A DNA stretch of 56,871 nt, from NCBI GenBank assembly GCA_001804705.1, contig MHAY01000032.1, positions 1-56,871 on the forward strand. Direction: 5' to 3'. A program made the translations under genes and the position numbers. Each line of letters begins with the position of its first letter. Position 1 is the stretch's first letter. Below are positions 1-56,871 of the stretch, piece after piece. The stretch is from Ignavibacteria bacterium RIFOXYC2_FULL_35_21. Its GTDB lineage: Bacteria > Bacteroidota > Ignavibacteria > Kapaibacteriales > UBA2268. A model generated the notes under the pieces. That model made no database searches. It saw only the letters and a program-made list of their open reading frames with translations, and was not told the DNA's origin.

Positions 1-23
1 CTAATTATTTGTACTTTATTAAG

Positions 24-54
24 ATAGATTCTTCGCTGCGCTCAGAATGACATC
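24..54. repeat. Half of a dispersed palindromic repeat
   Basis: The stretch contains a 'ttcgctgcgctcagaatgac' arm. The same type of arm, with its complement, occurs at 31384-31456, so this looks like one half of a dispersed intergenic repeat. Function unknown. Confidence 0.4.
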
Positions 55-124
55 ATTAGAATTCAGAATTATTTAAGCAACTTAGTATAAACATCTGTAA
101 CAAAGACAATAAATAATCAGAGTC

Positions 125-140
125 CAACTCCGTGGAGTTG
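125..140. repeat. Short perfect hairpin
   Basis: CAACTCC and GGAGTTG face each other across two bases, a perfect 7-bp stem in gene-free DNA. It resembles the small palindromes found elsewhere in the window. No T-run follows, so it is not an obvious intrinsic terminator. Confidence 0.4.
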
Positions 141-279
141 AACGTATGGATTACAGAGGTTATGTGATTGCGTAACGTGAGTTACTAATTAACTTATATT
201 TTGCAATAGCATCCCTATTTACATTTTCATTGAACGCTCTACTACTAATGATAGTTATACCATTCAATTCAAATATAAA

Positions 280-786
280 TTAATTTGATATGCGGCTTAA
301 AATGTCGAGTGAAAGATTGAGAGCTACTTCGTCTTCACAAACTTTTTTGCAGATTGAAAAAGATTCCTCGAGTTCTTTCTCTTTGATTGGCTCCAATGTA
401 AAACTTTGTATATAGTCAAGAACATGGGGAATTGATTTGATGTAATTATTAATCAGTTTTACTAAATCGTCAAGATTCATGTCGCCGAGGTATTTATCAG
501 AATTGGAAAGTTTTTCTGTAAGCACTTCAATTAATTTTTCGAGTGATTTTGAGATTTGAAGCGACATCTCGGTATGCTCATTAATAAGCGAATCAAAATT
601 TAATTCACCTTCTGTATTGATTTTGCTTTCTTTTATTCTCTTTTCCCATTCCCATTTGGTTTTCCATTTTTTTATTGTTTGTATAGATTTATTAAGCTTT
701 GATGCAACTTCTTCAACTGTTCTTCCATCACCGAGATTTTGGTAAACCAGGAATGCTTCATGTGCTTTTTGTGTTTCTTTATTCAT
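280..786 (-). CDS. HTH protein, terminase-small-subunit-like
   Basis: A 168-residue cytoplasmic protein starting at an ATG. Residues about 20-45 (TVEEVASKLNKS then TIKKWKTKWEWE) form a helix-turn-helix of the kind found in phage terminase small subunits and related proteins, followed by a basic stretch and a long charged, probably helical region to the C-terminus. No phage genes surround it, so a packaging role is not supported and a DNA-binding or regulatory role is more likely. A perfect 15-bp inverted repeat sits about 55 bases upstream of the start and could be its operator. The HTH call is moderate; the biological role is unknown. Confidence 0.6.
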   Translation of the reverse strand: MNKETQKAHEAFLVYQNLGDGRTVEEVASKLNKSIQTIKKWKTKWEWEKRIKESKINTEGELNFDSLINEHTEMSLQISKSLEKLIEVLTEKLSNSDKYLGDMNLDDLVKLINNYIKSIPHVLDYIQSFTLEPIKEKELEESFSICKKVCEDEVALNLSLDILSRISN

Positions 787-838
787 TTTGTACTCCTTTT
801 TTTCGGTGAAATTAAGTAAGCAAAATGATATAGAAATA

Positions 839-869
839 AAACCATTTTAAAATGATTTTAAAATGGTTT
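839..869. promoter_or_regulatory. Perfect 15-bp inverted repeat, candidate operator
   Basis: AAACCATTTTAAAAT and its exact reverse complement flank a single central G. The palindrome lies in the promoter region of the minus-strand HTH gene 280-786, so autoregulation is a reasonable inference. An AT-rich terminator is the alternative, but no gene ends immediately before it. Confidence 0.45.
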
Positions 870-1048
870 AAATAAAATATTAAGTCGTTTAATGGAATAA
901 AAATCATAATATGCTGTGTGAGATTATATTCTGTGTGGTGGATTATATGCTTCCACAAATCATTTTCATTCAAAAGGCACTTCATCTCAATTGGCTTCGG
1001 GCAGTTAGATTCTTCCTTGATTCGTTTTGAATTATGGATTTTATAGGT

Positions 1049-1513
1049 TTACTCTTTCATCCATTCTTCAAGAATCTGTATGGCACGGTTAGCATAAGCT
1101 GGCAGGGCTTCCTGAATCTGTGGACTTAACTTTTCGGTAACTTCATATTGAAGTTCTGTATGAATAGCTAATATTTTTACAATATTCGGGAAATTTATTT
1201 CAAACATATCGGCAAGCCTCAAGACTTCGGGTAAGCCGATGTAGTGAGGTGATGAAGTTAATACAACGGTGAAATCTTCTTTCTCAATTTCGGTGATTGT
1301 TCCGGTGGGTTTTCCGTTTTCGGAAATTGTGTCGAGTATTAATACCTTTTCCCTGCCTTCGAGGAAATCGAGAATTTCCATTCCACCGCCATAGACATTT
1401 TCATAATCAATACTATCCTGAAAATGCTGCTGAATCAGCTTTGCCGCTTCAAATGCCGCTCCGTCATCACCCATTATGTCATTACCGATGGATAGGACAA
1501 GAATTTTATTCAT
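1049..1513 (-). CDS. Hydrogenase maturation protease-like protein (M52)
   Basis: Residues 1-20 from the ATG carry LSIGNDIMGDDGAAF, the GN-x-x-x-x-DDG signature of the HyaD/HybD/HycI endopeptidases that trim the C-terminus of [NiFe]-hydrogenase large subunits after metal insertion. A second conserved stretch, VLILDTISENGKPTG, holds the central Asp, and SPHYIGLPEVLRLA matches the region with the metal-binding His. Length (154 residues) is normal. The frame can be extended five codons to a TTG at 1528, but the ATG at 1513 places the beta-strand at the usual distance from the start. No hydrogenase genes lie in this window, so the substrate must be encoded elsewhere or the protein has another target. 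Confidence 0.8.
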   Translation of the reverse strand: MNKILVLSIGNDIMGDDGAAFEAAKLIQQHFQDSIDYENVYGGGMEILDFLEGREKVLILDTISENGKPTGTITEIEKEDFTVVLTSSPHYIGLPEVLRLADMFEINFPNIVKILAIHTELQYEVTEKLSPQIQEALPAYANRAIQILEEWMKE

Positions 1514-1528
1514 ATTATTTTGAACCAA

Positions 1529-2318
1529 AAATTTTCAAAAGTACAAAATGTTTAGAAATTTGAACAACTCTATAAAGCTATACATCTCTATTTTTCGCTA
1601 TGCTCAAATTTTCTCCCTCTTTATAGCTTCTCATTACTCACAAATATCGGGAGAAAAGGTGTAATTATGCAACAAATAAATTTGTCAACAAATTGCAGCG
1701 AGAAAGATACGCATCCATCAGCAGCTTGTGGGTACAAGGATTCGCTCTTTGGAGACAACGATTAGATGAACGATATAAAAAATATTTGAAGAATTGTCAG
1801 CAAAAACTGATTCTCATTATACCCAATACTCGTGTGTAATGATAATTGTTGAAAACAAAGGATTATTTTTATTAACTCATGTTACGCAACATAATAGCAT
1901 TTTCAAAGTAATAAAATTTTCAATTTGCAATTTTTAATATTCATTGAATTTTTAATTCCCAAATTTTCAAAATATTAAATCATTTAAATAATTTATGACT
2001 TCAAAGTTATAAATAGGCCAAATGTCGTAAAGCCTATTTCTTTTTTAACATTGGAAGTTGCAAAATTGAAAATTAAAATTATTGCTTTTAGAAATAAAAA
2101 TTTATGCGTAGCATGAGTTATTAACCTCATACTTTAGTGCGAGGAATTATGTCAACGATACAAGATACACCAATCAGGAATAAAGCCTGATATATCACTT
2201 TTCTTCTCCTCATTTTAAAAACATGTAGTTATTCATATATTTTATACTTAATGAAACTTTTGCACATCTCAATAACACTTATTATATTTGATAAATTCAC
2301 TATTACTCAGGAGATATT
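1529..2318. other. Gene-free region, about 790 bases
   Basis: No convincing reading frame lies between the protease and the TldD-like gene. The right half holds the MITE-like element annotated at 1872-2120. The left half (about 1560-1870) is not obviously repetitive and may be decayed coding DNA, which I cannot assign. A small hairpin (ATCAGG/CCTGAT) lies near 2172-2190. Confidence 0.6.
1872..2120. mobile_element. MITE-like element with imperfect terminal inverted repeats
   Basis: The left end TTAACTCATGTTACGCA (1872-1888) is matched in inverted orientation by TGCGTAGCATGAGTTA (2105-2120), with about 215 bases of very AT-rich non-coding DNA between. Related end sequences occur singly near 165-180 and 47352-47366. 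The size, the absence of coding capacity and the repeated ends fit a miniature inverted-repeat element. No transposase that could move it is seen here. Confidence 0.5.
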
Positions 2319-4031
2319 ATGCATAAAAAGCTTAAGTTTATGTTTGTCATTTTCATTTCGCTTTTCGCTGCGGCTTCATCAAGCCTTCTCACAGCACAGG
2401 ACAAGCTTCTTGATTTGCTGACCGATGAGATGAACCGCGAAATGAGCGTTCTCAAGTCGCAGGAAAATCCACCCTATTATATGTGCTACAGGGTGGACGA
2501 TGTACGCAGAGCATCTGTTAATGCTTCTTTCGGCAATATCACAAATTCCGATGAATCCCACAAAAGATACCTGACAGCAATGCTCAGGGTGGGAAGCAAC
2601 ACGCTCGATAACACGCATGAAATCCGTGGCGACCAGTTCGGCGAAATCTTCGGAAGGATGCCTCAGAACAATCTTCTTCCAATCGAGGACGATGAAGATG
2701 CAATCAGGCAGTTAATTTGGAGTGTAACAAATGATGAGTACCGCACGGCGGCAGATAAATTCGCAAAGGTGAAAGCCAATGTTGCTGTCAAGGTAACCGC
2801 CGAAGACACTTCAGCCGATTTCTCAGTCGAAAATGCAAAAGTCGAGTACTACGAAAAGCCTCTCAATCCCAGGGATTACACTTTCGACAGAATACTTTGG
2901 GAAGACAAGCTGAAAAAGTATTCCAAAATTTTACTCAAAGAGAAAGACATTTACAGAGGTGATGCATCAGTCAACTTCAGTGTCGAAAGAAAATATTTTA
3001 TTTCAACCGAAGGTGCACAAATTGTACAGAACAGGTTTGGCGTCAGGCTGTACGTAAGTGCAACAATCAAGGCTAACGATGGTATGGAACTGCCCTTATA
3101 TCTATCGTATTTTGCATATAAGCCTGAAAACCTTCCCAAAGATGAGCAGGTAATCAAAGAAGTTACAGAGATGGTGGCAAAGCTCAAGGCAATGCAAAAT
3201 GCACCTGTTGTTGACCCGTACACTGGCCCTGCAATTCTTTCAGGCAAGGCTGCAGGAGTCTTCTTCCATGAGATTTTCGGGCATAGAATCGAGGGACACA
3301 GGCAAAAGAGTGAAGACGAAGGTCAAACTTTCAAGAAAAAAGTCGGTGAAATGGTTCTTCCGCCGGCCATGAGTATAATATTCGACCCGTTAGTCAAATC
3401 GATGAATGATGTTGACCTGAACGGTTTCTATGTCTATGATGACGAGGGAATGAAGGGTATGAAAGTTGCAGTGATTGAAAACGGAATCCTGAAGAATTTT
3501 CTAATGTCCCGTAGTCCGATTGACAAATTCCCAAAATCAAATGGACATGGCAGGGCTCAGTCAGGCTACAAGCCTGTATGCCGCCAATCAAACCTGATTC
3601 TGGAGACGACAACCCCCCTGACTCGCGAACACCTAAGGCAGAAGCTGATTGACGAATGCAAGGCACAGGGTATTCCCTACGGTTATTTATTTGATGATAT
3701 AACCGGCGGCTTTACGATTACAGGCAGGACAATTCCTAATTCATTCAACGTAATGCCCACCGAGGTCCACCGCATCTATGTTGATGGCAGGCCTGACGAG
3801 CTTGTTCGCGGTGTTGACCTTGTCGGTACTCCCCTTGCGATGTTCTCGCAGATTGCCGATGCAGGTAATGACTTCGAAGTGTTCAACGGCACATGCGGAG
3901 CAGAATCGGGAGGCGTTCCCGTCAGTGCTTCATCGCCTTCGATATTTGTTAAAAGGATTGAAATGCAAAAAAAGAGTAAGTCACAGGACAGGCCTCCAAT
4001 CCTGCCGCGTCCGGGTTCTATTCCAGAATAA
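2319..4031 (+). CDS. Exported TldD-family metallopeptidase
   Basis: A 570-residue protein of the TldD/PmbA (U62) family. The zinc-binding motif HEIFGH is at H317-H322, followed by RIEGHRQ as in TldD. Later family blocks follow: GMKGMKVAVIENG, SNGHGRAQ and, near the C-terminus, GTCGAESGGVPVS. Residues 1-26 form a typical signal peptide ending in LLTAQ, so the protein should leave the cytoplasm, unlike E. coli TldD. The next gene, 29 bases downstream, is a paralogue without HExxxH, matching the catalytic/non-catalytic TldD/TldE heterodimer. TldD/TldE cut unfolded or modified peptides through a narrow channel; the substrate here is unknown. Confidence 0.85.
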   Translation: MHKKLKFMFVIFISLFAAASSSLLTAQDKLLDLLTDEMNREMSVLKSQENPPYYMCYRVDDVRRASVNASFGNITNSDESHKRYLTAMLRVGSNTLDNTHEIRGDQFGEIFGRMPQNNLLPIEDDEDAIRQLIWSVTNDEYRTAADKFAKVKANVAVKVTAEDTSADFSVENAKVEYYEKPLNPRDYTFDRILWEDKLKKYSKILLKEKDIYRGDASVNFSVERKYFISTEGAQIVQNRFGVRLYVSATIKANDGMELPLYLSYFAYKPENLPKDEQVIKEVTEMVAKLKAMQNAPVVDPYTGPAILSGKAAGVFFHEIFGHRIEGHRQKSEDEGQTFKKKVGEMVLPPAMSIIFDPLVKSMNDVDLNGFYVYDDEGMKGMKVAVIENGILKNFLMSRSPIDKFPKSNGHGRAQSGYKPVCRQSNLILETTTPLTREHLRQKLIDECKAQGIPYGYLFDDITGGFTITGRTIPNSFNVMPTEVHRIYVDGRPDELVRGVDLVGTPLAMFSQIADAGNDFEVFNGTCGAESGGVPVSASSPSIFVKRIEMQKKSKSQDRPPILPRPGSIPE

Positions 4032-4060
4032 TTTTAGTAAACATTATGAATGAGGAATAA

Positions 4061-5923
4061 ATGAAAAAGAAAATAATTTCAATTGTCATAGCTTTATTTC
4101 TGACTCTGACTCTTGCCTATTCCCAGCAGGGCACATCCAGGGATATAATCTTCAAGGCAATGAAGGATGAGCTTGCGAGAAACATGAGTAACCTTGCTCT
4201 CGAGAATCTGAAAAAATCTTTTTTCATCAGTTATAATATCCATGATTTCAAAGTTATGTCCATAAAAGCTTCGCTCGGAGCAATTGTCGAATCGGATGAG
4301 AAGCCGTACCGAGAACTGTGGTCACGCATAATTGTCGGAGATTACGGCAGGACACAGGAAAACTTCTTCGACCCTGAGTCCGGCGGCGATTTTGTTTCGG
4401 GTTTTGTTAACGATAGACTACCCCTCGAAGACGATTATGACGGAATTCGCAGAGTGATTTGGAAGTCAACCGATGAAATGTATAAACGAGCCGCCGAAAC
4501 GTATGAAAAGAAAATATCGGCAATCAACCAGCAAAAGCTTTCTGCTGAAGATTCTGCCCTGGCTGACCTTTTTAATGCACCTGTAGTAAATAAAAAACTT
4601 CCTTCGGTGAAATTCGATTTCAACAAAGCGAAATGGGAATTAGCCGCAAAAGAACTTTCAGCCATATTCGACAAATATTCGGATATTTATAAATCAGAAA
4701 TAACGATTACTTTTATTCAGGGCGATGAATTTGTCGTCAACAGCGAAGAAACAGAAACCGTATATCCCTTCACGCTTGCCGCCGTCCAGGTGAATGCCTA
4801 CACACAGGCTGATGACGGGGAACCTCTCTTCGACCAGGTGCTATACTATGAGATAACACCCGATGATTTGCCAAAACTTGAAGTCATGAAAACCGATGTA
4901 AAGAAAATGGCTGACAATCTCACTGCTCTCAGAAAAGCTCCTTCCTTTACCGACTCCTATACAGGGCCCGTTCTGTTCGAGGAACAGGCTGTAGGTGAAA
5001 TGTTTTCGCAAAGGCTTTTTTCCGAAAACGAAGGATTAATTGTAGTCAGGAAACTACTCTACAGCGACCCGAAGATGCTCATGTTTGCAAGCCAGATGAT
5101 AGGTAAGCCGCTCGATGATAAAATCGGGAAGAAAATTCTGTCGGATAATTTAACAATTAAATCCACTCCTTCAAAAGCTGATTTCGAGGGCAAAAAGCTG
5201 ATTGGAAGCTACCTGATTGATATGGAAGGCGTAGTTCCCCCCAATGAATTAATCCTCGTGGAAAATGGAAATTTAAATACTATTCTGAACAGCAGAATTC
5301 CAACACCCAAGCTGAATGCCTCGAACGGAAGCAAGAGAATACAGATTCAGGGTTCAACTGTTTCATCCGACATTGGGCCAGGTGTAATTGATTTTACTTT
5401 CACCGATGCTGTAAAGCGGGATGAATTAAAGAAAAAACTTATTGACAAAGCAAAGGAAGAGGGTTTGGACTACGCAATTATCGTAAGGAAGCTCAAGTCT
5501 CCTGCTTCAAGTATCAAAACAAAGATGGATGAATCTTCGATTTTGTCTTTCGCTTCGGGAATGCAGAAAAAAGGAAATGTCAGCAAGCCGATAGCTATAT
5601 ACAAAGTATCGCTGACAGACGGAAAGGAAGAACTGCTCCGCTCTGCCGAGCTTGGCGGGATTTCACTAAGCACGTTGAAAAAAATCACTGCGGCATCAGA
5701 TAAAAAGTTTGCATATAACACGATGCTGTCCCAGGGCGGCGGTATCAGCAGCCTGTTTTCATTTGCCTTCGCTTTCAGCGGCAGGGATAACTGGAACTTA
5801 ATTGGTATTCCATCGTCATTCATTATTCCCGATGCCGTTCTTATTGAAGAAATGGATGTGCAAAAAGAAAAGCGTATGATTACCGGCAAGCTGCCTGTGG
5901 TCGAGAATCCTGTCGGGAAGTGA
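4061..5923 (+). CDS. Exported TldE/PmbA-like protein lacking HExxxH
   Basis: A 620-residue paralogue of the preceding TldD-family gene and probably cotranscribed with it. It has a signal peptide (MKKKIISIVIALFLTL, cleavage near AYSQQ) and the same N-terminal pattern (ARNMSNLALENLKKSFFISY). Where the partner has HEIFGH, this protein reads EQAVGEMFSQRLFSENEG, so the metal site is lost. The family block DMEGVVPPNELILVENGNL is retained. By analogy with TldD/TldE it is the non-catalytic subunit of the pair. The C-terminal about 100 residues, after the usual domain end, are extra and unassigned. Confidence 0.75.
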   Translation: MKKKIISIVIALFLTLTLAYSQQGTSRDIIFKAMKDELARNMSNLALENLKKSFFISYNIHDFKVMSIKASLGAIVESDEKPYRELWSRIIVGDYGRTQENFFDPESGGDFVSGFVNDRLPLEDDYDGIRRVIWKSTDEMYKRAAETYEKKISAINQQKLSAEDSALADLFNAPVVNKKLPSVKFDFNKAKWELAAKELSAIFDKYSDIYKSEITITFIQGDEFVVNSEETETVYPFTLAAVQVNAYTQADDGEPLFDQVLYYEITPDDLPKLEVMKTDVKKMADNLTALRKAPSFTDSYTGPVLFEEQAVGEMFSQRLFSENEGLIVVRKLLYSDPKMLMFASQMIGKPLDDKIGKKILSDNLTIKSTPSKADFEGKKLIGSYLIDMEGVVPPNELILVENGNLNTILNSRIPTPKLNASNGSKRIQIQGSTVSSDIGPGVIDFTFTDAVKRDELKKKLIDKAKEEGLDYAIIVRKLKSPASSIKTKMDESSILSFASGMQKKGNVSKPIAIYKVSLTDGKEELLRSAELGGISLSTLKKITAASDKKFAYNTMLSQGGGISSLFSFAFAFSGRDNWNLIGIPSSFIIPDAVLIEEMDVQKEKRMITGKLPVVENPVGK

Positions 5924-5950
5924 AAAATTAATTTCAAGTGATAAAAATAG

Positions 5951-5978
5951 CCCCTATCTTTCAGATAGGGGTCATTTT
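5951..5978 (+). terminator. Intrinsic terminator after the TldD/TldE pair
   Basis: CCCCTATC and GATAGGGG form an 8-bp GC-rich stem with a five-base loop, followed by a T-rich stretch. It starts 27 bases after the stop codon of the TldE-like gene. Confidence 0.7.
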
Positions 5979-5991
5979 ATTAGAAAAATTT

Positions 5992-5999
5992 TATCTTTG
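5992..5999 (+). promoter_or_regulatory. Possible Bacteroidota-type -7 box
   Basis: TATCTTTG matches the TAnnTTTG consensus known for housekeeping promoters in Bacteroidota, 30 bases before the ATG of the ImmA-like gene and after a terminator. No clear -33 TTTG partner is visible at the right distance, so this is tentative. Confidence 0.3.
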
Positions 6000-6028
6000 T
6001 AATACAAAATCCAATAATATAATTGAAG

Positions 6029-7177
6029 ATGAGAACAGAAATAAATATAAATCCAAATATTTATATATGGGCTATAAATCGCGCAGGATATAAACTGCAT
6101 GATTTTGTAATAATAAACCCAAAAATTAAGGATTGGATTGATAAAAAGAAGAATCCTACAGTTAAGCAATTAGAAACATTCTCAAAAAAAGTTCATTTAC
6201 CTTTTGGATATTTGTTACTACCAGAACCACCAAAAGAAAGTTTACCGATCCCCTTTTTTCGTACAAATAATATTCAAACACAGAGTGTTAGTATAAATGT
6301 CTATGATACTATTTTGTTAATGCAACAGAGACAAGATTGGCTAAAAGAATATTTAATTGATAATGATTTCGAGCCACTACTATTTGTTAGTAAATTCAAA
6401 AACAAAGAAAATTATGAAGAAATTGTTACCGATATTAGAAATGTAATTGGAATTGCTCCTGAATGGGCGAGTGGCATTAATACTTGGCAAACTGCATTAG
6501 AATACATTACCCAAAAAATTGAAGAATCAGGAATTATTATAGTTTTTAATGGAGTTTTTGAAAATAATAATAGTCGGCCTATTCAAGTAGATGAATGCCG
6601 AGGTTTTGTTTTGGTTGATAAAATGGCCCCATTCATGTTTATCAATAGTTCTGATGCAAAAGCTGCTCAACTATTTACTATTTTCCACGAATTAGCTCAC
6701 ATTTGGACGGGACAAAGTGCAGGGTTTGATTTTAGAAAATTACAACCGGCAAATGAACCGATTGAAATCATATGTGACAAAATAGCTGCTGAATTATTAG
6801 TACCTACAAACTCCCTTAATAAATTTTGGAAAGAATGTATTAGTATTCAAAGTGCAGCAAGGTATTTTAAAGTCAGCGAAATAGTAATTGCAAGAAGAGC
6901 TTTGGACTTAGGGAAATTGACTAACCATGAATTCTTTTTATTTTATGAAGAATATTCTAATAGAGAATTCAAGAAAAAAGAAAATAAAAGTACTGGTGGT
7001 GATTTTTATGCAACAACAAAAAAAAGGTTGAGTTTGACTTTTGCTGCTCATATTAATCAAGCAGTCAAAACTGGTTATCTCTTATATCGAGATGCTTATA
7101 AATTGACAAGTTTAAAAGGTGATACCTACAATACATTCTTTACTAAGCAATTTACAAACAAAAGAGTGTCTTTGTAA
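6029..7177 (+). CDS. ImmA/IrrE-family metallopeptidase
   Basis: A 382-residue cytoplasmic protein. The N-terminal about 70 residues read as the helical domain usual in this family (WAINRAGY, then NPTVKQLETFSKK and LPFGYLLLPEPP). The C-terminal half contains the HELAH zinc motif at about residues 220-224 (FHELAHIWTG), and a downstream acidic helix (EIICDKIAAELLVP) supplies the third ligand. I start at the ATG at 6029 rather than the TTG two codons upstream. It overlaps the 5' end of a DUF4411 PIN-domain frame, a neighbour commonly seen with this subfamily. ImmA proteins cleave repressors; here the pair may act as a toxin-antitoxin-like or stress module. Confidence 0.8.
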   Translation: MRTEININPNIYIWAINRAGYKLHDFVIINPKIKDWIDKKKNPTVKQLETFSKKVHLPFGYLLLPEPPKESLPIPFFRTNNIQTQSVSINVYDTILLMQQRQDWLKEYLIDNDFEPLLFVSKFKNKENYEEIVTDIRNVIGIAPEWASGINTWQTALEYITQKIEESGIIIVFNGVFENNNSRPIQVDECRGFVLVDKMAPFMFINSSDAKAAQLFTIFHELAHIWTGQSAGFDFRKLQPANEPIEIICDKIAAELLVPTNSLNKFWKECISIQSAARYFKVSEIVIARRALDLGKLTNHEFFLFYEEYSNREFKKKENKSTGGDFYATTKKRLSLTFAAHINQAVKTGYLLYRDAYKLTSLKGDTYNTFFTKQFTNKRVSL

Positions 7178-7656
7178 TTGATAGTAATTTCTTTATTCAG
7201 GCTCACCGGGATAGTTATCCATTGGATGTGGCTTCAAGTTTTTGGACTAAAGTAAAGGAGCTTGCTGCATCAAGAAAAATTATAAGTATTGATAAAGTTA
7301 AAAATGAAATATATAATTATGAAGATGAACTAAAACAATGGTGTATTGTAAATTTACCTTCGGATTTTTTTAAATCAACAGATGGTTTGACTAATGAATA
7401 TAGAATAATAACATCATGGGCAATAGCGAGAAACAATCAATATAATCAAGCAGCAATTAATGAATTTCTACAAGCTGACGAAGCTGATGCTTGGCTTGTT
7501 GCCTTTGCTTTAAATCATAGAATACCTATTGTTACCCAAGAAAAAAGTGCTCCAAACAGTAAGACAAAAATTAAAATACCTGACGTATGTTTAGCATTTG
7601 ATATACAAAACATCAATACTATTGAAATGTTTAGACAGCTAGAAGAAAAATTTTAA
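7150..7656 (+). CDS. DUF4411 PIN-domain protein, start codon unclear
   Basis: The frame carries a PIN-type nuclease of the DUF4411 family: a leading acidic strand VIDSNFFIQAHRDSYPLD, a central E (SIDKVKNEIYNYEDEL), and ADEADAWLVAFAL with further acidic residues, then a strand IPIVTQE. The first conserved Asp (codon 7180-7182) lies upstream of the first usable ATG/GTG/TTG, which is a TTG at 7222. After the in-frame stop at 7144 the only plausible initiators are ATT codons at 7150 or 7177. I therefore place the start at ATT 7150, 28 bases inside the ImmA-like gene; a -1 frameshift from that gene or a sequence error are alternatives. Starting at 7222 would remove the catalytic Asp. Confidence 0.6.
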   Translation: MYKQKSVFVIDSNFFIQAHRDSYPLDVASSFWTKVKELAASRKIISIDKVKNEIYNYEDELKQWCIVNLPSDFFKSTDGLTNEYRIITSWAIARNNQYNQAAINEFLQADEADAWLVAFALNHRIPIVTQEKSAPNSKTKIKIPDVCLAFDIQNINTIEMFRQLEEKF

Positions 7657-7783
7657 AATTGCATTTAATTTGAATTAAATATCTGTGAATACATTGAATT
7701 TCGTAAATTTTTAAAATAAATATCAGACTAAAACATCTTAATTGCATTCTTTCTAATTTCTTTAAATAAATAAAATTACATAT

Positions 7784-9154
7784 TTGAAAAATACTATTAT
7801 ACTATACACGGCTATTGCTATCTGTATTGCTTTTAGCAGCGGATGCAATAATGATTCAGTCACCAATCCGACAAATAACAATGAACCACTGGTAACTCTT
7901 GTAGGGACACCAACAGGAACTGCTATTACTGCTACAATTGATGCAGGCGGCGGCACACTATCTTCAGATGACGGAATGTTACAATTAACAGTACCAGCCG
8001 GTGCGGTAAGTGCAGCAACTGAATTCAGTATTCAGCCTGTCAGCAACCAATGCCCTGGCGGTTTTGGCATGACATATCGTTTATTGCCCGAAGGAATAAT
8101 TTTCACCCAACCGGTTACTCTCACCTTTTCTTATGATGATACCCTGCTTGCAAACGAAATGTTACTGGCATTAGCGTATCAGGGAACTGATAAAACATGG
8201 TTTGCACCGAAAGTTGTAGCATTAAATACAGCCGACAATCATATTAGCGTACAAACCAAACATTTCAGCGATTGGGTACTTTATCAGAAAATTTCTATTG
8301 AACCTTCCTTCAAAATTGTTAAAGTAAGTGAAAGTCTTGATTTGGAAGTGATATTAATAGGAGAACCCAAAACCTCAACAGATAGTGAAGGCTCCGAACT
8401 TTCTAATTTAAATATCAGCAAGACATACGCTTCTAATTGGCAGGTAAATGGAACTAGTGGTAATGCCGCTTCCGGTTATATCGTAAAACAAAGTGAAAAT
8501 AGGGCAACATTTAGCGCACCATCAGTCGTACCTGATAAAAGTCATAATCCGGTAGCAGTTTCAGCGACACTCAATAATATAAGTTTTACTTTGAATGGAG
8601 AAACTTTTAAAAACCCGAAAGTGACTGCCAAAATTAGGGTTATTGGTAAAGGCACACTATTCTCTGTAGAATTTACATCAAGCAGACCTTTACAGCCTGT
8701 GGGGAATAGTTACTTCACGGAAACCGACAGGGGAAGTATGAGCGTATTAATACTGGAAGACGACTCGGTGATGGTGTTTGATCAAGTTAATGAGAAGGCG
8801 AAATTAACACCGGAATCCCTTAGCGAACAAGAATGCACATACACTGTATCAAATCCCGGTGACGGTTTTTTTAATTTTTCACCAGGCGTGTCTCTTGGCG
8901 GGATTTACAGTCCCACTGAACATATTGTTTACATAGGTATTAATGGTATTAACTATTCAAAGGGTTATACTCCATCTTTTCTGAAAAGTTGCTCAGGTTC
9001 GAGTGAAACGATTCCAGGATATGAACAGGTAACTCTCCCGACAGCATTTTCATTTTATGATAATCAAGATAACCAAGAAATCGTGCAGACAATACCCGGA
9101 GGAGGATTTTTTCCGGATGGATTTATTAAGACAACTATTACCAAAGTAAAATAA
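7784..9154 (+). CDS. Lipoprotein with ZU5-like domain
   Basis: A 456-residue protein with TTG start. The first 21 residues form a signal peptide ending in the lipobox FSSGC, so it should be lipid-anchored. Residues about 45-165 (GGGTLSSDDGMLQLTVPAGAVS, then FSIQPVSN, YRLLPEGIIFTQPVTLTFSY) read as a ZU5-type beta domain, common in bacterial cell-surface proteins. The remaining about 290 residues are beta-rich and unassigned. It stands alone, with no gene close on the same strand, and no sorting domain. Function beyond a surface or periplasmic role is unknown. Confidence 0.65.
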   Translation: MKNTIILYTAIAICIAFSSGCNNDSVTNPTNNNEPLVTLVGTPTGTAITATIDAGGGTLSSDDGMLQLTVPAGAVSAATEFSIQPVSNQCPGGFGMTYRLLPEGIIFTQPVTLTFSYDDTLLANEMLLALAYQGTDKTWFAPKVVALNTADNHISVQTKHFSDWVLYQKISIEPSFKIVKVSESLDLEVILIGEPKTSTDSEGSELSNLNISKTYASNWQVNGTSGNAASGYIVKQSENRATFSAPSVVPDKSHNPVAVSATLNNISFTLNGETFKNPKVTAKIRVIGKGTLFSVEFTSSRPLQPVGNSYFTETDRGSMSVLILEDDSVMVFDQVNEKAKLTPESLSEQECTYTVSNPGDGFFNFSPGVSLGGIYSPTEHIVYIGINGINYSKGYTPSFLKSCSGSSETIPGYEQVTLPTAFSFYDNQDNQEIVQTIPGGGFFPDGFIKTTITKVK

Positions 9155-9201
9155 GTTAATTACTACCTGTATTTTGCTTTGTTTTTTAGCATATACTATT
9201 T

Positions 9202-9290
9202 AATGTCTGTTGATGAAATAATGAAGGATATTAAAAGTTGATAAAACATTAATACAATCATCAATTTATATTCGTTCTATTAAACACAAC
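9202..9290 (+). pseudogene. Relic of a RelE-type toxin-antitoxin pair
   Basis: This stretch parallels 11382-11470, the end of an intact antitoxin gene and the start of its toxin. In frame it still reads MSVDEIMKDIKS and a stop, against MTVDEIMKEIRS in the intact copy. The overlapping toxin start TTG is kept, but the toxin frame stops after three codons. The rest of the toxin is missing before a tRNA-Leu remnant begins. Confidence 0.7.
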
Positions 9291-9330
9291 ATATAAATAG
9301 AAATACCTGCTATTTAATAAAATAAAATTC

Positions 9331-9386
9331 TTAATTTTTTAATCCCAATCCTGTCAGGATGGCGGAACTGGTAGATGCTCAAGTGT
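9331..9386 (+). pseudogene. Relic 5' half of tRNA-Leu with upstream region
   Basis: The sequence GATGGCGGAACTGG followed by T-AGA matches the acceptor and D-arm part of the intact tRNA-Leu at 11778, and the about 25 bases before it resemble the region upstream of that tRNA. The acceptor strand has diverged and the anticodon and T arms are missing, so it cannot be functional. With the toxin-antitoxin relic just upstream it keeps the gene order of the intact locus. Confidence 0.65.
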
Positions 9387-9403
9387 TATTCCAATCAAAC
9401 CAA

Positions 9404-10057
9404 CTATTTCACATAAGCAGTAACACAGAAGAGCTTACCGACCGGTTCAATCTCAAAGCGTTTGAAACCGGCAGTATTAAGAAGCATTTCAATTCTTTTT
9501 TTTGTATAGAAATACACTGCACATTTTCTTAATCCCAATCTTACTTTGCGGACAGGTGCACGCCAGGTCCAAAAACGGGGAAAAGTCATTATAGCCCTGT
9601 CTGTGACTACTTCACACATTTTGGAGATTACACTTTGAGGTTCTTTGATATAATCAAATAATCCGATGCCTATGCAAATATCAAAGTTATTATTGGGTTT
9701 ATATTCAAGAAGGTCTGACCTTAGAAATTCGCATAGTGAGCTTAATCCTTCTTTCTCTGCACGATTTATACATACATTTATCATTTGTTCTGATATGTCA
9801 ATACCCGTTACATATTTAGCATTTCTTCGTGCATATTCTAATGAAAATACACCTGTTCCACAGCCAATATCCAATAAAGTTCTGTTTTGGATTGGTTCAC
9901 TGTGTTTGAAGGTGTATTCATAACGTGCAAACATATCCCACCTGAAGACTTTGTCTAACCACTTAGAGAAACTGCTTTTTCGGGCTGTATATATTGAATC
10001 AAACGCTTTTAATTCCCTGTTCCAATATTCTTTTTGATTTATTATTTCCTGGTTCAT
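9404..10057 (-). CDS. Class I SAM-dependent methyltransferase
   Basis: A 217-residue protein with SAM-binding motif I TLLDIGCGTGVFSLEYARR (residues about 57-75) and the acidic motif II GIDISEQM, then a motif-IV-like FDICIGIGLFDY. The C-terminal half (FPRFWTWRAPVRKVR) is typical of small-molecule methyltransferases of the UbiG/magnesium-protoporphyrin type. Its ATG overlaps the stop of the upstream polysaccharide deacetylase gene by four bases, so the two are translationally coupled. Context suggests a role in glycan or lipid modification, but the substrate cannot be read from the sequence. Confidence 0.8.
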   Translation of the reverse strand: MNQEIINQKEYWNRELKAFDSIYTARKSSFSKWLDKVFRWDMFARYEYTFKHSEPIQNRTLLDIGCGTGVFSLEYARRNAKYVTGIDISEQMINVCINRAEKEGLSSLCEFLRSDLLEYKPNNNFDICIGIGLFDYIKEPQSVISKMCEVVTDRAIMTFPRFWTWRAPVRKVRLGLRKCAVYFYTKKRIEMLLNTAGFKRFEIEPVGKLFCVTAYVK

Positions 10058-10860
10058 AATCCTAAAATTTTCTTAATTGGTACGAATTCAAAATCATTTA
10101 AAAGTTTGTCGAGTCTTTTTTCGGTTTTGCCGAGATTATTATAATGCCTGAATCTTTTGAGTACAGGCATATCTATTCTCGGTTGACCTGTATCTATTTC
10201 CCAAGGGTGAAAATAAAAGATGACAGGCCTGCCCTGCTCATTGCATTTCTTCATTAGTTGCTTGGTTATGTTATAGGGAAATAGCCTGAAATAGCCGCCG
10301 CCACTGCAAGGTATCCGCTTACCCATAATCTCTGCAACACTCAAAGGTACTTCAATCAATCCCATAAATTCGTGAATATCGAGCGGCGAATCTGCTATAC
10401 CATAATCCGGATGAAATCCAACGGGAAATATTGACGAATCATATTTAATTCCATGTTTTTTCAAAATATCAATAGCCCATAATGTTTTTTTAGTAATTGT
10501 AAATGAGGGTGCCCGATAGCCAAGTACAGGTGATGATACACAGGCATTTATCGAATCAAGCGACTTTTGAATATCATCCTCAAACTCTTCGGGAGACATA
10601 TTTGTTATCAATCTGTGAGAATAGCCATGAGTGGCAATTTCATGACCTTGTTTTTCAATTTCCCGAACTAATTCAGGAACACGTTCTGCAATCCAACCTA
10701 ATACGAAGAAGGTAGCTTTAACCTTGTGATTATCCAAAATTTTCAGTATTCGGTTTGTGTTTTCTTCAACTCTCAACTCACATTGAGCCCAATCCTTAAT
10801 ATCAATTCTGAGATTATAAGCACAGAACCAGTCTTCCAGGTCTATTGAAATCGCATTCAT
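10054..10860 (-). CDS. Polysaccharide deacetylase (NodB fold, DUF3473 type)
   Basis: A 268-residue protein starting MNAISIDLEDWF, where the DxEDW block is catalytic motif 1. Motif 2 is HEIATHGYSH with the two metal-binding His, and motif 3 is GYRAPSF. The region CSGGGYFRLFP and the HPWEIDTGQP block are those of the DUF3473 extension found in deacetylases of exopolysaccharide loci. No signal peptide is seen, so it probably acts at the cytoplasmic face on lipid-linked glycan or on a soluble sugar. It is coupled to the methyltransferase gene by a four-base overlap. No other polysaccharide genes are nearby, so the pair looks isolated. Confidence 0.85.
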   Translation of the reverse strand: MNAISIDLEDWFCAYNLRIDIKDWAQCELRVEENTNRILKILDNHKVKATFFVLGWIAERVPELVREIEKQGHEIATHGYSHRLITNMSPEEFEDDIQKSLDSINACVSSPVLGYRAPSFTITKKTLWAIDILKKHGIKYDSSIFPVGFHPDYGIADSPLDIHEFMGLIEVPLSVAEIMGKRIPCSGGGYFRLFPYNITKQLMKKCNEQGRPVIFYFHPWEIDTGQPRIDMPVLKRFRHYNNLGKTEKRLDKLLNDFEFVPIKKILGL

Positions 10861-11140
10861 TTCAGTGTATTACTCTTTGATTTATTAAATAAAACGAAAA
10901 TGCAAAATTAGTATATAAATTTAGAAATAAAGTTAACATTTTGGTTCAGTTTTGTTATTTTGGTTTAAACGTAATTTGAACGAAGTGAAGATTCTCACGA
11001 GGGTTGCACTAATATCAAATTGAATTCTTCCCTTTTAAAAGAAAAAGTCTGATAAGCTGTAAACTTCCGGATAGAGAATCCTGTTAGTAAGTGAGGTAAA
11101 ATTGAAAATAGTTTGCACTTGAAATTTACCTGTTAGTTTG

Positions 11141-11153
11141 ACAAGTGACTTGT
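11141..11153. promoter_or_regulatory. Palindrome upstream of toxin-antitoxin pair
   Basis: ACAAGT-G-ACTTGT is a perfect inverted repeat 62 bases before the antitoxin ATG. Antitoxins of this kind normally repress their own promoter through such sites, so it is a candidate operator. Confidence 0.4.
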
Positions 11154-11214
11154 ATCGAATATTTCTTTAATATTTCAATTTGAATTTCGTCATAAATTGA
11201 AAAAAGGAGTAATT

Positions 11215-11421
11215 ATGGCTACATTTAATGAAGTTTTAGAATCTGTCGAAGAACTTTCCCTCGAGGAAAAAAACATTTTAGTTGAGATTCTTCAAAAAAG
11301 ATTAATTGAACAGAGACGTGAACAATTATTTAACGAAGTAACCGAAGCAATTGAAGAGTATGAATCCGGTAAATTGAAGCCAATGACTGTTGATGAAATA
11401 ATGAAGGAAATTAGAAGTTGA
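11215..11421 (+). CDS. Antitoxin of a RelE-type toxin-antitoxin module
   Basis: A 68-residue acidic, helical protein (MATFNEVLESVEELSLEEKN and on), resembling small addiction-module antitoxins. The frame extends six codons to a TTG, but AAAGGAG stands correctly spaced before the ATG at 11215, which decides the start. Its C-terminal MTVDEIMKEIRS is the segment that survives in the relic at 9202. The stop overlaps the toxin start by four bases (TTGA). It should bind and neutralise the downstream toxin and repress the operon. Confidence 0.8.
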   Translation: MATFNEVLESVEELSLEEKNILVEILQKRLIEQRREQLFNEVTEAIEEYESGKLKPMTVDEIMKEIRS

Positions 11422-11717
11422 AAAGAAATCTTGTTCCATCATCAAACTTTATCCGCTTATTAAAACGAATCAATAAAAAGCATCCGGAACTCGAAAACAC
11501 AATATTAAAAATATTAGAAATATTAAGTCATAATCCTTTTGATTCAAGATTAAAAACACATAAATTGAAAGCTAAATTTGAAGGTTGTTATAGTTGCGTA
11601 GTTGGATATGATTTAAGAATTCTTATAAAGTTTATTGATAAATTTGATAATGAAACAAAATCAAAAAGTGAAGATATATTGCTCTTAACTATCGGTAAAC
11701 ACGACGAAGTATATTAA
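11418..11717 (+). CDS. RelE/YafQ-like toxin
   Basis: A 99-residue basic protein beginning at a TTG overlapping the antitoxin stop. The layout is that of the RelE superfamily: helical N-terminus (FIRLLKRINKKHPEL), HKLKAKFEGCYSCVVGYDLRILIK, and the C-terminal strand LLLTIGKHDEVY, where the HDEVY ending is typical of YafQ-type ribosome-dependent mRNA interferases. It ends 60 bases before the tRNA-Leu gene. Whether it is active cannot be judged, but no residue loss is evident. Confidence 0.8.
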   Translation: MKRNLVPSSNFIRLLKRINKKHPELENTILKILEILSHNPFDSRLKTHKLKAKFEGCYSCVVGYDLRILIKFIDKFDNETKSKSEDILLLTIGKHDEVY

Positions 11718-11777
11718 TGGTTTTAATTTGGAAGATTATAATATTAATTTATTCCTTAATTTTGTAATTCCGATTCA

Positions 11778-11861
11778 GCCCGGATGGCGGAACTGGCAGA
11801 CGCGCTACATTCAGGGTGTAGTGAGAGAACTCTCGTGCAGGTTCGATTCCTGTTCCGGGCA
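11778..11861 (+). tRNA. tRNA-Leu (anticodon CAG)
   Basis: The acceptor stem GCCCGGA pairs with TCCGGGC, followed by discriminator A; CCA is not encoded. The D arm contains GGAACTGGCAGAC, the anticodon stem CTACA/TGTAG encloses the loop TTCAGGG with anticodon CAG at 11812-11814, a long variable arm follows (GAGAGAACTCTC), and the T arm contains GGTTCGATTCC. The long variable arm and anticodon agree on leucine. Its 3' 52 bases are repeated at 29734. Confidence 0.95.
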
Positions 11862-11864
11862 CTG
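11810..11864 (+). repeat. 55-bp direct repeat, copy 1 (tRNA-Leu 3' half), candidate att site
   Basis: These 55 bases, from the anticodon loop to three bases past the tRNA end, recur exactly at 29734-29788. Duplication of a tRNA 3' end is the usual footprint of integration by a tyrosine recombinase. This copy keeps the tRNA whole. Confidence 0.8.
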
Positions 11865-12096
11865 TTGTAAATATTAGAATGATTATAGCAATAATATATT
11901 GGATAAATTGCAATAATATTTAATAATAAATTCCTGACAAAAATCTTAACAGTTTTTCCCTTTTTCATTGATAAGAAAAACTCGATATTAGATATACTGA
12001 ATAGATAATTTTTATACAAGTTGTACAAGTCTATGAAGCTTAAAAAACAAAGAAGGTGTTAATTAAATTCAAATTAGTTATTAATTTCAAATATTT

Positions 12097-13971
12097 TTAA
12101 TCATTCGCTAAGTTTACAATAACGAGTTCATCAATGGTTTTGGTTTTGTTGTTAATTTTTACAGCAAGTCCTAAATCCACATAATAACGATAATTCTCAT
12201 TGATATTAAGCAAACTGACTCTGTCTTTGTAATCCGAATTATCAACAATTTTTTCAAACTCTACATAAGGCATACCTATATATGCTTTATTATTTCGAGT
12301 GCCGCCATTTTTCTTTTGGATTACGACTTTGGGTGAAATTTGTTTGTTTAGTATTATAGCAAAAATATATTCACTCGCAAGAAGTTCAATACCTGAATTA
12401 TTCAGAATAATTCTTTTTAGATTCTTTCCCGGGATAACGGTTTTTTCTTCAATATCTAAGGAGTTAACTTTTGATAAAAACAAACTCTTCTTATCTGATA
12501 ATGAAATTGGTTTTTCCGCATTTATTTCTACACCTACAACTTTTTTGTTATTGCCGTTTGATTTTATCTTTAGTTTTCTTTCTCCTTCAGGTTTGAAATT
12601 ATATTTACTGCATAAGCTGAGATAATTGTCGTTTGCTCGCTGCCACCACGGAGATTTGTAACTAATACTTTTTTGAAAATCTTCAAATAATTTTAATGCT
12701 TCTTTATTCTTTTCCGGATTATCGGAACGCATCAGTAACATTGCTTTATTAAATTTAATTGCATTATTTATTTCATTTGTATTAAAATTATTAATGAAAG
12801 TGTATGATTCCGCAAATTGTCTGCTATAGTCTTCTGATTTATTAAAATTCACATATACACTATCCTGAGGAACATCCGAGAGCATGTTTGTCAGCCCTGC
12901 ATTCATATATATTAATGCTATTTCGGCAGGTCCTATAGAAGAATCAGTTTCTACAAGTTCCAGAGCCTCAGAAAAATATTTTGCAGCTTTACCAATGCTC
13001 CCTCTTCTGATAGGGCTTATTAAGTATGCCAGTCCCAGGTTGGCTTTTGCAAGCGTTAAATCCGGTTTTATTCTCAAAGCGAGTTGAAACTCACCAACGG
13101 CATCCCACCATAGGTCATTATCAATCCCTCTTATTTTATTTTTCAAAGAAACCGAATTTCTATAATAATTCCCTGTTACGAAATAACCGCCTGTTAATTC
13201 CTGAAAATCTCCTTCATCAAGGGTTTCGAGATATTTCATCAGCTTTGCATAACCGATATTCACATTAGCTTCGTAGCAATCAGGGAACTGCTCGAGAACA
13301 TAATTGAAACAATATGTAGCAGGGTCATATTGATTCAGAGACAAAAATGTTGTTCCGTTTTTAAAAGAACTGATTGACTCCCATATTTTCTTATGGCTTG
13401 AATCAAGACGTGAAAGCCTGTCGCTCCAGACAGGATGTTCACCATTCAAACAGTCGAATGGAGAATTGATTAATTCATCTGTTGTCAGCTTTTTTAAGCC
13501 CCTGATAATTTTTTTAAACTCGAATCCTGCATCTAAAGCAATGAGCATTCCTGCAAAATCCGCTTCGTATTCCTCTTCGCGGGTAAGAGCATTTTTTGTA
13601 AGCTCAGCTTCTTTATTAGTTTCTTCGCTGACGTGTGATTTAACAATATGTGCAAGTTCATGTGCTATAATAAAAGATATGAGGTGTTCATCTTCACCTG
13701 AAAACTTTGTTATTAGTCCCTGTGTGAGAGTTATGCGAAATCCGAATTTATCTTTATTAGATTGGTAATATATATTGCTTCCTGCTTCTATTGTTGTATC
13801 GGGTTTTATCATAAGTACAGGGGGCCAGTGATACTCTTTTAGGGGTGTGATTGACAGTAGAAGTTTATTAAGAATATTATCAGGATTTGTTGACTGACCA
13901 GAGTATCCCTGCTGTACGGAACAGGCAATGACAATCAAAAAGCCCAATATTCTTATTATAGCATTTTTCAT
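12097..13971 (-). CDS. Exported M48-type peptidase with TPR region
   Basis: A 624-residue protein. A signal peptide spans about residues 1-24, and a Cys lies at position 17. The zinc motif HELAH is at 104-108 with the third ligand in EYEADFAG (about 134-141), the arrangement of M48 peptidases such as BepA. Residues about 200-450 contain degenerate tetratricopeptide-like helices (YDPATYCFNYVLEQFPDCYEA; FQLALRIKPDLTLAKANLG). The C-terminal about 150 residues are beta-rich and unassigned. It is the last gene of an operon with an ECF sigma factor and a membrane protein, overlapping the latter by four bases. Like BepA it may handle misassembled envelope proteins. Confidence 0.8.
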   Translation of the reverse strand: MKNAIIRILGFLIVIACSVQQGYSGQSTNPDNILNKLLLSITPLKEYHWPPVLMIKPDTTIEAGSNIYYQSNKDKFGFRITLTQGLITKFSGEDEHLISFIIAHELAHIVKSHVSEETNKEAELTKNALTREEEYEADFAGMLIALDAGFEFKKIIRGLKKLTTDELINSPFDCLNGEHPVWSDRLSRLDSSHKKIWESISSFKNGTTFLSLNQYDPATYCFNYVLEQFPDCYEANVNIGYAKLMKYLETLDEGDFQELTGGYFVTGNYYRNSVSLKNKIRGIDNDLWWDAVGEFQLALRIKPDLTLAKANLGLAYLISPIRRGSIGKAAKYFSEALELVETDSSIGPAEIALIYMNAGLTNMLSDVPQDSVYVNFNKSEDYSRQFAESYTFINNFNTNEINNAIKFNKAMLLMRSDNPEKNKEALKLFEDFQKSISYKSPWWQRANDNYLSLCSKYNFKPEGERKLKIKSNGNNKKVVGVEINAEKPISLSDKKSLFLSKVNSLDIEEKTVIPGKNLKRIILNNSGIELLASEYIFAIILNKQISPKVVIQKKNGGTRNNKAYIGMPYVEFEKIVDNSDYKDRVSLLNINENYRYYVDLGLAVKINNKTKTIDELVIVNLAND

Positions 13972-14747
13972 TTCTTCTCAAGATAATCGTAGTAATCTTT
14001 CTTTATATTTTTAATAATATCTTTATATAGAGAACTGTCAATTAATTTAGATAATTTCAAATTCTCGTCGCTTAAAACGGATTCCTCCTGAATAAAAGAC
14101 AGCCTCAACTTATCGTCATTAATTAGTATAATTCTCAGCCTGCTGTCTGTTCTTTCACCATCACCGGTGTAATAATAATTCCAACCCGTAACAATCTCTT
14201 TATCATTAATGCTGACTATCTGAATATTTGAATTGACAAGTATTTTTTCAGCTAAATTGAAAACTCTCTGAATTAATATTTTATCTCTTATTTTTTCCTT
14301 ATTCACTTTCTCCGAGAAGCTATAAGATTTTAATTTTAGAGGAATGTATGCTAATTCAACTGACTTCGCAATTGTGATTTCTTTTTGAACACTTTCTTTC
14401 AAAACGGGGACCTCAGTTTGTGTTTCCTGTTTGAATGTCAGTTCAGTTGCTTTCTGAGGTATATAGTAATAGTTTCGGTACAGCAAGTAAGAGCCACCAA
14501 AGATGCAAAAGATTACTATTGCTGCTATTGCAGTCTTATAAAATGACTGCCTGTTAGAATAACTAACCTGAATTTTATGTATGAATTGCTTATAGATTGA
14601 CGGTTTACGTTCCTGCTTACTAAGTTTGTATTCTTTTACTACATTTTTAATTATTTGGTTATTCTCTTCACCTGATAATTCCTGATTGTCAAGGGAATCA
14701 AAATATTTTTTAAACGATTTATCTAATTTATATGTATTTTTATTCAT
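13968..14747 (-). CDS. Single-pass membrane protein, probable anti-sigma factor
   Basis: A 259-residue protein with an N-terminal cytoplasmic region of about 70 residues, one membrane helix (about 72-90, TAIAAIVIFCIFGGSYLLY) and a C-terminal domain of about 165 residues outside. This topology, and its position 32 bases after an ECF sigma gene, indicate an anti-sigma factor that holds the sigma at the membrane until a signal is sensed outside. No classic zinc-binding HxxxCxxC is visible in the cytoplasmic part, so the assignment rests on topology and context. It overlaps the M48-TPR gene by four bases. Confidence 0.65.
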   Translation of the reverse strand: MNKNTYKLDKSFKKYFDSLDNQELSGEENNQIIKNVVKEYKLSKQERKPSIYKQFIHKIQVSYSNRQSFYKTAIAAIVIFCIFGGSYLLYRNYYYIPQKATELTFKQETQTEVPVLKESVQKEITIAKSVELAYIPLKLKSYSFSEKVNKEKIRDKILIQRVFNLAEKILVNSNIQIVSINDKEIVTGWNYYYTGDGERTDSRLRIILINDDKLRLSFIQEESVLSDENLKLSKLIDSSLYKDIIKNIKKDYYDYLEKK

Positions 14748-14779
14748 GCTAATCTCAAATAGAAAATAATAAAACTTTT

Positions 14780-15352
14780 TTAATTAAATAATGACTCATC
14801 CTGAAATTGTTTATTCAAAACTTTTTCAAGAGTTTTTCTGCCCCTATTGAGCCAGTTTTTTATATTCTGTTCATTTGTATTCATCGTTTCCGCAATCTCA
14901 TTTATTTTCATATCTGCAAAATAGTGTAATATTATAGCGTTCTTATGAGATTCGTTACTTATCTTCTCCAATGCTGTTCTTAAAATATTTCCAATTTCTT
15001 CCGATTCTTTTTTATTATCATCAATAATATAATTAACGTTGATTTTATTTCCTTTTATATTATAGTTTATTTTCGACCATTTTACAGCTTCCCGCTTACC
15101 AATCTGATAAATATAATTCCCCAGATTCCCCTTTTTCCTGTCATAACTTTTTTGATACTTCAGAACCAGGAGCCATGTGTCCTGCAATACATCTTTAGCT
15201 CCCTCGCGGTCGCCCGTGATTCTGTAAATCATCCTGAAAAGCCAGGGATTTACCCTTTCAACAAGCTCGACAAAATAAGATTCCATTCCTGTCTGAAGAA
15301 ATCTTTCAAATAGCTCATCTAAATCATTCCTGCCGTTTTGTACACTATCCAT
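14780..15352 (-). CDS. ECF sigma-70 factor
   Basis: A 190-residue sigma factor with regions 2 and 4 only. Region 2 covers about residues 28-95 (NPWLFRMIYRITGDREGAKDVLQDTWLLVLKY, where the DxxQDTW block is the core-binding and -10 recognition helix). Region 4 covers about 125-180 (ALEKISNESHKNAIILHYF then INEIAETMNTNEQNIKNWLNRGRKTL, the -35 recognition HTH). It heads an operon with the anti-sigma-like and M48-TPR genes. A GAAACC-N17-TATATA promoter lies directly upstream and is shared with two divergent or distal units. The -10 ends only three bases before this ATG, so the mRNA may be leaderless or the true start may be Met23. Confidence 0.9.
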   Translation of the reverse strand: MDSVQNGRNDLDELFERFLQTGMESYFVELVERVNPWLFRMIYRITGDREGAKDVLQDTWLLVLKYQKSYDRKKGNLGNYIYQIGKREAVKWSKINYNIKGNKINVNYIIDDNKKESEEIGNILRTALEKISNESHKNAIILHYFADMKINEIAETMNTNEQNIKNWLNRGRKTLEKVLNKQFQDESLFN

Positions 15353-15355
15353 TTA

Positions 15356-15384
15356 TATATAGGAAAAAAAATGAAAAAGGTTTC
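15356..15384 (-). promoter_or_regulatory. ECF-type promoter P1 (autoregulation of sigma operon)
   Basis: On the minus strand GAAACC (15384-15379) is followed after exactly 17 bases by TATATA (15361-15356). The same boxes and spacing occur at 15418 and 19602. It faces the sigma operon, so the sigma factor probably drives its own transcription. Confidence 0.65.
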
Positions 15385-15417
15385 ATATTGAAAATTAATT
15401 AATTTTTTACTCATATT

Positions 15418-15446
15418 GAAACCTTTTCGCAAAAGCTTACTATATA
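15418..15446 (+). promoter_or_regulatory. ECF-type promoter P2
   Basis: GAAACC (15418-15423), 17 bases, TATATA (15441-15446), 46 bases before the ATG of the beta-helix gene. The sequence from TTGAAACC through TTTTCG and the bases around the -10 (CTTACTATATACC) match P3 almost exactly. It is divergent from P1, with 33 bases between the two -35 boxes. Confidence 0.7.
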
Positions 15447-15492
15447 CCTTACAGTTTAAACAGAATTTTTCAATTTTATGAGGAGAGTCATT

Positions 15493-16572
15493 ATGAAGAA
15501 GTTTTTTTTAATTCTAGCTTTCATTCTTTTTTTTGCAGTTTCGGTAAATGCACAAATGAGAGTTGTTACTGTTAAAAGTGGCACTTCAGTATTCTACTAC
15601 CCGGAACTGATTACGGCAGTATATAATGCACCTGAAGGTTCTGACATTTATATCGGAGGTGGAGTATATGAATTTACCTGTAATATAAACAAAGAGCTAC
15701 ATTTTTATGGAGTGGGTTGTTATCCTGATTCTACCATAGCAACCGGTTCAACAATAACAATCGGAAACCCCAGATTTATTGAGGGTTCTGATAACAGCAC
15801 TATTTCGGGTATAAACTTCACAGGTCATGAATTAAGAATAATTCCAGTGAATGGCGGAAACATTAATAATATTTCAATAACTAGATGCAGAATAAAGCGT
15901 TTATCTCTGGAAACTGGTGTAACTAATTTTAAAGTATCTGAATCAATAATAGATTGGATTTGGGATTATTGGTCGAGCAAAGTTGTTTTTGGCTGTATTA
16001 TTGAAAAAAATATTTTTATAAATGGTTACAAAGCTTTGCAAGGTCTAGATAATGCAATAATTGACCATAATATCTTTTTAGGATATCAGCCTAATGGAAA
16101 CCTTGGAGGTATGTTCCAGAGTGTCACAAATTCAATTTTTACAAATAATATTATTACCTCAAATGTTCCTCGAACCGAATTATTTAGTGCAGGTTATGGA
16201 GGTAATTTTAATATTATTTTTAAAAATAATTTTGTGGTAATTGAATCATTTGATCCCAATTATGATTTTGCAGAGGGACAGTCAAATGTGAGTATTGATA
16301 ATCAGTTTTATAATGATAAAACACCAGCTGATATATTTGTTAAATTTGAAAATCCAGATTTTGATTTTGGTAATGATTATCATCTAAAAGAACCGTATAA
16401 TGCCTTAACTTTCAGTACTGATGGTACCGAAATTGGTATCTACGGTACACAATTCCCTTACAAAGATGGAGCAGTGCCTGTTATACCTCACTATACCACT
16501 TCAGAGATCGGAGGAGAACTTATTAATGGACAGCTTCATATTAATGTAACAGTTGAAGCACAAACAAAATAA
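15493..16572 (+). CDS. Secreted right-handed beta-helix protein
   Basis: A 359-residue protein with a signal peptide (KKFFLILAFILFFAVSVNAQ). I start at the ATG at 15493, five codons into the longest frame, because AGGAGA stands at the right distance before it. The body is a parallel beta-helix: repeated short strands with asparagine ladders (NNISITRCRIKRL, NAIIDHNIFLG, NSIFTNNIITSN, NIIFKNNFVVIE). There is no T9SS sorting domain; the chain ends with LHINVTVEAQ. It may be a periplasmic or surface glycan-binding or lyase-like protein. It is controlled by promoter P2 and lies 40 bases before the next secreted protein, probably one transcript. Confidence 0.7.
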   Translation: MKKFFLILAFILFFAVSVNAQMRVVTVKSGTSVFYYPELITAVYNAPEGSDIYIGGGVYEFTCNINKELHFYGVGCYPDSTIATGSTITIGNPRFIEGSDNSTISGINFTGHELRIIPVNGGNINNISITRCRIKRLSLETGVTNFKVSESIIDWIWDYWSSKVVFGCIIEKNIFINGYKALQGLDNAIIDHNIFLGYQPNGNLGGMFQSVTNSIFTNNIITSNVPRTELFSAGYGGNFNIIFKNNFVVIESFDPNYDFAEGQSNVSIDNQFYNDKTPADIFVKFENPDFDFGNDYHLKEPYNALTFSTDGTEIGIYGTQFPYKDGAVPVIPHYTTSEIGGELINGQLHINVTVEAQTK

Positions 16573-16612
16573 TATTTTTTCATCACAAACAAATAATCAA
16601 AGGAGTTTATAT

Positions 16613-19543
16613 ATGAAAAAATATATATTTATTGTGAGCTTCCTGTTGCTTTGCTGGCGGCTTAATGCTACACCCATTACCGGCTATGAGTACTGGTTTG
16701 ATAGCGATACCAGTAATAAGGTAACAGTTATGACAACAGATACTTCTATAACCATAGAAACAATTTATAGTGGTTTGGATGTATCATCAATGAATCGGGG
16801 ACTCCATTTTCTTTACGTTCAATTTAAAAATAGCGAAGAAAATGTGGGAGATGTGCAAAGCATGTATTTTATAATTCCCGATTCACCACCCTGGACTAAT
16901 CCTGACAACAGAATAACAGGATATGAATACTGGCTCGATAATCAATTTAATGAAAGAACTATTATCCCTGTTGATAATCTCGAATCGTTCACAATAACTA
17001 CTGATATTGATTATAGTAGTTTAAACCGGGGTATTCACTTCTTCCATATCCGCTTCAGGGACAGCGAGGGTAAATGGAGTTGCGTTCAAAGTAACTATTT
17101 TGTCATTCCTGATAATGTACTGCCTTGGACCAATCCGAACAATGTCCTGACTGAGTATCAGTATTGGATTGATAGCCATTTTGATCAGATAGTATCAGGA
17201 ACAATTGATAATCTCTCATCCTTCAATATCACAACAGATGTGGATTACAGCTATCTGAACCGCGGATTACATTTTTTCCATATCCGCTTCAAGGATAGTG
17301 AGGGCAAATGGAGTTGTGTACAGAGTAATTACTTCATTATTCCTGATGTACTGCCATGGACAAATGAGTCAAATGTACTAAACGAATACGAGTATTGGCT
17401 CGATAATCAATACGAACAAAAAGTAAGCGGAACAACTAATAATGTTAAATCGTTTACAATATCTGAGAACATTGATTACAGCACTCTGAATCGTGGTCTT
17501 CATTTCTTCCATATCAGGTTCAAGGATAGTGAAAGCAAGTGGAGCTGTGTACAAAGCAATTATTTTATTATTCCTGATATTGAGCCATGGAGTAATTTAA
17601 ACAATAAAATCATAGCATATAAATACTGGTATGATGACAACACTGCAGGAACTGAGCTTATTACATTACAAGAGCCTGTAAACCCTTATGAACTGAATAC
17701 TGCTTTTACAGTACCTAATTTTTCCGAAGGTACAACACATTCCTTTAATATTCAGTTTATGGATTTAGAAGGAATGTGGTCGAGTGTAATTACATCAGAA
17801 TTTACATTCAATAATTCCATACCTGTTGCTGATGCAGGACTTTCGGATGAATATGTATATCTCGGTCAATCTGTCGAGCTTACCGGCTCAACAACAGATC
17901 CAAATAATGACCCGATTACAGCTTATGAATGGGTAATTGTGAGTACACCTGTAGGTTCAACTTTAGGCGGGACAACTGTTAGCACGTCAGATTTTAATTT
18001 CACACCGGATGTAGTTGGTGACTATCAGATATCATTCAGGGCATCCGATGGCTTGGCATGGAGTGATGCTGATTATGTTACAGTTCATGTAGCAGAAAAT
18101 CAAGTCCCGGTTGCAGTTATTTCTGCTGATGTTACTTCAGGTAAAGCTCCTCTGACTGTCAACTTTGATGGCTCTCAGTGCAGTGACCCGGAAAATGTTC
18201 AGCTTCAATATGAATGGGATTTCGGAGATGGCAGTCCTGTTTCTAATGAAATATCTCCTGCTCATATATACAATACTCCCGGGATTTATAATGTTACCGT
18301 AAAAGTTTCAGACGGCTTTAATCCACCGGTTGAAAGCAATATTACGATTACCGTGCTTATTCCTAATTATCCACCAATTGCTATATGCAAGGATGTTACA
18401 GTATATGCAAATGCTACTCAATGTATGGCTAATGCTTCAATTGATAATGGTTCGAGTGACCCGGACAATGATGAAATCACCATTACTCAGGAGCCTCCTG
18501 GTCCCTATCCTTTAGGTAATTCAACTGTTAGTCTAACAGTAACCGATGAACATGGCTTATCTTCATCATGCAACGCAAATGTTAATGTCATTGATAACAC
18601 TCCCCCTGTTGTGCTAACAAAAAATCCAACTGTTACACTTGTGAAAGGTACAGCGTCAATCACGATTGATGATGTTGACAATGGAAGTTATGACAACTGC
18701 GGAATTGCGGAGATGTCACTTAGTAAATCCACCTTTGATTGCAGTGACGGCGGGAGAACAGTTGATGTGATATTAACAGTTACTGATGTCAATGGCAATA
18801 CAGCAACAGGTACTTCGATAGTTTCTGTGATTGGTGAAATCCCATCAATTGGCATTTCAGTATATCCTCCTTATACTGTTCCGGGAGAAGATAAGAACAC
18901 GATTTACCTTGGTTATGGTTATCAAAGTGTAACTTTAACTGCATCGGGTGGTACGAATTATAGCTGGACTTCAGACCCCCCGGGATTTACATCCAATGTT
19001 GCAAATCCTACAGTTTCACCGACAGATACAACAACATACACTGTAACGGTAACAAATGATTATGGATGTACAGGGACAATGTCTATAACTGTTATAGTTG
19101 TAGATTGGAGATGCGGCAATGGTGACCATAAAGTTAAGGTTTGCCATAATGGAAAAACAATTTGTATTGATACACATGCAGTTCAGCTACATTTGGAGCA
19201 TGGGGATTATTTGGGTGATTGCAATCCAAATAATGGACATGATAATGGAGATATAAATCCTGACCCACCAAATAACGATAATATTTCAGTTAGGCTGAAA
19301 CAAAATAATCCTAATCCTTTTGCTACAACTACTGAAATTCAATATTTCGTATCTCAGCAGGCACATGCAACTATTGTTCTGACTGATATAGAAGGCAGTG
19401 AGATTGCCAGGCTTATTGATATGACTGTAAAAGCCGGCTGGAGTTCATTGATTATGAACGGTTCTAACTTATCAGCAGGCACATATTACCTGAGGCTTGA
19501 ATCAATGGGCAAGGTGGATATACTCGGTATAACCAAGTATTGA
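16613..19543 (+). CDS. Large T9SS surface protein with tandem repeats and PKD domains
   Basis: A 976-residue protein. The frame opens at 16553, but AAAGGAG before the ATG at 16613 and the signal peptide that follows (KKYIFIVSFLLLCW) set the start. Residues about 24-400 hold five repeats of about 75 residues, each with GYEYW(L/F)D, LNRGLHFFHIRF and a WSCVQSNYFIIPD ending. Then come PKD/Ig-like beta domains (about 410-590, with YEWDFGDGSP), HYR-like segments (about 590-740) and a Cys/His-containing stretch (VKVCHNGKTICIDTHAVQLHLEHGD). The last about 85 residues (NPNPFATTTEIQY to the end) are a T9SS type A sorting domain. It is probably a cell-surface adhesin or glycan-binding protein in the P2 transcript. 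Confidence 0.85.
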   Translation: MKKYIFIVSFLLLCWRLNATPITGYEYWFDSDTSNKVTVMTTDTSITIETIYSGLDVSSMNRGLHFLYVQFKNSEENVGDVQSMYFIIPDSPPWTNPDNRITGYEYWLDNQFNERTIIPVDNLESFTITTDIDYSSLNRGIHFFHIRFRDSEGKWSCVQSNYFVIPDNVLPWTNPNNVLTEYQYWIDSHFDQIVSGTIDNLSSFNITTDVDYSYLNRGLHFFHIRFKDSEGKWSCVQSNYFIIPDVLPWTNESNVLNEYEYWLDNQYEQKVSGTTNNVKSFTISENIDYSTLNRGLHFFHIRFKDSESKWSCVQSNYFIIPDIEPWSNLNNKIIAYKYWYDDNTAGTELITLQEPVNPYELNTAFTVPNFSEGTTHSFNIQFMDLEGMWSSVITSEFTFNNSIPVADAGLSDEYVYLGQSVELTGSTTDPNNDPITAYEWVIVSTPVGSTLGGTTVSTSDFNFTPDVVGDYQISFRASDGLAWSDADYVTVHVAENQVPVAVISADVTSGKAPLTVNFDGSQCSDPENVQLQYEWDFGDGSPVSNEISPAHIYNTPGIYNVTVKVSDGFNPPVESNITITVLIPNYPPIAICKDVTVYANATQCMANASIDNGSSDPDNDEITITQEPPGPYPLGNSTVSLTVTDEHGLSSSCNANVNVIDNTPPVVLTKNPTVTLVKGTASITIDDVDNGSYDNCGIAEMSLSKSTFDCSDGGRTVDVILTVTDVNGNTATGTSIVSVIGEIPSIGISVYPPYTVPGEDKNTIYLGYGYQSVTLTASGGTNYSWTSDPPGFTSNVANPTVSPTDTTTYTVTVTNDYGCTGTMSITVIVVDWRCGNGDHKVKVCHNGKTICIDTHAVQLHLEHGDYLGDCNPNNGHDNGDINPDPPNNDNISVRLKQNNPNPFATTTEIQYFVSQQAHATIVLTDIEGSEIARLIDMTVKAGWSSLIMNGSNLSAGTYYLRLESMGKVDILGITKY

Positions 19544-19556
19544 TGAATGAATAATT

Positions 19557-19593
19557 AATTGGGGCAAGTTAATTGCCCCAATTATTTTTTTTT
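19557..19593 (+). terminator. Intrinsic terminator
   Basis: AATTGGGGCAA pairs with TTGCCCCAATT across a short loop and is followed by a run of T. It closes the transcript of the two secreted proteins and lies just before promoter P3. Confidence 0.8.
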
Positions 19594-19601
19594 CACTTAT
19601 T

Positions 19602-19630
19602 GAAACCTTTTCGAAAATTCTTACTATATA
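19602..19630 (+). promoter_or_regulatory. ECF-type promoter P3
   Basis: GAAACC (19602-19607), 17 bases, TATATA (19625-19630), 47 bases before the ATG at 19678, the same distance as in P2. The identity to P2 extends over the flanking bases, so the two are probably read by the same sigma factor. Confidence 0.7.
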
Positions 19631-19677
19631 CCATATAGTTTAATCCAAACTTTGTTTTATTCATTAAGGAGTATGTT

Positions 19678-21405
19678 ATGAAAATTTTGAAAACTTTATT
19701 TGCATTTCTTCTTTTCGGAGTAATGTCAACGAGCCTTTTTGCACAAAATCCTTATTTAGTTAAGGATATTTATCCCGGAGCAGTAGAAAGCCGTCCTGTT
19801 GGGGGAACGGGATTGAACGGGATTTTCTATTTCTCGAGCGATAATGGTGTATTCGGCAGGGAAATGTGGCGTTCTGACGGGACTGATGCCGGCACATACA
19901 TTGTAAAAGATATTCACCCTAACAATCCAACCGGGTGGGGTGTACAAATGGTTTATAATGTTAATAATTTATTGTATTTCAGTGGAAATGATGGTAAAAA
20001 CGGCCAAGAACCTTGGAAAAGCAACGGAACAGCTAACGGAACTACAATGATAAAAAATATTGCACCTTCTTCAGGTTCATCTCAACCAAATCATTGGACT
20101 CTTTCGGGGAATATAATCTATTTTAATCCATGTCCATTAAACCAGGACTGGCAGATTTGGAAAACCGATGGCACATCTGCCGGAACAGTGCTTATTAAAA
20201 ATATTAATAAGAAAGGAAATGATGCTGCAAGCTATTTCCACGATGTAAATGGGACGCTTTTCTTTTGGGCTGACAATGGAAGTACAGGCATAGAACTATG
20301 GAAAAGCAATGGTACAACCTCAGGTACAGTCATGGTTAAGGAAATCAGGCCAGGTATCTCATCTTCATATCCGTCCGGTTTTCCAAGACCGTCCTATTAT
20401 ACACCTGTTACTTTTGATTGGACAAAAGAGCTGGCTGTTGGCAGTATTTATTATTTTACTGCTGATGATGGCTCAAATGGAGCAGAGCTATGGAAGAGTG
20501 ACGGTACATCAGGTGGAACCGTAATGGTTGCTAATATAAATTCGTTAGCCGGGTCATATCCGCATTGGCTGACACAAATGGGCAATTATCTCTATTTCTC
20601 TGCTAATGATGGAACAAGCGGTTATGAACTATGGAGCTTAAACCTATCAAATGGAACCGTTTCTTTGGTTAGTGATTTAAATGCACAATCCGGCTCATAC
20701 CCGATGCAGTTGACAGTAGTAAATGATTTACTTTACTTCAGTGCAGATGATGGTGTGAACGGACGTGAATTATGGAGGTATGATGCTGTTAATCCTCCAG
20801 TAGCAGTTACGAATTTAAACGGTTCAGAAAAAGGAGTATATGATTCAACATATTTCAGAATGGCAAACGTATTGACATATCATTACAGATTCCCGAGCTA
20901 CAACGGCACAGTATTTTTTGAAGCTAATGACGGAACTACAGGTTGGGAACTTTGGCAGTACCATCCTGCATCAGGAGTCTCTCTGGTTAAAGATATTAAT
21001 CCCGGCATGGCAAAATCAAGATTGGAGGGGCCTTGTATTGTTGATACTAAATTATTTTTTACAGCTGATGACGGAATACATGGCAGGGAACTGTGGTGTT
21101 ATGATATGAGCCAGCCCATCAATGCACCTATGGTTGTCGAAACCATGCAGTCTGATAATTATAAAATTGACTTTTATCCAAATCCCGCAAGCGAGTCTCT
21201 GACAATAAGCGGTGAATTTAAGAATAATGTCAACCTGAATATTAAAATATTCGACCTGCTCGGCTATGAAATTATGAATACCGAAAAATCTTCAGTCAGC
21301 AGGATTTCCGAGCAAATTGATATTTCCGGCTACCCTGCAGGTATGTACATAATCAACTTCAGATTCAATGGACAGTCAGTCCAGCAAAAATTCATAAAGA
21401 AATAA
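19678..21405 (+). CDS. T9SS surface protein with ELWxSDGTxxGT repeats
   Basis: A 575-residue protein with signal peptide (KILKTLFAFLLFGVMSTSLFA). The body consists of about nine blade-like repeats in which a strand Y/FFSADDG is followed by G-x-ELW-x-SDGT-x-x-GT and VKDI-P-G-S-P. This hyalin-like repeat family is common in secreted bacterial proteins and likely folds as a beta-propeller. The last about 80 residues (DFYPNPASESLTISG to FIKK) are a T9SS type A sorting domain. It is a single-gene transcript with promoter P3 and a terminator after it. Ligand or substrate unknown. Confidence 0.85.
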   Translation: MKILKTLFAFLLFGVMSTSLFAQNPYLVKDIYPGAVESRPVGGTGLNGIFYFSSDNGVFGREMWRSDGTDAGTYIVKDIHPNNPTGWGVQMVYNVNNLLYFSGNDGKNGQEPWKSNGTANGTTMIKNIAPSSGSSQPNHWTLSGNIIYFNPCPLNQDWQIWKTDGTSAGTVLIKNINKKGNDAASYFHDVNGTLFFWADNGSTGIELWKSNGTTSGTVMVKEIRPGISSSYPSGFPRPSYYTPVTFDWTKELAVGSIYYFTADDGSNGAELWKSDGTSGGTVMVANINSLAGSYPHWLTQMGNYLYFSANDGTSGYELWSLNLSNGTVSLVSDLNAQSGSYPMQLTVVNDLLYFSADDGVNGRELWRYDAVNPPVAVTNLNGSEKGVYDSTYFRMANVLTYHYRFPSYNGTVFFEANDGTTGWELWQYHPASGVSLVKDINPGMAKSRLEGPCIVDTKLFFTADDGIHGRELWCYDMSQPINAPMVVETMQSDNYKIDFYPNPASESLTISGEFKNNVNLNIKIFDLLGYEIMNTEKSSVSRISEQIDISGYPAGMYIINFRFNGQSVQQKFIKK

Positions 21406-21425
21406 TATTAACTTAACTCAATAAG

Positions 21426-21459
21426 AAAAGAGGCACATTTTCATGTGTCTCTTTTTTTT
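21426..21459 (+). terminator. Intrinsic terminator
   Basis: AAGAGGCACAT and ATGTGTCTCTT form a stem around a short loop, followed by eight T. It lies 20 bases past the stop of the ELWxSDGT protein. Confidence 0.8.
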
Positions 21460-21574
21460 GTGGCTACATTAACCACCCCTTAAATCCCCTCCTTAATTAA
21501 TGAGGGGAAATTTTGACCCCGATGAATATCGGGAGAAAAATAGGGGAGGTCTGATTAACTCATCATACATAAAG

Positions 21575-21748
21575 AAAAAAAACCTTATTGTTTCAGATTA
21601 ACCTTAGTAAAAAGGAAATCACTCCACATCAACCTTATTACCTTATTTTTTATTTCCATTTCATTGTTCACAAGCTAATAAGGTTTATTAAAACGGATAC
21701 ATTTTTTTTCTAAGGTTAAGTGGTAATCATAAGGTTTTTTAAATTGCA
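21575..21748. repeat. Long direct repeat flanking RhuM-Fic, left copy
   Basis: About 174 bases that recur at 22836-23011 with a few changes. The unit is itself internally palindromic: AACCTTATT and AACCTTAG in the left half answer AATAAGG and CTAAGGTT in the right half. The left copy ends 92 bases before the RhuM-Fic start. Confidence 0.85.
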
Positions 21749-21840
21749 TAACATAAATTATTGAATATTAATAAAAATTATTATTTTGTAATATTACATA
21801 TTGTTTTTATGATAACAAAAGAAATTAAACAAATTGAAAA

Positions 21841-22815
21841 ATGGAAAATAAAGGTGAGATAATAATCTATCAGACTGAGGACAACGAAACTCAAATCGAA
21901 GTTCGTCTGGAAGAAGAGACTATTTGGTTAACACAAGCCCAAATGATGAAATTATTTGAGACAACCAAGCAAAATATTAGTTTGCATATTAATAATATTT
22001 TTAAAGAAGGAGAGCTCCAAAGAAATTCAGTTGTCAAGGAATACTTGACAACTGCGATTGATGGGAAGGATTACAATACAAAATATTTCAATCTTGATGT
22101 AATTATCTCTGTCGGTTACAGAGTGAAATCCCGAAGAGGTACACAATTTCGCATTTGGGCAAATAAAGTTCTGAAAGATTTTCTTCTGAAAGGTTTTGCA
22201 TTAAATAAAAAACTTTTACAAAACCAAAATGAAAAACTGAACCAATTGAATGAAACCATAAAGCTGATTTCTTCAATTTCTGCTTCAGAATATCTTAATG
22301 CAGAAAACAAAGATACAATTTTATTACTATTGGAAAGATATTCGAAAGCTCTTAATATTCTGGATGACTATGATTATAATAAATTCAGTGAAATTCAGGA
22401 AAACGAAGGTACAGTATATATTCTAAAATATGACGAAGTAAGGAAAATTATTAATAAAATGAAGTCAACTGTTAACAATTCCAAATATTTTGGGAAAGAA
22501 AAGGATGAATCGTTGAAAAGCTCAATATCTGCAATTTATCAGACATTCGATGGGAAAGATTTATATCCTACCATAATTGAAAAGGCAGTTATTCTGTTAT
22601 ATTTCATTGTCAAAAACCATTCATTTGTAGATGGTAACAAAAGAATTGCCGCATCAGTTTTTTTATATTTCCTTGCTCAAAATAAAATACTCGCTCAAAT
22701 CGAATTGGATAATGATTTATTAGTTGCTTTGACTTTGATGATAGCAAACAGCAAACCATCGGACAAAGATTTGATTGTGAATATTGTATCCGTTATTTTG
22801 CAGGTGAAGAATTAA
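21841..22815 (+). CDS. RhuM-Fic/Doc fusion protein
   Basis: A 324-residue protein. The N-terminal half (residues 1-125: IIIYQTEDNETQIEVRLEEE, TIWLTQAQMMKLFETTKQNI, DVIISVGYRVKSRRGTQFRIWA) is the RhuM-type virulence domain. The C-terminal half is a Doc-like Fic domain with HSFVDGNKRIA at 260-270. This matches H-x-F-x-D-G-N-K-R of Doc rather than HPFxxGNGR of AMP-transferring Fic, so phosphorylation or another phosphotransfer is possible. A helical linker joins the two. It is a single gene enclosed by about 175-bp direct repeats, which suggests it moves or moved as a cassette. No antitoxin-like partner is seen. Confidence 0.85.
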   Translation: MENKGEIIIYQTEDNETQIEVRLEEETIWLTQAQMMKLFETTKQNISLHINNIFKEGELQRNSVVKEYLTTAIDGKDYNTKYFNLDVIISVGYRVKSRRGTQFRIWANKVLKDFLLKGFALNKKLLQNQNEKLNQLNETIKLISSISASEYLNAENKDTILLLLERYSKALNILDDYDYNKFSEIQENEGTVYILKYDEVRKIINKMKSTVNNSKYFGKEKDESLKSSISAIYQTFDGKDLYPTIIEKAVILLYFIVKNHSFVDGNKRIAASVFLYFLAQNKILAQIELDNDLLVALTLMIANSKPSDKDLIVNIVSVILQVKN

Positions 22816-22835
22816 TTATATAATGGGCATCAGAT

Positions 22836-23011
22836 AAAAAAAACCTTATTATTTCAGATTAACCTTAGAAACAAGGTAATCACTACACATCAACCTTATT
22901 ACCTTATTTTTTAATTTTATTTCATTTTTAATAAGGTAATAAGGTTTATTAAAACGGATACATTTTTTTTACTAAGGTTGAATGGTTTTAATAAGGTTTT
23001 ATTAAATTGCA
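22836..23011. repeat. Long direct repeat flanking RhuM-Fic, right copy
   Basis: Second copy of the unit at 21575-21748, ending at AAATTGCA, 57 bases before the start of the first TPR-CHAT gene. Same internal AACCTTATT/AATAAGGTT palindromes. Confidence 0.85.
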
Positions 23012-23068
23012 AATATGAATTACGAATTGTGTTTAAATTTTAAATTGAAAATTAATAGTAGCGATCTT

Positions 23069-26000
23069 ATGAAACAAATCAAATTTATTACAGTATTAAT
23101 ATTATTCATTATTCACTGTTCACTATTCACTACTTCTGCTTCCGCCCAGTCCTGGCAGGAGCTGATGGACAGCACAAAATTCTATCAGGAAAAGCAGGAC
23201 TACCAAACAGCTTTGGAATGGGCAGAGAAAGCACTGCCGCAGGCAGAAAAAGAATTTGGAGAGAAGGATACGAATTATGTGTCAACACTCGGCTCTATCT
23301 CAGAAATATATTATTATCAAGGTAACCTTGATTCTGCAATTTATTATGGAGATATAAATCTTAAAATATGCAGAACTATATTCAAGGACGACCATCCTGA
23401 TTTAGCAAATTCCATCAACAACATGGCTTATTTCTACGATGGCAGGGGCAATTACAAGGAAGCAGAGCCGCTATACAAAGAAGCATTGGAAATGCGAAGA
23501 CGCATCTTCAAGGGCGACCGTCCTGCTTTAGCAGGTTCCATCAATAATATGGCTATGTTCTACAATGGCAGGGGCAATTACAAGGAAGCAGAGCCACTAT
23601 TTAAAGAAGCATTGGAAATGCGAAGACGCATCTTCAAGGGCGACCATCCTGATTTAGCAAATTCCATCAACAACATGGCTTATTTCTACAATGGCAGGGG
23701 CAATTACAAGGAAGCTGAGCCGCTATACAAAGAAGCATTGGAAATGCGAAGACGCATCTACAAAAGCGACCATCCTGCTTTAGCAGGTTCCATCAATAAT
23801 ATGGCTTATTTCTACAATGGCAGGGGCAATTACAAGGAAGCTGAGCCTCTTTATAAAGAAGCTCTTGAGATGAGAAGGAGACTATTCAAAGGCGACAATC
23901 CTGATTTAGCAAATTCCATCGGCAGCATGGCTTCGTTCTACAATGGCAGGGGCAATTACAAGGAAGTTGAGCCGCTATACAAAGAAGCATTGGAAATGCG
24001 AAGACGCATCTTCAAGGGCGACCATCCTGCTTTAGCAGGTTCCATCAACAACATGGCTTATTTCTACGATGGCAGGGGCAATTACAAGGAAGCTGAGCCG
24101 CTATACAAAGAAGCATTGGAAATGTTCAGACGCATCTTCAAGGGCGACCATCCTGATTTAGCAATGTCCATCAACAACATGGCTTATTTCTACGATGGCA
24201 GGGGCAATTACAAGGAAGCAGAGCCTCTTTTCAGGGAAGCCCTCGAGATGTTCAGAAGAATATTCAAAGGCGACCATCCCGATTTAGCAATGAGCTTAAA
24301 CAACATGGCTGTATTTTACCGTGAACGAGGTAATTTCAAGGAAGCAGAGCCTCTATATAAAGAAGCCCTTGAGATGGGTAGAAGACTATACAAAGGCGAC
24401 CATCCCAATTTAGCTTCAAGCATAAGTAACATGGCTGTGTTTTATAGTGAACAAGGCAATTACAAAGAAGCCGAGTCTCTTTATAAGGAAGCTCTTGAGA
24501 TGAGAAGAAGACTATACAAAGGTGACCATCCCAATATAGCAACGAGCATAAACAACATGGCTTTTTTTTACCAAAAACTTGGCAATTACAAAGAAGCAGA
24601 GCCTCTTTTCAGGGAAGCCCTTGAGATGGTCAGAAGAATATTCAAAGGCGACCATCCTATTCTAGCTTTAAGCGTAAACAACATGGCACGTTTTTACCAG
24701 ATGACTAATAGATATACAGAAGCAGAACCTTTATTTGAAGAATTGTTTGAGTCAACAATGAAAAACGTAAGGGAATACTTTCCATACCTGAATGAAACAC
24801 AAAAAGCAGATTATTGGAATACACTTGATTATAGAATTAATAATTATCTTGATTTTGGTGCCGAGTATTCCAAAACAAAACCTGAAATAGTTGAAAAGAT
24901 GGTGGATGTAACGCTTGCCACAAAAGGCATCGTTCTCAACTCCACACAAAAAGCATTGAGCAAGGCAAGGCAAACCAGAAGGACACTGGATGACTGGATA
25001 AACACACGCCAGTTGTGGATGAACCTCGTTCAGAATCCCGATAAGGCAAAAAAGATGGGATATGATGTTGATTCAGTTGAAAGAGTTGCAGCAGAGCTTG
25101 AGAAAGAAATTTCAGGTCAATCCCCTGAATTCAGGAAGGCATTCGATACTTCACAAGTAAGATGGCGTGATGTACAAAACAAGCTTGGCAACAGTGAAGC
25201 GGTAATTGAGATAATTAGGAATCAGGGACGAAGAGATAGTTCGGTTAAGTATCTGGTTTTAATTACAAAGAAAAACAGCAAAATACCCGAGCTTGTTGTT
25301 CTTGAAAACGGGATTGAACTTGAAAACAGTTATATAAAACGGTATAAGGGATTGATTGATATACAAGCCAGAGGCACAAAGCTGAGGGATGTTGAGCTTG
25401 ATGAGCTAAAAGGTTTATACAATCAATTCTGGAAACCTATACAGGAAAAGCTTGGAGGAATAAGCACTGCATACCTTTCTATGGATGGAGTGTATAATCA
25501 GTTCAATCCGAATACACTGCTTAATCCTGCGACAAATAAATATGTCTTAGAAGAGATTGATTTAAGATTTTTAACAAGCACTCGTGATTTGGTAAAAGAC
25601 GCAAAATATGCTCAGGAACCAAAGCCAATACCAATGGACAATGCTGTGCTGTTCGGAGCTCCCGAATTTGAACTGAGGAAGGAAGTAATTCCAAGAATAA
25701 AACAACATGAAGATAATAGCCAGACACGGAATTATTACCTCGGTGGTTTGTTAGATGAAATAGCAAAGAGAGGCATAACACCATTGCCCGGAACAAGAAT
25801 AGAGGTAAAGAAAATCACAAACAGTTTCGAGTTGAAGAACATAAAAGCAGAAGATTTCTTAGGTGAGCAGGCATTGGAAGAGAACGTGAAATCAGCGAAG
25901 AATCCTAAAATCCTTCACATAGCTACGCATGGAGTTTTTCTTAAAGATGTCGAGTACATGAGCATGGACTTCGAGTCTGACATGAAAAAGCACGTTGAGA

Positions 26001-26419
26001 ATCCATTGCTCCGTTCCATGCTTTTATTCTCAGGAGCAGAAAACACAATCAAAGGTGAAACGAGCGATGACTTTACAAAAGACGATGGAATTCTTACAGC
26101 CTTCGAAGTGATGAACCTCGACCTTGACGAGACGGAACTTGTAGTTCTTTCAGCATGCAAGACAGGCTTAGGAGAAATCAAGAATGGTGAAGGTGTTTAC
26201 GGCTTGCAGAGGGCATTCAAGGTAGCCGGAGCAAAATCAATTGTGATGAGTCTTTGGTCGGTCAACGACGAGACAACTCAATTACTGATGACAAAGTTTT
26301 ATGAGAATTGGCTCGGTGGAATGCCAAAGCGAGAAGCATTCCGCAAGGCACAGCAAAACGTCAAAGCAAAACATCCAGACTTTTATTATTGGGGTGCATT
26401 TGTGATGGTGGGCGAGTGA
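23069..26419 (+). CDS. Secreted TPR-CHAT protease 1
   Basis: A 1116-residue protein. I start at the ATG at 23069, since a signal peptide (KQIKFITVLILFIIHCSLF, cleavage near ASAQS) begins there. Residues about 55-540 are tetratricopeptide repeats of kinesin-light-chain type, with at least eleven 42-residue units (DHPDLANSINNMAYFY, GRGNYKEAEPLYKEALEM, RRRIFKG). The first seven are nearly identical. The C-terminal about 350 residues are a CHAT domain, a caspase-fold peptidase, with His954 in HIATHG and Cys1030 in LSACKTG. TPR-CHAT proteins cut a target bound by or sensed through the repeats. The signal peptide places this one outside the cytoplasm. It has a tandem paralogue immediately downstream. 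Confidence 0.9.
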   Translation: MKQIKFITVLILFIIHCSLFTTSASAQSWQELMDSTKFYQEKQDYQTALEWAEKALPQAEKEFGEKDTNYVSTLGSISEIYYYQGNLDSAIYYGDINLKICRTIFKDDHPDLANSINNMAYFYDGRGNYKEAEPLYKEALEMRRRIFKGDRPALAGSINNMAMFYNGRGNYKEAEPLFKEALEMRRRIFKGDHPDLANSINNMAYFYNGRGNYKEAEPLYKEALEMRRRIYKSDHPALAGSINNMAYFYNGRGNYKEAEPLYKEALEMRRRLFKGDNPDLANSIGSMASFYNGRGNYKEVEPLYKEALEMRRRIFKGDHPALAGSINNMAYFYDGRGNYKEAEPLYKEALEMFRRIFKGDHPDLAMSINNMAYFYDGRGNYKEAEPLFREALEMFRRIFKGDHPDLAMSLNNMAVFYRERGNFKEAEPLYKEALEMGRRLYKGDHPNLASSISNMAVFYSEQGNYKEAESLYKEALEMRRRLYKGDHPNIATSINNMAFFYQKLGNYKEAEPLFREALEMVRRIFKGDHPILALSVNNMARFYQMTNRYTEAEPLFEELFESTMKNVREYFPYLNETQKADYWNTLDYRINNYLDFGAEYSKTKPEIVEKMVDVTLATKGIVLNSTQKALSKARQTRRTLDDWINTRQLWMNLVQNPDKAKKMGYDVDSVERVAAELEKEISGQSPEFRKAFDTSQVRWRDVQNKLGNSEAVIEIIRNQGRRDSSVKYLVLITKKNSKIPELVVLENGIELENSYIKRYKGLIDIQARGTKLRDVELDELKGLYNQFWKPIQEKLGGISTAYLSMDGVYNQFNPNTLLNPATNKYVLEEIDLRFLTSTRDLVKDAKYAQEPKPIPMDNAVLFGAPEFELRKEVIPRIKQHEDNSQTRNYYLGGLLDEIAKRGITPLPGTRIEVKKITNSFELKNIKAEDFLGEQALEENVKSAKNPKILHIATHGVFLKDVEYMSMDFESDMKKHVENPLLRSMLLFSGAENTIKGETSDDFTKDDGILTAFEVMNLDLDETELVVLSACKTGLGEIKNGEGVYGLQRAFKVAGAKSIVMSLWSVNDETTQLLMTKFYENWLGGMPKREAFRKAQQNVKAKHPDFYYWGAFVMVGE
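23392..24320 (+). repeat. Near-identical 126-bp tandem repeats inside TPR-CHAT gene 1
   Basis: Seven to eight consecutive 126-base units repeat almost base for base (for example GGCAGGGGCAATTACAAGGA recurs in seven units). The similarity at the DNA level, not only the protein level, shows recent expansion or homogenisation. Later TPR units in the same gene are diverged. Confidence 0.85.
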
Positions 26420-26460
26420 TTCTGAATCTTAAATTTTGAATTAATGATAAAGTTGACTAA

Positions 26461-29400
26461 ATGAAATTAAAAACTGCATTAATATTATTCACTATTCACT
26501 TTTCACTATTCAATGCCTCCGCCCAGTCCTGGCAGGAGCTAATGGATTCAACAAAAGCATATCAGGAAAAGCAAGACTATCAAACTTCTTTGCTGTGGGC
26601 ACAAAAGGCTCTAGTAAATGCTGAAAAGGAATTTGGAAAAGATACAAATTATGCTTCTACTTTAAATAAAATTGCAGATATATTTTATAATTCAGGAAAA
26701 ATTGATTCTGCAATCTATTATCAGGAAATTCACCTTAATTTATTCAGAAACCTTTATAAAGAAGACCATCCGAATTTATCAAGTAGCATAAACAATTTGG
26801 GTTTTTATCATAACAATCAAGGAAATTTTAAGGAGGCTGAACAACTCTTCAAGGAAGCCCTTGATATGGATAGAAGATTATATAGAGGTGACCATCCAGA
26901 TTTAGCTTTGAGTATAAACAATTTAGCTACTATTTATGATGTTCACGGCAACTCTATAGATGCAGAATCATTATACAAAGAAGCCATCGAGATGATAAGA
27001 AGACTATTCAAAGGTGACCATCCGGATTTAGCATTGATGCTTCACAACTTTGCTACATTCTACGGCGACAGAGGTAACTTGAAAGAAGCGGAACTTTTAA
27101 TAAATGAAGCTGTAGAGATGTATAAAAGAGTTTACAAAGGTGACCATCCTAATTTAGCCAAAAGCACACGATTGATGGCTTATTACTGCCTTGAAAGATG
27201 TGACTATAATCAAGCAGAAATTTTATATAAAGAATCCCTTGAAATGAGAAGGCGGCTTTTCAAAAAAGATCATGCCGAGTTAGCCAAGGGTATAAACGGT
27301 ATGGCTTCTTTTTATATCAAAGTAGGTAATTATAAAAAAGCTGAACATTTATTTAAAGAAGCATTGGATATGAATAAACGACTTTTCAAAGGCGACCATC
27401 CCAATTTAGCAATCATCTTAAATAACATGGCATATTTCTTCTATCATAATAAAAACTTTGATGAAGCCGAAACTTATTTTAAAGAAGCTATGGAAATGAG
27501 AAGAAGAATTTTCAAAGATGACCATCCTTATTTAGCTACAAGTATAGATAACATGGCAATGTTATATTTTAGTAAAAGAAACTATAAGGAAGCAGAACCC
27601 TTATTTAAGGAAGCATTGGAAATGTTTAGACGTTTATTCAAAGAAGACCATCCTGATCTGGCTTATAGTATAAACAATATGGCTGAATTTAATAATATCA
27701 GTGGCAACTATATAGTTGCTGAATCTTTATTCAGAGAATCATTGGAGATGAGAAGACGTCTTTTAAATAACCTTCATCCTGATTTGACAAGCAGTATAAA
27801 TGACATGGCTAATTTTCTATGTGAAAGAAACAGATTCAGTGAAGCAGAACCCTTATTAGAAGAATCATTTGAAATCACTTTGAAAAATATAAGGAACTAT
27901 TTTCCATATTTAAATGATTTGCAGAAAATGGATTATTGGAGCACTCTTGAATATGGAATTTCAAATTATCTTAGCTTTGGTGCCGAGTATTCCAAAACAA
28001 AACCTGAAATACTTGAAAAAATGGTGGATGTAACGCTTGCAACGAAAGGCATTGTTCTTAACTCAACACAAAAAGCATTCAATAGTATAAGAAAAGATAA
28101 GGATGTATTTGATACATGGCAAAGCACACGCCAGTTCTGGCTTCAGCTTGTTCAAAATCCTGACAAAGCAAAGAAGATGGGTATTAATGTTGACTCGGTT
28201 GAAAGAGCCGCCGCCGAATTGGAAAAAGAAATATCAGGTCAATCATCTGAATTTAGAAAGGCATTTGATACTTCGCTTGTCCGGTGGCGGGATGTGCAAA
28301 ACAAACTTGGCAGTAGTGAAGCGGCAATTGAGATAATCAGAAATCAGTCACGAAAGGATACTGTAAAATATCTGGTATTAATAACAAAAAAAGACAGCAA
28401 AATACCCGAGCTTGTTTCATTGGCTAACGGAATAGAACTTGAAAACAGTTATATAAAACGGTATAAGGGATTGATTGATATACAAGCCAGAGGAACTGAG
28501 TTGAGGGATATTGACCTGCAGGAGTTGAAGGAACTATATAATCAATTCTGGAAACCCATTCAGCAAAAGCTTGGAGGAATAAGCACGGCTTATGTCTCCA
28601 TGGATGGAGTGTATAACCAGTTCAATCCGAATACACTGTTGAATCCCGTGACAAATAAATATGTACTCGAAGAAATTGATTTAAGATTTCTAACAAGCAC
28701 GAGAGATTTGGTAAAAGATGCAAAATATGCAAATGAGCCAAAGCCAATACCAATGGACAACGCAGTGTTGTTCGGAGCTCCAGAATTTGAATTGAAGAAG
28801 GAAGTAATTCCAAGGAAGAAAACAAATGAAGACAATAGCCAGACACGAAATTATTACTTAGGCGGCTTGCTGGATGAAATAGCTAAGAGAGGTATTTCAC
28901 CTTTACCAGGAACAAGAATAGAGGTAAATAAAATAACAAGCAGTTTCGAGCTGAAGAACATAAAAGCAGAGGATTTCCTCGGCGAGCAGGCATTGGAAGA
29001 AAATGTGAAATCAGCAAAGAATCCTAAGATACTGCACATTGCAACACACGGAGTATTTCTGAAAGACGTCGAGTACATGACAATGGACTTTGAGACTGAC
29101 ATGAAGAAACACATAGAGAATCCACTACTTCGTTCGATGCTATTGTTCTCAGGAGCAGAGAACACAATCAAAGGTGAAACCAGCGATGACTTCACAAAAG
29201 ACGATGGGATACTTACAGCCTTCGAAGTGATGAATCTCGACCTTGATGAAACTGAGCTTGTAGTACTATCTGCATGCAAGACAGGCTTAGGTGAAATTAA
29301 AAATGGCGAAGGTGTATATGGATTGCAGAGAGCATTCAAGGTAGCAGGAGCGAAATCAATTGTTATGAGTCTTTGGTCAGTCAATGACGAGACTACACAA

Positions 29401-29538
29401 TTACTGATGACGAAGTTTTATGAGAACTGGCTCGGAGGCATGACAAAGAGGGAAGCATTCCGCAAAGCACAGCTACACGTAAAATCAAAACATCCCGATT
29501 TTTACCATTGGGGTGCATTTGTTATGGTAGGAGAGTGA
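26461..29538 (+). CDS. Secreted TPR-CHAT protease 2
   Basis: A 1025-residue paralogue of the preceding gene, 41 bases downstream and probably in the same transcript. Signal peptide KLKTALILFTIHFSLFNASAQ. The TPR region (about residues 50-460) has ten or so diverged 42-residue units without the recent duplications of its neighbour. The C-terminal half, from YSKTKPEILEKMVDVTLATKG onward, is nearly the same as in paralogue 1, with His863 in HIATHG and Cys939 in LSACKTG. The conserved catalytic half and free-running repeat half suggest the same cleavage activity with different recognition. Confidence 0.9.
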   Translation: MKLKTALILFTIHFSLFNASAQSWQELMDSTKAYQEKQDYQTSLLWAQKALVNAEKEFGKDTNYASTLNKIADIFYNSGKIDSAIYYQEIHLNLFRNLYKEDHPNLSSSINNLGFYHNNQGNFKEAEQLFKEALDMDRRLYRGDHPDLALSINNLATIYDVHGNSIDAESLYKEAIEMIRRLFKGDHPDLALMLHNFATFYGDRGNLKEAELLINEAVEMYKRVYKGDHPNLAKSTRLMAYYCLERCDYNQAEILYKESLEMRRRLFKKDHAELAKGINGMASFYIKVGNYKKAEHLFKEALDMNKRLFKGDHPNLAIILNNMAYFFYHNKNFDEAETYFKEAMEMRRRIFKDDHPYLATSIDNMAMLYFSKRNYKEAEPLFKEALEMFRRLFKEDHPDLAYSINNMAEFNNISGNYIVAESLFRESLEMRRRLLNNLHPDLTSSINDMANFLCERNRFSEAEPLLEESFEITLKNIRNYFPYLNDLQKMDYWSTLEYGISNYLSFGAEYSKTKPEILEKMVDVTLATKGIVLNSTQKAFNSIRKDKDVFDTWQSTRQFWLQLVQNPDKAKKMGINVDSVERAAAELEKEISGQSSEFRKAFDTSLVRWRDVQNKLGSSEAAIEIIRNQSRKDTVKYLVLITKKDSKIPELVSLANGIELENSYIKRYKGLIDIQARGTELRDIDLQELKELYNQFWKPIQQKLGGISTAYVSMDGVYNQFNPNTLLNPVTNKYVLEEIDLRFLTSTRDLVKDAKYANEPKPIPMDNAVLFGAPEFELKKEVIPRKKTNEDNSQTRNYYLGGLLDEIAKRGISPLPGTRIEVNKITSSFELKNIKAEDFLGEQALEENVKSAKNPKILHIATHGVFLKDVEYMTMDFETDMKKHIENPLLRSMLLFSGAENTIKGETSDDFTKDDGILTAFEVMNLDLDETELVVLSACKTGLGEIKNGEGVYGLQRAFKVAGAKSIVMSLWSVNDETTQLLMTKFYENWLGGMTKREAFRKAQLHVKSKHPDFYHWGAFVMVGE

Positions 29539-29733
29539 TTTCATTTACAAATTGTGATAAAATTTTCTATGGGAACAAATTTCATACAGACAAATACAGA
29601 CAAATGAAGTTGAAAGATACTCGTTCTCATGGAAAGTAGAAAATTACAAGAAATATTTAAGTGTCTGAGAAAACAAAAAGTTGTATCATTGACAAATTCC
29701 ATGAAGATTAGAATATTTCAATAGTTTACTAAC

Positions 29734-29788
29734 TTCAGGGTGTAGTGAGAGAACTCTCGTGCAGGTTCGATTCCTGTTCCGGGCACTG
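29734..29788 (+). repeat. 55-bp direct repeat, copy 2 (tRNA-Leu 3' half remnant), candidate att site
   Basis: Exact copy of 11810-11864: variable arm, T arm and 3' acceptor strand of tRNA-Leu without the 5' half. It cannot form a tRNA. It marks the distal end of an interval of about 18 kb. Confidence 0.8.
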
Positions 29789-29826
29789 AATAAGGTTTTC
29801 ACTGGCAATTATATTTGAGAATCAAA

Positions 29827-30225
29827 ATGACTGAAGAATCACGTTGGATTTTGAGGTTTAAGAATTTTGAAAAATCATACATGTTTTTCAAAAAAATTGT
29901 TGATAGAGAGGATTTCTCCAATATTGAAATAGCCGCTTTGATAAAATCATTTGAATTTACTTATGAAATCGCATGGAAGACTGTAAAAGATTATCTGGAA
30001 GAGCAAGGACTTCCGATTAAATTCCCAAGAGAAGCTATAAAAGAGGGATTCAGAACTGAAATCATCCGGGATGGGCAAACCTGGATGCAAATGCTGGAAA
30101 AAATAAATGAGCTAGCTCACACTTATAGCGAAGAAATTGCCGATGATTCTGTTGACTTAATCAAGAACAAATTCTATCCTGCAATTACACAGGTCTATCA
30201 ATATTTCAAGGATAGATGCGAATGA
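29827..30225 (+). CDS. HI0074-type HEPN protein (nucleotidyltransferase partner)
   Basis: A 132-residue all-helical protein of the nucleotidyltransferase-substrate-binding/HEPN family (SRWILRFKNFEKSYMFFKK, IAALIKSFEFTYEIAWKTVK, then WMQMLEKINELAHTYSEE). ATG at 29827 is preferred over a TTG four codons upstream. It overlaps the MNT nucleotidyltransferase gene by four bases. Such HEPN/MNT pairs act as toxin-antitoxin systems: the HEPN protein is an RNase kept off by nucleotidylation. Where relatives have RN-x-x-x-H, this one has IN-x-x-x-H, so the catalytic Arg appears missing and RNase activity is doubtful. Confidence 0.8.
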   Translation: MTEESRWILRFKNFEKSYMFFKKIVDREDFSNIEIAALIKSFEFTYEIAWKTVKDYLEEQGLPIKFPREAIKEGFRTEIIRDGQTWMQMLEKINELAHTYSEEIADDSVDLIKNKFYPAITQVYQYFKDRCE

Positions 30226-30545
30226 ATCAGCAATTCGGATTGAAAGATAGCGATTTGGAAATCATTTTAGGAGTATTGGCAAAATTCCCGCAAATCGAAA
30301 AAGCGTTTATCTATGGTTCACGTGCAAACAATACGTATAAGCCCGGAAGTGATATTGATATTGCTATTGTTGGAGATGTGAGATATATTGCCTGGGATTT
30401 GTCATCCGAGTTAAATGAAGAGACACTTTTACCTTATCATTTCGACATTACCGATTACAATAGAATTAAAGAACCTGCATTAAAAGAGCAGATTGATAAA
30501 TATGGAATTGTGTTATATGACATTAATAATAATGGCTTTACTTGA
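30222..30545 (+). CDS. MNT-type nucleotidyltransferase (antitoxin)
   Basis: A 107-residue minimal nucleotidyltransferase with FIYGSRANNTYKPGSDIDIAIVG, the GS-x10-D-x-D active site. ATG at 30222 overlaps the HEPN stop by four bases; an ATG at 30216 in the same frame is also possible. HI0073-type enzymes of this size modify the HEPN partner and neutralise it. Confidence 0.85.
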   Translation: MNQQFGLKDSDLEIILGVLAKFPQIEKAFIYGSRANNTYKPGSDIDIAIVGDVRYIAWDLSSELNEETLLPYHFDITDYNRIKEPALKEQIDKYGIVLYDINNNGFT

Positions 30546-30586
30546 CAAAAAAATTAAATCCTTATAAACAATCAAAGGAATTCACA

Positions 30587-31129
30587 ATGAAAACAATTTT
30601 CTTTGCCTTTATCATCATCACTTTATCTCTCATCAATTTTAGTTGTCAATCCGATTCTAAAAAATATCTCGAGCTTTCAGAATCTCAATTGAGAGATATT
30701 GGATTCGTGATTAATGAAAGAGGAATATTTTTTAAGTCAGAAGTTCCTGAAAATACTAAAGAGGGAATATTCCATTGTATGGTAGGATATATTAATACAA
30801 ATGATGACCAGGGAACCAGAATGATATTAGCTCCTGCAAGACAAAATCTTGGTAAAATCGTCAAGGAAAATGCCGATTACTTCGATAGTCTTCCCGTATT
30901 AAAATCAGATTATTATTTTGCAAAAATTATTGAAGTAAGTGGAGAAAACATTTATACTTCTTTCTGGAAAAAAATCGTAACTATTCCCATATTGGTAAAA
31001 CAAACGAAATATAATTTCAAAATCAAAAAAGATGTCATTGTCTATATGAAAGCATCTGAAGGATTGAAGAAAAAATTGAGTTATGTAGAGAATTTGGAAA
31101 AATATTTTGTAACATTATCAGAGAAATAA
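30587..31129 (+). CDS. Small lipoprotein, unknown function
   Basis: A 180-residue protein. The frame opens at 30542, overlapping the nucleotidyltransferase, but an AAAGGA site before the ATG at 30587 and the signal peptide (KTIFFAFIIITLSLINFSC) fix the start. The lipobox ends in Cys20. The remainder has no recognisable domain: mixed alpha/beta composition and a charged C-terminus. It follows the HEPN/MNT pair by 41 bases but need not be functionally linked to it. Confidence 0.6.
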   Translation: MKTIFFAFIIITLSLINFSCQSDSKKYLELSESQLRDIGFVINERGIFFKSEVPENTKEGIFHCMVGYINTNDDQGTRMILAPARQNLGKIVKENADYFDSLPVLKSDYYFAKIIEVSGENIYTSFWKKIVTIPILVKQTKYNFKIKKDVIVYMKASEGLKKKLSYVENLEKYFVTLSEK

Positions 31130-31383
31130 TTTCTGGTAAAATAGTTTTCAAAAATATTATTATCGGTTTTACACTTTTTAAATGAGAAAAAGATTTAAGA
31201 AAATCTTTGAATTATTTCCCTTCTTTGTTATATTACTAAAAAGAATTCCCTCGAAAATAATTTTTTTATCAGAGAAATCTACAGCCTTTGGCGGTAGTAA
31301 TAACTGATTTTGGTTATACCTTATTATATAATCCCAAATTATTCATTAGAAAATTGTTTAAGTCTTATAAGCAACTGTTGGAC

Positions 31384-31456
31384 TGTCATTCTGAGGAGTG
31401 TAACGACGAAGAATCTTATACAATGATGAGATGCTTCGACTTCGCTCAGCATGACA
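31384..31456. repeat. Interrupted palindromic repeat
   Basis: TGTCATTCTGAG at one end and CTCAGCATGACA at the other face each other around ACGAAGAATC-type sequence. The right half is related to the arm at 24-54. Non-coding dispersed repeat. Confidence 0.55.
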
Positions 31457-31594
31457 TTATTAAGATTTTCTTGCATTTCTAATGAATAATTTGGGTTTAT
31501 CTAAAATATTCCGTTACTACGAGACTTAATTGAAAATCATCAATAATAAGCTCCATCGGAGCGACATATTTATAGAAAATGACAAAAATAATCG

Positions 31595-31620
31595 TAGGGA
31601 CATAACATGTTGTGTCCCTA
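31595..31620 (-). terminator. Hairpin downstream of beta-helix gene, possible terminator
   Basis: TAGGGACA and TGTCCCTA form an 8-bp stem five bases past the minus-strand stop at 31626. On the minus strand it is followed by ATTATTTTTG, a modest T-rich tail. It may be a terminator or another repeat palindrome. Confidence 0.45.
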
Positions 31621-31625
31621 AGATT

Positions 31626-33269
31626 CTATCTCACCACAACCATTTTTCCTGCAATCGCCAGTCCTTCGAATTGAATTCTATACACATAGACACCGTTGGG
31701 TGCTTCGCTTCCTGCATCTGTTCTGCCGTCCCAGGTGGTTGTGTATTTACCTTCATCAATATAACCTGAAAACAAATCCCTCAGCAACTGCCCCTGCATA
31801 TCATATATTTTGATTGATACTTTCCCGGAATGTGGCAAGGTATATTCAATGTTTGTTGTATATTGAAATGGATTGGGGTAGTTTTGACAAAGCGGAAGAC
31901 TTTTTTCATGCCTGGTCTCTTCCACAGAGCTTGTCTCTTTATATTCATAAGCTCCAATGTCCCAAGCTGCTCCTTGAGGACGGGAAACGCCATCTTTGTC
32001 TGTAGTAAAAATACCAGCTAAATTAAGTCCGTTATCCTTAGCATTTGCCGTGGGTTTTAGATGAAAGTCATATCCTACAGAATTTAAAAACGGGTCTGAC
32101 GATTCCGTTTTTTGGTTTGTCTCACCCGTTGGGATATTCGGCCCTATATTATTGTAATAATCATTATTTGATAATGATGTAATGCCTATGTGGTGATTAC
32201 CAAACGGACAACTTACCCATAAATTATTTTTTACTTCGAGATTGGTTGCCCCTGTATAGTCACTCCTTATGTGAGAACCGTAACCGCCAAGATTATAAAA
32301 TGTGTTATTATATATATACATATCTGAAACACTCACTGATGAAGCATGCATAAATATAACTGATGCATTGCTATATTTGCCCGGTTCGGTGGAATAAAAT
32401 ACATTATTATAAATCCGGCTTTGTGAGTGTGTGCCTTTGCCAAGATAGGATATTGGTCCCTGCCCGTAAACATTCTTAAAAATATTATTTCTGATTATAA
32501 TAAATGAATCCGTCGCCGCATATCCTATTTGTATGCACTGGCCATGTATGCCGGGATATGCAATTCCAACTCCCCCGGTTTCTCCGAGAACATTGTTTTC
32601 AAACAGCATCCCGTAATCAGAATAACTTGTCCCGACGCTGCTGCCTATGGTCATGCCATTTCTTGAAATTTCATGAATCCAGCAATAACTTACATAAAAT
32701 CCTTTTAAGCCGAGATTATAATAGATCCCATCAGTACCCATGCTTCCGTAGTCGAATCCTGGTCCTTTTATTTCAAGGTGGGAGAGACGGTACGGACCAG
32801 TGCCATTGGCAAGAATAACAACGCTTAGAGAAGTTGACGGATTGAACTTAATCCCATGTCCTGAAGTATCCGTACCGGTAACCCCGTCTATTTCAATTGA
32901 GCCGGTTAAACTGGTCAGATTCCCGTTAATAACTGCCTGGTTAGTCGCAAAAGATTCATCCCATCCCGGTTCACTTCCATTGTCAATAGTATTTGCCTTC
33001 TTAATAATTATCCAGCTTGTTCCGGTTATGGAAGGAATTGAGACATTTTCGTTATACGTTCCCCCCGCCAAATAATAAGTATCAGCTCTTGACCAGTTGA
33101 CCGCACCGAAATTATTCCATGCATCTGTCCAGCTTGTTCCGGTATTGGCACCGGTTGCACCAGCCCGGATATAGTGTTTGGCAGAAAAAGATGACATTAC
33201 AAAGAAAAAAACACCAAAGATGATAAACAGTATTATTAAAATATTAAATTTTAAAATGCGGTTTTTCAT
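31626..33269 (-). CDS. T9SS right-handed beta-helix protein
   Basis: A 547-residue protein with an N-terminal hydrophobic segment (about residues 8-30, ILIILFIIFGVFFFVMSSFSA). It is followed by a choice-of-anchor-like start, KHYIRAGATGANTGTSWTDAW, that opens many secreted beta-helix proteins. Coils follow with short strands and Asn turns (MLFENNVLGETG, FIIIRNNIFKNVYG, DMYIYNNTFYNLGGYG). The last about 90 residues (NYPNPFQYTTNIEY to VVVR) are a T9SS sorting domain. It is the last gene of a four-gene overlapping set headed by a Fic gene. Possibly a surface polysaccharide lyase or binding protein. Confidence 0.8.
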   Translation of the reverse strand: MKNRILKFNILIILFIIFGVFFFVMSSFSAKHYIRAGATGANTGTSWTDAWNNFGAVNWSRADTYYLAGGTYNENVSIPSITGTSWIIIKKANTIDNGSEPGWDESFATNQAVINGNLTSLTGSIEIDGVTGTDTSGHGIKFNPSTSLSVVILANGTGPYRLSHLEIKGPGFDYGSMGTDGIYYNLGLKGFYVSYCWIHEISRNGMTIGSSVGTSYSDYGMLFENNVLGETGGVGIAYPGIHGQCIQIGYAATDSFIIIRNNIFKNVYGQGPISYLGKGTHSQSRIYNNVFYSTEPGKYSNASVIFMHASSVSVSDMYIYNNTFYNLGGYGSHIRSDYTGATNLEVKNNLWVSCPFGNHHIGITSLSNNDYYNNIGPNIPTGETNQKTESSDPFLNSVGYDFHLKPTANAKDNGLNLAGIFTTDKDGVSRPQGAAWDIGAYEYKETSSVEETRHEKSLPLCQNYPNPFQYTTNIEYTLPHSGKVSIKIYDMQGQLLRDLFSGYIDEGKYTTTWDGRTDAGSEAPNGVYVYRIQFEGLAIAGKMVVVR

Positions 33270-33282
33270 TTTTTCCCCTTCA

Positions 33283-36066
33283 TTATTTTAAATGAATGAG
33301 TTTCCCGGTTTCACAAAATCCACCTGCAGACAGCCGGTAGAAATACACACCGTCAGGTAAATCTTTTGCATCAAAGACAACCGTATGCTCGCCCGGGTTT
33401 AATACTTCATCTAACAGTGATGCCCCTATTATTCCGATTGCGTTAAAAACTTTTAATGTTATATTCGAAACATTCGGCAGATAGAAAAAGATTGTTGTTG
33501 TGTATTGAAATGGATTAGGAAAACTTATTACTTTAATATCATTCCCGCTGATGTCCTCAACACCTGTGTTGTGATATGCAACTATATATTTCTCTTTAGA
33601 TTCAGTAATCTGGCTGCTGCCGTCAGATATAGTCAGTTCGACTGTGAATGTGCCGGATGAATTATATATGTGAATCGGATTCTGTTCAGTGTTTGTGCTG
33701 TCATCACCGAATGTCCAGTACCATGATGTTGGATTGCCTTTTGAATTGTCTGTGAATTGCACTTCAAGCGGAACATAACCCGATAAAGGCTCTGCAGAGA
33801 AATCGGCTTCAAGAGCATCTCTGACAACTATATAATCAGGCTTAGTTGTTTGAGCAGAATCATTGTTTTTCTTTACTTTGAGTGTTACTGAATAAGAGCC
33901 TGTATCGTTATAAATATGATTTGGATTTTGCTCGGTTGATGTTGCACCATCGCCGAATTGCCAGAACCATGATGCAGGGCTTCCTCCGGACATGTCTGTG
34001 AACTGCACTTCCAAAGGTTTTGTGCCATATAGAGGGGCTGCCGAAAATTCTGATGTTAGAGGTTCGGGACCAAGAAGATTTTTCGATAATGGAGTAAAGT
34101 AAGTAAGGAATTGATATGAACCTGTACCGTTGGGATAACGTCCCCAAGCTACATCATCCTGCTGAGTTCCGAATGTAACAGAATCGAGAAGCTTATTCCC
34201 GTTTGCATCCGAATCATAAAAGAACACACCTTCGCCTGCTTTGGATAGCTTGAAAGATGAGTGCAGACCGGGTGTGTCGAGTGTGTCGTCATCGCACCAG
34301 ATGAGCAAATATCCGTGTCCGTCAATTGATATGCCATTTGGAAATTTCCACTTCTTAGGTTCATTGATATCATCTGATAGATACTTGCCGCTAAGGTCAA
34401 CTGTAGAGAGAGATGTGTTATAAAGCTCCAGCCAATCGGCAAAACCACCCTGCGGGTCTGCAATTGCCGCCTTGTTGCTTGCCATAAGCTCATTAATTAC
34501 GACAGGTGAAGTTCCGCTCACAGGTTGGACAGTATAAGTGAAAAACTGATGTTCTGCATGTTCGGGAAGATAAGCATAAACAGTCAGGTTTGAAATTGCC
34601 TCAAAATAGAAGCGTACATAAATACCCGGTTCCTGCTGTGGTATTGTTGTTTCGTAAACACCCGGTTCTCCTTTCACAGTAGTCATAACGATTTTCTGAA
34701 AAGGCTGATTATTCAAACTGTACCAGAGGTTGAGGTCTCTTGTGCCGGATGTCCATGCTTTCACATTTACATTATCTTCAGATTTCGGATTTTCAGGACT
34801 AAGCTCATACCTCGAAACAGTGGGAGGTGTGCTTTGAAATTCAGCCAGAGACCAGAGAAAATTCTCCCGGTTATTTACAAATGATAATATACCGGGTATA
34901 AGCCGCCCTCCCGGTCCCATCTGCACTTGTGTGTTTGTGTTCACATTCTGGTCAAACTGAGCCATTGTATATAGTTTTCTTGTATCAGCCTCCATTGAAG
35001 TCCTGATTAGAGCCTGAAAGAATTGTACCCTCTTTCTCCAGTAGCTCTCATTCATGGTTTCTTCAAGCATCGTTCTGTAATGAGCAATGTAACGCTTTCT
35101 CCATTCCAGAATTGAAAGCAGACGTCTCGTTAAAGGACGGTTCGGGTCCTGGTCGCCGAAATAAATATTCAGTGATTCAAGCTGTGGTATTGTCATCTGC
35201 ATCGTGAATACACCCAGCACTTCGTTCAAGTCCCAGGGTATTGTATTGAACCTGCCGTCAACCGGATGATTGTAAAAATAGAAATTATGCCCACTTCCAA
35301 TATATGAATCGAGACTCGAAAGAATGTTGCAATAAGCTATGTACCACAAGGCACGGTCAACATCCAGGATTTTATAAATCTCAGGTTGAAATGACTGCTG
35401 GGGCAAATTATTCAGTTTGTCAATGAATCCGACGAGGTCGCTCCAGTCAGCCTCGGTCTCATTTGTTTTCTTTTCATAATTTTTTTTATATTGTTGAGTA
35501 TCTGCACCAAACCAACGGAGGTCTCCCCGCGGGTCGCATTTATAACTATTTCCATCATTTGATATAAAGTTTTCGCGAAGAAAAGTCTTATTAGGTTGTT
35601 GAACGCTCAGGTACAATGCCCAGTACTCATTGTTGATGTAAAGTTTAGCATAATTTGCTTTAACAGCAGGCAGAAACTTTTGGGCAACATCATACCCTAT
35701 TTTTTCACGCACAAAAGCAGGGTCAAAAAATCCATTGTTGAGATTGATTGTCTTATATCCCCACAGAAGCTGGTCGGGTTTATACGAATCCATCGAGATG
35801 TTGAATGGCTTCTTTTCGCTTGGCACATTGAATGAGGAATTACCTTTGTAACGGACACCAACACTGTCATACCGGACACCATCAAATATGAGTGTGCATG
35901 GAATATCCTTTTCCTGAGCAACATTCTGCATCAGCAGGTCACGCCAGTTTGGCTGAGAAAACTCAAGACGGATTACAACAACGACAGAGTCGTTGTATAA
36001 ATCCTGAGCCTGAGCAAATAAGCTAAAACCAAAGAAAGTTAAAGAGAGTAAAATTATTTTTTTCAT
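33283..36066 (-). CDS. T9SS CotH-kinase-like protein with LTD and PKD domains
   Basis: A 927-residue protein. After the signal peptide (KKIILLSLTFFGFSLFAQAQ) residues about 25-350 are a CotH kinase-like domain (GVRYKGNSSF, KPFNISMDSY, FNTIPWDLNEVLG). Then come a lamin-tail domain (about 500-610, INELMASNKAAIADPQGGF, DWLELYN), two PKD domains (about 650-825, each with W-FGD and NP-HIYN) and a T9SS sorting domain (last about 85 residues, SFPNPFQYTTT). CotH proteins phosphorylate or bind coat proteins in spores, but in T9SS bacteria their role is unknown. The gene starts inside the stop of the upstream beta-helix gene (four-base overlap) and lies 13 bases before the next. Confidence 0.85.
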   Translation of the reverse strand: MKKIILLSLTFFGFSLFAQAQDLYNDSVVVVIRLEFSQPNWRDLLMQNVAQEKDIPCTLIFDGVRYDSVGVRYKGNSSFNVPSEKKPFNISMDSYKPDQLLWGYKTINLNNGFFDPAFVREKIGYDVAQKFLPAVKANYAKLYINNEYWALYLSVQQPNKTFLRENFISNDGNSYKCDPRGDLRWFGADTQQYKKNYEKKTNETEADWSDLVGFIDKLNNLPQQSFQPEIYKILDVDRALWYIAYCNILSSLDSYIGSGHNFYFYNHPVDGRFNTIPWDLNEVLGVFTMQMTIPQLESLNIYFGDQDPNRPLTRRLLSILEWRKRYIAHYRTMLEETMNESYWRKRVQFFQALIRTSMEADTRKLYTMAQFDQNVNTNTQVQMGPGGRLIPGILSFVNNRENFLWSLAEFQSTPPTVSRYELSPENPKSEDNVNVKAWTSGTRDLNLWYSLNNQPFQKIVMTTVKGEPGVYETTIPQQEPGIYVRFYFEAISNLTVYAYLPEHAEHQFFTYTVQPVSGTSPVVINELMASNKAAIADPQGGFADWLELYNTSLSTVDLSGKYLSDDINEPKKWKFPNGISIDGHGYLLIWCDDDTLDTPGLHSSFKLSKAGEGVFFYDSDANGNKLLDSVTFGTQQDDVAWGRYPNGTGSYQFLTYFTPLSKNLLGPEPLTSEFSAAPLYGTKPLEVQFTDMSGGSPASWFWQFGDGATSTEQNPNHIYNDTGSYSVTLKVKKNNDSAQTTKPDYIVVRDALEADFSAEPLSGYVPLEVQFTDNSKGNPTSWYWTFGDDSTNTEQNPIHIYNSSGTFTVELTISDGSSQITESKEKYIVAYHNTGVEDISGNDIKVISFPNPFQYTTTIFFYLPNVSNITLKVFNAIGIIGASLLDEVLNPGEHTVVFDAKDLPDGVYFYRLSAGGFCETGKLIHLK

Positions 36067-37685
36067 TTCAATATCTGTATAATTACATTTTTAAATAATA
36101 TCCTTTTACTATTAACACGCAAAATATAAATTCCGTTGCAAAGTTCTGATAAATTTTCTTTGCCGATTTTAATTGAATTATATGCTTCATTAAATTTTAA
36201 TTCTGATTGATTAAATTTCAATACTTCATTTCCAAGTACATCGGATAAAGCGATTGATGCGATTTCATCAGTATTGATGCCGCTTATAGTAAAATCATCC
36301 TGCGCAGGATTCGGACAGACAAAAATATCAGATTTTATGTCAATTTTTTCATCAACAGATGTAACTCCACTTCCTTTTATATCCAGTGCCGGTTTCCAGC
36401 CTGGATTTATACCTTCACCAGAATAAGCACCGTACTTTGATATAGTCATCTGATTGCCATTGAAATCGAGGTCGTAATCAATATCCTTTTCCATAAATAA
36501 ATAATCAACACTTGCTTTAGGTGTTCCTGTTCTCGGATAAAAATCCATTTCTTCAATTATTGAACTTGGATAATTGAAATATGAATCTGCATCATTAATT
36601 AGACCTGTCAAATTATCAGCAGCAGATTGTGCATTAATCGGAATATTGGCAAATATAGCATTTGCAAGAATGATTTGTTTTTCTGTTTTCACGGGATTAG
36701 TTATACTTACTCCTGTTCCGACATTATTAATGGAATTATTATAAATAAAAACCTCCTTCGGGTCACGGCTATTGTGTCTTTGGAAATTCATTGCTCCTGA
36801 AGATGAGTTGACAAAAATATTATGATGAACCGATACATTCCCTGTTGCCTGTAGCAAAAACTCACGTGGATTATTATAAAAGAAATTACCGTAACATTCA
36901 ACCCTGTCATCAGTCCCTGCACCATTCAAAGTCTGCCCTCCAAATAATACATTGGGTCTTGCCCCATCGGAAGAAGGGCGTTCATTTTTAGCGAAAACAT
37001 TATGGCGTACCATCGTAGATGATTTGGTTTTAGGTATTCCGGGTAAATCAAGCCTGTCGTTCTGATGTTTTATTTGCATGCAATAGCCAACCGGATTCAG
37101 TATGAGATTATACTCGATTGTTCCGTGAATGAAAGGCATGGAGCCATCAGAATTGCCGAGGTAAATACCTGTGCCGGCACTCATAATTTTATTGTGGCTG
37201 ATTGTCCAGTCCCAGCACGGAATTTTTGTAGAAATTCCTACTGTCTGCTGGTCGGAGTCATGTCTTGTAATGATATTATTATGAATCCAGATGTGGTGAG
37301 CCCAATTTGATGCACTTCCCGATGCTTTGATTGCATCAATATAAGGAATCATTTGACCATCGAATTTTATTCCCTCGATTTTCAAATAACTGCAGTTTGT
37401 GATGTCCATAGTATTGCTTCCATCACGGCCCAATAGCACTGTTTCGTGTAGGGATTCTGATTTAATAACAATCCATTTTTCAGGAGTACCATTTATACCA
37501 TTAAGTCGCAAACCATTTGTATAATTACCAGAGGTAAGTAGTAATGTATCACCTGCAACGAGGTTATCACGCAATGATAGATAATTGCTTGGGTTGGCGG
37601 AGTAGGTAGTGGCATGAAGAGAGAGACAGTTAAATAATATTAATATAATAGAAAATATTGAATTGTATTTCAAATAGATTATCAT
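36063..37685 (-). CDS. T9SS beta-helix protein, polysaccharide-lyase-like
   Basis: A 540-residue protein with signal peptide (about residues 1-25). The opening TYSANPSNYLSLRDNLVAGD, then LLLTSGNYTNGLRLNGINGT and PEKWIVIKSES, is the start of chondroitinase-B/alginate-lyase-type (PL6-like) beta-helix proteins. Coils with Asn turns follow (HHIWIHNNIITRHD, WTISHNKIMSAGTGIYLG). The catalytic Lys/Arg pair cannot be assigned with confidence. The C-terminus (FVCPNPAQDDFTISG to QILK) is a T9SS sorting domain. Its start overlaps the stop of the upstream Fic gene by four bases, so the two are translationally coupled. Confidence 0.8.
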   Translation of the reverse strand: MIIYLKYNSIFSIILILFNCLSLHATTYSANPSNYLSLRDNLVAGDTLLLTSGNYTNGLRLNGINGTPEKWIVIKSESLHETVLLGRDGSNTMDITNCSYLKIEGIKFDGQMIPYIDAIKASGSASNWAHHIWIHNNIITRHDSDQQTVGISTKIPCWDWTISHNKIMSAGTGIYLGNSDGSMPFIHGTIEYNLILNPVGYCMQIKHQNDRLDLPGIPKTKSSTMVRHNVFAKNERPSSDGARPNVLFGGQTLNGAGTDDRVECYGNFFYNNPREFLLQATGNVSVHHNIFVNSSSGAMNFQRHNSRDPKEVFIYNNSINNVGTGVSITNPVKTEKQIILANAIFANIPINAQSAADNLTGLINDADSYFNYPSSIIEEMDFYPRTGTPKASVDYLFMEKDIDYDLDFNGNQMTISKYGAYSGEGINPGWKPALDIKGSGVTSVDEKIDIKSDIFVCPNPAQDDFTISGINTDEIASIALSDVLGNEVLKFNQSELKFNEAYNSIKIGKENLSELCNGIYILRVNSKRILFKNVIIQILK

Positions 37686-38761
37686 ATTTTATTTAAAATC
37701 TTCATTAGTTCGTGATTTATGAATAAGTGATATTTACCAGTTTTGCTTTCTTTAAGAATACCAATTTTCAAAAGTTGTCTCAAATACCTGCTGGCAGTTG
37801 AATAATGTACGTTTAATAGTGTACCAAGCTTAATAGGTGTAATTATTGGATATGAAAAAATCATATCAATCAAATCCGTTGAAAATACTTTTCTAATTTC
37901 ATTTCTAACTTTATCCTTAATCAAACCGTTTAAATTGATAATTTTTGATATTAATGATTTTGTTTCTAATGCTTGATGGTAAATTGTATTTAACATATAA
38001 GCAGCATATTGTATCCAATCATTTTTTATTGTTACATTTCTGAGAGCTTCATAATATCTTGTTCTGTTTTTATTAATATAACCACTAATGTACAATATTG
38101 GAATATTCAATATTCCATCCTGAATTAATTGCATTAGTAACAAAATTCTACCGGTTCTGCCATTTCCATCTCCAAAAGGGTGGATTGCTTCAAATTGATA
38201 ATGTGCTATTACTGCTTTTAGAACAGGGTCAAATTTGGTATCAGTTGAATTTACAAATTTTTCCCAATTACTAATCAACCCTTGTATTTTATTTGCAGGA
38301 GGTGGTGTATAAAGAATTTCCTTAGTTTGACTGTTTTCAATTTTATTCTGTGTTTTTCTATAGACACTTTCACTGCCAGGTATTAAAATTTTATGAATGC
38401 CAAGAATTAATCTATTTGATAATGGAAATTTCTTTAATTCATTATTCGCATACAGAACAGCATCTCTGTATCGAAGAACTTCCTTGTCCTGTTCTTTTCG
38501 TTCATGTTCAGGGAAAAGTTCATTTTGAAGTACATCTTCAAGTGTTGTATTTATGTTTTCAATTTTTGAACTTGCAAGCGATTCTTTGATTATTGTCGGT
38601 GATAATAGAATTAATGGATTCGGTAATTTTGTTGATGATACCTCCAACTTTGCTAATTCCCTATTTACTGAAATTAATAAGTCTGTTAAATCATTATTGC
38701 TTATATTAACCGAATTAGGTAATTCAGGTAATTCAAATGGTATATTTGGGTCAAACTTCAT
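37682..38761 (-). CDS. Fic-family protein with C-terminal winged HTH
   Basis: A 359-residue protein. The canonical AMP-transfer motif HPFGDGNGRTGR is at 194-205, and the N-terminal helix carries the inhibitory sequence SSKIEN (64-69, S-x-x-x-E-N), as in class II Fic proteins that hold themselves off. The C-terminal about 80 residues (IITPIKLGTLLNVHYSTASRYLRQL) form a winged helix-turn-helix. Fic enzymes AMPylate protein hydroxyls; self-inhibited Fic-HTH proteins are often autoregulators. It is the first gene of a set with three T9SS surface proteins and has ATATATAACA inverted repeats in its promoter region. Confidence 0.9.
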   Translation of the reverse strand: MKFDPNIPFELPELPNSVNISNNDLTDLLISVNRELAKLEVSSTKLPNPLILLSPTIIKESLASSKIENINTTLEDVLQNELFPEHERKEQDKEVLRYRDAVLYANNELKKFPLSNRLILGIHKILIPGSESVYRKTQNKIENSQTKEILYTPPPANKIQGLISNWEKFVNSTDTKFDPVLKAVIAHYQFEAIHPFGDGNGRTGRILLLMQLIQDGILNIPILYISGYINKNRTRYYEALRNVTIKNDWIQYAAYMLNTIYHQALETKSLISKIINLNGLIKDKVRNEIRKVFSTDLIDMIFSYPIITPIKLGTLLNVHYSTASRYLRQLLKIGILKESKTGKYHLFINHELMKILNKI

Positions 38762-38779
38762 ATTACTATTATATTATTT

Positions 38780-38846
38780 CATATATAACAAAAATAAGAA
38801 ATTTGTTATATATCACACAACATATATAACAATTTGTTATATATCA
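38780..38846. promoter_or_regulatory. Two inverted-repeat pairs upstream of Fic operon, candidate operators
   Basis: Four copies of one half-site: CATATATAACA at 38780 and 38821 and its complement TGTTATATATCA at 38804 and 38835. They form two palindromes, with 13-base and 3-base spacers, within 85 bases of the Fic start. The Fic protein has a winged HTH that could bind them. Confidence 0.55.
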
Positions 38847-38853
38847 TTTTTTT

Positions 38854-39948
38854 CTACCAAACCACAACTTTTCCTGTTTCGATATTTCCTTTTGACTTCA
38901 TTTTTAAATAATACATCCCATTTTGAATATCTGATGTATTCATCTGTATTTTGATTACTCCATATTCACTTTCTCCCTCGAACACAGTCATAACCTCTTT
39001 ACCAAGCATATCATAGAGTTTTAATGAAACAAAGCCTGGTGTTGGATTGTAGAAACTGATTTCAGCCGATTCGCTGACTGGATTGGGATTGATTACTATA
39101 CCTCTATTTTGCGTTTCATTATCAGCAACATCAGTTTGTATCCCTGGCCAGCCGGCGATACGAGCCATCATCCACCAGAAAGCTTTCCCTTTCTGCTGGC
39201 AGTTCAGGCATTTTGAGTGTGCGCAACTGCAATTACCGCATTTGCCGGGATTTGCCTGGCACCATTCATCAGCCCAGTTGCCGTCATCATAATTGCATCC
39301 ATCATCGGCGCCTTTATCCAGAAAATACTTTCCGTCAGGGTCGTAGCTCTCAATGTCGGCAAAATCAAAAAGTATTTTATTGTTATCTCTGCAGAAGGTT
39401 CTTATCTGCTCATTTCTTTGATTTACATTTCCATTAACTCCTGTCCCATTCAAATGCCCCGTCATATAAATGAATTTGATATTCGGAAAATCCGTTCCGA
39501 GCTGATTCATCAGGTCAAGATATTGTTCAATATCGCCTTGTGAACCATCCACCTGGCCGCACCAGGACCACATGACCATATTAATATTCTGTGTATTGTT
39601 GTTGAGCATCGTCCTTGTCCTTGAAGCCCATGTTGTACGGTCGGGATTACCTAAGTCTCCGGGAAGCAAAGAACCATCATTCAGATAAAGAGAACCTTCA
39701 CCCTTATTATATGTGTGAATAGAACCAGGTGAATTATTCAGCAGACTCATTCCCGATACAATCTGGCTGCCATGTGAAGTATGGCCATAAGCCAGTCTGA
39801 AATCAGTTTTAGCTTGTACTACCCAATTATCAGGAACATTAGTGATGTCGCAACTATTATGGTCAATAATAATCGCTGTGCTTTGGCTAAACACAGAAAT
39901 TGAAAAAAGCAAAAAAGTAAGAATCAGGATTGTCATTTTAGTTTTCAT
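38854..39948 (-). CDS. Secreted T9SS protein of unknown family
   Basis: A 364-residue protein starting at the ATG at 39948, where GAGGG precedes and a signal peptide (KTKMTILILTFLLFSISVFSQ) follows; the frame extends 14 codons further upstream without support. The body contains YGHTSHGSQIVSGM, MWSWCGQVDGS, YMTGHLNGTGVNGNV, DFADIESYDPDGKY and CAHSKCLNCQQKGKAFWW, conserved-looking blocks I have seen in uncharacterised secreted proteins. The serine- and glycine-centred blocks and the final His suggest an SGNH-hydrolase-like fold, but this is a guess. The C-terminus (NPNPVSESAEISFYNP to VVVW) is a T9SS sorting domain. It is transcribed toward the Fic operon, with about 90 bases between the two genes. 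Confidence 0.65.
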   Translation of the reverse strand: MKTKMTILILTFLLFSISVFSQSTAIIIDHNSCDITNVPDNWVVQAKTDFRLAYGHTSHGSQIVSGMSLLNNSPGSIHTYNKGEGSLYLNDGSLLPGDLGNPDRTTWASRTRTMLNNNTQNINMVMWSWCGQVDGSQGDIEQYLDLMNQLGTDFPNIKFIYMTGHLNGTGVNGNVNQRNEQIRTFCRDNNKILFDFADIESYDPDGKYFLDKGADDGCNYDDGNWADEWCQANPGKCGNCSCAHSKCLNCQQKGKAFWWMMARIAGWPGIQTDVADNETQNRGIVINPNPVSESAEISFYNPTPGFVSLKLYDMLGKEVMTVFEGESEYGVIKIQMNTSDIQNGMYYLKMKSKGNIETGKVVVW

Positions 39949-40015
39949 TTCACCCTCAAAAGAATAATTTGTAAATTTTATTTTAAGCAATACTAATTTC
40001 TCAACATTGAAAAAA

Positions 40016-40198
40016 TTTATAATTTGAAATTTTCAATTTTCAATAAATTTAGAATTTTCCAATTTAAAATTTAAAAACATTTAAGTTTTATTTATTGAAA
40101 ATATGACATTATCATTAAGTTAATTTATCTTTCTTTTAAAATTTATTCATTAAAAATTCATTGAAAATTTTAAATTCTAAATTGAAAATTTTAACATC
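40016..40198. repeat. AT-rich inverted-repeat element between genes
   Basis: AAATTTTCAATTTTC with TTTAGAATTTT in the left part is answered by TTTTAAATTCTAAATTG and AAAATTTTAA in the right part, an imperfect inverted repeat of very AT-rich DNA. Related AT-rich strings occur within 1905-2070 and at 47205-47250. Base composition alone could give part of this. Confidence 0.35.
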
Positions 40199-41335
40199 TT
40201 ACTCCTTCACAAACATTCTCGTTTCATTATTGAAGTGTACGAAATATACTCCGGGAGCAAATTTCGATATATCAATTCTAATCGTAGAGACAGGTCTGAG
40301 CCCTGTCTCTACATCCATCACACATTCGCCGATTGTATTGTATATCTTTATATCCTGTAGGGGTTCAAAATTTTGAACCCCTACGTTAATTTCAATATAA
40401 TTTGTGGATGGATTAGGATAAATATACACACCAAAATGTGTTTTATTATTTTCCTCAACCGATGTAGTGCCTTTCAATGTTCTTTCAAAAAATTCAATAA
40501 CCTTATTTCTGGTGCTGTCAGCTCCAAAACCACTCCCGCCATGTCCTGCACCCTCAATCGGAAAGAATTTAACATCTTGTCCCAAAAGTCTGAGTGCAGA
40601 ATCAAGCTCCACGCTTTGATGAAACGGAACAGTCATATCCTTTGTGCCGTGTAAAATAAGAAACGGCGGCTCATCCCCGTCCACATAGAATATCGGACTT
40701 GCCGCTTTTGCTCTTTCGATGCTGTCCAGAATTGGATAGCCAATCAACTTTGATTCAGGCGAATCGGGTGCGTCATGGTCGAGATTGCTTGGATAATTTG
40801 CTATTGTGAGAAAATTGCTTGGTCCGTAAAAATCAGCAACAGCCTGTACATCGCTTGAATATTCAGTATTTCCGCCGATATCTCCTTCGAGATTTTGAAC
40901 CCCGATAGAAGTTCCAAGAAGAGCAACAAGATGTCCTCCTGCAGAGCTTCCGGCAGCTCCAATCCTGTCCGGATTGAAACCGTATTTCATTGCATTGGCT
41001 CTGACCCATCTTACTGCTCCTTTGCAATCCCATATTTGTGCAGGAAATATTGCTTCCTGGCTTAACCTGTAATTAATACTTACAACGGCAAAACCTATGT
41101 TCAGAATATATATACAACCTACTCCGTCCTTATCACCTGCCATCCATGCTCCTCCGTGAATCCAGACAACAGTCGGATACGGCTTCTGCACACCTTTTGG
41201 GAGATATATGTCAAGCAATAAGTGGGATGTATCAATGACAGCATATTCAACGTTTGATTCATCGGGTTTTATTTGGGAAAAACCGAAAGAATATGCAATA
41301 AAAAACATAAGAAAAGATTTCAAAAGAGTTTTCAT
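40199..41335 (-). CDS. T9SS alpha/beta-hydrolase (esterase)
   Basis: A 378-residue protein with signal peptide (about residues 1-21). The oxyanion block is HGGAW (60-64), the nucleophile elbow is GSSAGG with Ser131, the acid is Asp233 in HGTKDMTVP, and the base is His265 in GAGHGG, so the triad of the BD-FAE/HSL-type carbohydrate or lipid esterases is complete. Residues about 290-378 are a T9SS sorting domain (YIYPNPSTNYIEIN to FVKE). That domain contains two inserted palindromes at the DNA level, translated as VGVQNFEPLQ and DVETGLRPVST. The start overlaps the stop of the upstream beta-helix gene by four bases, consistent with joint action on a polysaccharide and its ester groups. Confidence 0.85.
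   Translation of the reverse strand: MKTLLKSFLMFFIAYSFGFSQIKPDESNVEYAVIDTSHLLLDIYLPKGVQKPYPTVVWIHGGAWMAGDKDGVGCIYILNIGFAVVSINYRLSQEAIFPAQIWDCKGAVRWVRANAMKYGFNPDRIGAAGSSAGGHLVALLGTSIGVQNLEGDIGGNTEYSSDVQAVADFYGPSNFLTIANYPSNLDHDAPDSPESKLIGYPILDSIERAKAASPIFYVDGDEPPFLILHGTKDMTVPFHQSVELDSALRLLGQDVKFFPIEGAGHGGSGFGADSTRNKVIEFFERTLKGTTSVEENNKTHFGVYIYPNPSTNYIEINVGVQNFEPLQDIKIYNTIGECVMDVETGLRPVSTIRIDISKFAPGVYFVHFNNETRMFVKE
40284..40312. repeat. Palindromic repeat inside esterase C-terminal domain (element 1)
   Basis: GTAGAGACAGG and CCTGTCTCTAC flank a seven-base loop, all within the coding region and in frame. A second copy with two changes lies in the intergenic region at 43927-43955, so this is a dispersed repeat and not a chance palindrome. 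Confidence 0.75.
40357..40384. repeat. Perfect 28-bp palindrome inside esterase C-terminal domain (element 2)
   Basis: GTAGGGGTTCAAAA is followed directly by its reverse complement, encoding VGVQNFEPLQ in the minus frame. The 11-base string TTTTGAACCCC recurs at 40893-40903 in the same gene. Confidence 0.75.
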
Positions 41336-42759
41336 TTCACAACCTTCAAAATTTCTGTTAGGGTAAAATATGTTGAACTTAATGTCAGGAAGTAAGTACC
41401 TGTTTGCATTTTAACAAAGACATCATAATTAATATTTATTTTATTCATTCCTTCATTTAGAACACCTGTGTTCAATGAATAACAAACGTCACCAAGCAAG
41501 TCCAAAATGTTTAGATTTATGTTTTGCTCCATCTCCAGATTAAAACTTATTGATGCTTCATCAGTGCAGGGATTGGGATATACAGACAATGATAATAATG
41601 ATAAATCATCTTCAACTCCCAATGGCGGTGCTTCATAAGCACCAATATCTATATAATCATAAATTAACCGAAGGGTGTATGACATTGGATGTATATATTC
41701 ATATTCAGGAACCAAACTAAATCCTGCTACAGAACCTAAAGCTGTTCCAGCATCAAATGCGGGACTTCTGAAAAATATTCTATAATCATAATTTGCCTCA
41801 TCTGCAAAGTAAGCCTGTTCCACATCCTCAAAATGAATATTCGTTACTGTATCTGCTGAACCAAGTAAAACCTCACCCGGTCCCGTAAATATATTATTAA
41901 TGATTCTTGCTTCTTTAGTCCCTTTCTGGATATAAACAAAAGTCGCTCCGGCAGTTCTTTTATTTACCATCGTATTGTTGACAACATATAGTACACTATC
42001 GGGATTTGTCAAATCATCAGCACCGTAGGAAATAAGTTTCCTGTTCTCGGCTAAAGGACCCTGCATAAGCAGATTTCCGATAATGTAAGATTTGCCGCCG
42101 TTCGGCAGGTCTATCAACATGCTTGAGTTTCCGGTTTCCTCATCCATGATTCTGTTGTAAAGAATGTAATTTGTGGATGCACGGCTTTTGAGGTTGTGTC
42201 CGATTTTTGCATGATGTGAATAATTGAATCTGAAGGTCAGGCTTCTTACATGACCGATGTAAAGATTGTGCGAATAGCCGTCTCCATAGCCGTTTCGTGC
42301 AAATTCTGAGGATTCGATAACTATATCACTGCTGTCATTTGCACTTGTTAAGATGCCATCTTCATTGTCGTGGAAGTTACAATGGCGGATTGTAAGATTT
42401 GTCCCTTCAAACCGTATTCCTGCACCGTTTGAGTCAGGAACTGTGCAGTCTGAAAACTCTATGTATTCGATTACATTATTATTGCCTGTGACCACCCATA
42501 TAGCCTTGCCACCAGCATTCTTTCCGCCAGCCGCAAGATGTGCATATCCGCCAACTCCACGAACAAGCAGATTATTTTTATTCCATGTACAGACATCACC
42601 AGTATAAATTCCAGCATCAATTTCAACTGTATCGCCATCCTGAGCGGCTGATAAACCCTGGCTCGGAAGGGTGTATTGTTTATTCTGACCGACCTGGATA
42701 ATCCTGGAATATGATGTAAAACAAAACAAGAACAACAGAAAAAAAGCAGAAAGTTTCAT
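41332..42759 (-). CDS. T9SS right-handed beta-helix protein
   Basis: A 475-residue protein with signal peptide (KLSAFFLLFLFCFTSYS). The opening IIQVGQNKQYTLPSQGLSAA then QDGDTVEIDAGIYTGDV is the usual first turn of secreted pectate-lyase-like beta-helix proteins. Coils follow (NVIEYIEFSDCTV, LTIRHCNFHDNEDGIL, IVIESSEFARNGYGDG, ARIINNIFTGPG). The C-terminus (SVYPNPCTDEASISF to KVVK) is a T9SS sorting domain. Catalytic residues cannot be assigned. It is coupled by a four-base overlap to the esterase, suggesting a shared polysaccharide substrate. Confidence 0.8.
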   Translation of the reverse strand: MKLSAFFLLFLFCFTSYSRIIQVGQNKQYTLPSQGLSAAQDGDTVEIDAGIYTGDVCTWNKNNLLVRGVGGYAHLAAGGKNAGGKAIWVVTGNNNVIEYIEFSDCTVPDSNGAGIRFEGTNLTIRHCNFHDNEDGILTSANDSSDIVIESSEFARNGYGDGYSHNLYIGHVRSLTFRFNYSHHAKIGHNLKSRASTNYILYNRIMDEETGNSSMLIDLPNGGKSYIIGNLLMQGPLAENRKLISYGADDLTNPDSVLYVVNNTMVNKRTAGATFVYIQKGTKEARIINNIFTGPGEVLLGSADTVTNIHFEDVEQAYFADEANYDYRIFFRSPAFDAGTALGSVAGFSLVPEYEYIHPMSYTLRLIYDYIDIGAYEAPPLGVEDDLSLLSLSVYPNPCTDEASISFNLEMEQNINLNILDLLGDVCYSLNTGVLNEGMNKININYDVFVKMQTGTYFLTLSSTYFTLTEILKVVK

Positions 42760-43280
42760 TAGTTACCCAAATAATATAAAAACCGATATTAAATTAATAA
42801 TTACCTAATTAATAACATAACACAAAATCAAATGATAAGTTGCAAACAAATTTTCCCTTCCTTGAGGAAGGATTAGGGAAGATGTAAAACATTTAGTATC
42901 ATAGGTTGTAACTAAATAATAAATATATACTTACGAATGGCATATCGTTTGCTAATATACAAAAAAATGGAGCCGTCATTGGGATTTGGGGTAGCAAACA
43001 ACACCAATGAGGCTCCCTGCAGGCAATGCTCCGTTACAATTAATGGGGCATGCCTTTTAGCGGATGTTCACCCAATTACAACGACAAGACTTGTGCCAAA
43101 TTATATTTTCAATTTGTCAATTTTATAATTCGTTATTTTTCAATCCTTAACTAAAATAGAGAAATTATTCTGTTATACTTGATTAAAGATTATATTTGAG
43201 ATTTGAATAATTATAAGCACAGATGGGTATAATTAACCATTTAAAACTTCGTTATTGAATATTTTCAAATTTGATTTAAT
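42760..43280. other. Gene-free region, about 520 bases, with a structured element
   Basis: Contains the double-hairpin element at 42969-43064 and otherwise AT-rich DNA. A 63-codon frame at 42937-43128 runs through the hairpins and is not convincing as a gene. Confidence 0.6.
42969..43064. repeat. Double-hairpin element of unknown nature
   Basis: GGAGCC-gt-CATTGG pairs with CCAATG-a-GGCTCC across a loop of 21 bases, and directly after it AGGCA-TGC-CC pairs with GGGGCA-TGCC. The base composition is markedly richer in G+C than the flanks. It may be a repeat unit, an RNA or a recombination site; none can be confirmed from one copy. Confidence 0.4.
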
Positions 43281-43835
43281 TTGTACTTAGATTTTTATTC
43301 AATTGAGGCAAGACTGAAAAGATTAATATCCATATTAATAATTACATTGACGGTTTTCCATTTGTGTGGATTTTGCCTCGTATTTGTGATTGCCCAAAAA
43401 TCGCACAGGGCTTACATTCGCAGTAAAATCAAGAGTGAGCTTGTCAAACCTGAAACTTTGCGATTTTCAAAGAACGATATTAAAAGTGGGAAAATTCATA
43501 TCAGGTATGTGAAAGACGATGAAATTAAAATTCACAATTCAATGTATGATATTATATCCGTCAAAGAAACCTCTGATTCCATTATTTTTACTTGCATCAA
43601 CGACAAAGAAGAAGAAAAGTTAATCGAAAAATATATGGAAAAGGAAAACAATTCCGATTCTAAAAGCAAGCAATCAATTTTTAAGAATTTAAAGCCATTC
43701 TCGGTTTTCATTGTAACGGAAATGAAGAACAATTTTGTACTTTATTCTGTCAGCGAACCCGAAAGCAAGACCGGCACTAATTTTTACAAATCAATCATTA
43801 CAGACGTGCTGTCTCCTCCTCCTGAAACAATCTAA
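43281..43835 (+). CDS. Single-pass membrane protein, unknown function
   Basis: A 184-residue protein with TTG start and no early ATG. One membrane helix spans about residues 16-38 (ISILIITLTVFHLCGFCLVFV), and the rest (IRSKIKSELVKPETLRFSKND and on) is a soluble, charged domain of about 145 residues. I do not recognise the family. It precedes the TonB-dependent receptor gene on the same strand with about 270 bases of palindromic repeats between; a functional link with the receptor is possible but not shown. Confidence 0.5.
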   Translation: MYLDFYSIEARLKRLISILIITLTVFHLCGFCLVFVIAQKSHRAYIRSKIKSELVKPETLRFSKNDIKSGKIHIRYVKDDEIKIHNSMYDIISVKETSDSIIFTCINDKEEEKLIEKYMEKENNSDSKSKQSIFKNLKPFSVFIVTEMKNNFVLYSVSEPESKTGTNFYKSIITDVLSPPPETI

Positions 43836-43853
43836 TAAAATCAATTATGAATG

Positions 43854-44076
43854 AATAGCCACTACTTTGAAGTAGTGGTGATGGTTCATCACTATAATGC
43901 AGGATTTATCCCTGTAAAGAGGGAACGTAGAGTCAGGTCTGAGACCTGTCTCTACAAAGAAATTCTGCGGCTTTAAACACCACTATCTGAAGATAGTGGC
44001 TATTCAACCGTATATAATACAAAATTCAGTAGTGAAATAAGTGATTAGACCCTGCTATCCAAAGATAGCGGCTATT
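43854..44076. repeat. Cluster of small palindromic repeats
   Basis: Contains CCACTACT/AGTAGTGG at 43859-43878, GTGATG/CATCAC at 43878-43892, the element related to that inside the esterase gene at 43927-43955, CCACTATCT/AGATAGTGG at 43980-43999 and GCTATC/GATAGC at 44054-44069. GAATAGCCACTA at the left edge is the exact complement of TAGTGGCTATTC at 43994-44005. It fills the space before the receptor gene. Confidence 0.75.
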
Positions 44077-44102
44077 AAAATTATAAAATAAAGGAGACAA
44101 TA

Positions 44103-46253
44103 ATGAAATATATAATATCAATTATTTTTATGTTTTTATTAATTAATAATTACACTTTTTCTCAGGCAAAAGAAAAGAAAAAAAAGGATACACTCGAGTA
44201 TAAAACATCGGAAATTGTGGTGTCGGCATTGAGATATCCTGAGAGAATCATCGAAGTGCCGCTGGCAATCAGCTATATCTCGATGCATGATTTTTCGTTT
44301 ATTAAAGGAATCGGTATTGATGAGCCACTGAAATCAATCCCTGGTGTACTGGCTCAATCACGTGCAGGAGGGAGCGATGTGAGAATCACAATTCGCGGTT
44401 TTGGAGCAAGGGGAGCAGGCGACAGGTCAAATTCAGGCACAACCAGAGGAATCAAGTTCTTTCTGAACGGCATACCTCAGACTGAACCAGACGGCAGGAC
44501 TTCATTCGATTTTCTCGATTTTTCACTCGTGGATAATATAGAAGTGATACGTTCTAATGCTTCTGCTATTTGGGGAAATGCCGCTGGTGGTGTTATCAGC
44601 ATATCAACCATGCCGAGTGTTAAGCAGTCATTTATAAGCCTATCTGCTCAGGCAGGTTCGTATGGATATAAAAAGCTTTTTGCCCGGGCAGGTTCACAAA
44701 TGGATTTCGGTTATCTTTCTTCATCTGTCTCTGTTAGCAGTTATGAGGGCTGGAGGCAGAGTTCAGGCTCCGAAAGATATTTGTTCAATCTGGGATTGAC
44801 TTCTGCTTTATCGAAGAAAACATCACTTAATTTGTTTTTATCAGGAGTTTCAAACAAATTCAACATTCCTGGCCCATTGACTCAAAGCACGTTCGATAAT
44901 TTCCCCGATTCAGCAAATTCAGTCTATCTGAGCCGTAAGGAAAGACGGTACAATAAAGCAGTTCAAATCGGGTTGAACATTGACCACAACTTTGATGACA
45001 ACAACTCATTGTCGGGTATGTTGTTTGTCAATCCCAAATACCTGCAAAGGTCAGAGCGAAACACATACAGGGACTTTACGAGGTATCACATCGGTGGAAA
45101 TGTGAACTATAAGAACAATCTTGAAATTACTAAATCAATTAATAATACTTTGTTGATTGGAATTGATGAGCAGTACCAGGACGGAGCTATTCTTTTTTAC
45201 AGTCTTTCCCCGGATGCAGGAAGAGGGAGTACATTGAAAGACAATAAGAGAGAGGGAGCAGTTACATCCGGTGCATTCATACAGGATGAAATAATGTTCA
45301 ATGATGAGTTCAGTGCCGTACTCGGCTTGCGTTATGATGATGTTACATATTACAGCGAAAGTTTCTTGAACCAAGACATATCCGAAACGAGGTCATTTTC
45401 AAGAATGACACCGAAGATTGCACTATCTTACCGATTTGACGGACATCATAATATTTATGTTAATTATGGCGGCGGTATCGAAGTGCCGGCAGGGAATGAA
45501 ACAGACCCATCGCCATATCTTGGAATGGACACGATTCATCTGGTTAATCCTTTGCTCGAGCCGATTGTCTCGACAACCTACGAAATTGGAAGTAAGAACG
45601 TCGAACCCCTAGATGGCTCTTTTATTGACAGGCTAAGCTATGAAATCGCTGTGTATATGATAGAAACAAAAAATGATATAATTCCTTACCAAGGTGGTAA
45701 ATTTTACTTCACGGCAGGCAAAACACAAAGATTCGGTGCGGAGTTTGGCTTAGGAACGAAGCTGTTCAAATCGCTCGATATTAATGCAACTCTTACTTTT
45801 ATGAACTCAAAATACAAGGATTACAAAGTGGATTCTGTTCATTATGATGTTAGTAAGGAAGGTAAATTTACGGATTATTCCGAAAACAGCATTGCCGGAA
45901 TACCTGATTTAATCTATAATGTTACTCTTAAATTTACTCCCGCATGGTTTGATTATATGTCTCTCGAATTGAACTATGAAGGGGTGAGCAAGTATTTTGC
46001 CGATGATGCAAATTTGTTCACTGTACCATCTTATTCTATATTGAACCTGAGGGTAGGAACTGCCAAACCTATCAGAATAACAAATGGAATAGGATTAAAG
46101 CTCTATATGTCTGCTAATAATCTGCTCGATACAAAGTATGCGGCATCTTCTTTCATTAATCCTGAAATCGAAAAGGGTACGGGATTACCAATATATCTTG
46201 AACCGGGATTGCCGAGGAATTTTGTCTTTAGTGTGTCATTTGAGTGGAGGTAG
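44103..46253 (+). CDS. TonB-dependent outer-membrane receptor
   Basis: A 716-residue protein with signal peptide (KYIISIIFMFLLINNYTFS). AAAGGAG precedes the ATG. Residues about 35-170 form the plug domain: YKTSEIVVSALRYPER, a GIGIDEPLKSIPGVLAQSRAG block, DVRITIRGFGARG and the IEVIRSNASAIWGNAAGGVI strand. The rest is a beta-barrel ending in FVFSVSFEWR, with the C-terminal aromatic signal for outer-membrane insertion. There is no carboxypeptidase-like N-terminal extension and no SusD partner, so it resembles siderophore, cofactor or metal receptors (FecA-like) more than SusC. Substrate unknown. A terminator follows. Confidence 0.9.
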   Translation: MKYIISIIFMFLLINNYTFSQAKEKKKKDTLEYKTSEIVVSALRYPERIIEVPLAISYISMHDFSFIKGIGIDEPLKSIPGVLAQSRAGGSDVRITIRGFGARGAGDRSNSGTTRGIKFFLNGIPQTEPDGRTSFDFLDFSLVDNIEVIRSNASAIWGNAAGGVISISTMPSVKQSFISLSAQAGSYGYKKLFARAGSQMDFGYLSSSVSVSSYEGWRQSSGSERYLFNLGLTSALSKKTSLNLFLSGVSNKFNIPGPLTQSTFDNFPDSANSVYLSRKERRYNKAVQIGLNIDHNFDDNNSLSGMLFVNPKYLQRSERNTYRDFTRYHIGGNVNYKNNLEITKSINNTLLIGIDEQYQDGAILFYSLSPDAGRGSTLKDNKREGAVTSGAFIQDEIMFNDEFSAVLGLRYDDVTYYSESFLNQDISETRSFSRMTPKIALSYRFDGHHNIYVNYGGGIEVPAGNETDPSPYLGMDTIHLVNPLLEPIVSTTYEIGSKNVEPLDGSFIDRLSYEIAVYMIETKNDIIPYQGGKFYFTAGKTQRFGAEFGLGTKLFKSLDINATLTFMNSKYKDYKVDSVHYDVSKEGKFTDYSENSIAGIPDLIYNVTLKFTPAWFDYMSLELNYEGVSKYFADDANLFTVPSYSILNLRVGTAKPIRITNGIGLKLYMSANNLLDTKYAASSFINPEIEKGTGLPIYLEPGLPRNFVFSVSFEWR

Positions 46254-46266
46254 TGAAATTAAAGAT

Positions 46267-46299
46267 GGGAAAGGATTATTAATCCCTTTCCCTTTATTT
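46267..46299 (+). terminator. Intrinsic terminator after the receptor gene
   Basis: GGGAAAGGATT and AATCCCTTTCCC form a long stem with a short loop, followed by TTTATTTTC. It begins 13 bases past the stop codon. Confidence 0.75.
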
Positions 46300-46332
46300 T
46301 CATAAAATAAATTAATAATTTATCTGTCAATT

Positions 46333-46344
46333 AATTGTACAATT
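46333..46344. promoter_or_regulatory. Palindrome upstream of toxin-antitoxin pair
   Basis: AATTGTACAATT is a perfect 12-base palindrome 22 bases before the antitoxin ATG, a plausible autoregulatory operator. AT-rich surroundings make chance occurrence possible. Confidence 0.35.
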
Positions 46345-46366
46345 TATTAAGTTTTAAGGTAATAAT

Positions 46367-46570
46367 ATGGTTAATATATCTCCACAAAATGTAGTTGATA
46401 ATAACGGAAATGTTTCAGCAGTTCTATTGAACAAACCTGATTATGAAAAGCTCAATGAATATATTGAGGATTTGGAGGACTCTGTCGAGTTATCAAAAGC
46501 TATAAAAGATTCAACCGGCTTTCAATTGTGGGAAGAATTTCTTAAAGTATACAATAGCCGTAACAAATGA
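46367..46570 (+). CDS. Phd/YefM-like antitoxin
   Basis: A 67-residue protein. The N-terminal SAVLLNKPDYEKLNEYIEDLED has the pattern of Phd/YefM antitoxins (strand followed by the Y-x-x-L helix), and the acidic C-terminal part would wrap the toxin. It is shorter than the typical 80-90 residues. It overlaps the RelE-type toxin gene by four bases (ATGA). Expected roles are neutralising the toxin and repressing the operon. Confidence 0.75.
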   Translation: MVNISPQNVVDNNGNVSAVLLNKPDYEKLNEYIEDLEDSVELSKAIKDSTGFQLWEEFLKVYNSRNK

Positions 46571-46827
46571 GCTACACCTTAATTATAGACAATCATGCCT
46601 CAAAGCAATTACTTTCTATTGAAAGAAAATTCAGCAATAAAATAATCGAAGCAATTAACAAACTTAAACAAACACCTAGACCTCACAAGTGTAAGAAATT
46701 ACAGGTCGAAGAAGGATACAGGATAAGAGTTGGTGATTATCGAATCCTATATACAATTGATGATAACCAAAAAGTTGTTACTGTTTACAGAATAACAAAA
46801 CGTGAGGATGCATACAAATCAAATTAA
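46567..46827 (+). CDS. RelE-type toxin
   Basis: An 86-residue basic protein with the RelE/YoeB layout: helix HASKQLLSIERKFSNKIIEAIN, then KCKKLQVEEGYRIRVGDYRILYTIDDNQKVVTVYRITKRED. The R-x-G-D-Y-R-I-L-Y block and the C-terminal arginine/lysine cluster are those of ribosome-dependent mRNA interferases. It is an intact, normally sized partner of the preceding antitoxin. Confidence 0.9.
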   Translation: MSYTLIIDNHASKQLLSIERKFSNKIIEAINKLKQTPRPHKCKKLQVEEGYRIRVGDYRILYTIDDNQKVVTVYRITKREDAYKSN

Positions 46828-47399
46828 CTAACAATTAAAATGATTTTCAATTAACTGTTTAAAAACAAAAATATATTCAAGAAATATTAATTTACTTTAT
46901 ACCTCGCAACTATTATTTGTTGATTATTGCGTGGAAAAAATGTGGAAAAGTCTTTGCTTATTTAATAAAAGTTACTTATTATTGCAGTCCGCAGGTATAT
47001 ACCGGCGGAGTAAAGTTAATATTTCTAATCACATAGTTGATTTCTCATTTGGGGGTAGCATGGGGAATTATATCAAAGATTACAGTTGCTTGGGTAAATA
47101 CCTGAGTAGTTGTAAACTGCTATATTTCGACGGTTAAAGCAGGGGCTTTAATCATTTAATCATTCATTGTACAGCACAAAGGGGAAGCATTAATAAAAAA
47201 AAATTTCAATTTGGAATTTTCAATTTTCATTAAATTCTTAATGTTTAAGTTACGAATGGTGAAAAAATGAAAGTCTTTAAAAAGTCTAAAATATTAAATT
47301 GATAGAAAATTGTAAAATTGATAATTATATATTTTGTAAAAATTGCTTTAGATGCGTAATGTTAGTTTGTAAATAATTGTTTTATTTAAAAGGTGCTAT
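46828..47399. other. Gene-free region, about 570 bases
   Basis: No convincing gene; a 68-codon frame at 46931-47137 overlaps three hairpins and has no family resemblance. The region contains the hairpin series at 46988-47151, AT-rich repeat DNA at 47205-47250 similar to 40016-40198, and a single MITE-end-like sequence near 47352. Confidence 0.55.
46988..47151 (+). ncRNA. Candidate structured RNA (three hairpins)
   Basis: TCCGC-a-GGTATATACC-g-GCGGA forms a nearly perfect hairpin, a nested CAGTT..GGTA-aa-TACC..AACTG structure follows at about 47082-47120, and TTAAAGC-aggg-GCTTTAA closes the set. No T-run terminator and no known RNA family is recognised. The call rests on folding by eye only. 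Confidence 0.25.
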
Positions 47400-48569
47400 A
47401 TGTACAAAAGAATGTTTCTTACCTTACTTATTTTTACAGCTTTTATGCTGTTTTATTCCTGCCAAAAAACTGATGATAAGAAGGAAGTTACTGGAAAGTC
47501 AACTGAGGCTGTTGAAAAAGAAGTAATAGCCGATGAGACCGGTACCACCATGAGTGATGATGGCGGTTTGAAGACAATGATGGGTAATTGCTATGGAAAT
47601 TACTCCTTGTCTCAATACCTTAGCAAAGGTGCTGAAGTTATTTTTGACAATAAAAAAGATTGCTATGACATTTCACAATTAATTGGATATGCAAAAGACC
47701 CATACCAGGTCGTAATCAAAGCAAAAGGGATGGATAACTGGTGTGTCGCAGGATTTGTTGAAAAAGGAGCCCGTGTACTGGTTGATTGCCAGAACTTCAC
47801 AAATTTCGAAGTAAGTGCATTCATCAATCATGCAGCTGTTGACAAGGAAAGCAATGTGATTGTCTATGCCTGCGGATGCTGTTGCGGCAATGTTCTTGAG
47901 TATGTCAAGATGGGTGCAAGAATAAAAATTAACAAAATTCATGAGCCGTTTAATATAATAAATTATATAGATGCGGGATGGAAACTTCACAACAAGGCAT
48001 TAGTCGAAGTTGACGCTTACGGATTTGACTGCCACTGGGTAGCTGAGTTTATCCGTCGTGGTGCTAACATTTTTGTTGGTAAGGGCTTTTACAGTTTCGA
48101 TGTCCTGCAGTTTGCCAAAATTACCAAAGAGACAAACAAAGCTGATATTAAAATTGACGGAAAATTCTTCACATTGAAAGAGATTCAAAGATTTCTCGAT
48201 TATGATGCTACTGTCATTGTAGGCAGACACTATAAATACTTAGGATGGAGATTCCTCAAGTATGGCTTGAATGCATTCGAAGTTGCCGAACTGATAAGGA
48301 AAAATCCATCACATGTAATTGTAGTCGGTGATTTCTACCAGGCACACGAAATAGCCGAATTTATCAGATTAGGAGCCAAAGTCATATTCATTTACTGTTC
48401 ACAGGACAATTGCGACATCGAAGCTTTTTTGAATAAAACACCGCCTCCGGCAAGGGATGTTCTATCGCAGGACAATAAAGCTGGCAAGACAAAAGCCATG
48501 CGGTTTTTCGATTATAAACATACACCGAAACCCTGCAGAAATTGCGGTGCTACACATATCATTGACTGA
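47400..48569 (+). CDS. Lipoprotein with alpha/beta repeats and cysteine cluster, unknown family
   Basis: A 389-residue protein. The signal peptide (KRMFLTLLIFTAFMLFYSC) ends in a lipobox Cys. After a Lys/Glu-rich linker, residues about 65-350 are a series of about eight repeats of 30-36 residues, each a helix (for example VAEFIRRGA, IAEFIRLGA, LEYVKMGA) followed by a strand (NIFVGKG, KVIFIYC, RIKINKI), an alpha/beta solenoid. One unit contains the cluster ACGCCCGN, and the C-terminus ends in PCRNCGATHIID, so metal binding or disulfide formation is possible. I do not recognise the family. It is followed after 40 bases by a second lipoprotein gene. Confidence 0.65.
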   Translation: MYKRMFLTLLIFTAFMLFYSCQKTDDKKEVTGKSTEAVEKEVIADETGTTMSDDGGLKTMMGNCYGNYSLSQYLSKGAEVIFDNKKDCYDISQLIGYAKDPYQVVIKAKGMDNWCVAGFVEKGARVLVDCQNFTNFEVSAFINHAAVDKESNVIVYACGCCCGNVLEYVKMGARIKINKIHEPFNIINYIDAGWKLHNKALVEVDAYGFDCHWVAEFIRRGANIFVGKGFYSFDVLQFAKITKETNKADIKIDGKFFTLKEIQRFLDYDATVIVGRHYKYLGWRFLKYGLNAFEVAELIRKNPSHVIVVGDFYQAHEIAEFIRLGAKVIFIYCSQDNCDIEAFLNKTPPPARDVLSQDNKAGKTKAMRFFDYKHTPKPCRNCGATHIID

Positions 48570-48609
48570 AGGATTTAGGAATTTAGTATCATTATAGGAT
48601 AAAGATGAA

Positions 48610-49767
48610 ATGAAAAAAATAAAAGTTCTTTTAATATTGCTGACTTTTTCAGGTATAGCGGTTCTTACTTCATGCAAGAGCAGTCCTCCTCCGTTGGATA
48701 AGGATGATATAATGCCTTACCAGAAGCGGGCTGATATTGTAATTACAAACGAGGATTACCAGAAAACTAATAAGGATATTAACCGGCTTACAAAGAAGTT
48801 CGAGGGCTTCATCAAAAATTCCAGCTTCAATACTGATGTGAAGAGCCAAAGCAATGCCGAGTATGAGATTCATGTGCCATACACGTTTTTCAATAATTTC
48901 AAGGAAAATTTCGACAATACTTTCAAACCTGATATTGTCGAGGAAACAGTATCGGATGAGGAATCACTTACTAAGCTTTATTATTCCAATCTTGCAAAGA
49001 TTGACGAGAAAACAGCGGCTCTTCAAAGCCTGAAAGAAAGCTATGCTGTGGCTAAGGATGTGAATGACAGGATTGTGATGAAATATGAAATTGACAAACT
49101 CTCGACTGAGGTAAACGAACATCAGCAGAAACGTTTGTCATTGCTCGAATCAATGAACTATTCAACTGTCAGGGTTGTGTGGAAACAAAAGGCAGAGGAC
49201 AAGGATTTACTTCCAGCCGGTGTACCCGGACTGCCGCCACCACCAAGGCAGATTGTCCTGAAAAACTATGGACAAATAGAGAACTTCAAGGTGAATGAGC
49301 CGGTTGCAATCAGCATGGAGGACCTCAACCCGGAGGAAACAAATATCATTTCCAATATTGATATGGATGATGGAAATGTCGAGATGAGGGTTACAAAGAA
49401 TGATGAGAAAGAAACCGTGGTTCTCGATAAAAAATGCCAGATTGTCATTGTCGGCTTGGGTCCATTACCTGAGATTGTCAGGGGCGATGCAATAAAGAGA
49501 GAGCAGATTGTGATTACTCCAATCATAGATGACGAGTGCAATATCATAGGCAATGAAATCCGTGCCGGTACGATTGAATCGGGCTGCATAGAAGGCAGGA
49601 AAAATTACTACCGTCTTCTGAACTGCGTCAGGCATGGCAAACCTGTTGTTATAAAAAAGAAGAGAGTGGCAAGAACACAGCAATCTGTGCAACAACAGAG
49701 GCATCAACGTCCTTTATGGGAGCAAAGAGAAGAAGAGAATAGTATTTTTATGTTTCCGCTGGATTAA
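48610..49767 (+). CDS. Lipoprotein with DUF4349-like N-terminal domain
   Basis: A 385-residue protein with a signal peptide and lipobox (VLTSC, Cys22). Residues about 35-200 (RADIVITNEDYQKTNKDINRL, then YEIHVPYTFFNNFKENFDN, a helical hairpin LYYSNLAKIDEKTAALQSLKE and IVMKYEIDKLSTEVNEHQQK) follow the DUF4349 plan of two alpha/beta parts joined by a coiled coil. A Pro-rich linker (LPPPPRQIV) separates a C-terminal beta-rich domain (about 215-350) and a Gln/Arg-rich tail. DUF4349 proteins are envelope lipoproteins without a defined reaction. It lies in tandem with the repeat lipoprotein, ending with a terminator. Confidence 0.65.
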   Translation: MKKIKVLLILLTFSGIAVLTSCKSSPPPLDKDDIMPYQKRADIVITNEDYQKTNKDINRLTKKFEGFIKNSSFNTDVKSQSNAEYEIHVPYTFFNNFKENFDNTFKPDIVEETVSDEESLTKLYYSNLAKIDEKTAALQSLKESYAVAKDVNDRIVMKYEIDKLSTEVNEHQQKRLSLLESMNYSTVRVVWKQKAEDKDLLPAGVPGLPPPPRQIVLKNYGQIENFKVNEPVAISMEDLNPEETNIISNIDMDDGNVEMRVTKNDEKETVVLDKKCQIVIVGLGPLPEIVRGDAIKREQIVITPIIDDECNIIGNEIRAGTIESGCIEGRKNYYRLLNCVRHGKPVVIKKKRVARTQQSVQQQRHQRPLWEQREEENSIFMFPLD

Positions 49768-49788
49768 GAAAAGTAAATTTTATTTACT

Positions 49789-49828
49789 AAATCCTTGTTT
49801 CAGAAATGAAGCAAGGATTTTTTTTAAG
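49789..49828 (+). terminator. Intrinsic terminator
   Basis: AAATCCTTG-TTTCA pairs with TGAAG-CAAGGATTT around a short loop and is followed by a T run. It closes the two-lipoprotein transcript. Confidence 0.8.
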
Positions 49829-49910
49829 AGTTAAATTTTAAAATAAATAAGAAATTACATAATTTGGAAACAAGTATAACAAAATTTTATACAATAACTT
49901 GGTTATAATT

Positions 49911-50576
49911 ATGAAACAATTATCTCCGAAAATAATTAGGAATTGGTTTGATACTATATTTAATCCAATGGTTGAAGGATTAGAAATCGAAATGCAATAT
50001 CTAAAGGAAAAGAATTTAACATGGAGAAGTTTTAATAATACTTTCGATATGTTAAAGCCATTAGTAAATTTTACTCACCCTAAATATCATGCCAATTTTG
50101 AACAAATAGTTGTATTTCATAAATCTGTATTGGATACTATATTATTACATGATAATGAGTTAAAAAAACTTAATGATTCATGTTATAATCTATTTTATAA
50201 GTTAATGCAATCAAAATCTTTTGATAAATTTTTAAGCAAAAAATTTGAAAATAATCATAAATCAAAAGAAGTTGGAAGTCTAATAGCCGCAGAATCCGAT
50301 AAGGAGCATTTTAAACGATATATAATTGAATATATAATTAATAACATTGATAAATTAGATTCATCTTATGTTATCAGCCCAATTTGGAATCCAAATGTTA
50401 ATGAGTTCAAAAACTTTTTAAAGAGTGATGAATTTAACTTGGAAAAAAAGCAGTTCGATAATTCAATCAAAAGTTTTGATAAAACTTTAAATGAATCAAA
50501 AAAAATTCTAACTGATGTAAGGAATAAATTATCTTTGGAGTTTGGTGAACCTTTGGTGATTCTTGTAAATGACTAA
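49911..50576 (+). CDS. Unrecognised helical partner of a PIN protein
   Basis: A 221-residue protein starting at the ATG at 49911 (a TTG four codons upstream is unsupported). It is rich in Lys, Asn, Phe and Leu, and predicted largely helical, with no signal peptide and no motif I recognise. Its stop codon shares one base with the start of the PIN-domain gene, so the two are coupled. By position it could be an antitoxin or guard of the PIN nuclease, but at 221 residues it is larger than usual antitoxins. The codon use is more AT-rich than the T9SS genes, suggesting transfer. Confidence 0.5.
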   Translation: MKQLSPKIIRNWFDTIFNPMVEGLEIEMQYLKEKNLTWRSFNNTFDMLKPLVNFTHPKYHANFEQIVVFHKSVLDTILLHDNELKKLNDSCYNLFYKLMQSKSFDKFLSKKFENNHKSKEVGSLIAAESDKEHFKRYIIEYIINNIDKLDSSYVISPIWNPNVNEFKNFLKSDEFNLEKKQFDNSIKSFDKTLNESKKILTDVRNKLSLEFGEPLVILVND

Positions 50577-51115
50577 TGAAATTCCCCAAACCAATAAAAA
50601 GCGCAATTTTTGATTCAGGCCCGCTTCTGTTGGCACTGTCATTAAATTACATCAATAAGAATTATATCCAGAATGATGATGAATTTTTAAAATTAGCTTA
50701 CGGTAAACCTGCCAAAATTCCAACTCTTAAATTAACATTAGAAAAATTTTTTAATAAATTCAATAAAATATACACAACTCCACATGTTATTGGTGAGTTG
50801 AAAGGATTAGTAAAATCTCGCTTAAAATTAAAAGATAACGAATATAAATTTTGGATTCAATCAATTGATTATTTAAAAAGAAAGAATTTATCAGAAAAAT
50901 TATTAACATTGGTTGAATTGAGTGATGACTCAAATTATAAAAATTTAATACCATCCATTGGATTTGTTGATACTGAATTAATTAAACTGGCATTTGAACT
51001 TAAACCGAGACTGACTATTATTTCAATTGATGGAAGAACTTTGAAAAGAGAAGCTAATAAGAAAACAATTGATGTTTTCATTCTTGAAGATGATATTTAT
51101 AGTTTTATAAATTAA
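50576..51115 (+). CDS. PIN-domain-like nuclease
   Basis: A 179-residue protein with the acidic residues of a PIN domain in the right order: Asp in the first strand (AIFDSGPLLLAL), Glu in HVIGELKGLVK, Asp in GFVDTELIKLA and Asp in ISIDGRTLKREA. PIN proteins are RNA-cutting nucleases and frequent toxins. It is coupled to the preceding unrecognised gene and followed after 28 bases by a small antitoxin-like gene. Family membership is inferred from residue order, not from a close match. Confidence 0.7.
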   Translation: MKFPKPIKSAIFDSGPLLLALSLNYINKNYIQNDDEFLKLAYGKPAKIPTLKLTLEKFFNKFNKIYTTPHVIGELKGLVKSRLKLKDNEYKFWIQSIDYLKRKNLSEKLLTLVELSDDSNYKNLIPSIGFVDTELIKLAFELKPRLTIISIDGRTLKREANKKTIDVFILEDDIYSFIN

Positions 51116-51143
51116 AGTAATTTCCAAATAATTGTACTTAAAA

Positions 51144-51344
51144 ATGAAAACGAAGACTAAAGAAAAGAAATTCGACTGTTTGGCTAATAAATGGCGGGCT
51201 CAGGAAATAATTTATGAGAATATTAAAGACATGACTGATGGTGAAATCATAGAGTATTTTAGGAAATCAGTCGAGAAAAGCAGTTTAGGTGAATGGTGGA
51301 AAGCATTGAATGAAAGAAAGGAATCAGTGTTAACAGAAAATTGA
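51144..51344 (+). CDS. Small antitoxin-like protein
   Basis: A 66-residue protein with ATG at 51144. The sequence KFDCLANKWRAQEIIYENIKD, then MTDGEIIEYFRKSVEKS, resembles small helical antitoxins found with toxin genes in cyanobacteria and Bacteroidota. No own toxin follows, because a terminator comes directly after. It may be an orphan antitoxin or the third gene of the PIN operon. Confidence 0.5.
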   Translation: MKTKTKEKKFDCLANKWRAQEIIYENIKDMTDGEIIEYFRKSVEKSSLGEWWKALNERKESVLTEN

Positions 51345-51361
51345 ATTGATTTATTTTTAAA

Positions 51362-51397
51362 AACCCGCTCCCGTGAGAATCGGAGCGGGTTTTTTTT
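51362..51397 (+). terminator. Intrinsic terminator (repeat type, copy 1)
   Basis: AACCCGCTCC and GGAGCGGGTT flank a ten-base loop and a run of eight T follows. Nearly the same sequence, loop included, occurs at 54785 and 56185. Confidence 0.9.
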
Positions 51398-51502
51398 GTT
51401 TTATTTAAAATTTAAAAATATTTGTTTTTTATTTAAATTATCATTAAATTTTAATAAATAATAATTACAAACCGTAATAAACAATAATAAAAGGTGATAA
51501 AC

Positions 51503-52261
51503 ATGAAAACAAATATTTTCAAAGTATTTCAATACTACCGGGATAAAAGTGAGTTTATTAAGCAATTGAGCGGAGATGAATTCGACTGGAAATTTGTAAT
51601 TAATTTCTGTATTTACATCATCGTCCTGTTATTCATCTACGGATTCGTTATTGGTATTTATCATGGCTTAAGCCAGTCTGTTTCATCGGGAATAAAACTC
51701 TTTTCTCTTTTCATTCTTAGTTTGCTCATTTGTTTTCCGACTTTTTATGTGATACAAATCATTATCGGGTCGAGGATAAAACTCATCAACCTCATTGCGA
51801 TTATTTTAAGCGGTGCCATGCTTTCAAGCTGGATATTGGTTGCATTTATTCCAATCGTAATATTTTTCATGATTACGGGTGGCAATTACTATTTCCTGCA
51901 GTTGCTTCATATTGCAATTATGGCTTTTGCAAGTATATTCGGGATGAAGTTAATAATTGAAGCATTGAAATATAATTGTGAAAATGAAGATATATACCCC
52001 AAAACAGGAGTAACGATTTTTAGGATTTGGATTGTGATTTTCCTGTTTGTAAGCATTCAATTAGGCTGGAACCTCAGGCCCTTTATGAGTAAGCACACAG
52101 AGAAATTCCAGATATTCCGTCAATATGAGGGTAATTTTTATACTGCTATTTTGTATTCCTTCGATAAAATCACAAATCCTCAAAAAGAAGAAAAACAAGA
52201 AGAACGTTTACCTGATGAAAATGATAGTTTGAATATTGAAAAATTAAAATTGTATAAATGA
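51503..52261 (+). CDS. Polytopic membrane protein, unknown function
   Basis: A 252-residue protein with ATG at 51503. An N-terminal cytoplasmic stretch (NIFKVFQYYRDKSEFIKQL) is followed by about six membrane helices (about residues 35-57, 65-88, 92-116, 118-138, 140-160 and 175-195) and a charged C-terminal tail. The topology resembles Yip1-type integral membrane proteins, but no specific motif is present. One base separates it from the excisionase-like gene. Confidence 0.5.
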   Translation: MKTNIFKVFQYYRDKSEFIKQLSGDEFDWKFVINFCIYIIVLLFIYGFVIGIYHGLSQSVSSGIKLFSLFILSLLICFPTFYVIQIIIGSRIKLINLIAIILSGAMLSSWILVAFIPIVIFFMITGGNYYFLQLLHIAIMAFASIFGMKLIIEALKYNCENEDIYPKTGVTIFRIWIVIFLFVSIQLGWNLRPFMSKHTEKFQIFRQYEGNFYTAILYSFDKITNPQKEEKQEERLPDENDSLNIEKLKLYK

Positions 52262-52262
52262 T

Positions 52263-52469
52263 ATGGACGAAATACTGACAATTGAAGAAGTGGCGAAATT
52301 ATTGAAACTGAAACCACAGACAATATATACATGGGCACAGACAGGGAAAATACCTGCCGCAAAGCTTGGCAAGGAATGGCGTTTTAGCAAAAGGATTCTC
52401 GAGCAGTGGTTCCTCGAGCATTTCGACGAGAAATATAATAATAATGAAGAAAAAACAGAAGGAATGTGA
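52263..52469 (+). CDS. Excisionase-family DNA-binding protein
   Basis: A 68-residue winged HTH: ILTIEEVAKLLKLKPQTIYTWAQTGKIPAAKLGKEWRF is the classic MerR-like/excisionase (helix_turn_helix_17) module. Despite the family name it need not excise anything; such proteins often act as transcriptional regulators. It follows the membrane protein by one base and probably shares its transcript. No integrase is near. Confidence 0.85.
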   Translation: MDEILTIEEVAKLLKLKPQTIYTWAQTGKIPAAKLGKEWRFSKRILEQWFLEHFDEKYNNNEEKTEGM

Positions 52470-52522
52470 ATTAAAAATATTAAATTTGGTACATATATAT
52501 CATCACAAATTAGGGGTGTATC

Positions 52523-54763
52523 ATGAAATTGTTATTAAATTATTTTATCTGTTTTGCATTTCTGAATATTGCTCTACTTACTGGACAAACTCCGAAGGTT
52601 GATTACAATCTTGATTTTGAAATAATAAATCCTAAAAATTCATTGCCGGTATGGATTTGGCCCGGAGGTGGTAATTATGAATGCAAGATTGATTCTGTGA
52701 TAAAACAACATGGTAAATATTCAATAAGTATCGAGTCATTAAAAGATACAAGCAGTACAGGAGATTATGGAAATTTCGGAGTTTTTACATCTTTTATACC
52801 ATCACAATTCGTTGGTTCGGAAATTATTTTACGAGGATGGCTAAAAACCGAAAACGTATCCGTTTGGGCTGGACTTTGGTTAAGAATAGATGGTGAAAGC
52901 GGACCAATTGCTTTTGATAATATGTATAGTAGAAAAATTAGTGGTACTAATGAGTGGAAAGAATATTCAATAAAACTACCATTTTCAGATAGTGCAAAAA
53001 AAATTGCATTCGGTGGTTTAATGAGTGCCAAAGGGAAAATATGGGTAGATAATCTGGAAATTTTAATAGATAGTGTAGATATAACAAAAGCAAAAGTTAA
53101 AACATATAAAGCTGATTTAGATTCAGAATTTATTAATGGTTCAAAAATTGAAAAAATCTATTCAGATAAAAATTCAATTAATAATTTATATATATTTGGA
53201 TTGGTATGGGGATATTTGAAATATTATCATCCTGAAATTGCAAAAGGATATTTTAACTGGGATTTTGAACTTTTCAGGATTCTACCGAAGATTCTAAAAT
53301 GCCAGGATAAAACCGGGCGTAGTAAAATTATTTTGGACTGGATTAACAAGCTTGGTAATATTGAACCTTGCGAGAAATGTATGGATTTGGACACAACAAA
53401 TACCAAGATTGTACCTGATTTAGGATGGATTGAAGATTCAAGCTATTTTAACAAGGATTTGATCCAAAAACTTATTTTTATTAAGAACAACAGAAATCAG
53501 GGGAAGCATTATTACTTTGATTTTGTACCTTCAGTAAGAAATGTCGAATTTCAAAATGAAAATGTATACAAAGATATGAATTATTCTGATGCGGGTTTTC
53601 GTTTACTGGCATTATACCGTTATTGGAATATGATTCAATATTTTTTCCCTTATAAATATGCTATAGGGGAAGACTGGAAAAATGTATTGAAAGAATTTTT
53701 ACCGAAATTTATTGAAGCAAATGATGAGTTAAGTTATAGGCTAACAGCTCTTGAATTAATTGGAAGGGTCCACGATACACATGCAAATATTTGGGGAAAA
53801 GATAGTGTGATTTCAGAATTTATAGGGAATCTATATTCAACTGTAGAGATAAAATTCATTGAGAATAAAGTCGTTGTAAACGGATTTTTTGATGATAGTT
53901 CGGGTAAATTAACAAATCTAAATAAAGGTGATATTATTCTTTCAATTGATGATGAAAAAGTTGAAGATAAAATTAAAAGGATGCTGCCTTATTCACCTGC
54001 CTCAAACTACACAACACAACTGAGAGTTATCGCATTAGACTTATTAAGAAGTAATAAAGACAAGATAAAAGTTGAATTTTTAAGAAATGGGAAAACATTT
54101 AATACCTTTATTGAACTCTATACAATTGAAAAATCGCAAGTTTACAAAAGATATATGAAAAAAGATACTTGTTTTAAATTTCTTTCATCTGATATCGGAT
54201 ATATATATCCGGGTACAATTAAAAGTGCCTATTTATCTGCAATAATGGAGGCTGTAAAAAATACGAAGGGATTAATAATTGACTTTAGGTGTTATCCTTC
54301 AGAATTTATTGTATTTACATTAGCCAATTACTTATTGCCAAAACCAACTGAATTTGTAAAATTTACAAATACATCTGTACAATACCCCGGTTTATTTAAG
54401 TTTACATCCCCTCTAATGAATGGTACTGATAATTCAGAATATTATAAAGGGAAAGTAGTAATACTTATAAATGAAACAACAATAAGTTCGGCAGAATATA
54501 CAACAATGGCTTTAAGAAATGCTCCAAATGCTGTGGTTATTGGTAGTACTACTGCTGGTGCTGATGGAAATGTATCAAGTATTTATTTACCGGGTAATAT
54601 TTACACTATGATTTCAGGTATTGGTGTATATTATCCTGATGGGAGAGAAACTCAAAGAATTGGTATTGTACCGGATATTGAAGTGCATCCAACGATAAAA
54701 GGGATTCAGGAAGGAAGGGATGAAGTTTTGGAAAAAGCATTGGAAATAATTAATAAGAATTGA
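52523..54763 (+). CDS. Exported S41-family peptidase
   Basis: A 746-residue protein with signal peptide (KLLLNYFICFAFLNIALLTG). Residues about 25-185 form a carbohydrate-binding-module-like beta domain (LDFEIINPKNSLPVWIWPGG, then GKIWVDNLEI). Then comes a helical part and a PDZ-like segment (about 460-530, LTNLNKGDIILSIDDEKVED). The C-terminal peptidase domain runs from about 550, with TTISSAEYTTMALRN where Ser656 is the likely nucleophile, and ends with GIGVYYPDGRETQRIGIVPDIEVHP, the tail of S41 (tricorn/CtpA) peptidases. It probably processes peptides in the periplasm. Confidence 0.85.
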   Translation: MKLLLNYFICFAFLNIALLTGQTPKVDYNLDFEIINPKNSLPVWIWPGGGNYECKIDSVIKQHGKYSISIESLKDTSSTGDYGNFGVFTSFIPSQFVGSEIILRGWLKTENVSVWAGLWLRIDGESGPIAFDNMYSRKISGTNEWKEYSIKLPFSDSAKKIAFGGLMSAKGKIWVDNLEILIDSVDITKAKVKTYKADLDSEFINGSKIEKIYSDKNSINNLYIFGLVWGYLKYYHPEIAKGYFNWDFELFRILPKILKCQDKTGRSKIILDWINKLGNIEPCEKCMDLDTTNTKIVPDLGWIEDSSYFNKDLIQKLIFIKNNRNQGKHYYFDFVPSVRNVEFQNENVYKDMNYSDAGFRLLALYRYWNMIQYFFPYKYAIGEDWKNVLKEFLPKFIEANDELSYRLTALELIGRVHDTHANIWGKDSVISEFIGNLYSTVEIKFIENKVVVNGFFDDSSGKLTNLNKGDIILSIDDEKVEDKIKRMLPYSPASNYTTQLRVIALDLLRSNKDKIKVEFLRNGKTFNTFIELYTIEKSQVYKRYMKKDTCFKFLSSDIGYIYPGTIKSAYLSAIMEAVKNTKGLIIDFRCYPSEFIVFTLANYLLPKPTEFVKFTNTSVQYPGLFKFTSPLMNGTDNSEYYKGKVVILINETTISSAEYTTMALRNAPNAVVIGSTTAGADGNVSSIYLPGNIYTMISGIGVYYPDGRETQRIGIVPDIEVHPTIKGIQEGRDEVLEKALEIINKN

Positions 54764-54784
54764 TTTAATTAGTTGATGAAAATT

Positions 54785-54820
54785 AAACCCGCTCCGGTGA
54801 TAATCGGAGCGGGTTTTTTT
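54785..54820 (+). terminator. Intrinsic terminator (repeat type, copy 2)
   Basis: AAACCCGCTCC and GGAGCGGGTTT with a ten-base loop and T run, matching copies at 51362 and 56185. It lies 22 bases past the S41 peptidase gene. Confidence 0.9.
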
Positions 54821-54948
54821 AGTTATTCAATAATACAATTTATAAATTGCAATTTTGTTAAGGGAAAAATGTCTTTCATCTTGAACATGAAATCTTTAAT
54901 TTTGTTCATTACAATTTGTAATGTTAAATGAATTAATAACTTAAAATC

Positions 54949-55281
54949 ATGCAGACAAAACAAAAAAAAATATATGATAATGAAAAAATTCGTTTCTTTA
55001 CAGAAGAGATAAAGGAGCGATTAGGTACTAATCTGAAACAATTGATTCTGTTCGGTTCTCATGCACGTGGTGATTTCAATGAAGATTCCGATTATGATTT
55101 TGCAGTTATCCTAAATAAAAAAAATGCGAAGAGCGTAAATGATATTCGTGAAACTGAAGTTGATTTTCTTAATCGCTTCGATGAGCTCACAGCAAGCTTA
55201 ATCTATGATGAAAAAGAGTGGAAGCAACGTTTGAGGCTTCCCATCGGAATAAATATAGAACGTGAAGGTGTCAGACTGTGA
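54949..55281 (+). CDS. MNT-type nucleotidyltransferase (antitoxin)
   Basis: A 110-residue minimal nucleotidyltransferase with ILFGSHARGDFNEDSDYDFAVIL, the GS-x10-D-x-D active site. It overlaps the following HEPN gene by four bases (GTGA). This is a second HEPN/MNT pair in the window, with the order reversed relative to the pair at 29827-30545 and from a different subfamily. It should nucleotidylate and neutralise the HEPN toxin. Confidence 0.85.
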   Translation: MQTKQKKIYDNEKIRFFTEEIKERLGTNLKQLILFGSHARGDFNEDSDYDFAVILNKKNAKSVNDIRETEVDFLNRFDELTASLIYDEKEWKQRLRLPIGINIEREGVRL

Positions 55282-55661
55282 ACTCAGAACCAAATATCAA
55301 TTCTGTTTTGAGGAAAGCTAAGTATAAATTAAAAACTGCTCATATTGATTTTGAAAACGGTCAATATGATGATGCTGTATCAAGGGCTTATTATGCAGTT
55401 TATCATGCAATGACCGCTGCATTGCTATTTAAAGGACAGGTTTACTCATCACATGCCCGAACCATAGGGGCATTTAACCGGGATTTAATTAAATCTGGTG
55501 TTTTCCCAAAGAATTTTACTAGAATGATTCATGATTTGTTTGATGACCGACAGTTGGGTGATTATGACGTTGATATGTCTTTTGAACGTGAAATCGCTGA
55601 AAAAAATATAAAGAATGCCGAAATGATTCTATCGGCAGTCGAAAAATATTTATTTGGTTAA
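55278..55661 (+). CDS. HEPN-domain protein (toxin partner)
   Basis: A 127-residue helical protein with GTG start. LRKAKYKLKTAHIDFENGQYDDAVSRAYYAVYHAMTA is the usual HEPN N-terminal pattern (YDDAVSRAYYAVYHA), and DRQLGDYD near residue 95 is the RxxxxY/D form of the HEPN RNase motif in this subfamily. It forms a toxin-antitoxin pair with the preceding nucleotidyltransferase. Confidence 0.85.
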   Translation: MNSEPNINSVLRKAKYKLKTAHIDFENGQYDDAVSRAYYAVYHAMTAALLFKGQVYSSHARTIGAFNRDLIKSGVFPKNFTRMIHDLFDDRQLGDYDVDMSFEREIAEKNIKNAEMILSAVEKYLFG

Positions 55662-55664
55662 TCC

Positions 55665-56168
55665 ATGAAAAATACCCTGCAAAAAACTCATACCTTCTTT
55701 TTACAACTACACATCGTGTGGTTTGTTTTAATAATGATTCCTATAATATTTTTAATTAGATATTTTTTTGGTTCTATACTATGTTTATTTAATGTGGAAT
55801 TAGTTAATCCATGGGTAAATATTAAAATTCATTTAAACTTATTTATATTTATACTTTTACTTGTGTTGTTTATACCATTTGCGTTTCTAGAAACAACAAT
55901 TTTCCAATATTTAGTTTTCAAAATATCTAGAAAAATAAAATATCTTGAAAAAAAAGTCATCGTTATAATACTGATTTCTTCATTTCTTTTTGGTATTGCT
56001 CATTTTTCTTATGATATACCTTATCAGATTTTTGCATTTTTTAACGGTATTCCATTTGCCTACTCTTATTTTGTAGCAGAAGAAAAGAAAATACATCCTA
56101 TTTTAATTGTTTCACTTATCCATTATTTGGTAAATGTGTTATCATTAAGTCTTATTTATATTTTATGA
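55665..56168 (+). CDS. CPBP-like intramembrane protein with partly lost active site
   Basis: A 167-residue membrane protein with four to five helices. It has the FGIAHF (F-x-x-x-H) and HYLVN (H-x-x-x-N) motifs of CPBP/Abi intramembrane peptidases, but where EE-x-x-x-R is expected it reads ETTIFQ, so one Glu remains and the second Glu and the Arg are missing. Catalysis is therefore doubtful. It follows the HEPN gene by three bases, and a similar protein lies after the next terminator. Confidence 0.6.
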   Translation: MKNTLQKTHTFFLQLHIVWFVLIMIPIIFLIRYFFGSILCLFNVELVNPWVNIKIHLNLFIFILLLVLFIPFAFLETTIFQYLVFKISRKIKYLEKKVIVIILISSFLFGIAHFSYDIPYQIFAFFNGIPFAYSYFVAEEKKIHPILIVSLIHYLVNVLSLSLIYIL

Positions 56169-56184
56169 ATAATAAATTGAAAAC

Positions 56185-56220
56185 AAAAACCGCTCCGGTG
56201 AGAATCGGAGCGGGTTTTTT
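56185..56220 (+). terminator. Intrinsic terminator (repeat type, copy 3)
   Basis: ACCGCTCC and GGAGCGGGTT with the same ten-base loop as copies 1 and 2 and a T run. It separates the two CPBP-like genes. Confidence 0.9.
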
Positions 56221-56286
56221 ATTTAGAAAATAAAAGTATAATTTTGATTTATTGGTTTATGATAATATTTTAACTAAGGTTTATTT

Positions 56287-56778
56287 TTGAAAAATATTCT
56301 AATAAGATTTCATTCCTTTTTTGTAAAACTGCCGATTGTGTGGTTTGTTTTAATAAATTTGGTTTTATATTATATAGTTAGATTAATTTATTATCCCTTG
56401 AGTGGCATCCTCCATGAGTCATATAATTGTGAATCACTTATTTTTTATAGTTTACCTTTGTGGTTGCAGTTTGTTTTATTTATACCAATGGCATACATTT
56501 TAACAATTATTCATTTTTGGCTGATTTTCAAAATATTCCGCCACTTTAAATATTTTATTAATAAGAATTTTATAATAATTTTAGTTTCTTCTTTATTGAT
56601 AGGTATTTCTCATTACGGTCAACTTACAGGTATCATAATGTTTTTTTTGGCAGGAATGCTTTTAGGTTATTCTTATATAGTAGCAGAAGAAAAAAAGCTA
56701 TCACCTGTTTTAATTGTGACAATTATACTTTTTTTGGAAATGGTAATTGAGTATGCTAATGATTATATTTTTTATTAA
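56287..56778 (+). CDS. CPBP-like paralogue, active site lost
   Basis: A 163-residue membrane protein similar over its length to the preceding gene (KNILIRFHSFFVKLPIVWFVL, IGISHYG, LLGYSYIVAEEKKLSPVLIV). TTG start at 56287. Only the histidine of the F-x-x-x-H-type motif remains (GISHYG); the acidic first motif and the H-x-x-x-N are gone. It looks like a tandem duplicate that has drifted from catalysis. Confidence 0.55.
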   Translation: MKNILIRFHSFFVKLPIVWFVLINLVLYYIVRLIYYPLSGILHESYNCESLIFYSLPLWLQFVLFIPMAYILTIIHFWLIFKIFRHFKYFINKNFIIILVSSLLIGISHYGQLTGIIMFFLAGMLLGYSYIVAEEKKLSPVLIVTIILFLEMVIEYANDYIFY

Positions 56779-56871
56779 TAAGCACGATATTACTTAGTCG
56801 TTCCTTATAAAGTCATTTTTTATTCAACAACAATGCAAAATAAAATTTTTCTTTTTGAAGAGGAACATAAA
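56779..56871. other. Window end, nothing assigned
   Basis: The last 93 bases are AT-rich and contain no supported feature; a gene could begin beyond the edge. Confidence 0.5.

Follow-up and report, generated by a model that had tools for sequence, protein, structure and literature searches.

The locus and its repeat

The window, by which we mean the whole 56,871-nt stretch analyzed, belongs to a draft genome (G000; 4.15 Mb in 105 contigs, 97.75% complete). It contains a single tRNA gene identified by ARAGORN, tRNA-Leu(CAG), and part of this gene is repeated on the far side of the genes listed below. G001 and G002 are relatives of the same genus.

9202-9378, +: decayed sequence left of the island, copying a toxin-antitoxin stretch (9202-9297) and, at 9330-9378, the 5' part of tRNA-Leu plus upstream bases
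11778-11862, +: intact tRNA-Leu(CAG), read as the target rebuilt on the left (attL) side
11810-11864, +: 55-bp direct repeat, copy 1; TTCAGGG (11810-11816) is the 7-nt anticodon loop and putative crossover region
12097-13971, -: protein matching M48 metallopeptidases (Pfam); one close relative found in the searched contigs, in the G001 record (82% amino acid identity)
13968-14747, -: protein without a Pfam match; a membrane anti-sigma partner would be a guess from position and sequence
14780-15352, -: sigma-70 family factor with regions 2 and 4, ECF-like (Pfam)
15478-16572, +: protein without a Pfam match, its N terminus resembling a signal peptide by eye
16553-19543, +: large PKD-domain protein with a Por secretion tail (Pfam)
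19678-21405, +: repeat protein with a Por secretion tail (Pfam); C-terminal part also present on G001 C28
21841-22815, +: RhuM-Fic protein, candidate defence (Pfam; best PADLOC model PDC-S23)
23015-26419, +: TPR-CHAT protein 1 (Pfam); G001 C28 has one such gene
26461-29538, +: TPR-CHAT protein 2, a tandem paralogue, at the position held by the integrase in relatives
29563-29733, +: non-coding, read from homology to G002, G001, and G013 as an integrase-proximal attachment-site arm whose integrase gene is missing
29584-29606, +: 10-bp tandem direct repeat (ACAGACAAAT twice), putative arm-type integrase-binding sites
29691-29697, +: third GACAAAT, tentatively a further arm-type site
29734-29788, +: 55-bp repeat, copy 2, read as the displaced tRNA-Leu 3' half (attR side); 0/55 differences from the tRNA

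A sequence-only reading of this DNA had described an exact 55-bp repeat, and the two copies indeed agree at 55/55 bases. The 55-mer occurs exactly twice on the + strand of the window (at 11810 and 29734, in the same orientation) and not at all on the - strand, and identity between the copies ends at both edges. The variable arm, T arm, and acceptor strand named in that reading are all included, but the repeat is not confined to them: its first base is that of the anticodon loop, the anticodon and the stem's 3' strand fall within it, and it ends 2 nt beyond the gene. Elsewhere in the window, the 55-mer reaches a local score of at most 29, versus 110 for the repeat, and three mono-shuffled windows scored on one strand give 19 to 25. 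Among the listed open reading frames of at least 80 amino acids, to which the domain scans were confined, none lies over the far copy. The start of the anticodon loop is a standard crossover point of tyrosine integrases, and identity begins at this same base in G001 and G002, which suggests a crossover within the loop. The two crossovers would then be 17,924 bases apart.

When the tRNA gene with its flanks (151 bases) was searched against G000, five places matched at an E value of ≤1e-3: the gene itself, the copy at 29734 (E value, 4.9e-22), tRNA-Leu genes TAG (C84) and CAA (C71), and the decayed 5' part at 9330-9378. The half is thus not scattered through the genome, and the repeat was not seen at many unrelated loci, a pattern that the sequence-only reading had said would count against integration. 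The decayed copies at 9202-9378 are part of the history of the site and lie outside the island.

The far-end arm and the integrases of relatives

Integration at tRNA-Leu, as first proposed from the repeat, gains support from the DNA adjoining the far half and from the presence of both ends in G001. Members of one integrase clade (56 to 59% mutual identity) lie beside a tRNA-Leu 3' half in three relatives (G002:C24, G007:C13, and G013:C3), with 195 to 229 bp between the integrase start and the half. Four genomes have a clade member at an E value of ≤1e-70; in one of them, G028, the DNA inspected upstream of it contained no tRNA-Leu half. The arm at 29563-29733 is 86% identical to G002:C3:8983-9152, which lies beside a truncated integrase, and 80% identical to G001:C28:6477-6669; 62 bp of it match G013:C3 at 79% between integrase and tRNA-Leu half, with matching spacing. 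On G002:C3 the arm is 71 bp from the integrase start, and the frame stops after approximately 95 residues, of which residues 1 to 92 share 66% identity with the G013 integrase (E value, 5.8e-33). Weak matches to the arm also occur in G010, G020, and G072 (E values, 1e-4 to 5e-4).

These data bear on whether ordinary recombination, with no integrase involved, could have duplicated the tRNA half by accident. The genome is full of dispersed repeats, and a partial tRNA-Leu copy lies nearby at 9330-9378, yet identity starting exactly at the anticodon loop in the window, G001, and G002 would not be expected of such an event. The arm homology and the truncated integrase on G002:C3 strongly disfavor it, and we consider it highly improbable.

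The 10-bp tandem repeat within the arm begins 146 to 152 bases before the crossover in six of the seven known far ends and is absent from that of G027. We take its units to be putative arm-type integrase-binding sites. Across the family, the exact pattern is present in 3 of 54 genomes, or in 8 of 54 when at most one mismatch is allowed; shuffled single sequences score as high as the repeat in up to 93 of 2,000 cases, and in G007 equal scores occur elsewhere within its own arm. One of the one-mismatch matches, on G002:C33, lies approximately 0.8 kb from a distant (23 to 26%) integrase, and five in other genomes had neither a tRNA gene nor a relative of the four queried integrases in the loci searched. 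At the left end of the island we recognized no repeat pair; a single TGACAAAAA at 11935 is not conserved in G001.

Island ends and composition in relatives

In G001, the tRNA gene with the M48 and sigma factor genes lies on C146, and RhuM-Fic, CHAT, the arm, and a decayed half lie on C28, with approximately 80% DNA identity to the window over the shared parts; the outermost genes agree with those of the window at each end. Because these ends are on separate contigs, their linkage is only inferred. The interval was not seen without its far repeat, which would have spoken against integration; the ends in G001 include the far half, though decayed. In silico excision from the window restores the tRNA gene, since the displaced half is unmutated; in G001 it does not, since the half has decayed.

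To the right of the half, the window carries a nucleotidyltransferase pair, whereas G001 carries a flavin oxidoreductase, and therefore at least one of these right flanks is rearranged. The oxidoreductase gene next to the far half in G001 has a counterpart on C18 of G000, immediately preceded by a gene for a 349-aa tyrosine recombinase (PF00589); a link between this recombinase and the island was considered but could not be demonstrated. We searched for an empty site with the right flank in G001, G002, G003, G015, G013, G007, and G027 and with the left flank in G001, G002, G003, and G015. In none of the seven genomes, nor among 21 fetched loci, was tRNA-Leu seen directly followed by the right flank of the window. 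The neighbors of tRNA-Leu and of both flanks vary among relatives, and in G002 they are scattered over three contigs (tRNA-Leu on C3, most of the left flank on C26, and the right flank on C6); no empty site was found in this rearranged setting, in which one may have escaped the search. DNA searches with 11865-23300 returned only short matches in G002, G003, and G015.

The interval may instead be a composite that was never a single 18-kb mobile unit, its right end (CHAT genes, arm, and half) deriving from the integrase element and some of the left cargo (M48/sigma operon and surface proteins) arriving separately. The tRNA-Leu site has been busy, as indicated by the decayed 5' part at 9330-9378, two far ends at tRNA-Leu in G002, and, in G027, an interval with no integrase close by. 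A 188-bp repeat with copies dispersed across the genome flanks RhuM-Fic on both sides, and both the lack of recognized arm repeats at the left end and the separate contigs of the G001 ends would fit. A composite origin is harder to reconcile with the matching outermost genes at the two ends in G001, at approximately 80% DNA identity, and with our finding no second displaced half within the interval. We regard it as possible but doubtful. The GC profile shows no shift at the boundaries, and GC content does not separate the interval from its surroundings.

Probable integrase loss and the status of the island

As the sequence-only reading had reported, no integrase was recognized in the interval: PF00589 and integrase searches were empty for the window, none of four queried integrases matched it at an E value of ≤1e-3, and Pfam scans of the cargo frames, the one search that covered serine recombinases, showed no recombinase. 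G000 has five PF00589 matches (C88, C2, C18, C66, and C60), none within the window. A clade integrase was not found in the draft genome at an E value of ≤1e-40; at ≤1e-3 there are two weak matches (26 to 37% identity), on C88 and C2, which we take to be probably XerC/XerD. None was found in G001 either.

Together, these observations are probably best explained (at roughly 80%, with odds for this and the other readings that overlap and are not meant to sum to 1) by an old integrative island at tRNA-Leu(CAG) whose integrase was later deleted. The element would have entered by tyrosine-integrase recombination within the anticodon loop, bringing a second tRNA 3' half that rebuilt an intact gene at 11778-11862 and displacing the original half to 29734-29788. 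The integrase gene would formerly have stood at the right end, reading inward and separated from the displaced half by approximately 200 bp, the arrangement still found in three relatives, and its deletion may have left the upstream arm with its putative arm-type sites (29563-29733) fused to the end of a TPR-CHAT gene. This loss would predate the split from G001, which retains both ends. The island is most likely stuck in this genome for want of an integrase, with both core sites intact. Of the two options first offered for the missing integrase, degeneracy is the better one.

The other option was mobilization in trans. In the form in which a clade integrase of another element still moves the island, in the manner of a satellite, it is unlikely in our judgment. 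The arm and its 10-bp repeats have been kept (86% in G002 and 80% in G001), and arms of one subtype occur in three species with the integrase missing (G000 and G001) or truncated (G002:C3). Window-specific changes number 0 of 55 bases in the displaced half and 15 of 171 in the arm, a modest difference resting on one arm (Fisher P = 0.025). The microcin H47 island (PMC3191183) offers a precedent. G002 also carries a whole clade integrase, but its arm repeats differ (CATACATTTA); neither the window genome nor G001 yielded such an enzyme in the searches, and the decayed half of G001 would yield no tRNA on in silico excision. A broader version, which we hold to be quite improbable, is that a group of islands in the genus, none with a whole integrase of its own, keeps the GACAAATACNGACAAATG tandem-site arm and intact cores because integrases from related elements that use this tRNA-Leu move it from time to time; the islands would then be satellites by virtue of the shared arm alone.

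Riemerella anatipestifer is a member of the Bacteroidota, and the core of the Bacteroides element NBU1 overlaps a tRNA 3' end. The island resembles NBU1 in its tRNA-Leu target but differs in that repeat identity begins at the anticodon loop and not at the tRNA 3' end. NBU1 integrates at a tRNA-Leu gene in this phylum (PMC10865867), and the 10K island of R. anatipestifer (PMC6764341) shares integration at a tRNA gene, through a 53-bp attachment site, but has a tRNA-Arg target and a working integrase. The microcin H47 island of E. coli (PMC3191183) is similar in size (13 kb), is flanked by direct repeats, and lacks its own recombinase; its excision and integration were shown experimentally and depend on chromosomal genes not linked to it, whereas in G000 no cognate integrase was found. 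In the Islander catalogue (PMC4383910), 2,083 of 3,919 islands are class A (anticodon centered), 3,760 of 3,919 have a 3' fragment, lengths run from 2 to 200 kb, and an integrase gene inside is required. Islander also asks that the fragment be clear of protein domains. The present island shares the intact tDNA, the downstream 3' fragment in the same orientation and outside the listed reading frames, the anticodon-centered site, and a length in that range, but Islander would filter it out because it has no integrase gene.

We read the interval as a common type of genomic island, seen after it lost its integrase. Finders that require an integrase, Islander among them, would reject such an island, yet it can still be mapped and assigned to its lost integrase through the attachment arm. 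The cues are the constant offset of the tandem sites, homology to an integrase-bearing relative, and a sister species that preserves a half-deleted intermediate. Whether the displaced half would still give a tRNA after excision serves as a simple test of lock-in. Beyond these two points, the island is otherwise ordinary.

As a check for a phage or plasmid origin, the G013 integrase was compared with 472 phage and 196 plasmid records; every match was below 60% identity, and the eight best rows listed for each set were at 26 to 32%. Viral contigs contained four distant relatives of the integrase (20 to 30%) and no exact match to the 52-nt tRNA half. The arm pattern is present in 13 viral stretches, none of which matches the four queried integrases. 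Four of these stretches (L116, L117, L119, and L127) carry a further GGAC/AGAC unit at the same 10-bp step; arm-like arrays thus occur in unrelated viral contigs and are not unique to the family.

The tRNA-Leu repeat and integrases in relatives

The sole tRNA gene of the window, tRNA-Leu(CAG) at 11778-11862, contains most of a 55-mer (11810-11864) that recurs exactly at 29734-29788 (the far half), as the sequence-only reading had reported; both copies are on the same strand, and the window has no third. In the window's own genome, G000 (4.15 Mb in 105 contigs), further matches to the gene and its flanks (E<=1e-3) fall within two other tRNA-Leu genes or belong to one decayed remnant:

9330-9378: decayed tRNA-Leu 5' part

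The copies agree from the first anticodon-loop base onward; the loop, TTCAGGG, is bracketed in the tRNA by the stem CTACA/TGTAG. The same start is found in the relatives G001 and G002, while the far halves of G007 and G013 carry 2-4 extra tRNA-like bases ahead of TTCAGGG and the 3' part in G027 starts only from the variable arm. The window's start is that of the anticodon-centred class A of Islander, which comprises 2083 of 3919 islands (PMC4383910).

We searched the tRNA with its flanks in 60 genomes, our own included, and 50 matched. Apart from the window, copies with the 3' part only occur in five genomes (G001, G002 [two copies], G007, G013, and G027). Tyrosine integrases on contigs G002:C24, G007:C13, and G013:C3 start 229, 195, and 221 bp from the half, respectively, all read away from it, and form one clade (56-59% mutual identity). 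Of 123 genomes of the order searched at E<=1e-70, four have this clade: the three above and G028 (45% identity), whose upstream stretch, as far as examined, shows no tRNA-Leu half. At E<=1e-40, matches occur in 9 of 100 genomes, the additional ones being 32 to 40% identical. On G002:C3, DNA resembling that left of the far half lies 71 bp from an integrase start; residues 1-92 share 66% identity with the G013 integrase, and then the frame stops. In G027, 5.7 kb separate tRNA-Leu from its 38-bp 3' part, and the only two PF00589 matches lie on another contig.

Three further observations concern G002. The inverted far end and truncated integrase of C3 (locus L043:8220-9215) lie 0.85 kb upstream of an intact tRNA-Leu and face the opposite way. 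A putAbiC (PF16872) gene directly follows the half on C24 (L044:10277-11170). C38 (L128:7198-7580) retains, some 110 bp beyond tRNA-Leu(CAA), the C-terminal residues 333-395 of an integrase of the clade (74%), which hints at a second target.

Attachment arm and its tandem repeats

The arm, the noncoding DNA directly left of the far half (29563-29733), was searched in 100 genomes, our own included, and six others match. Three matches adjoin a tRNA-Leu half (G002:C3, 86%; G001:C28, 80%; G013:C3, 79% over 62 bp); the remainder (G010, G020, and G072) are short, with E values of 1e-4 or worse. The G013 match sits between integrase and half, 86-90 bp from the putative crossover in both genomes. This homology and the exact repeat from the anticodon loop support the proposed integration at tRNA-Leu. 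The interval is best read as an integrative island in the anticodon loop of tRNA-Leu, its integrase apparently lost and its core sites intact; it belongs to an already known kind of element.

A tandem repeat with a 10-bp unit begins -146 to -152 from the crossover in six of the seven far ends; the repeats of G001 and G002:C3 resemble the window's. The shorter far end of G027 has none (best 6/10, at a different place).

Tandem repeats in the arms
Window: CAGACAAATA/CAGACAAATG
G002:C24: CATACATTTA x2
G007: CACGTACAAC/CACGTACAAA
G013: CATACGAATA/CATACGAAAC

For single arms, the best repeat score was reached by 2 to 93 of 2000 mono-shuffles, and the G007 arm scores equally at other places; the shared offset carries more weight. 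In 3 of 54 family genomes GACAAATACNGACAAATG is found exactly, always adjoining a tRNA-Leu half; with at most one mismatch it is found in 8 of 54, and the stretches examined around the six one-mismatch sites contain no tRNA gene. We infer that these repeats are arm-type integrase-binding sites.

Cargo and comparison with G001

Genes between the copies (Pfam)
Minus strand: protein with an M48 metallopeptidase match
Minus strand: protein without Pfam match, on the M48/sigma side
Minus strand: sigma-70 family factor
+ strand: protein without Pfam match, ahead of the Por-tail proteins
+ strand: two proteins with Por secretion tails
+ strand: RhuM-Fic
+ strand: two TPR-CHAT proteins

PADLOC model PDC-S23 matches RhuM-Fic (E 1.9e-120), and a PADLOC TPR model matches both TPR-CHAT proteins (E 3e-27 and 4e-17). 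No tyrosine recombinase lies between the copies, confirming the earlier failure to recognize one there: all five PF00589 matches of G000 are on other contigs. Mobilization in trans, for which the microcin H47 island offers a precedent (PMC3191183), would be the interesting but less likely reading.

In G001 the M48/sigma operon comes after tRNA-Leu on contig C146 (equated with JAKAKE010000067.1, "Bacteroidetes bacterium isolate WY4.bin46"); a second contig has RhuM-Fic and a single CHAT gene together with the arm and a decayed half. Because the CHAT-arm joint without integrase is thus shared, it predates the split of the window line and G001; the second CHAT gene reflects either gain in the window line or loss in G001. 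When G002, G003, and G015 were searched with the DNA of 11865-23300, the matches listed by E were short ones only, to dispersed repeats and CHAT paralogues.

The arm (171 columns) has 15 window-specific and 21 G001-specific changes, and the half (55 columns) has 0 and 9 (Fisher test of half versus arm, P = 0.025 for the window and 0.49 for G001). Since ARAGORN calls tRNA-Leu(CAG) at the excision site joined in silico for the window but not for G001, the G001 island looks locked in, while departure of the window's would be tolerated.

The tandem TPR-CHAT genes (23015-29538; a single gene on G001:C28) have N termini that look signal-peptide-like by eye, and 24719-26421 matches 27841-29540 at 84% DNA identity. 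RhuM-Fic lies between direct repeats (21575-21760 and 22836-23022) of a 188-bp unit (88%), which is scattered in both orientations over many contigs of G000 and relatives, much like a small mobile repeat.

Flanks of the proposed island

No empty site was found among the relatives examined, no arm repeats are recognizable at the left end, and GC content gives no signal at the boundaries. The right flank present in G002 and G003 begins at about 31627; 29789-31258 is absent among the matches listed for seven genomes and holds a small protein and, directly right of the far half, a gene pair:

29815-30545: HEPN-MNT-like nucleotidyltransferase/substrate-binding pair (NTase_sub_bind)

Its nucleotidyltransferase (30216-30545), outside the island, matches a PADLOC model (E 2.9e-8). 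Right of the half, G001 has an NADH:flavin oxidoreductase gene whose G000 counterpart is on contig C18. The region around the island has been rearranged.

Two dispersed repeat families (31259-31513 and 40010-40193) occur on many contigs of the genus, with copies at 31334-31511 and on G000:C18 near the points where the G000 and G001 flanks diverge. On the left, toxin 11418-11717 matches YafQ_toxin just under the Pfam cutoff; the G001 toxin-antitoxin stretch is on the opposite side of a methyltransferase/deacetylase pair. Upstream of that pair in the window, 9202-9378 is a decayed copy of the toxin-antitoxin stretch and tRNA-Leu 5' part at 11382-11803, which suggests an older duplication or integration 5' of this tRNA gene.
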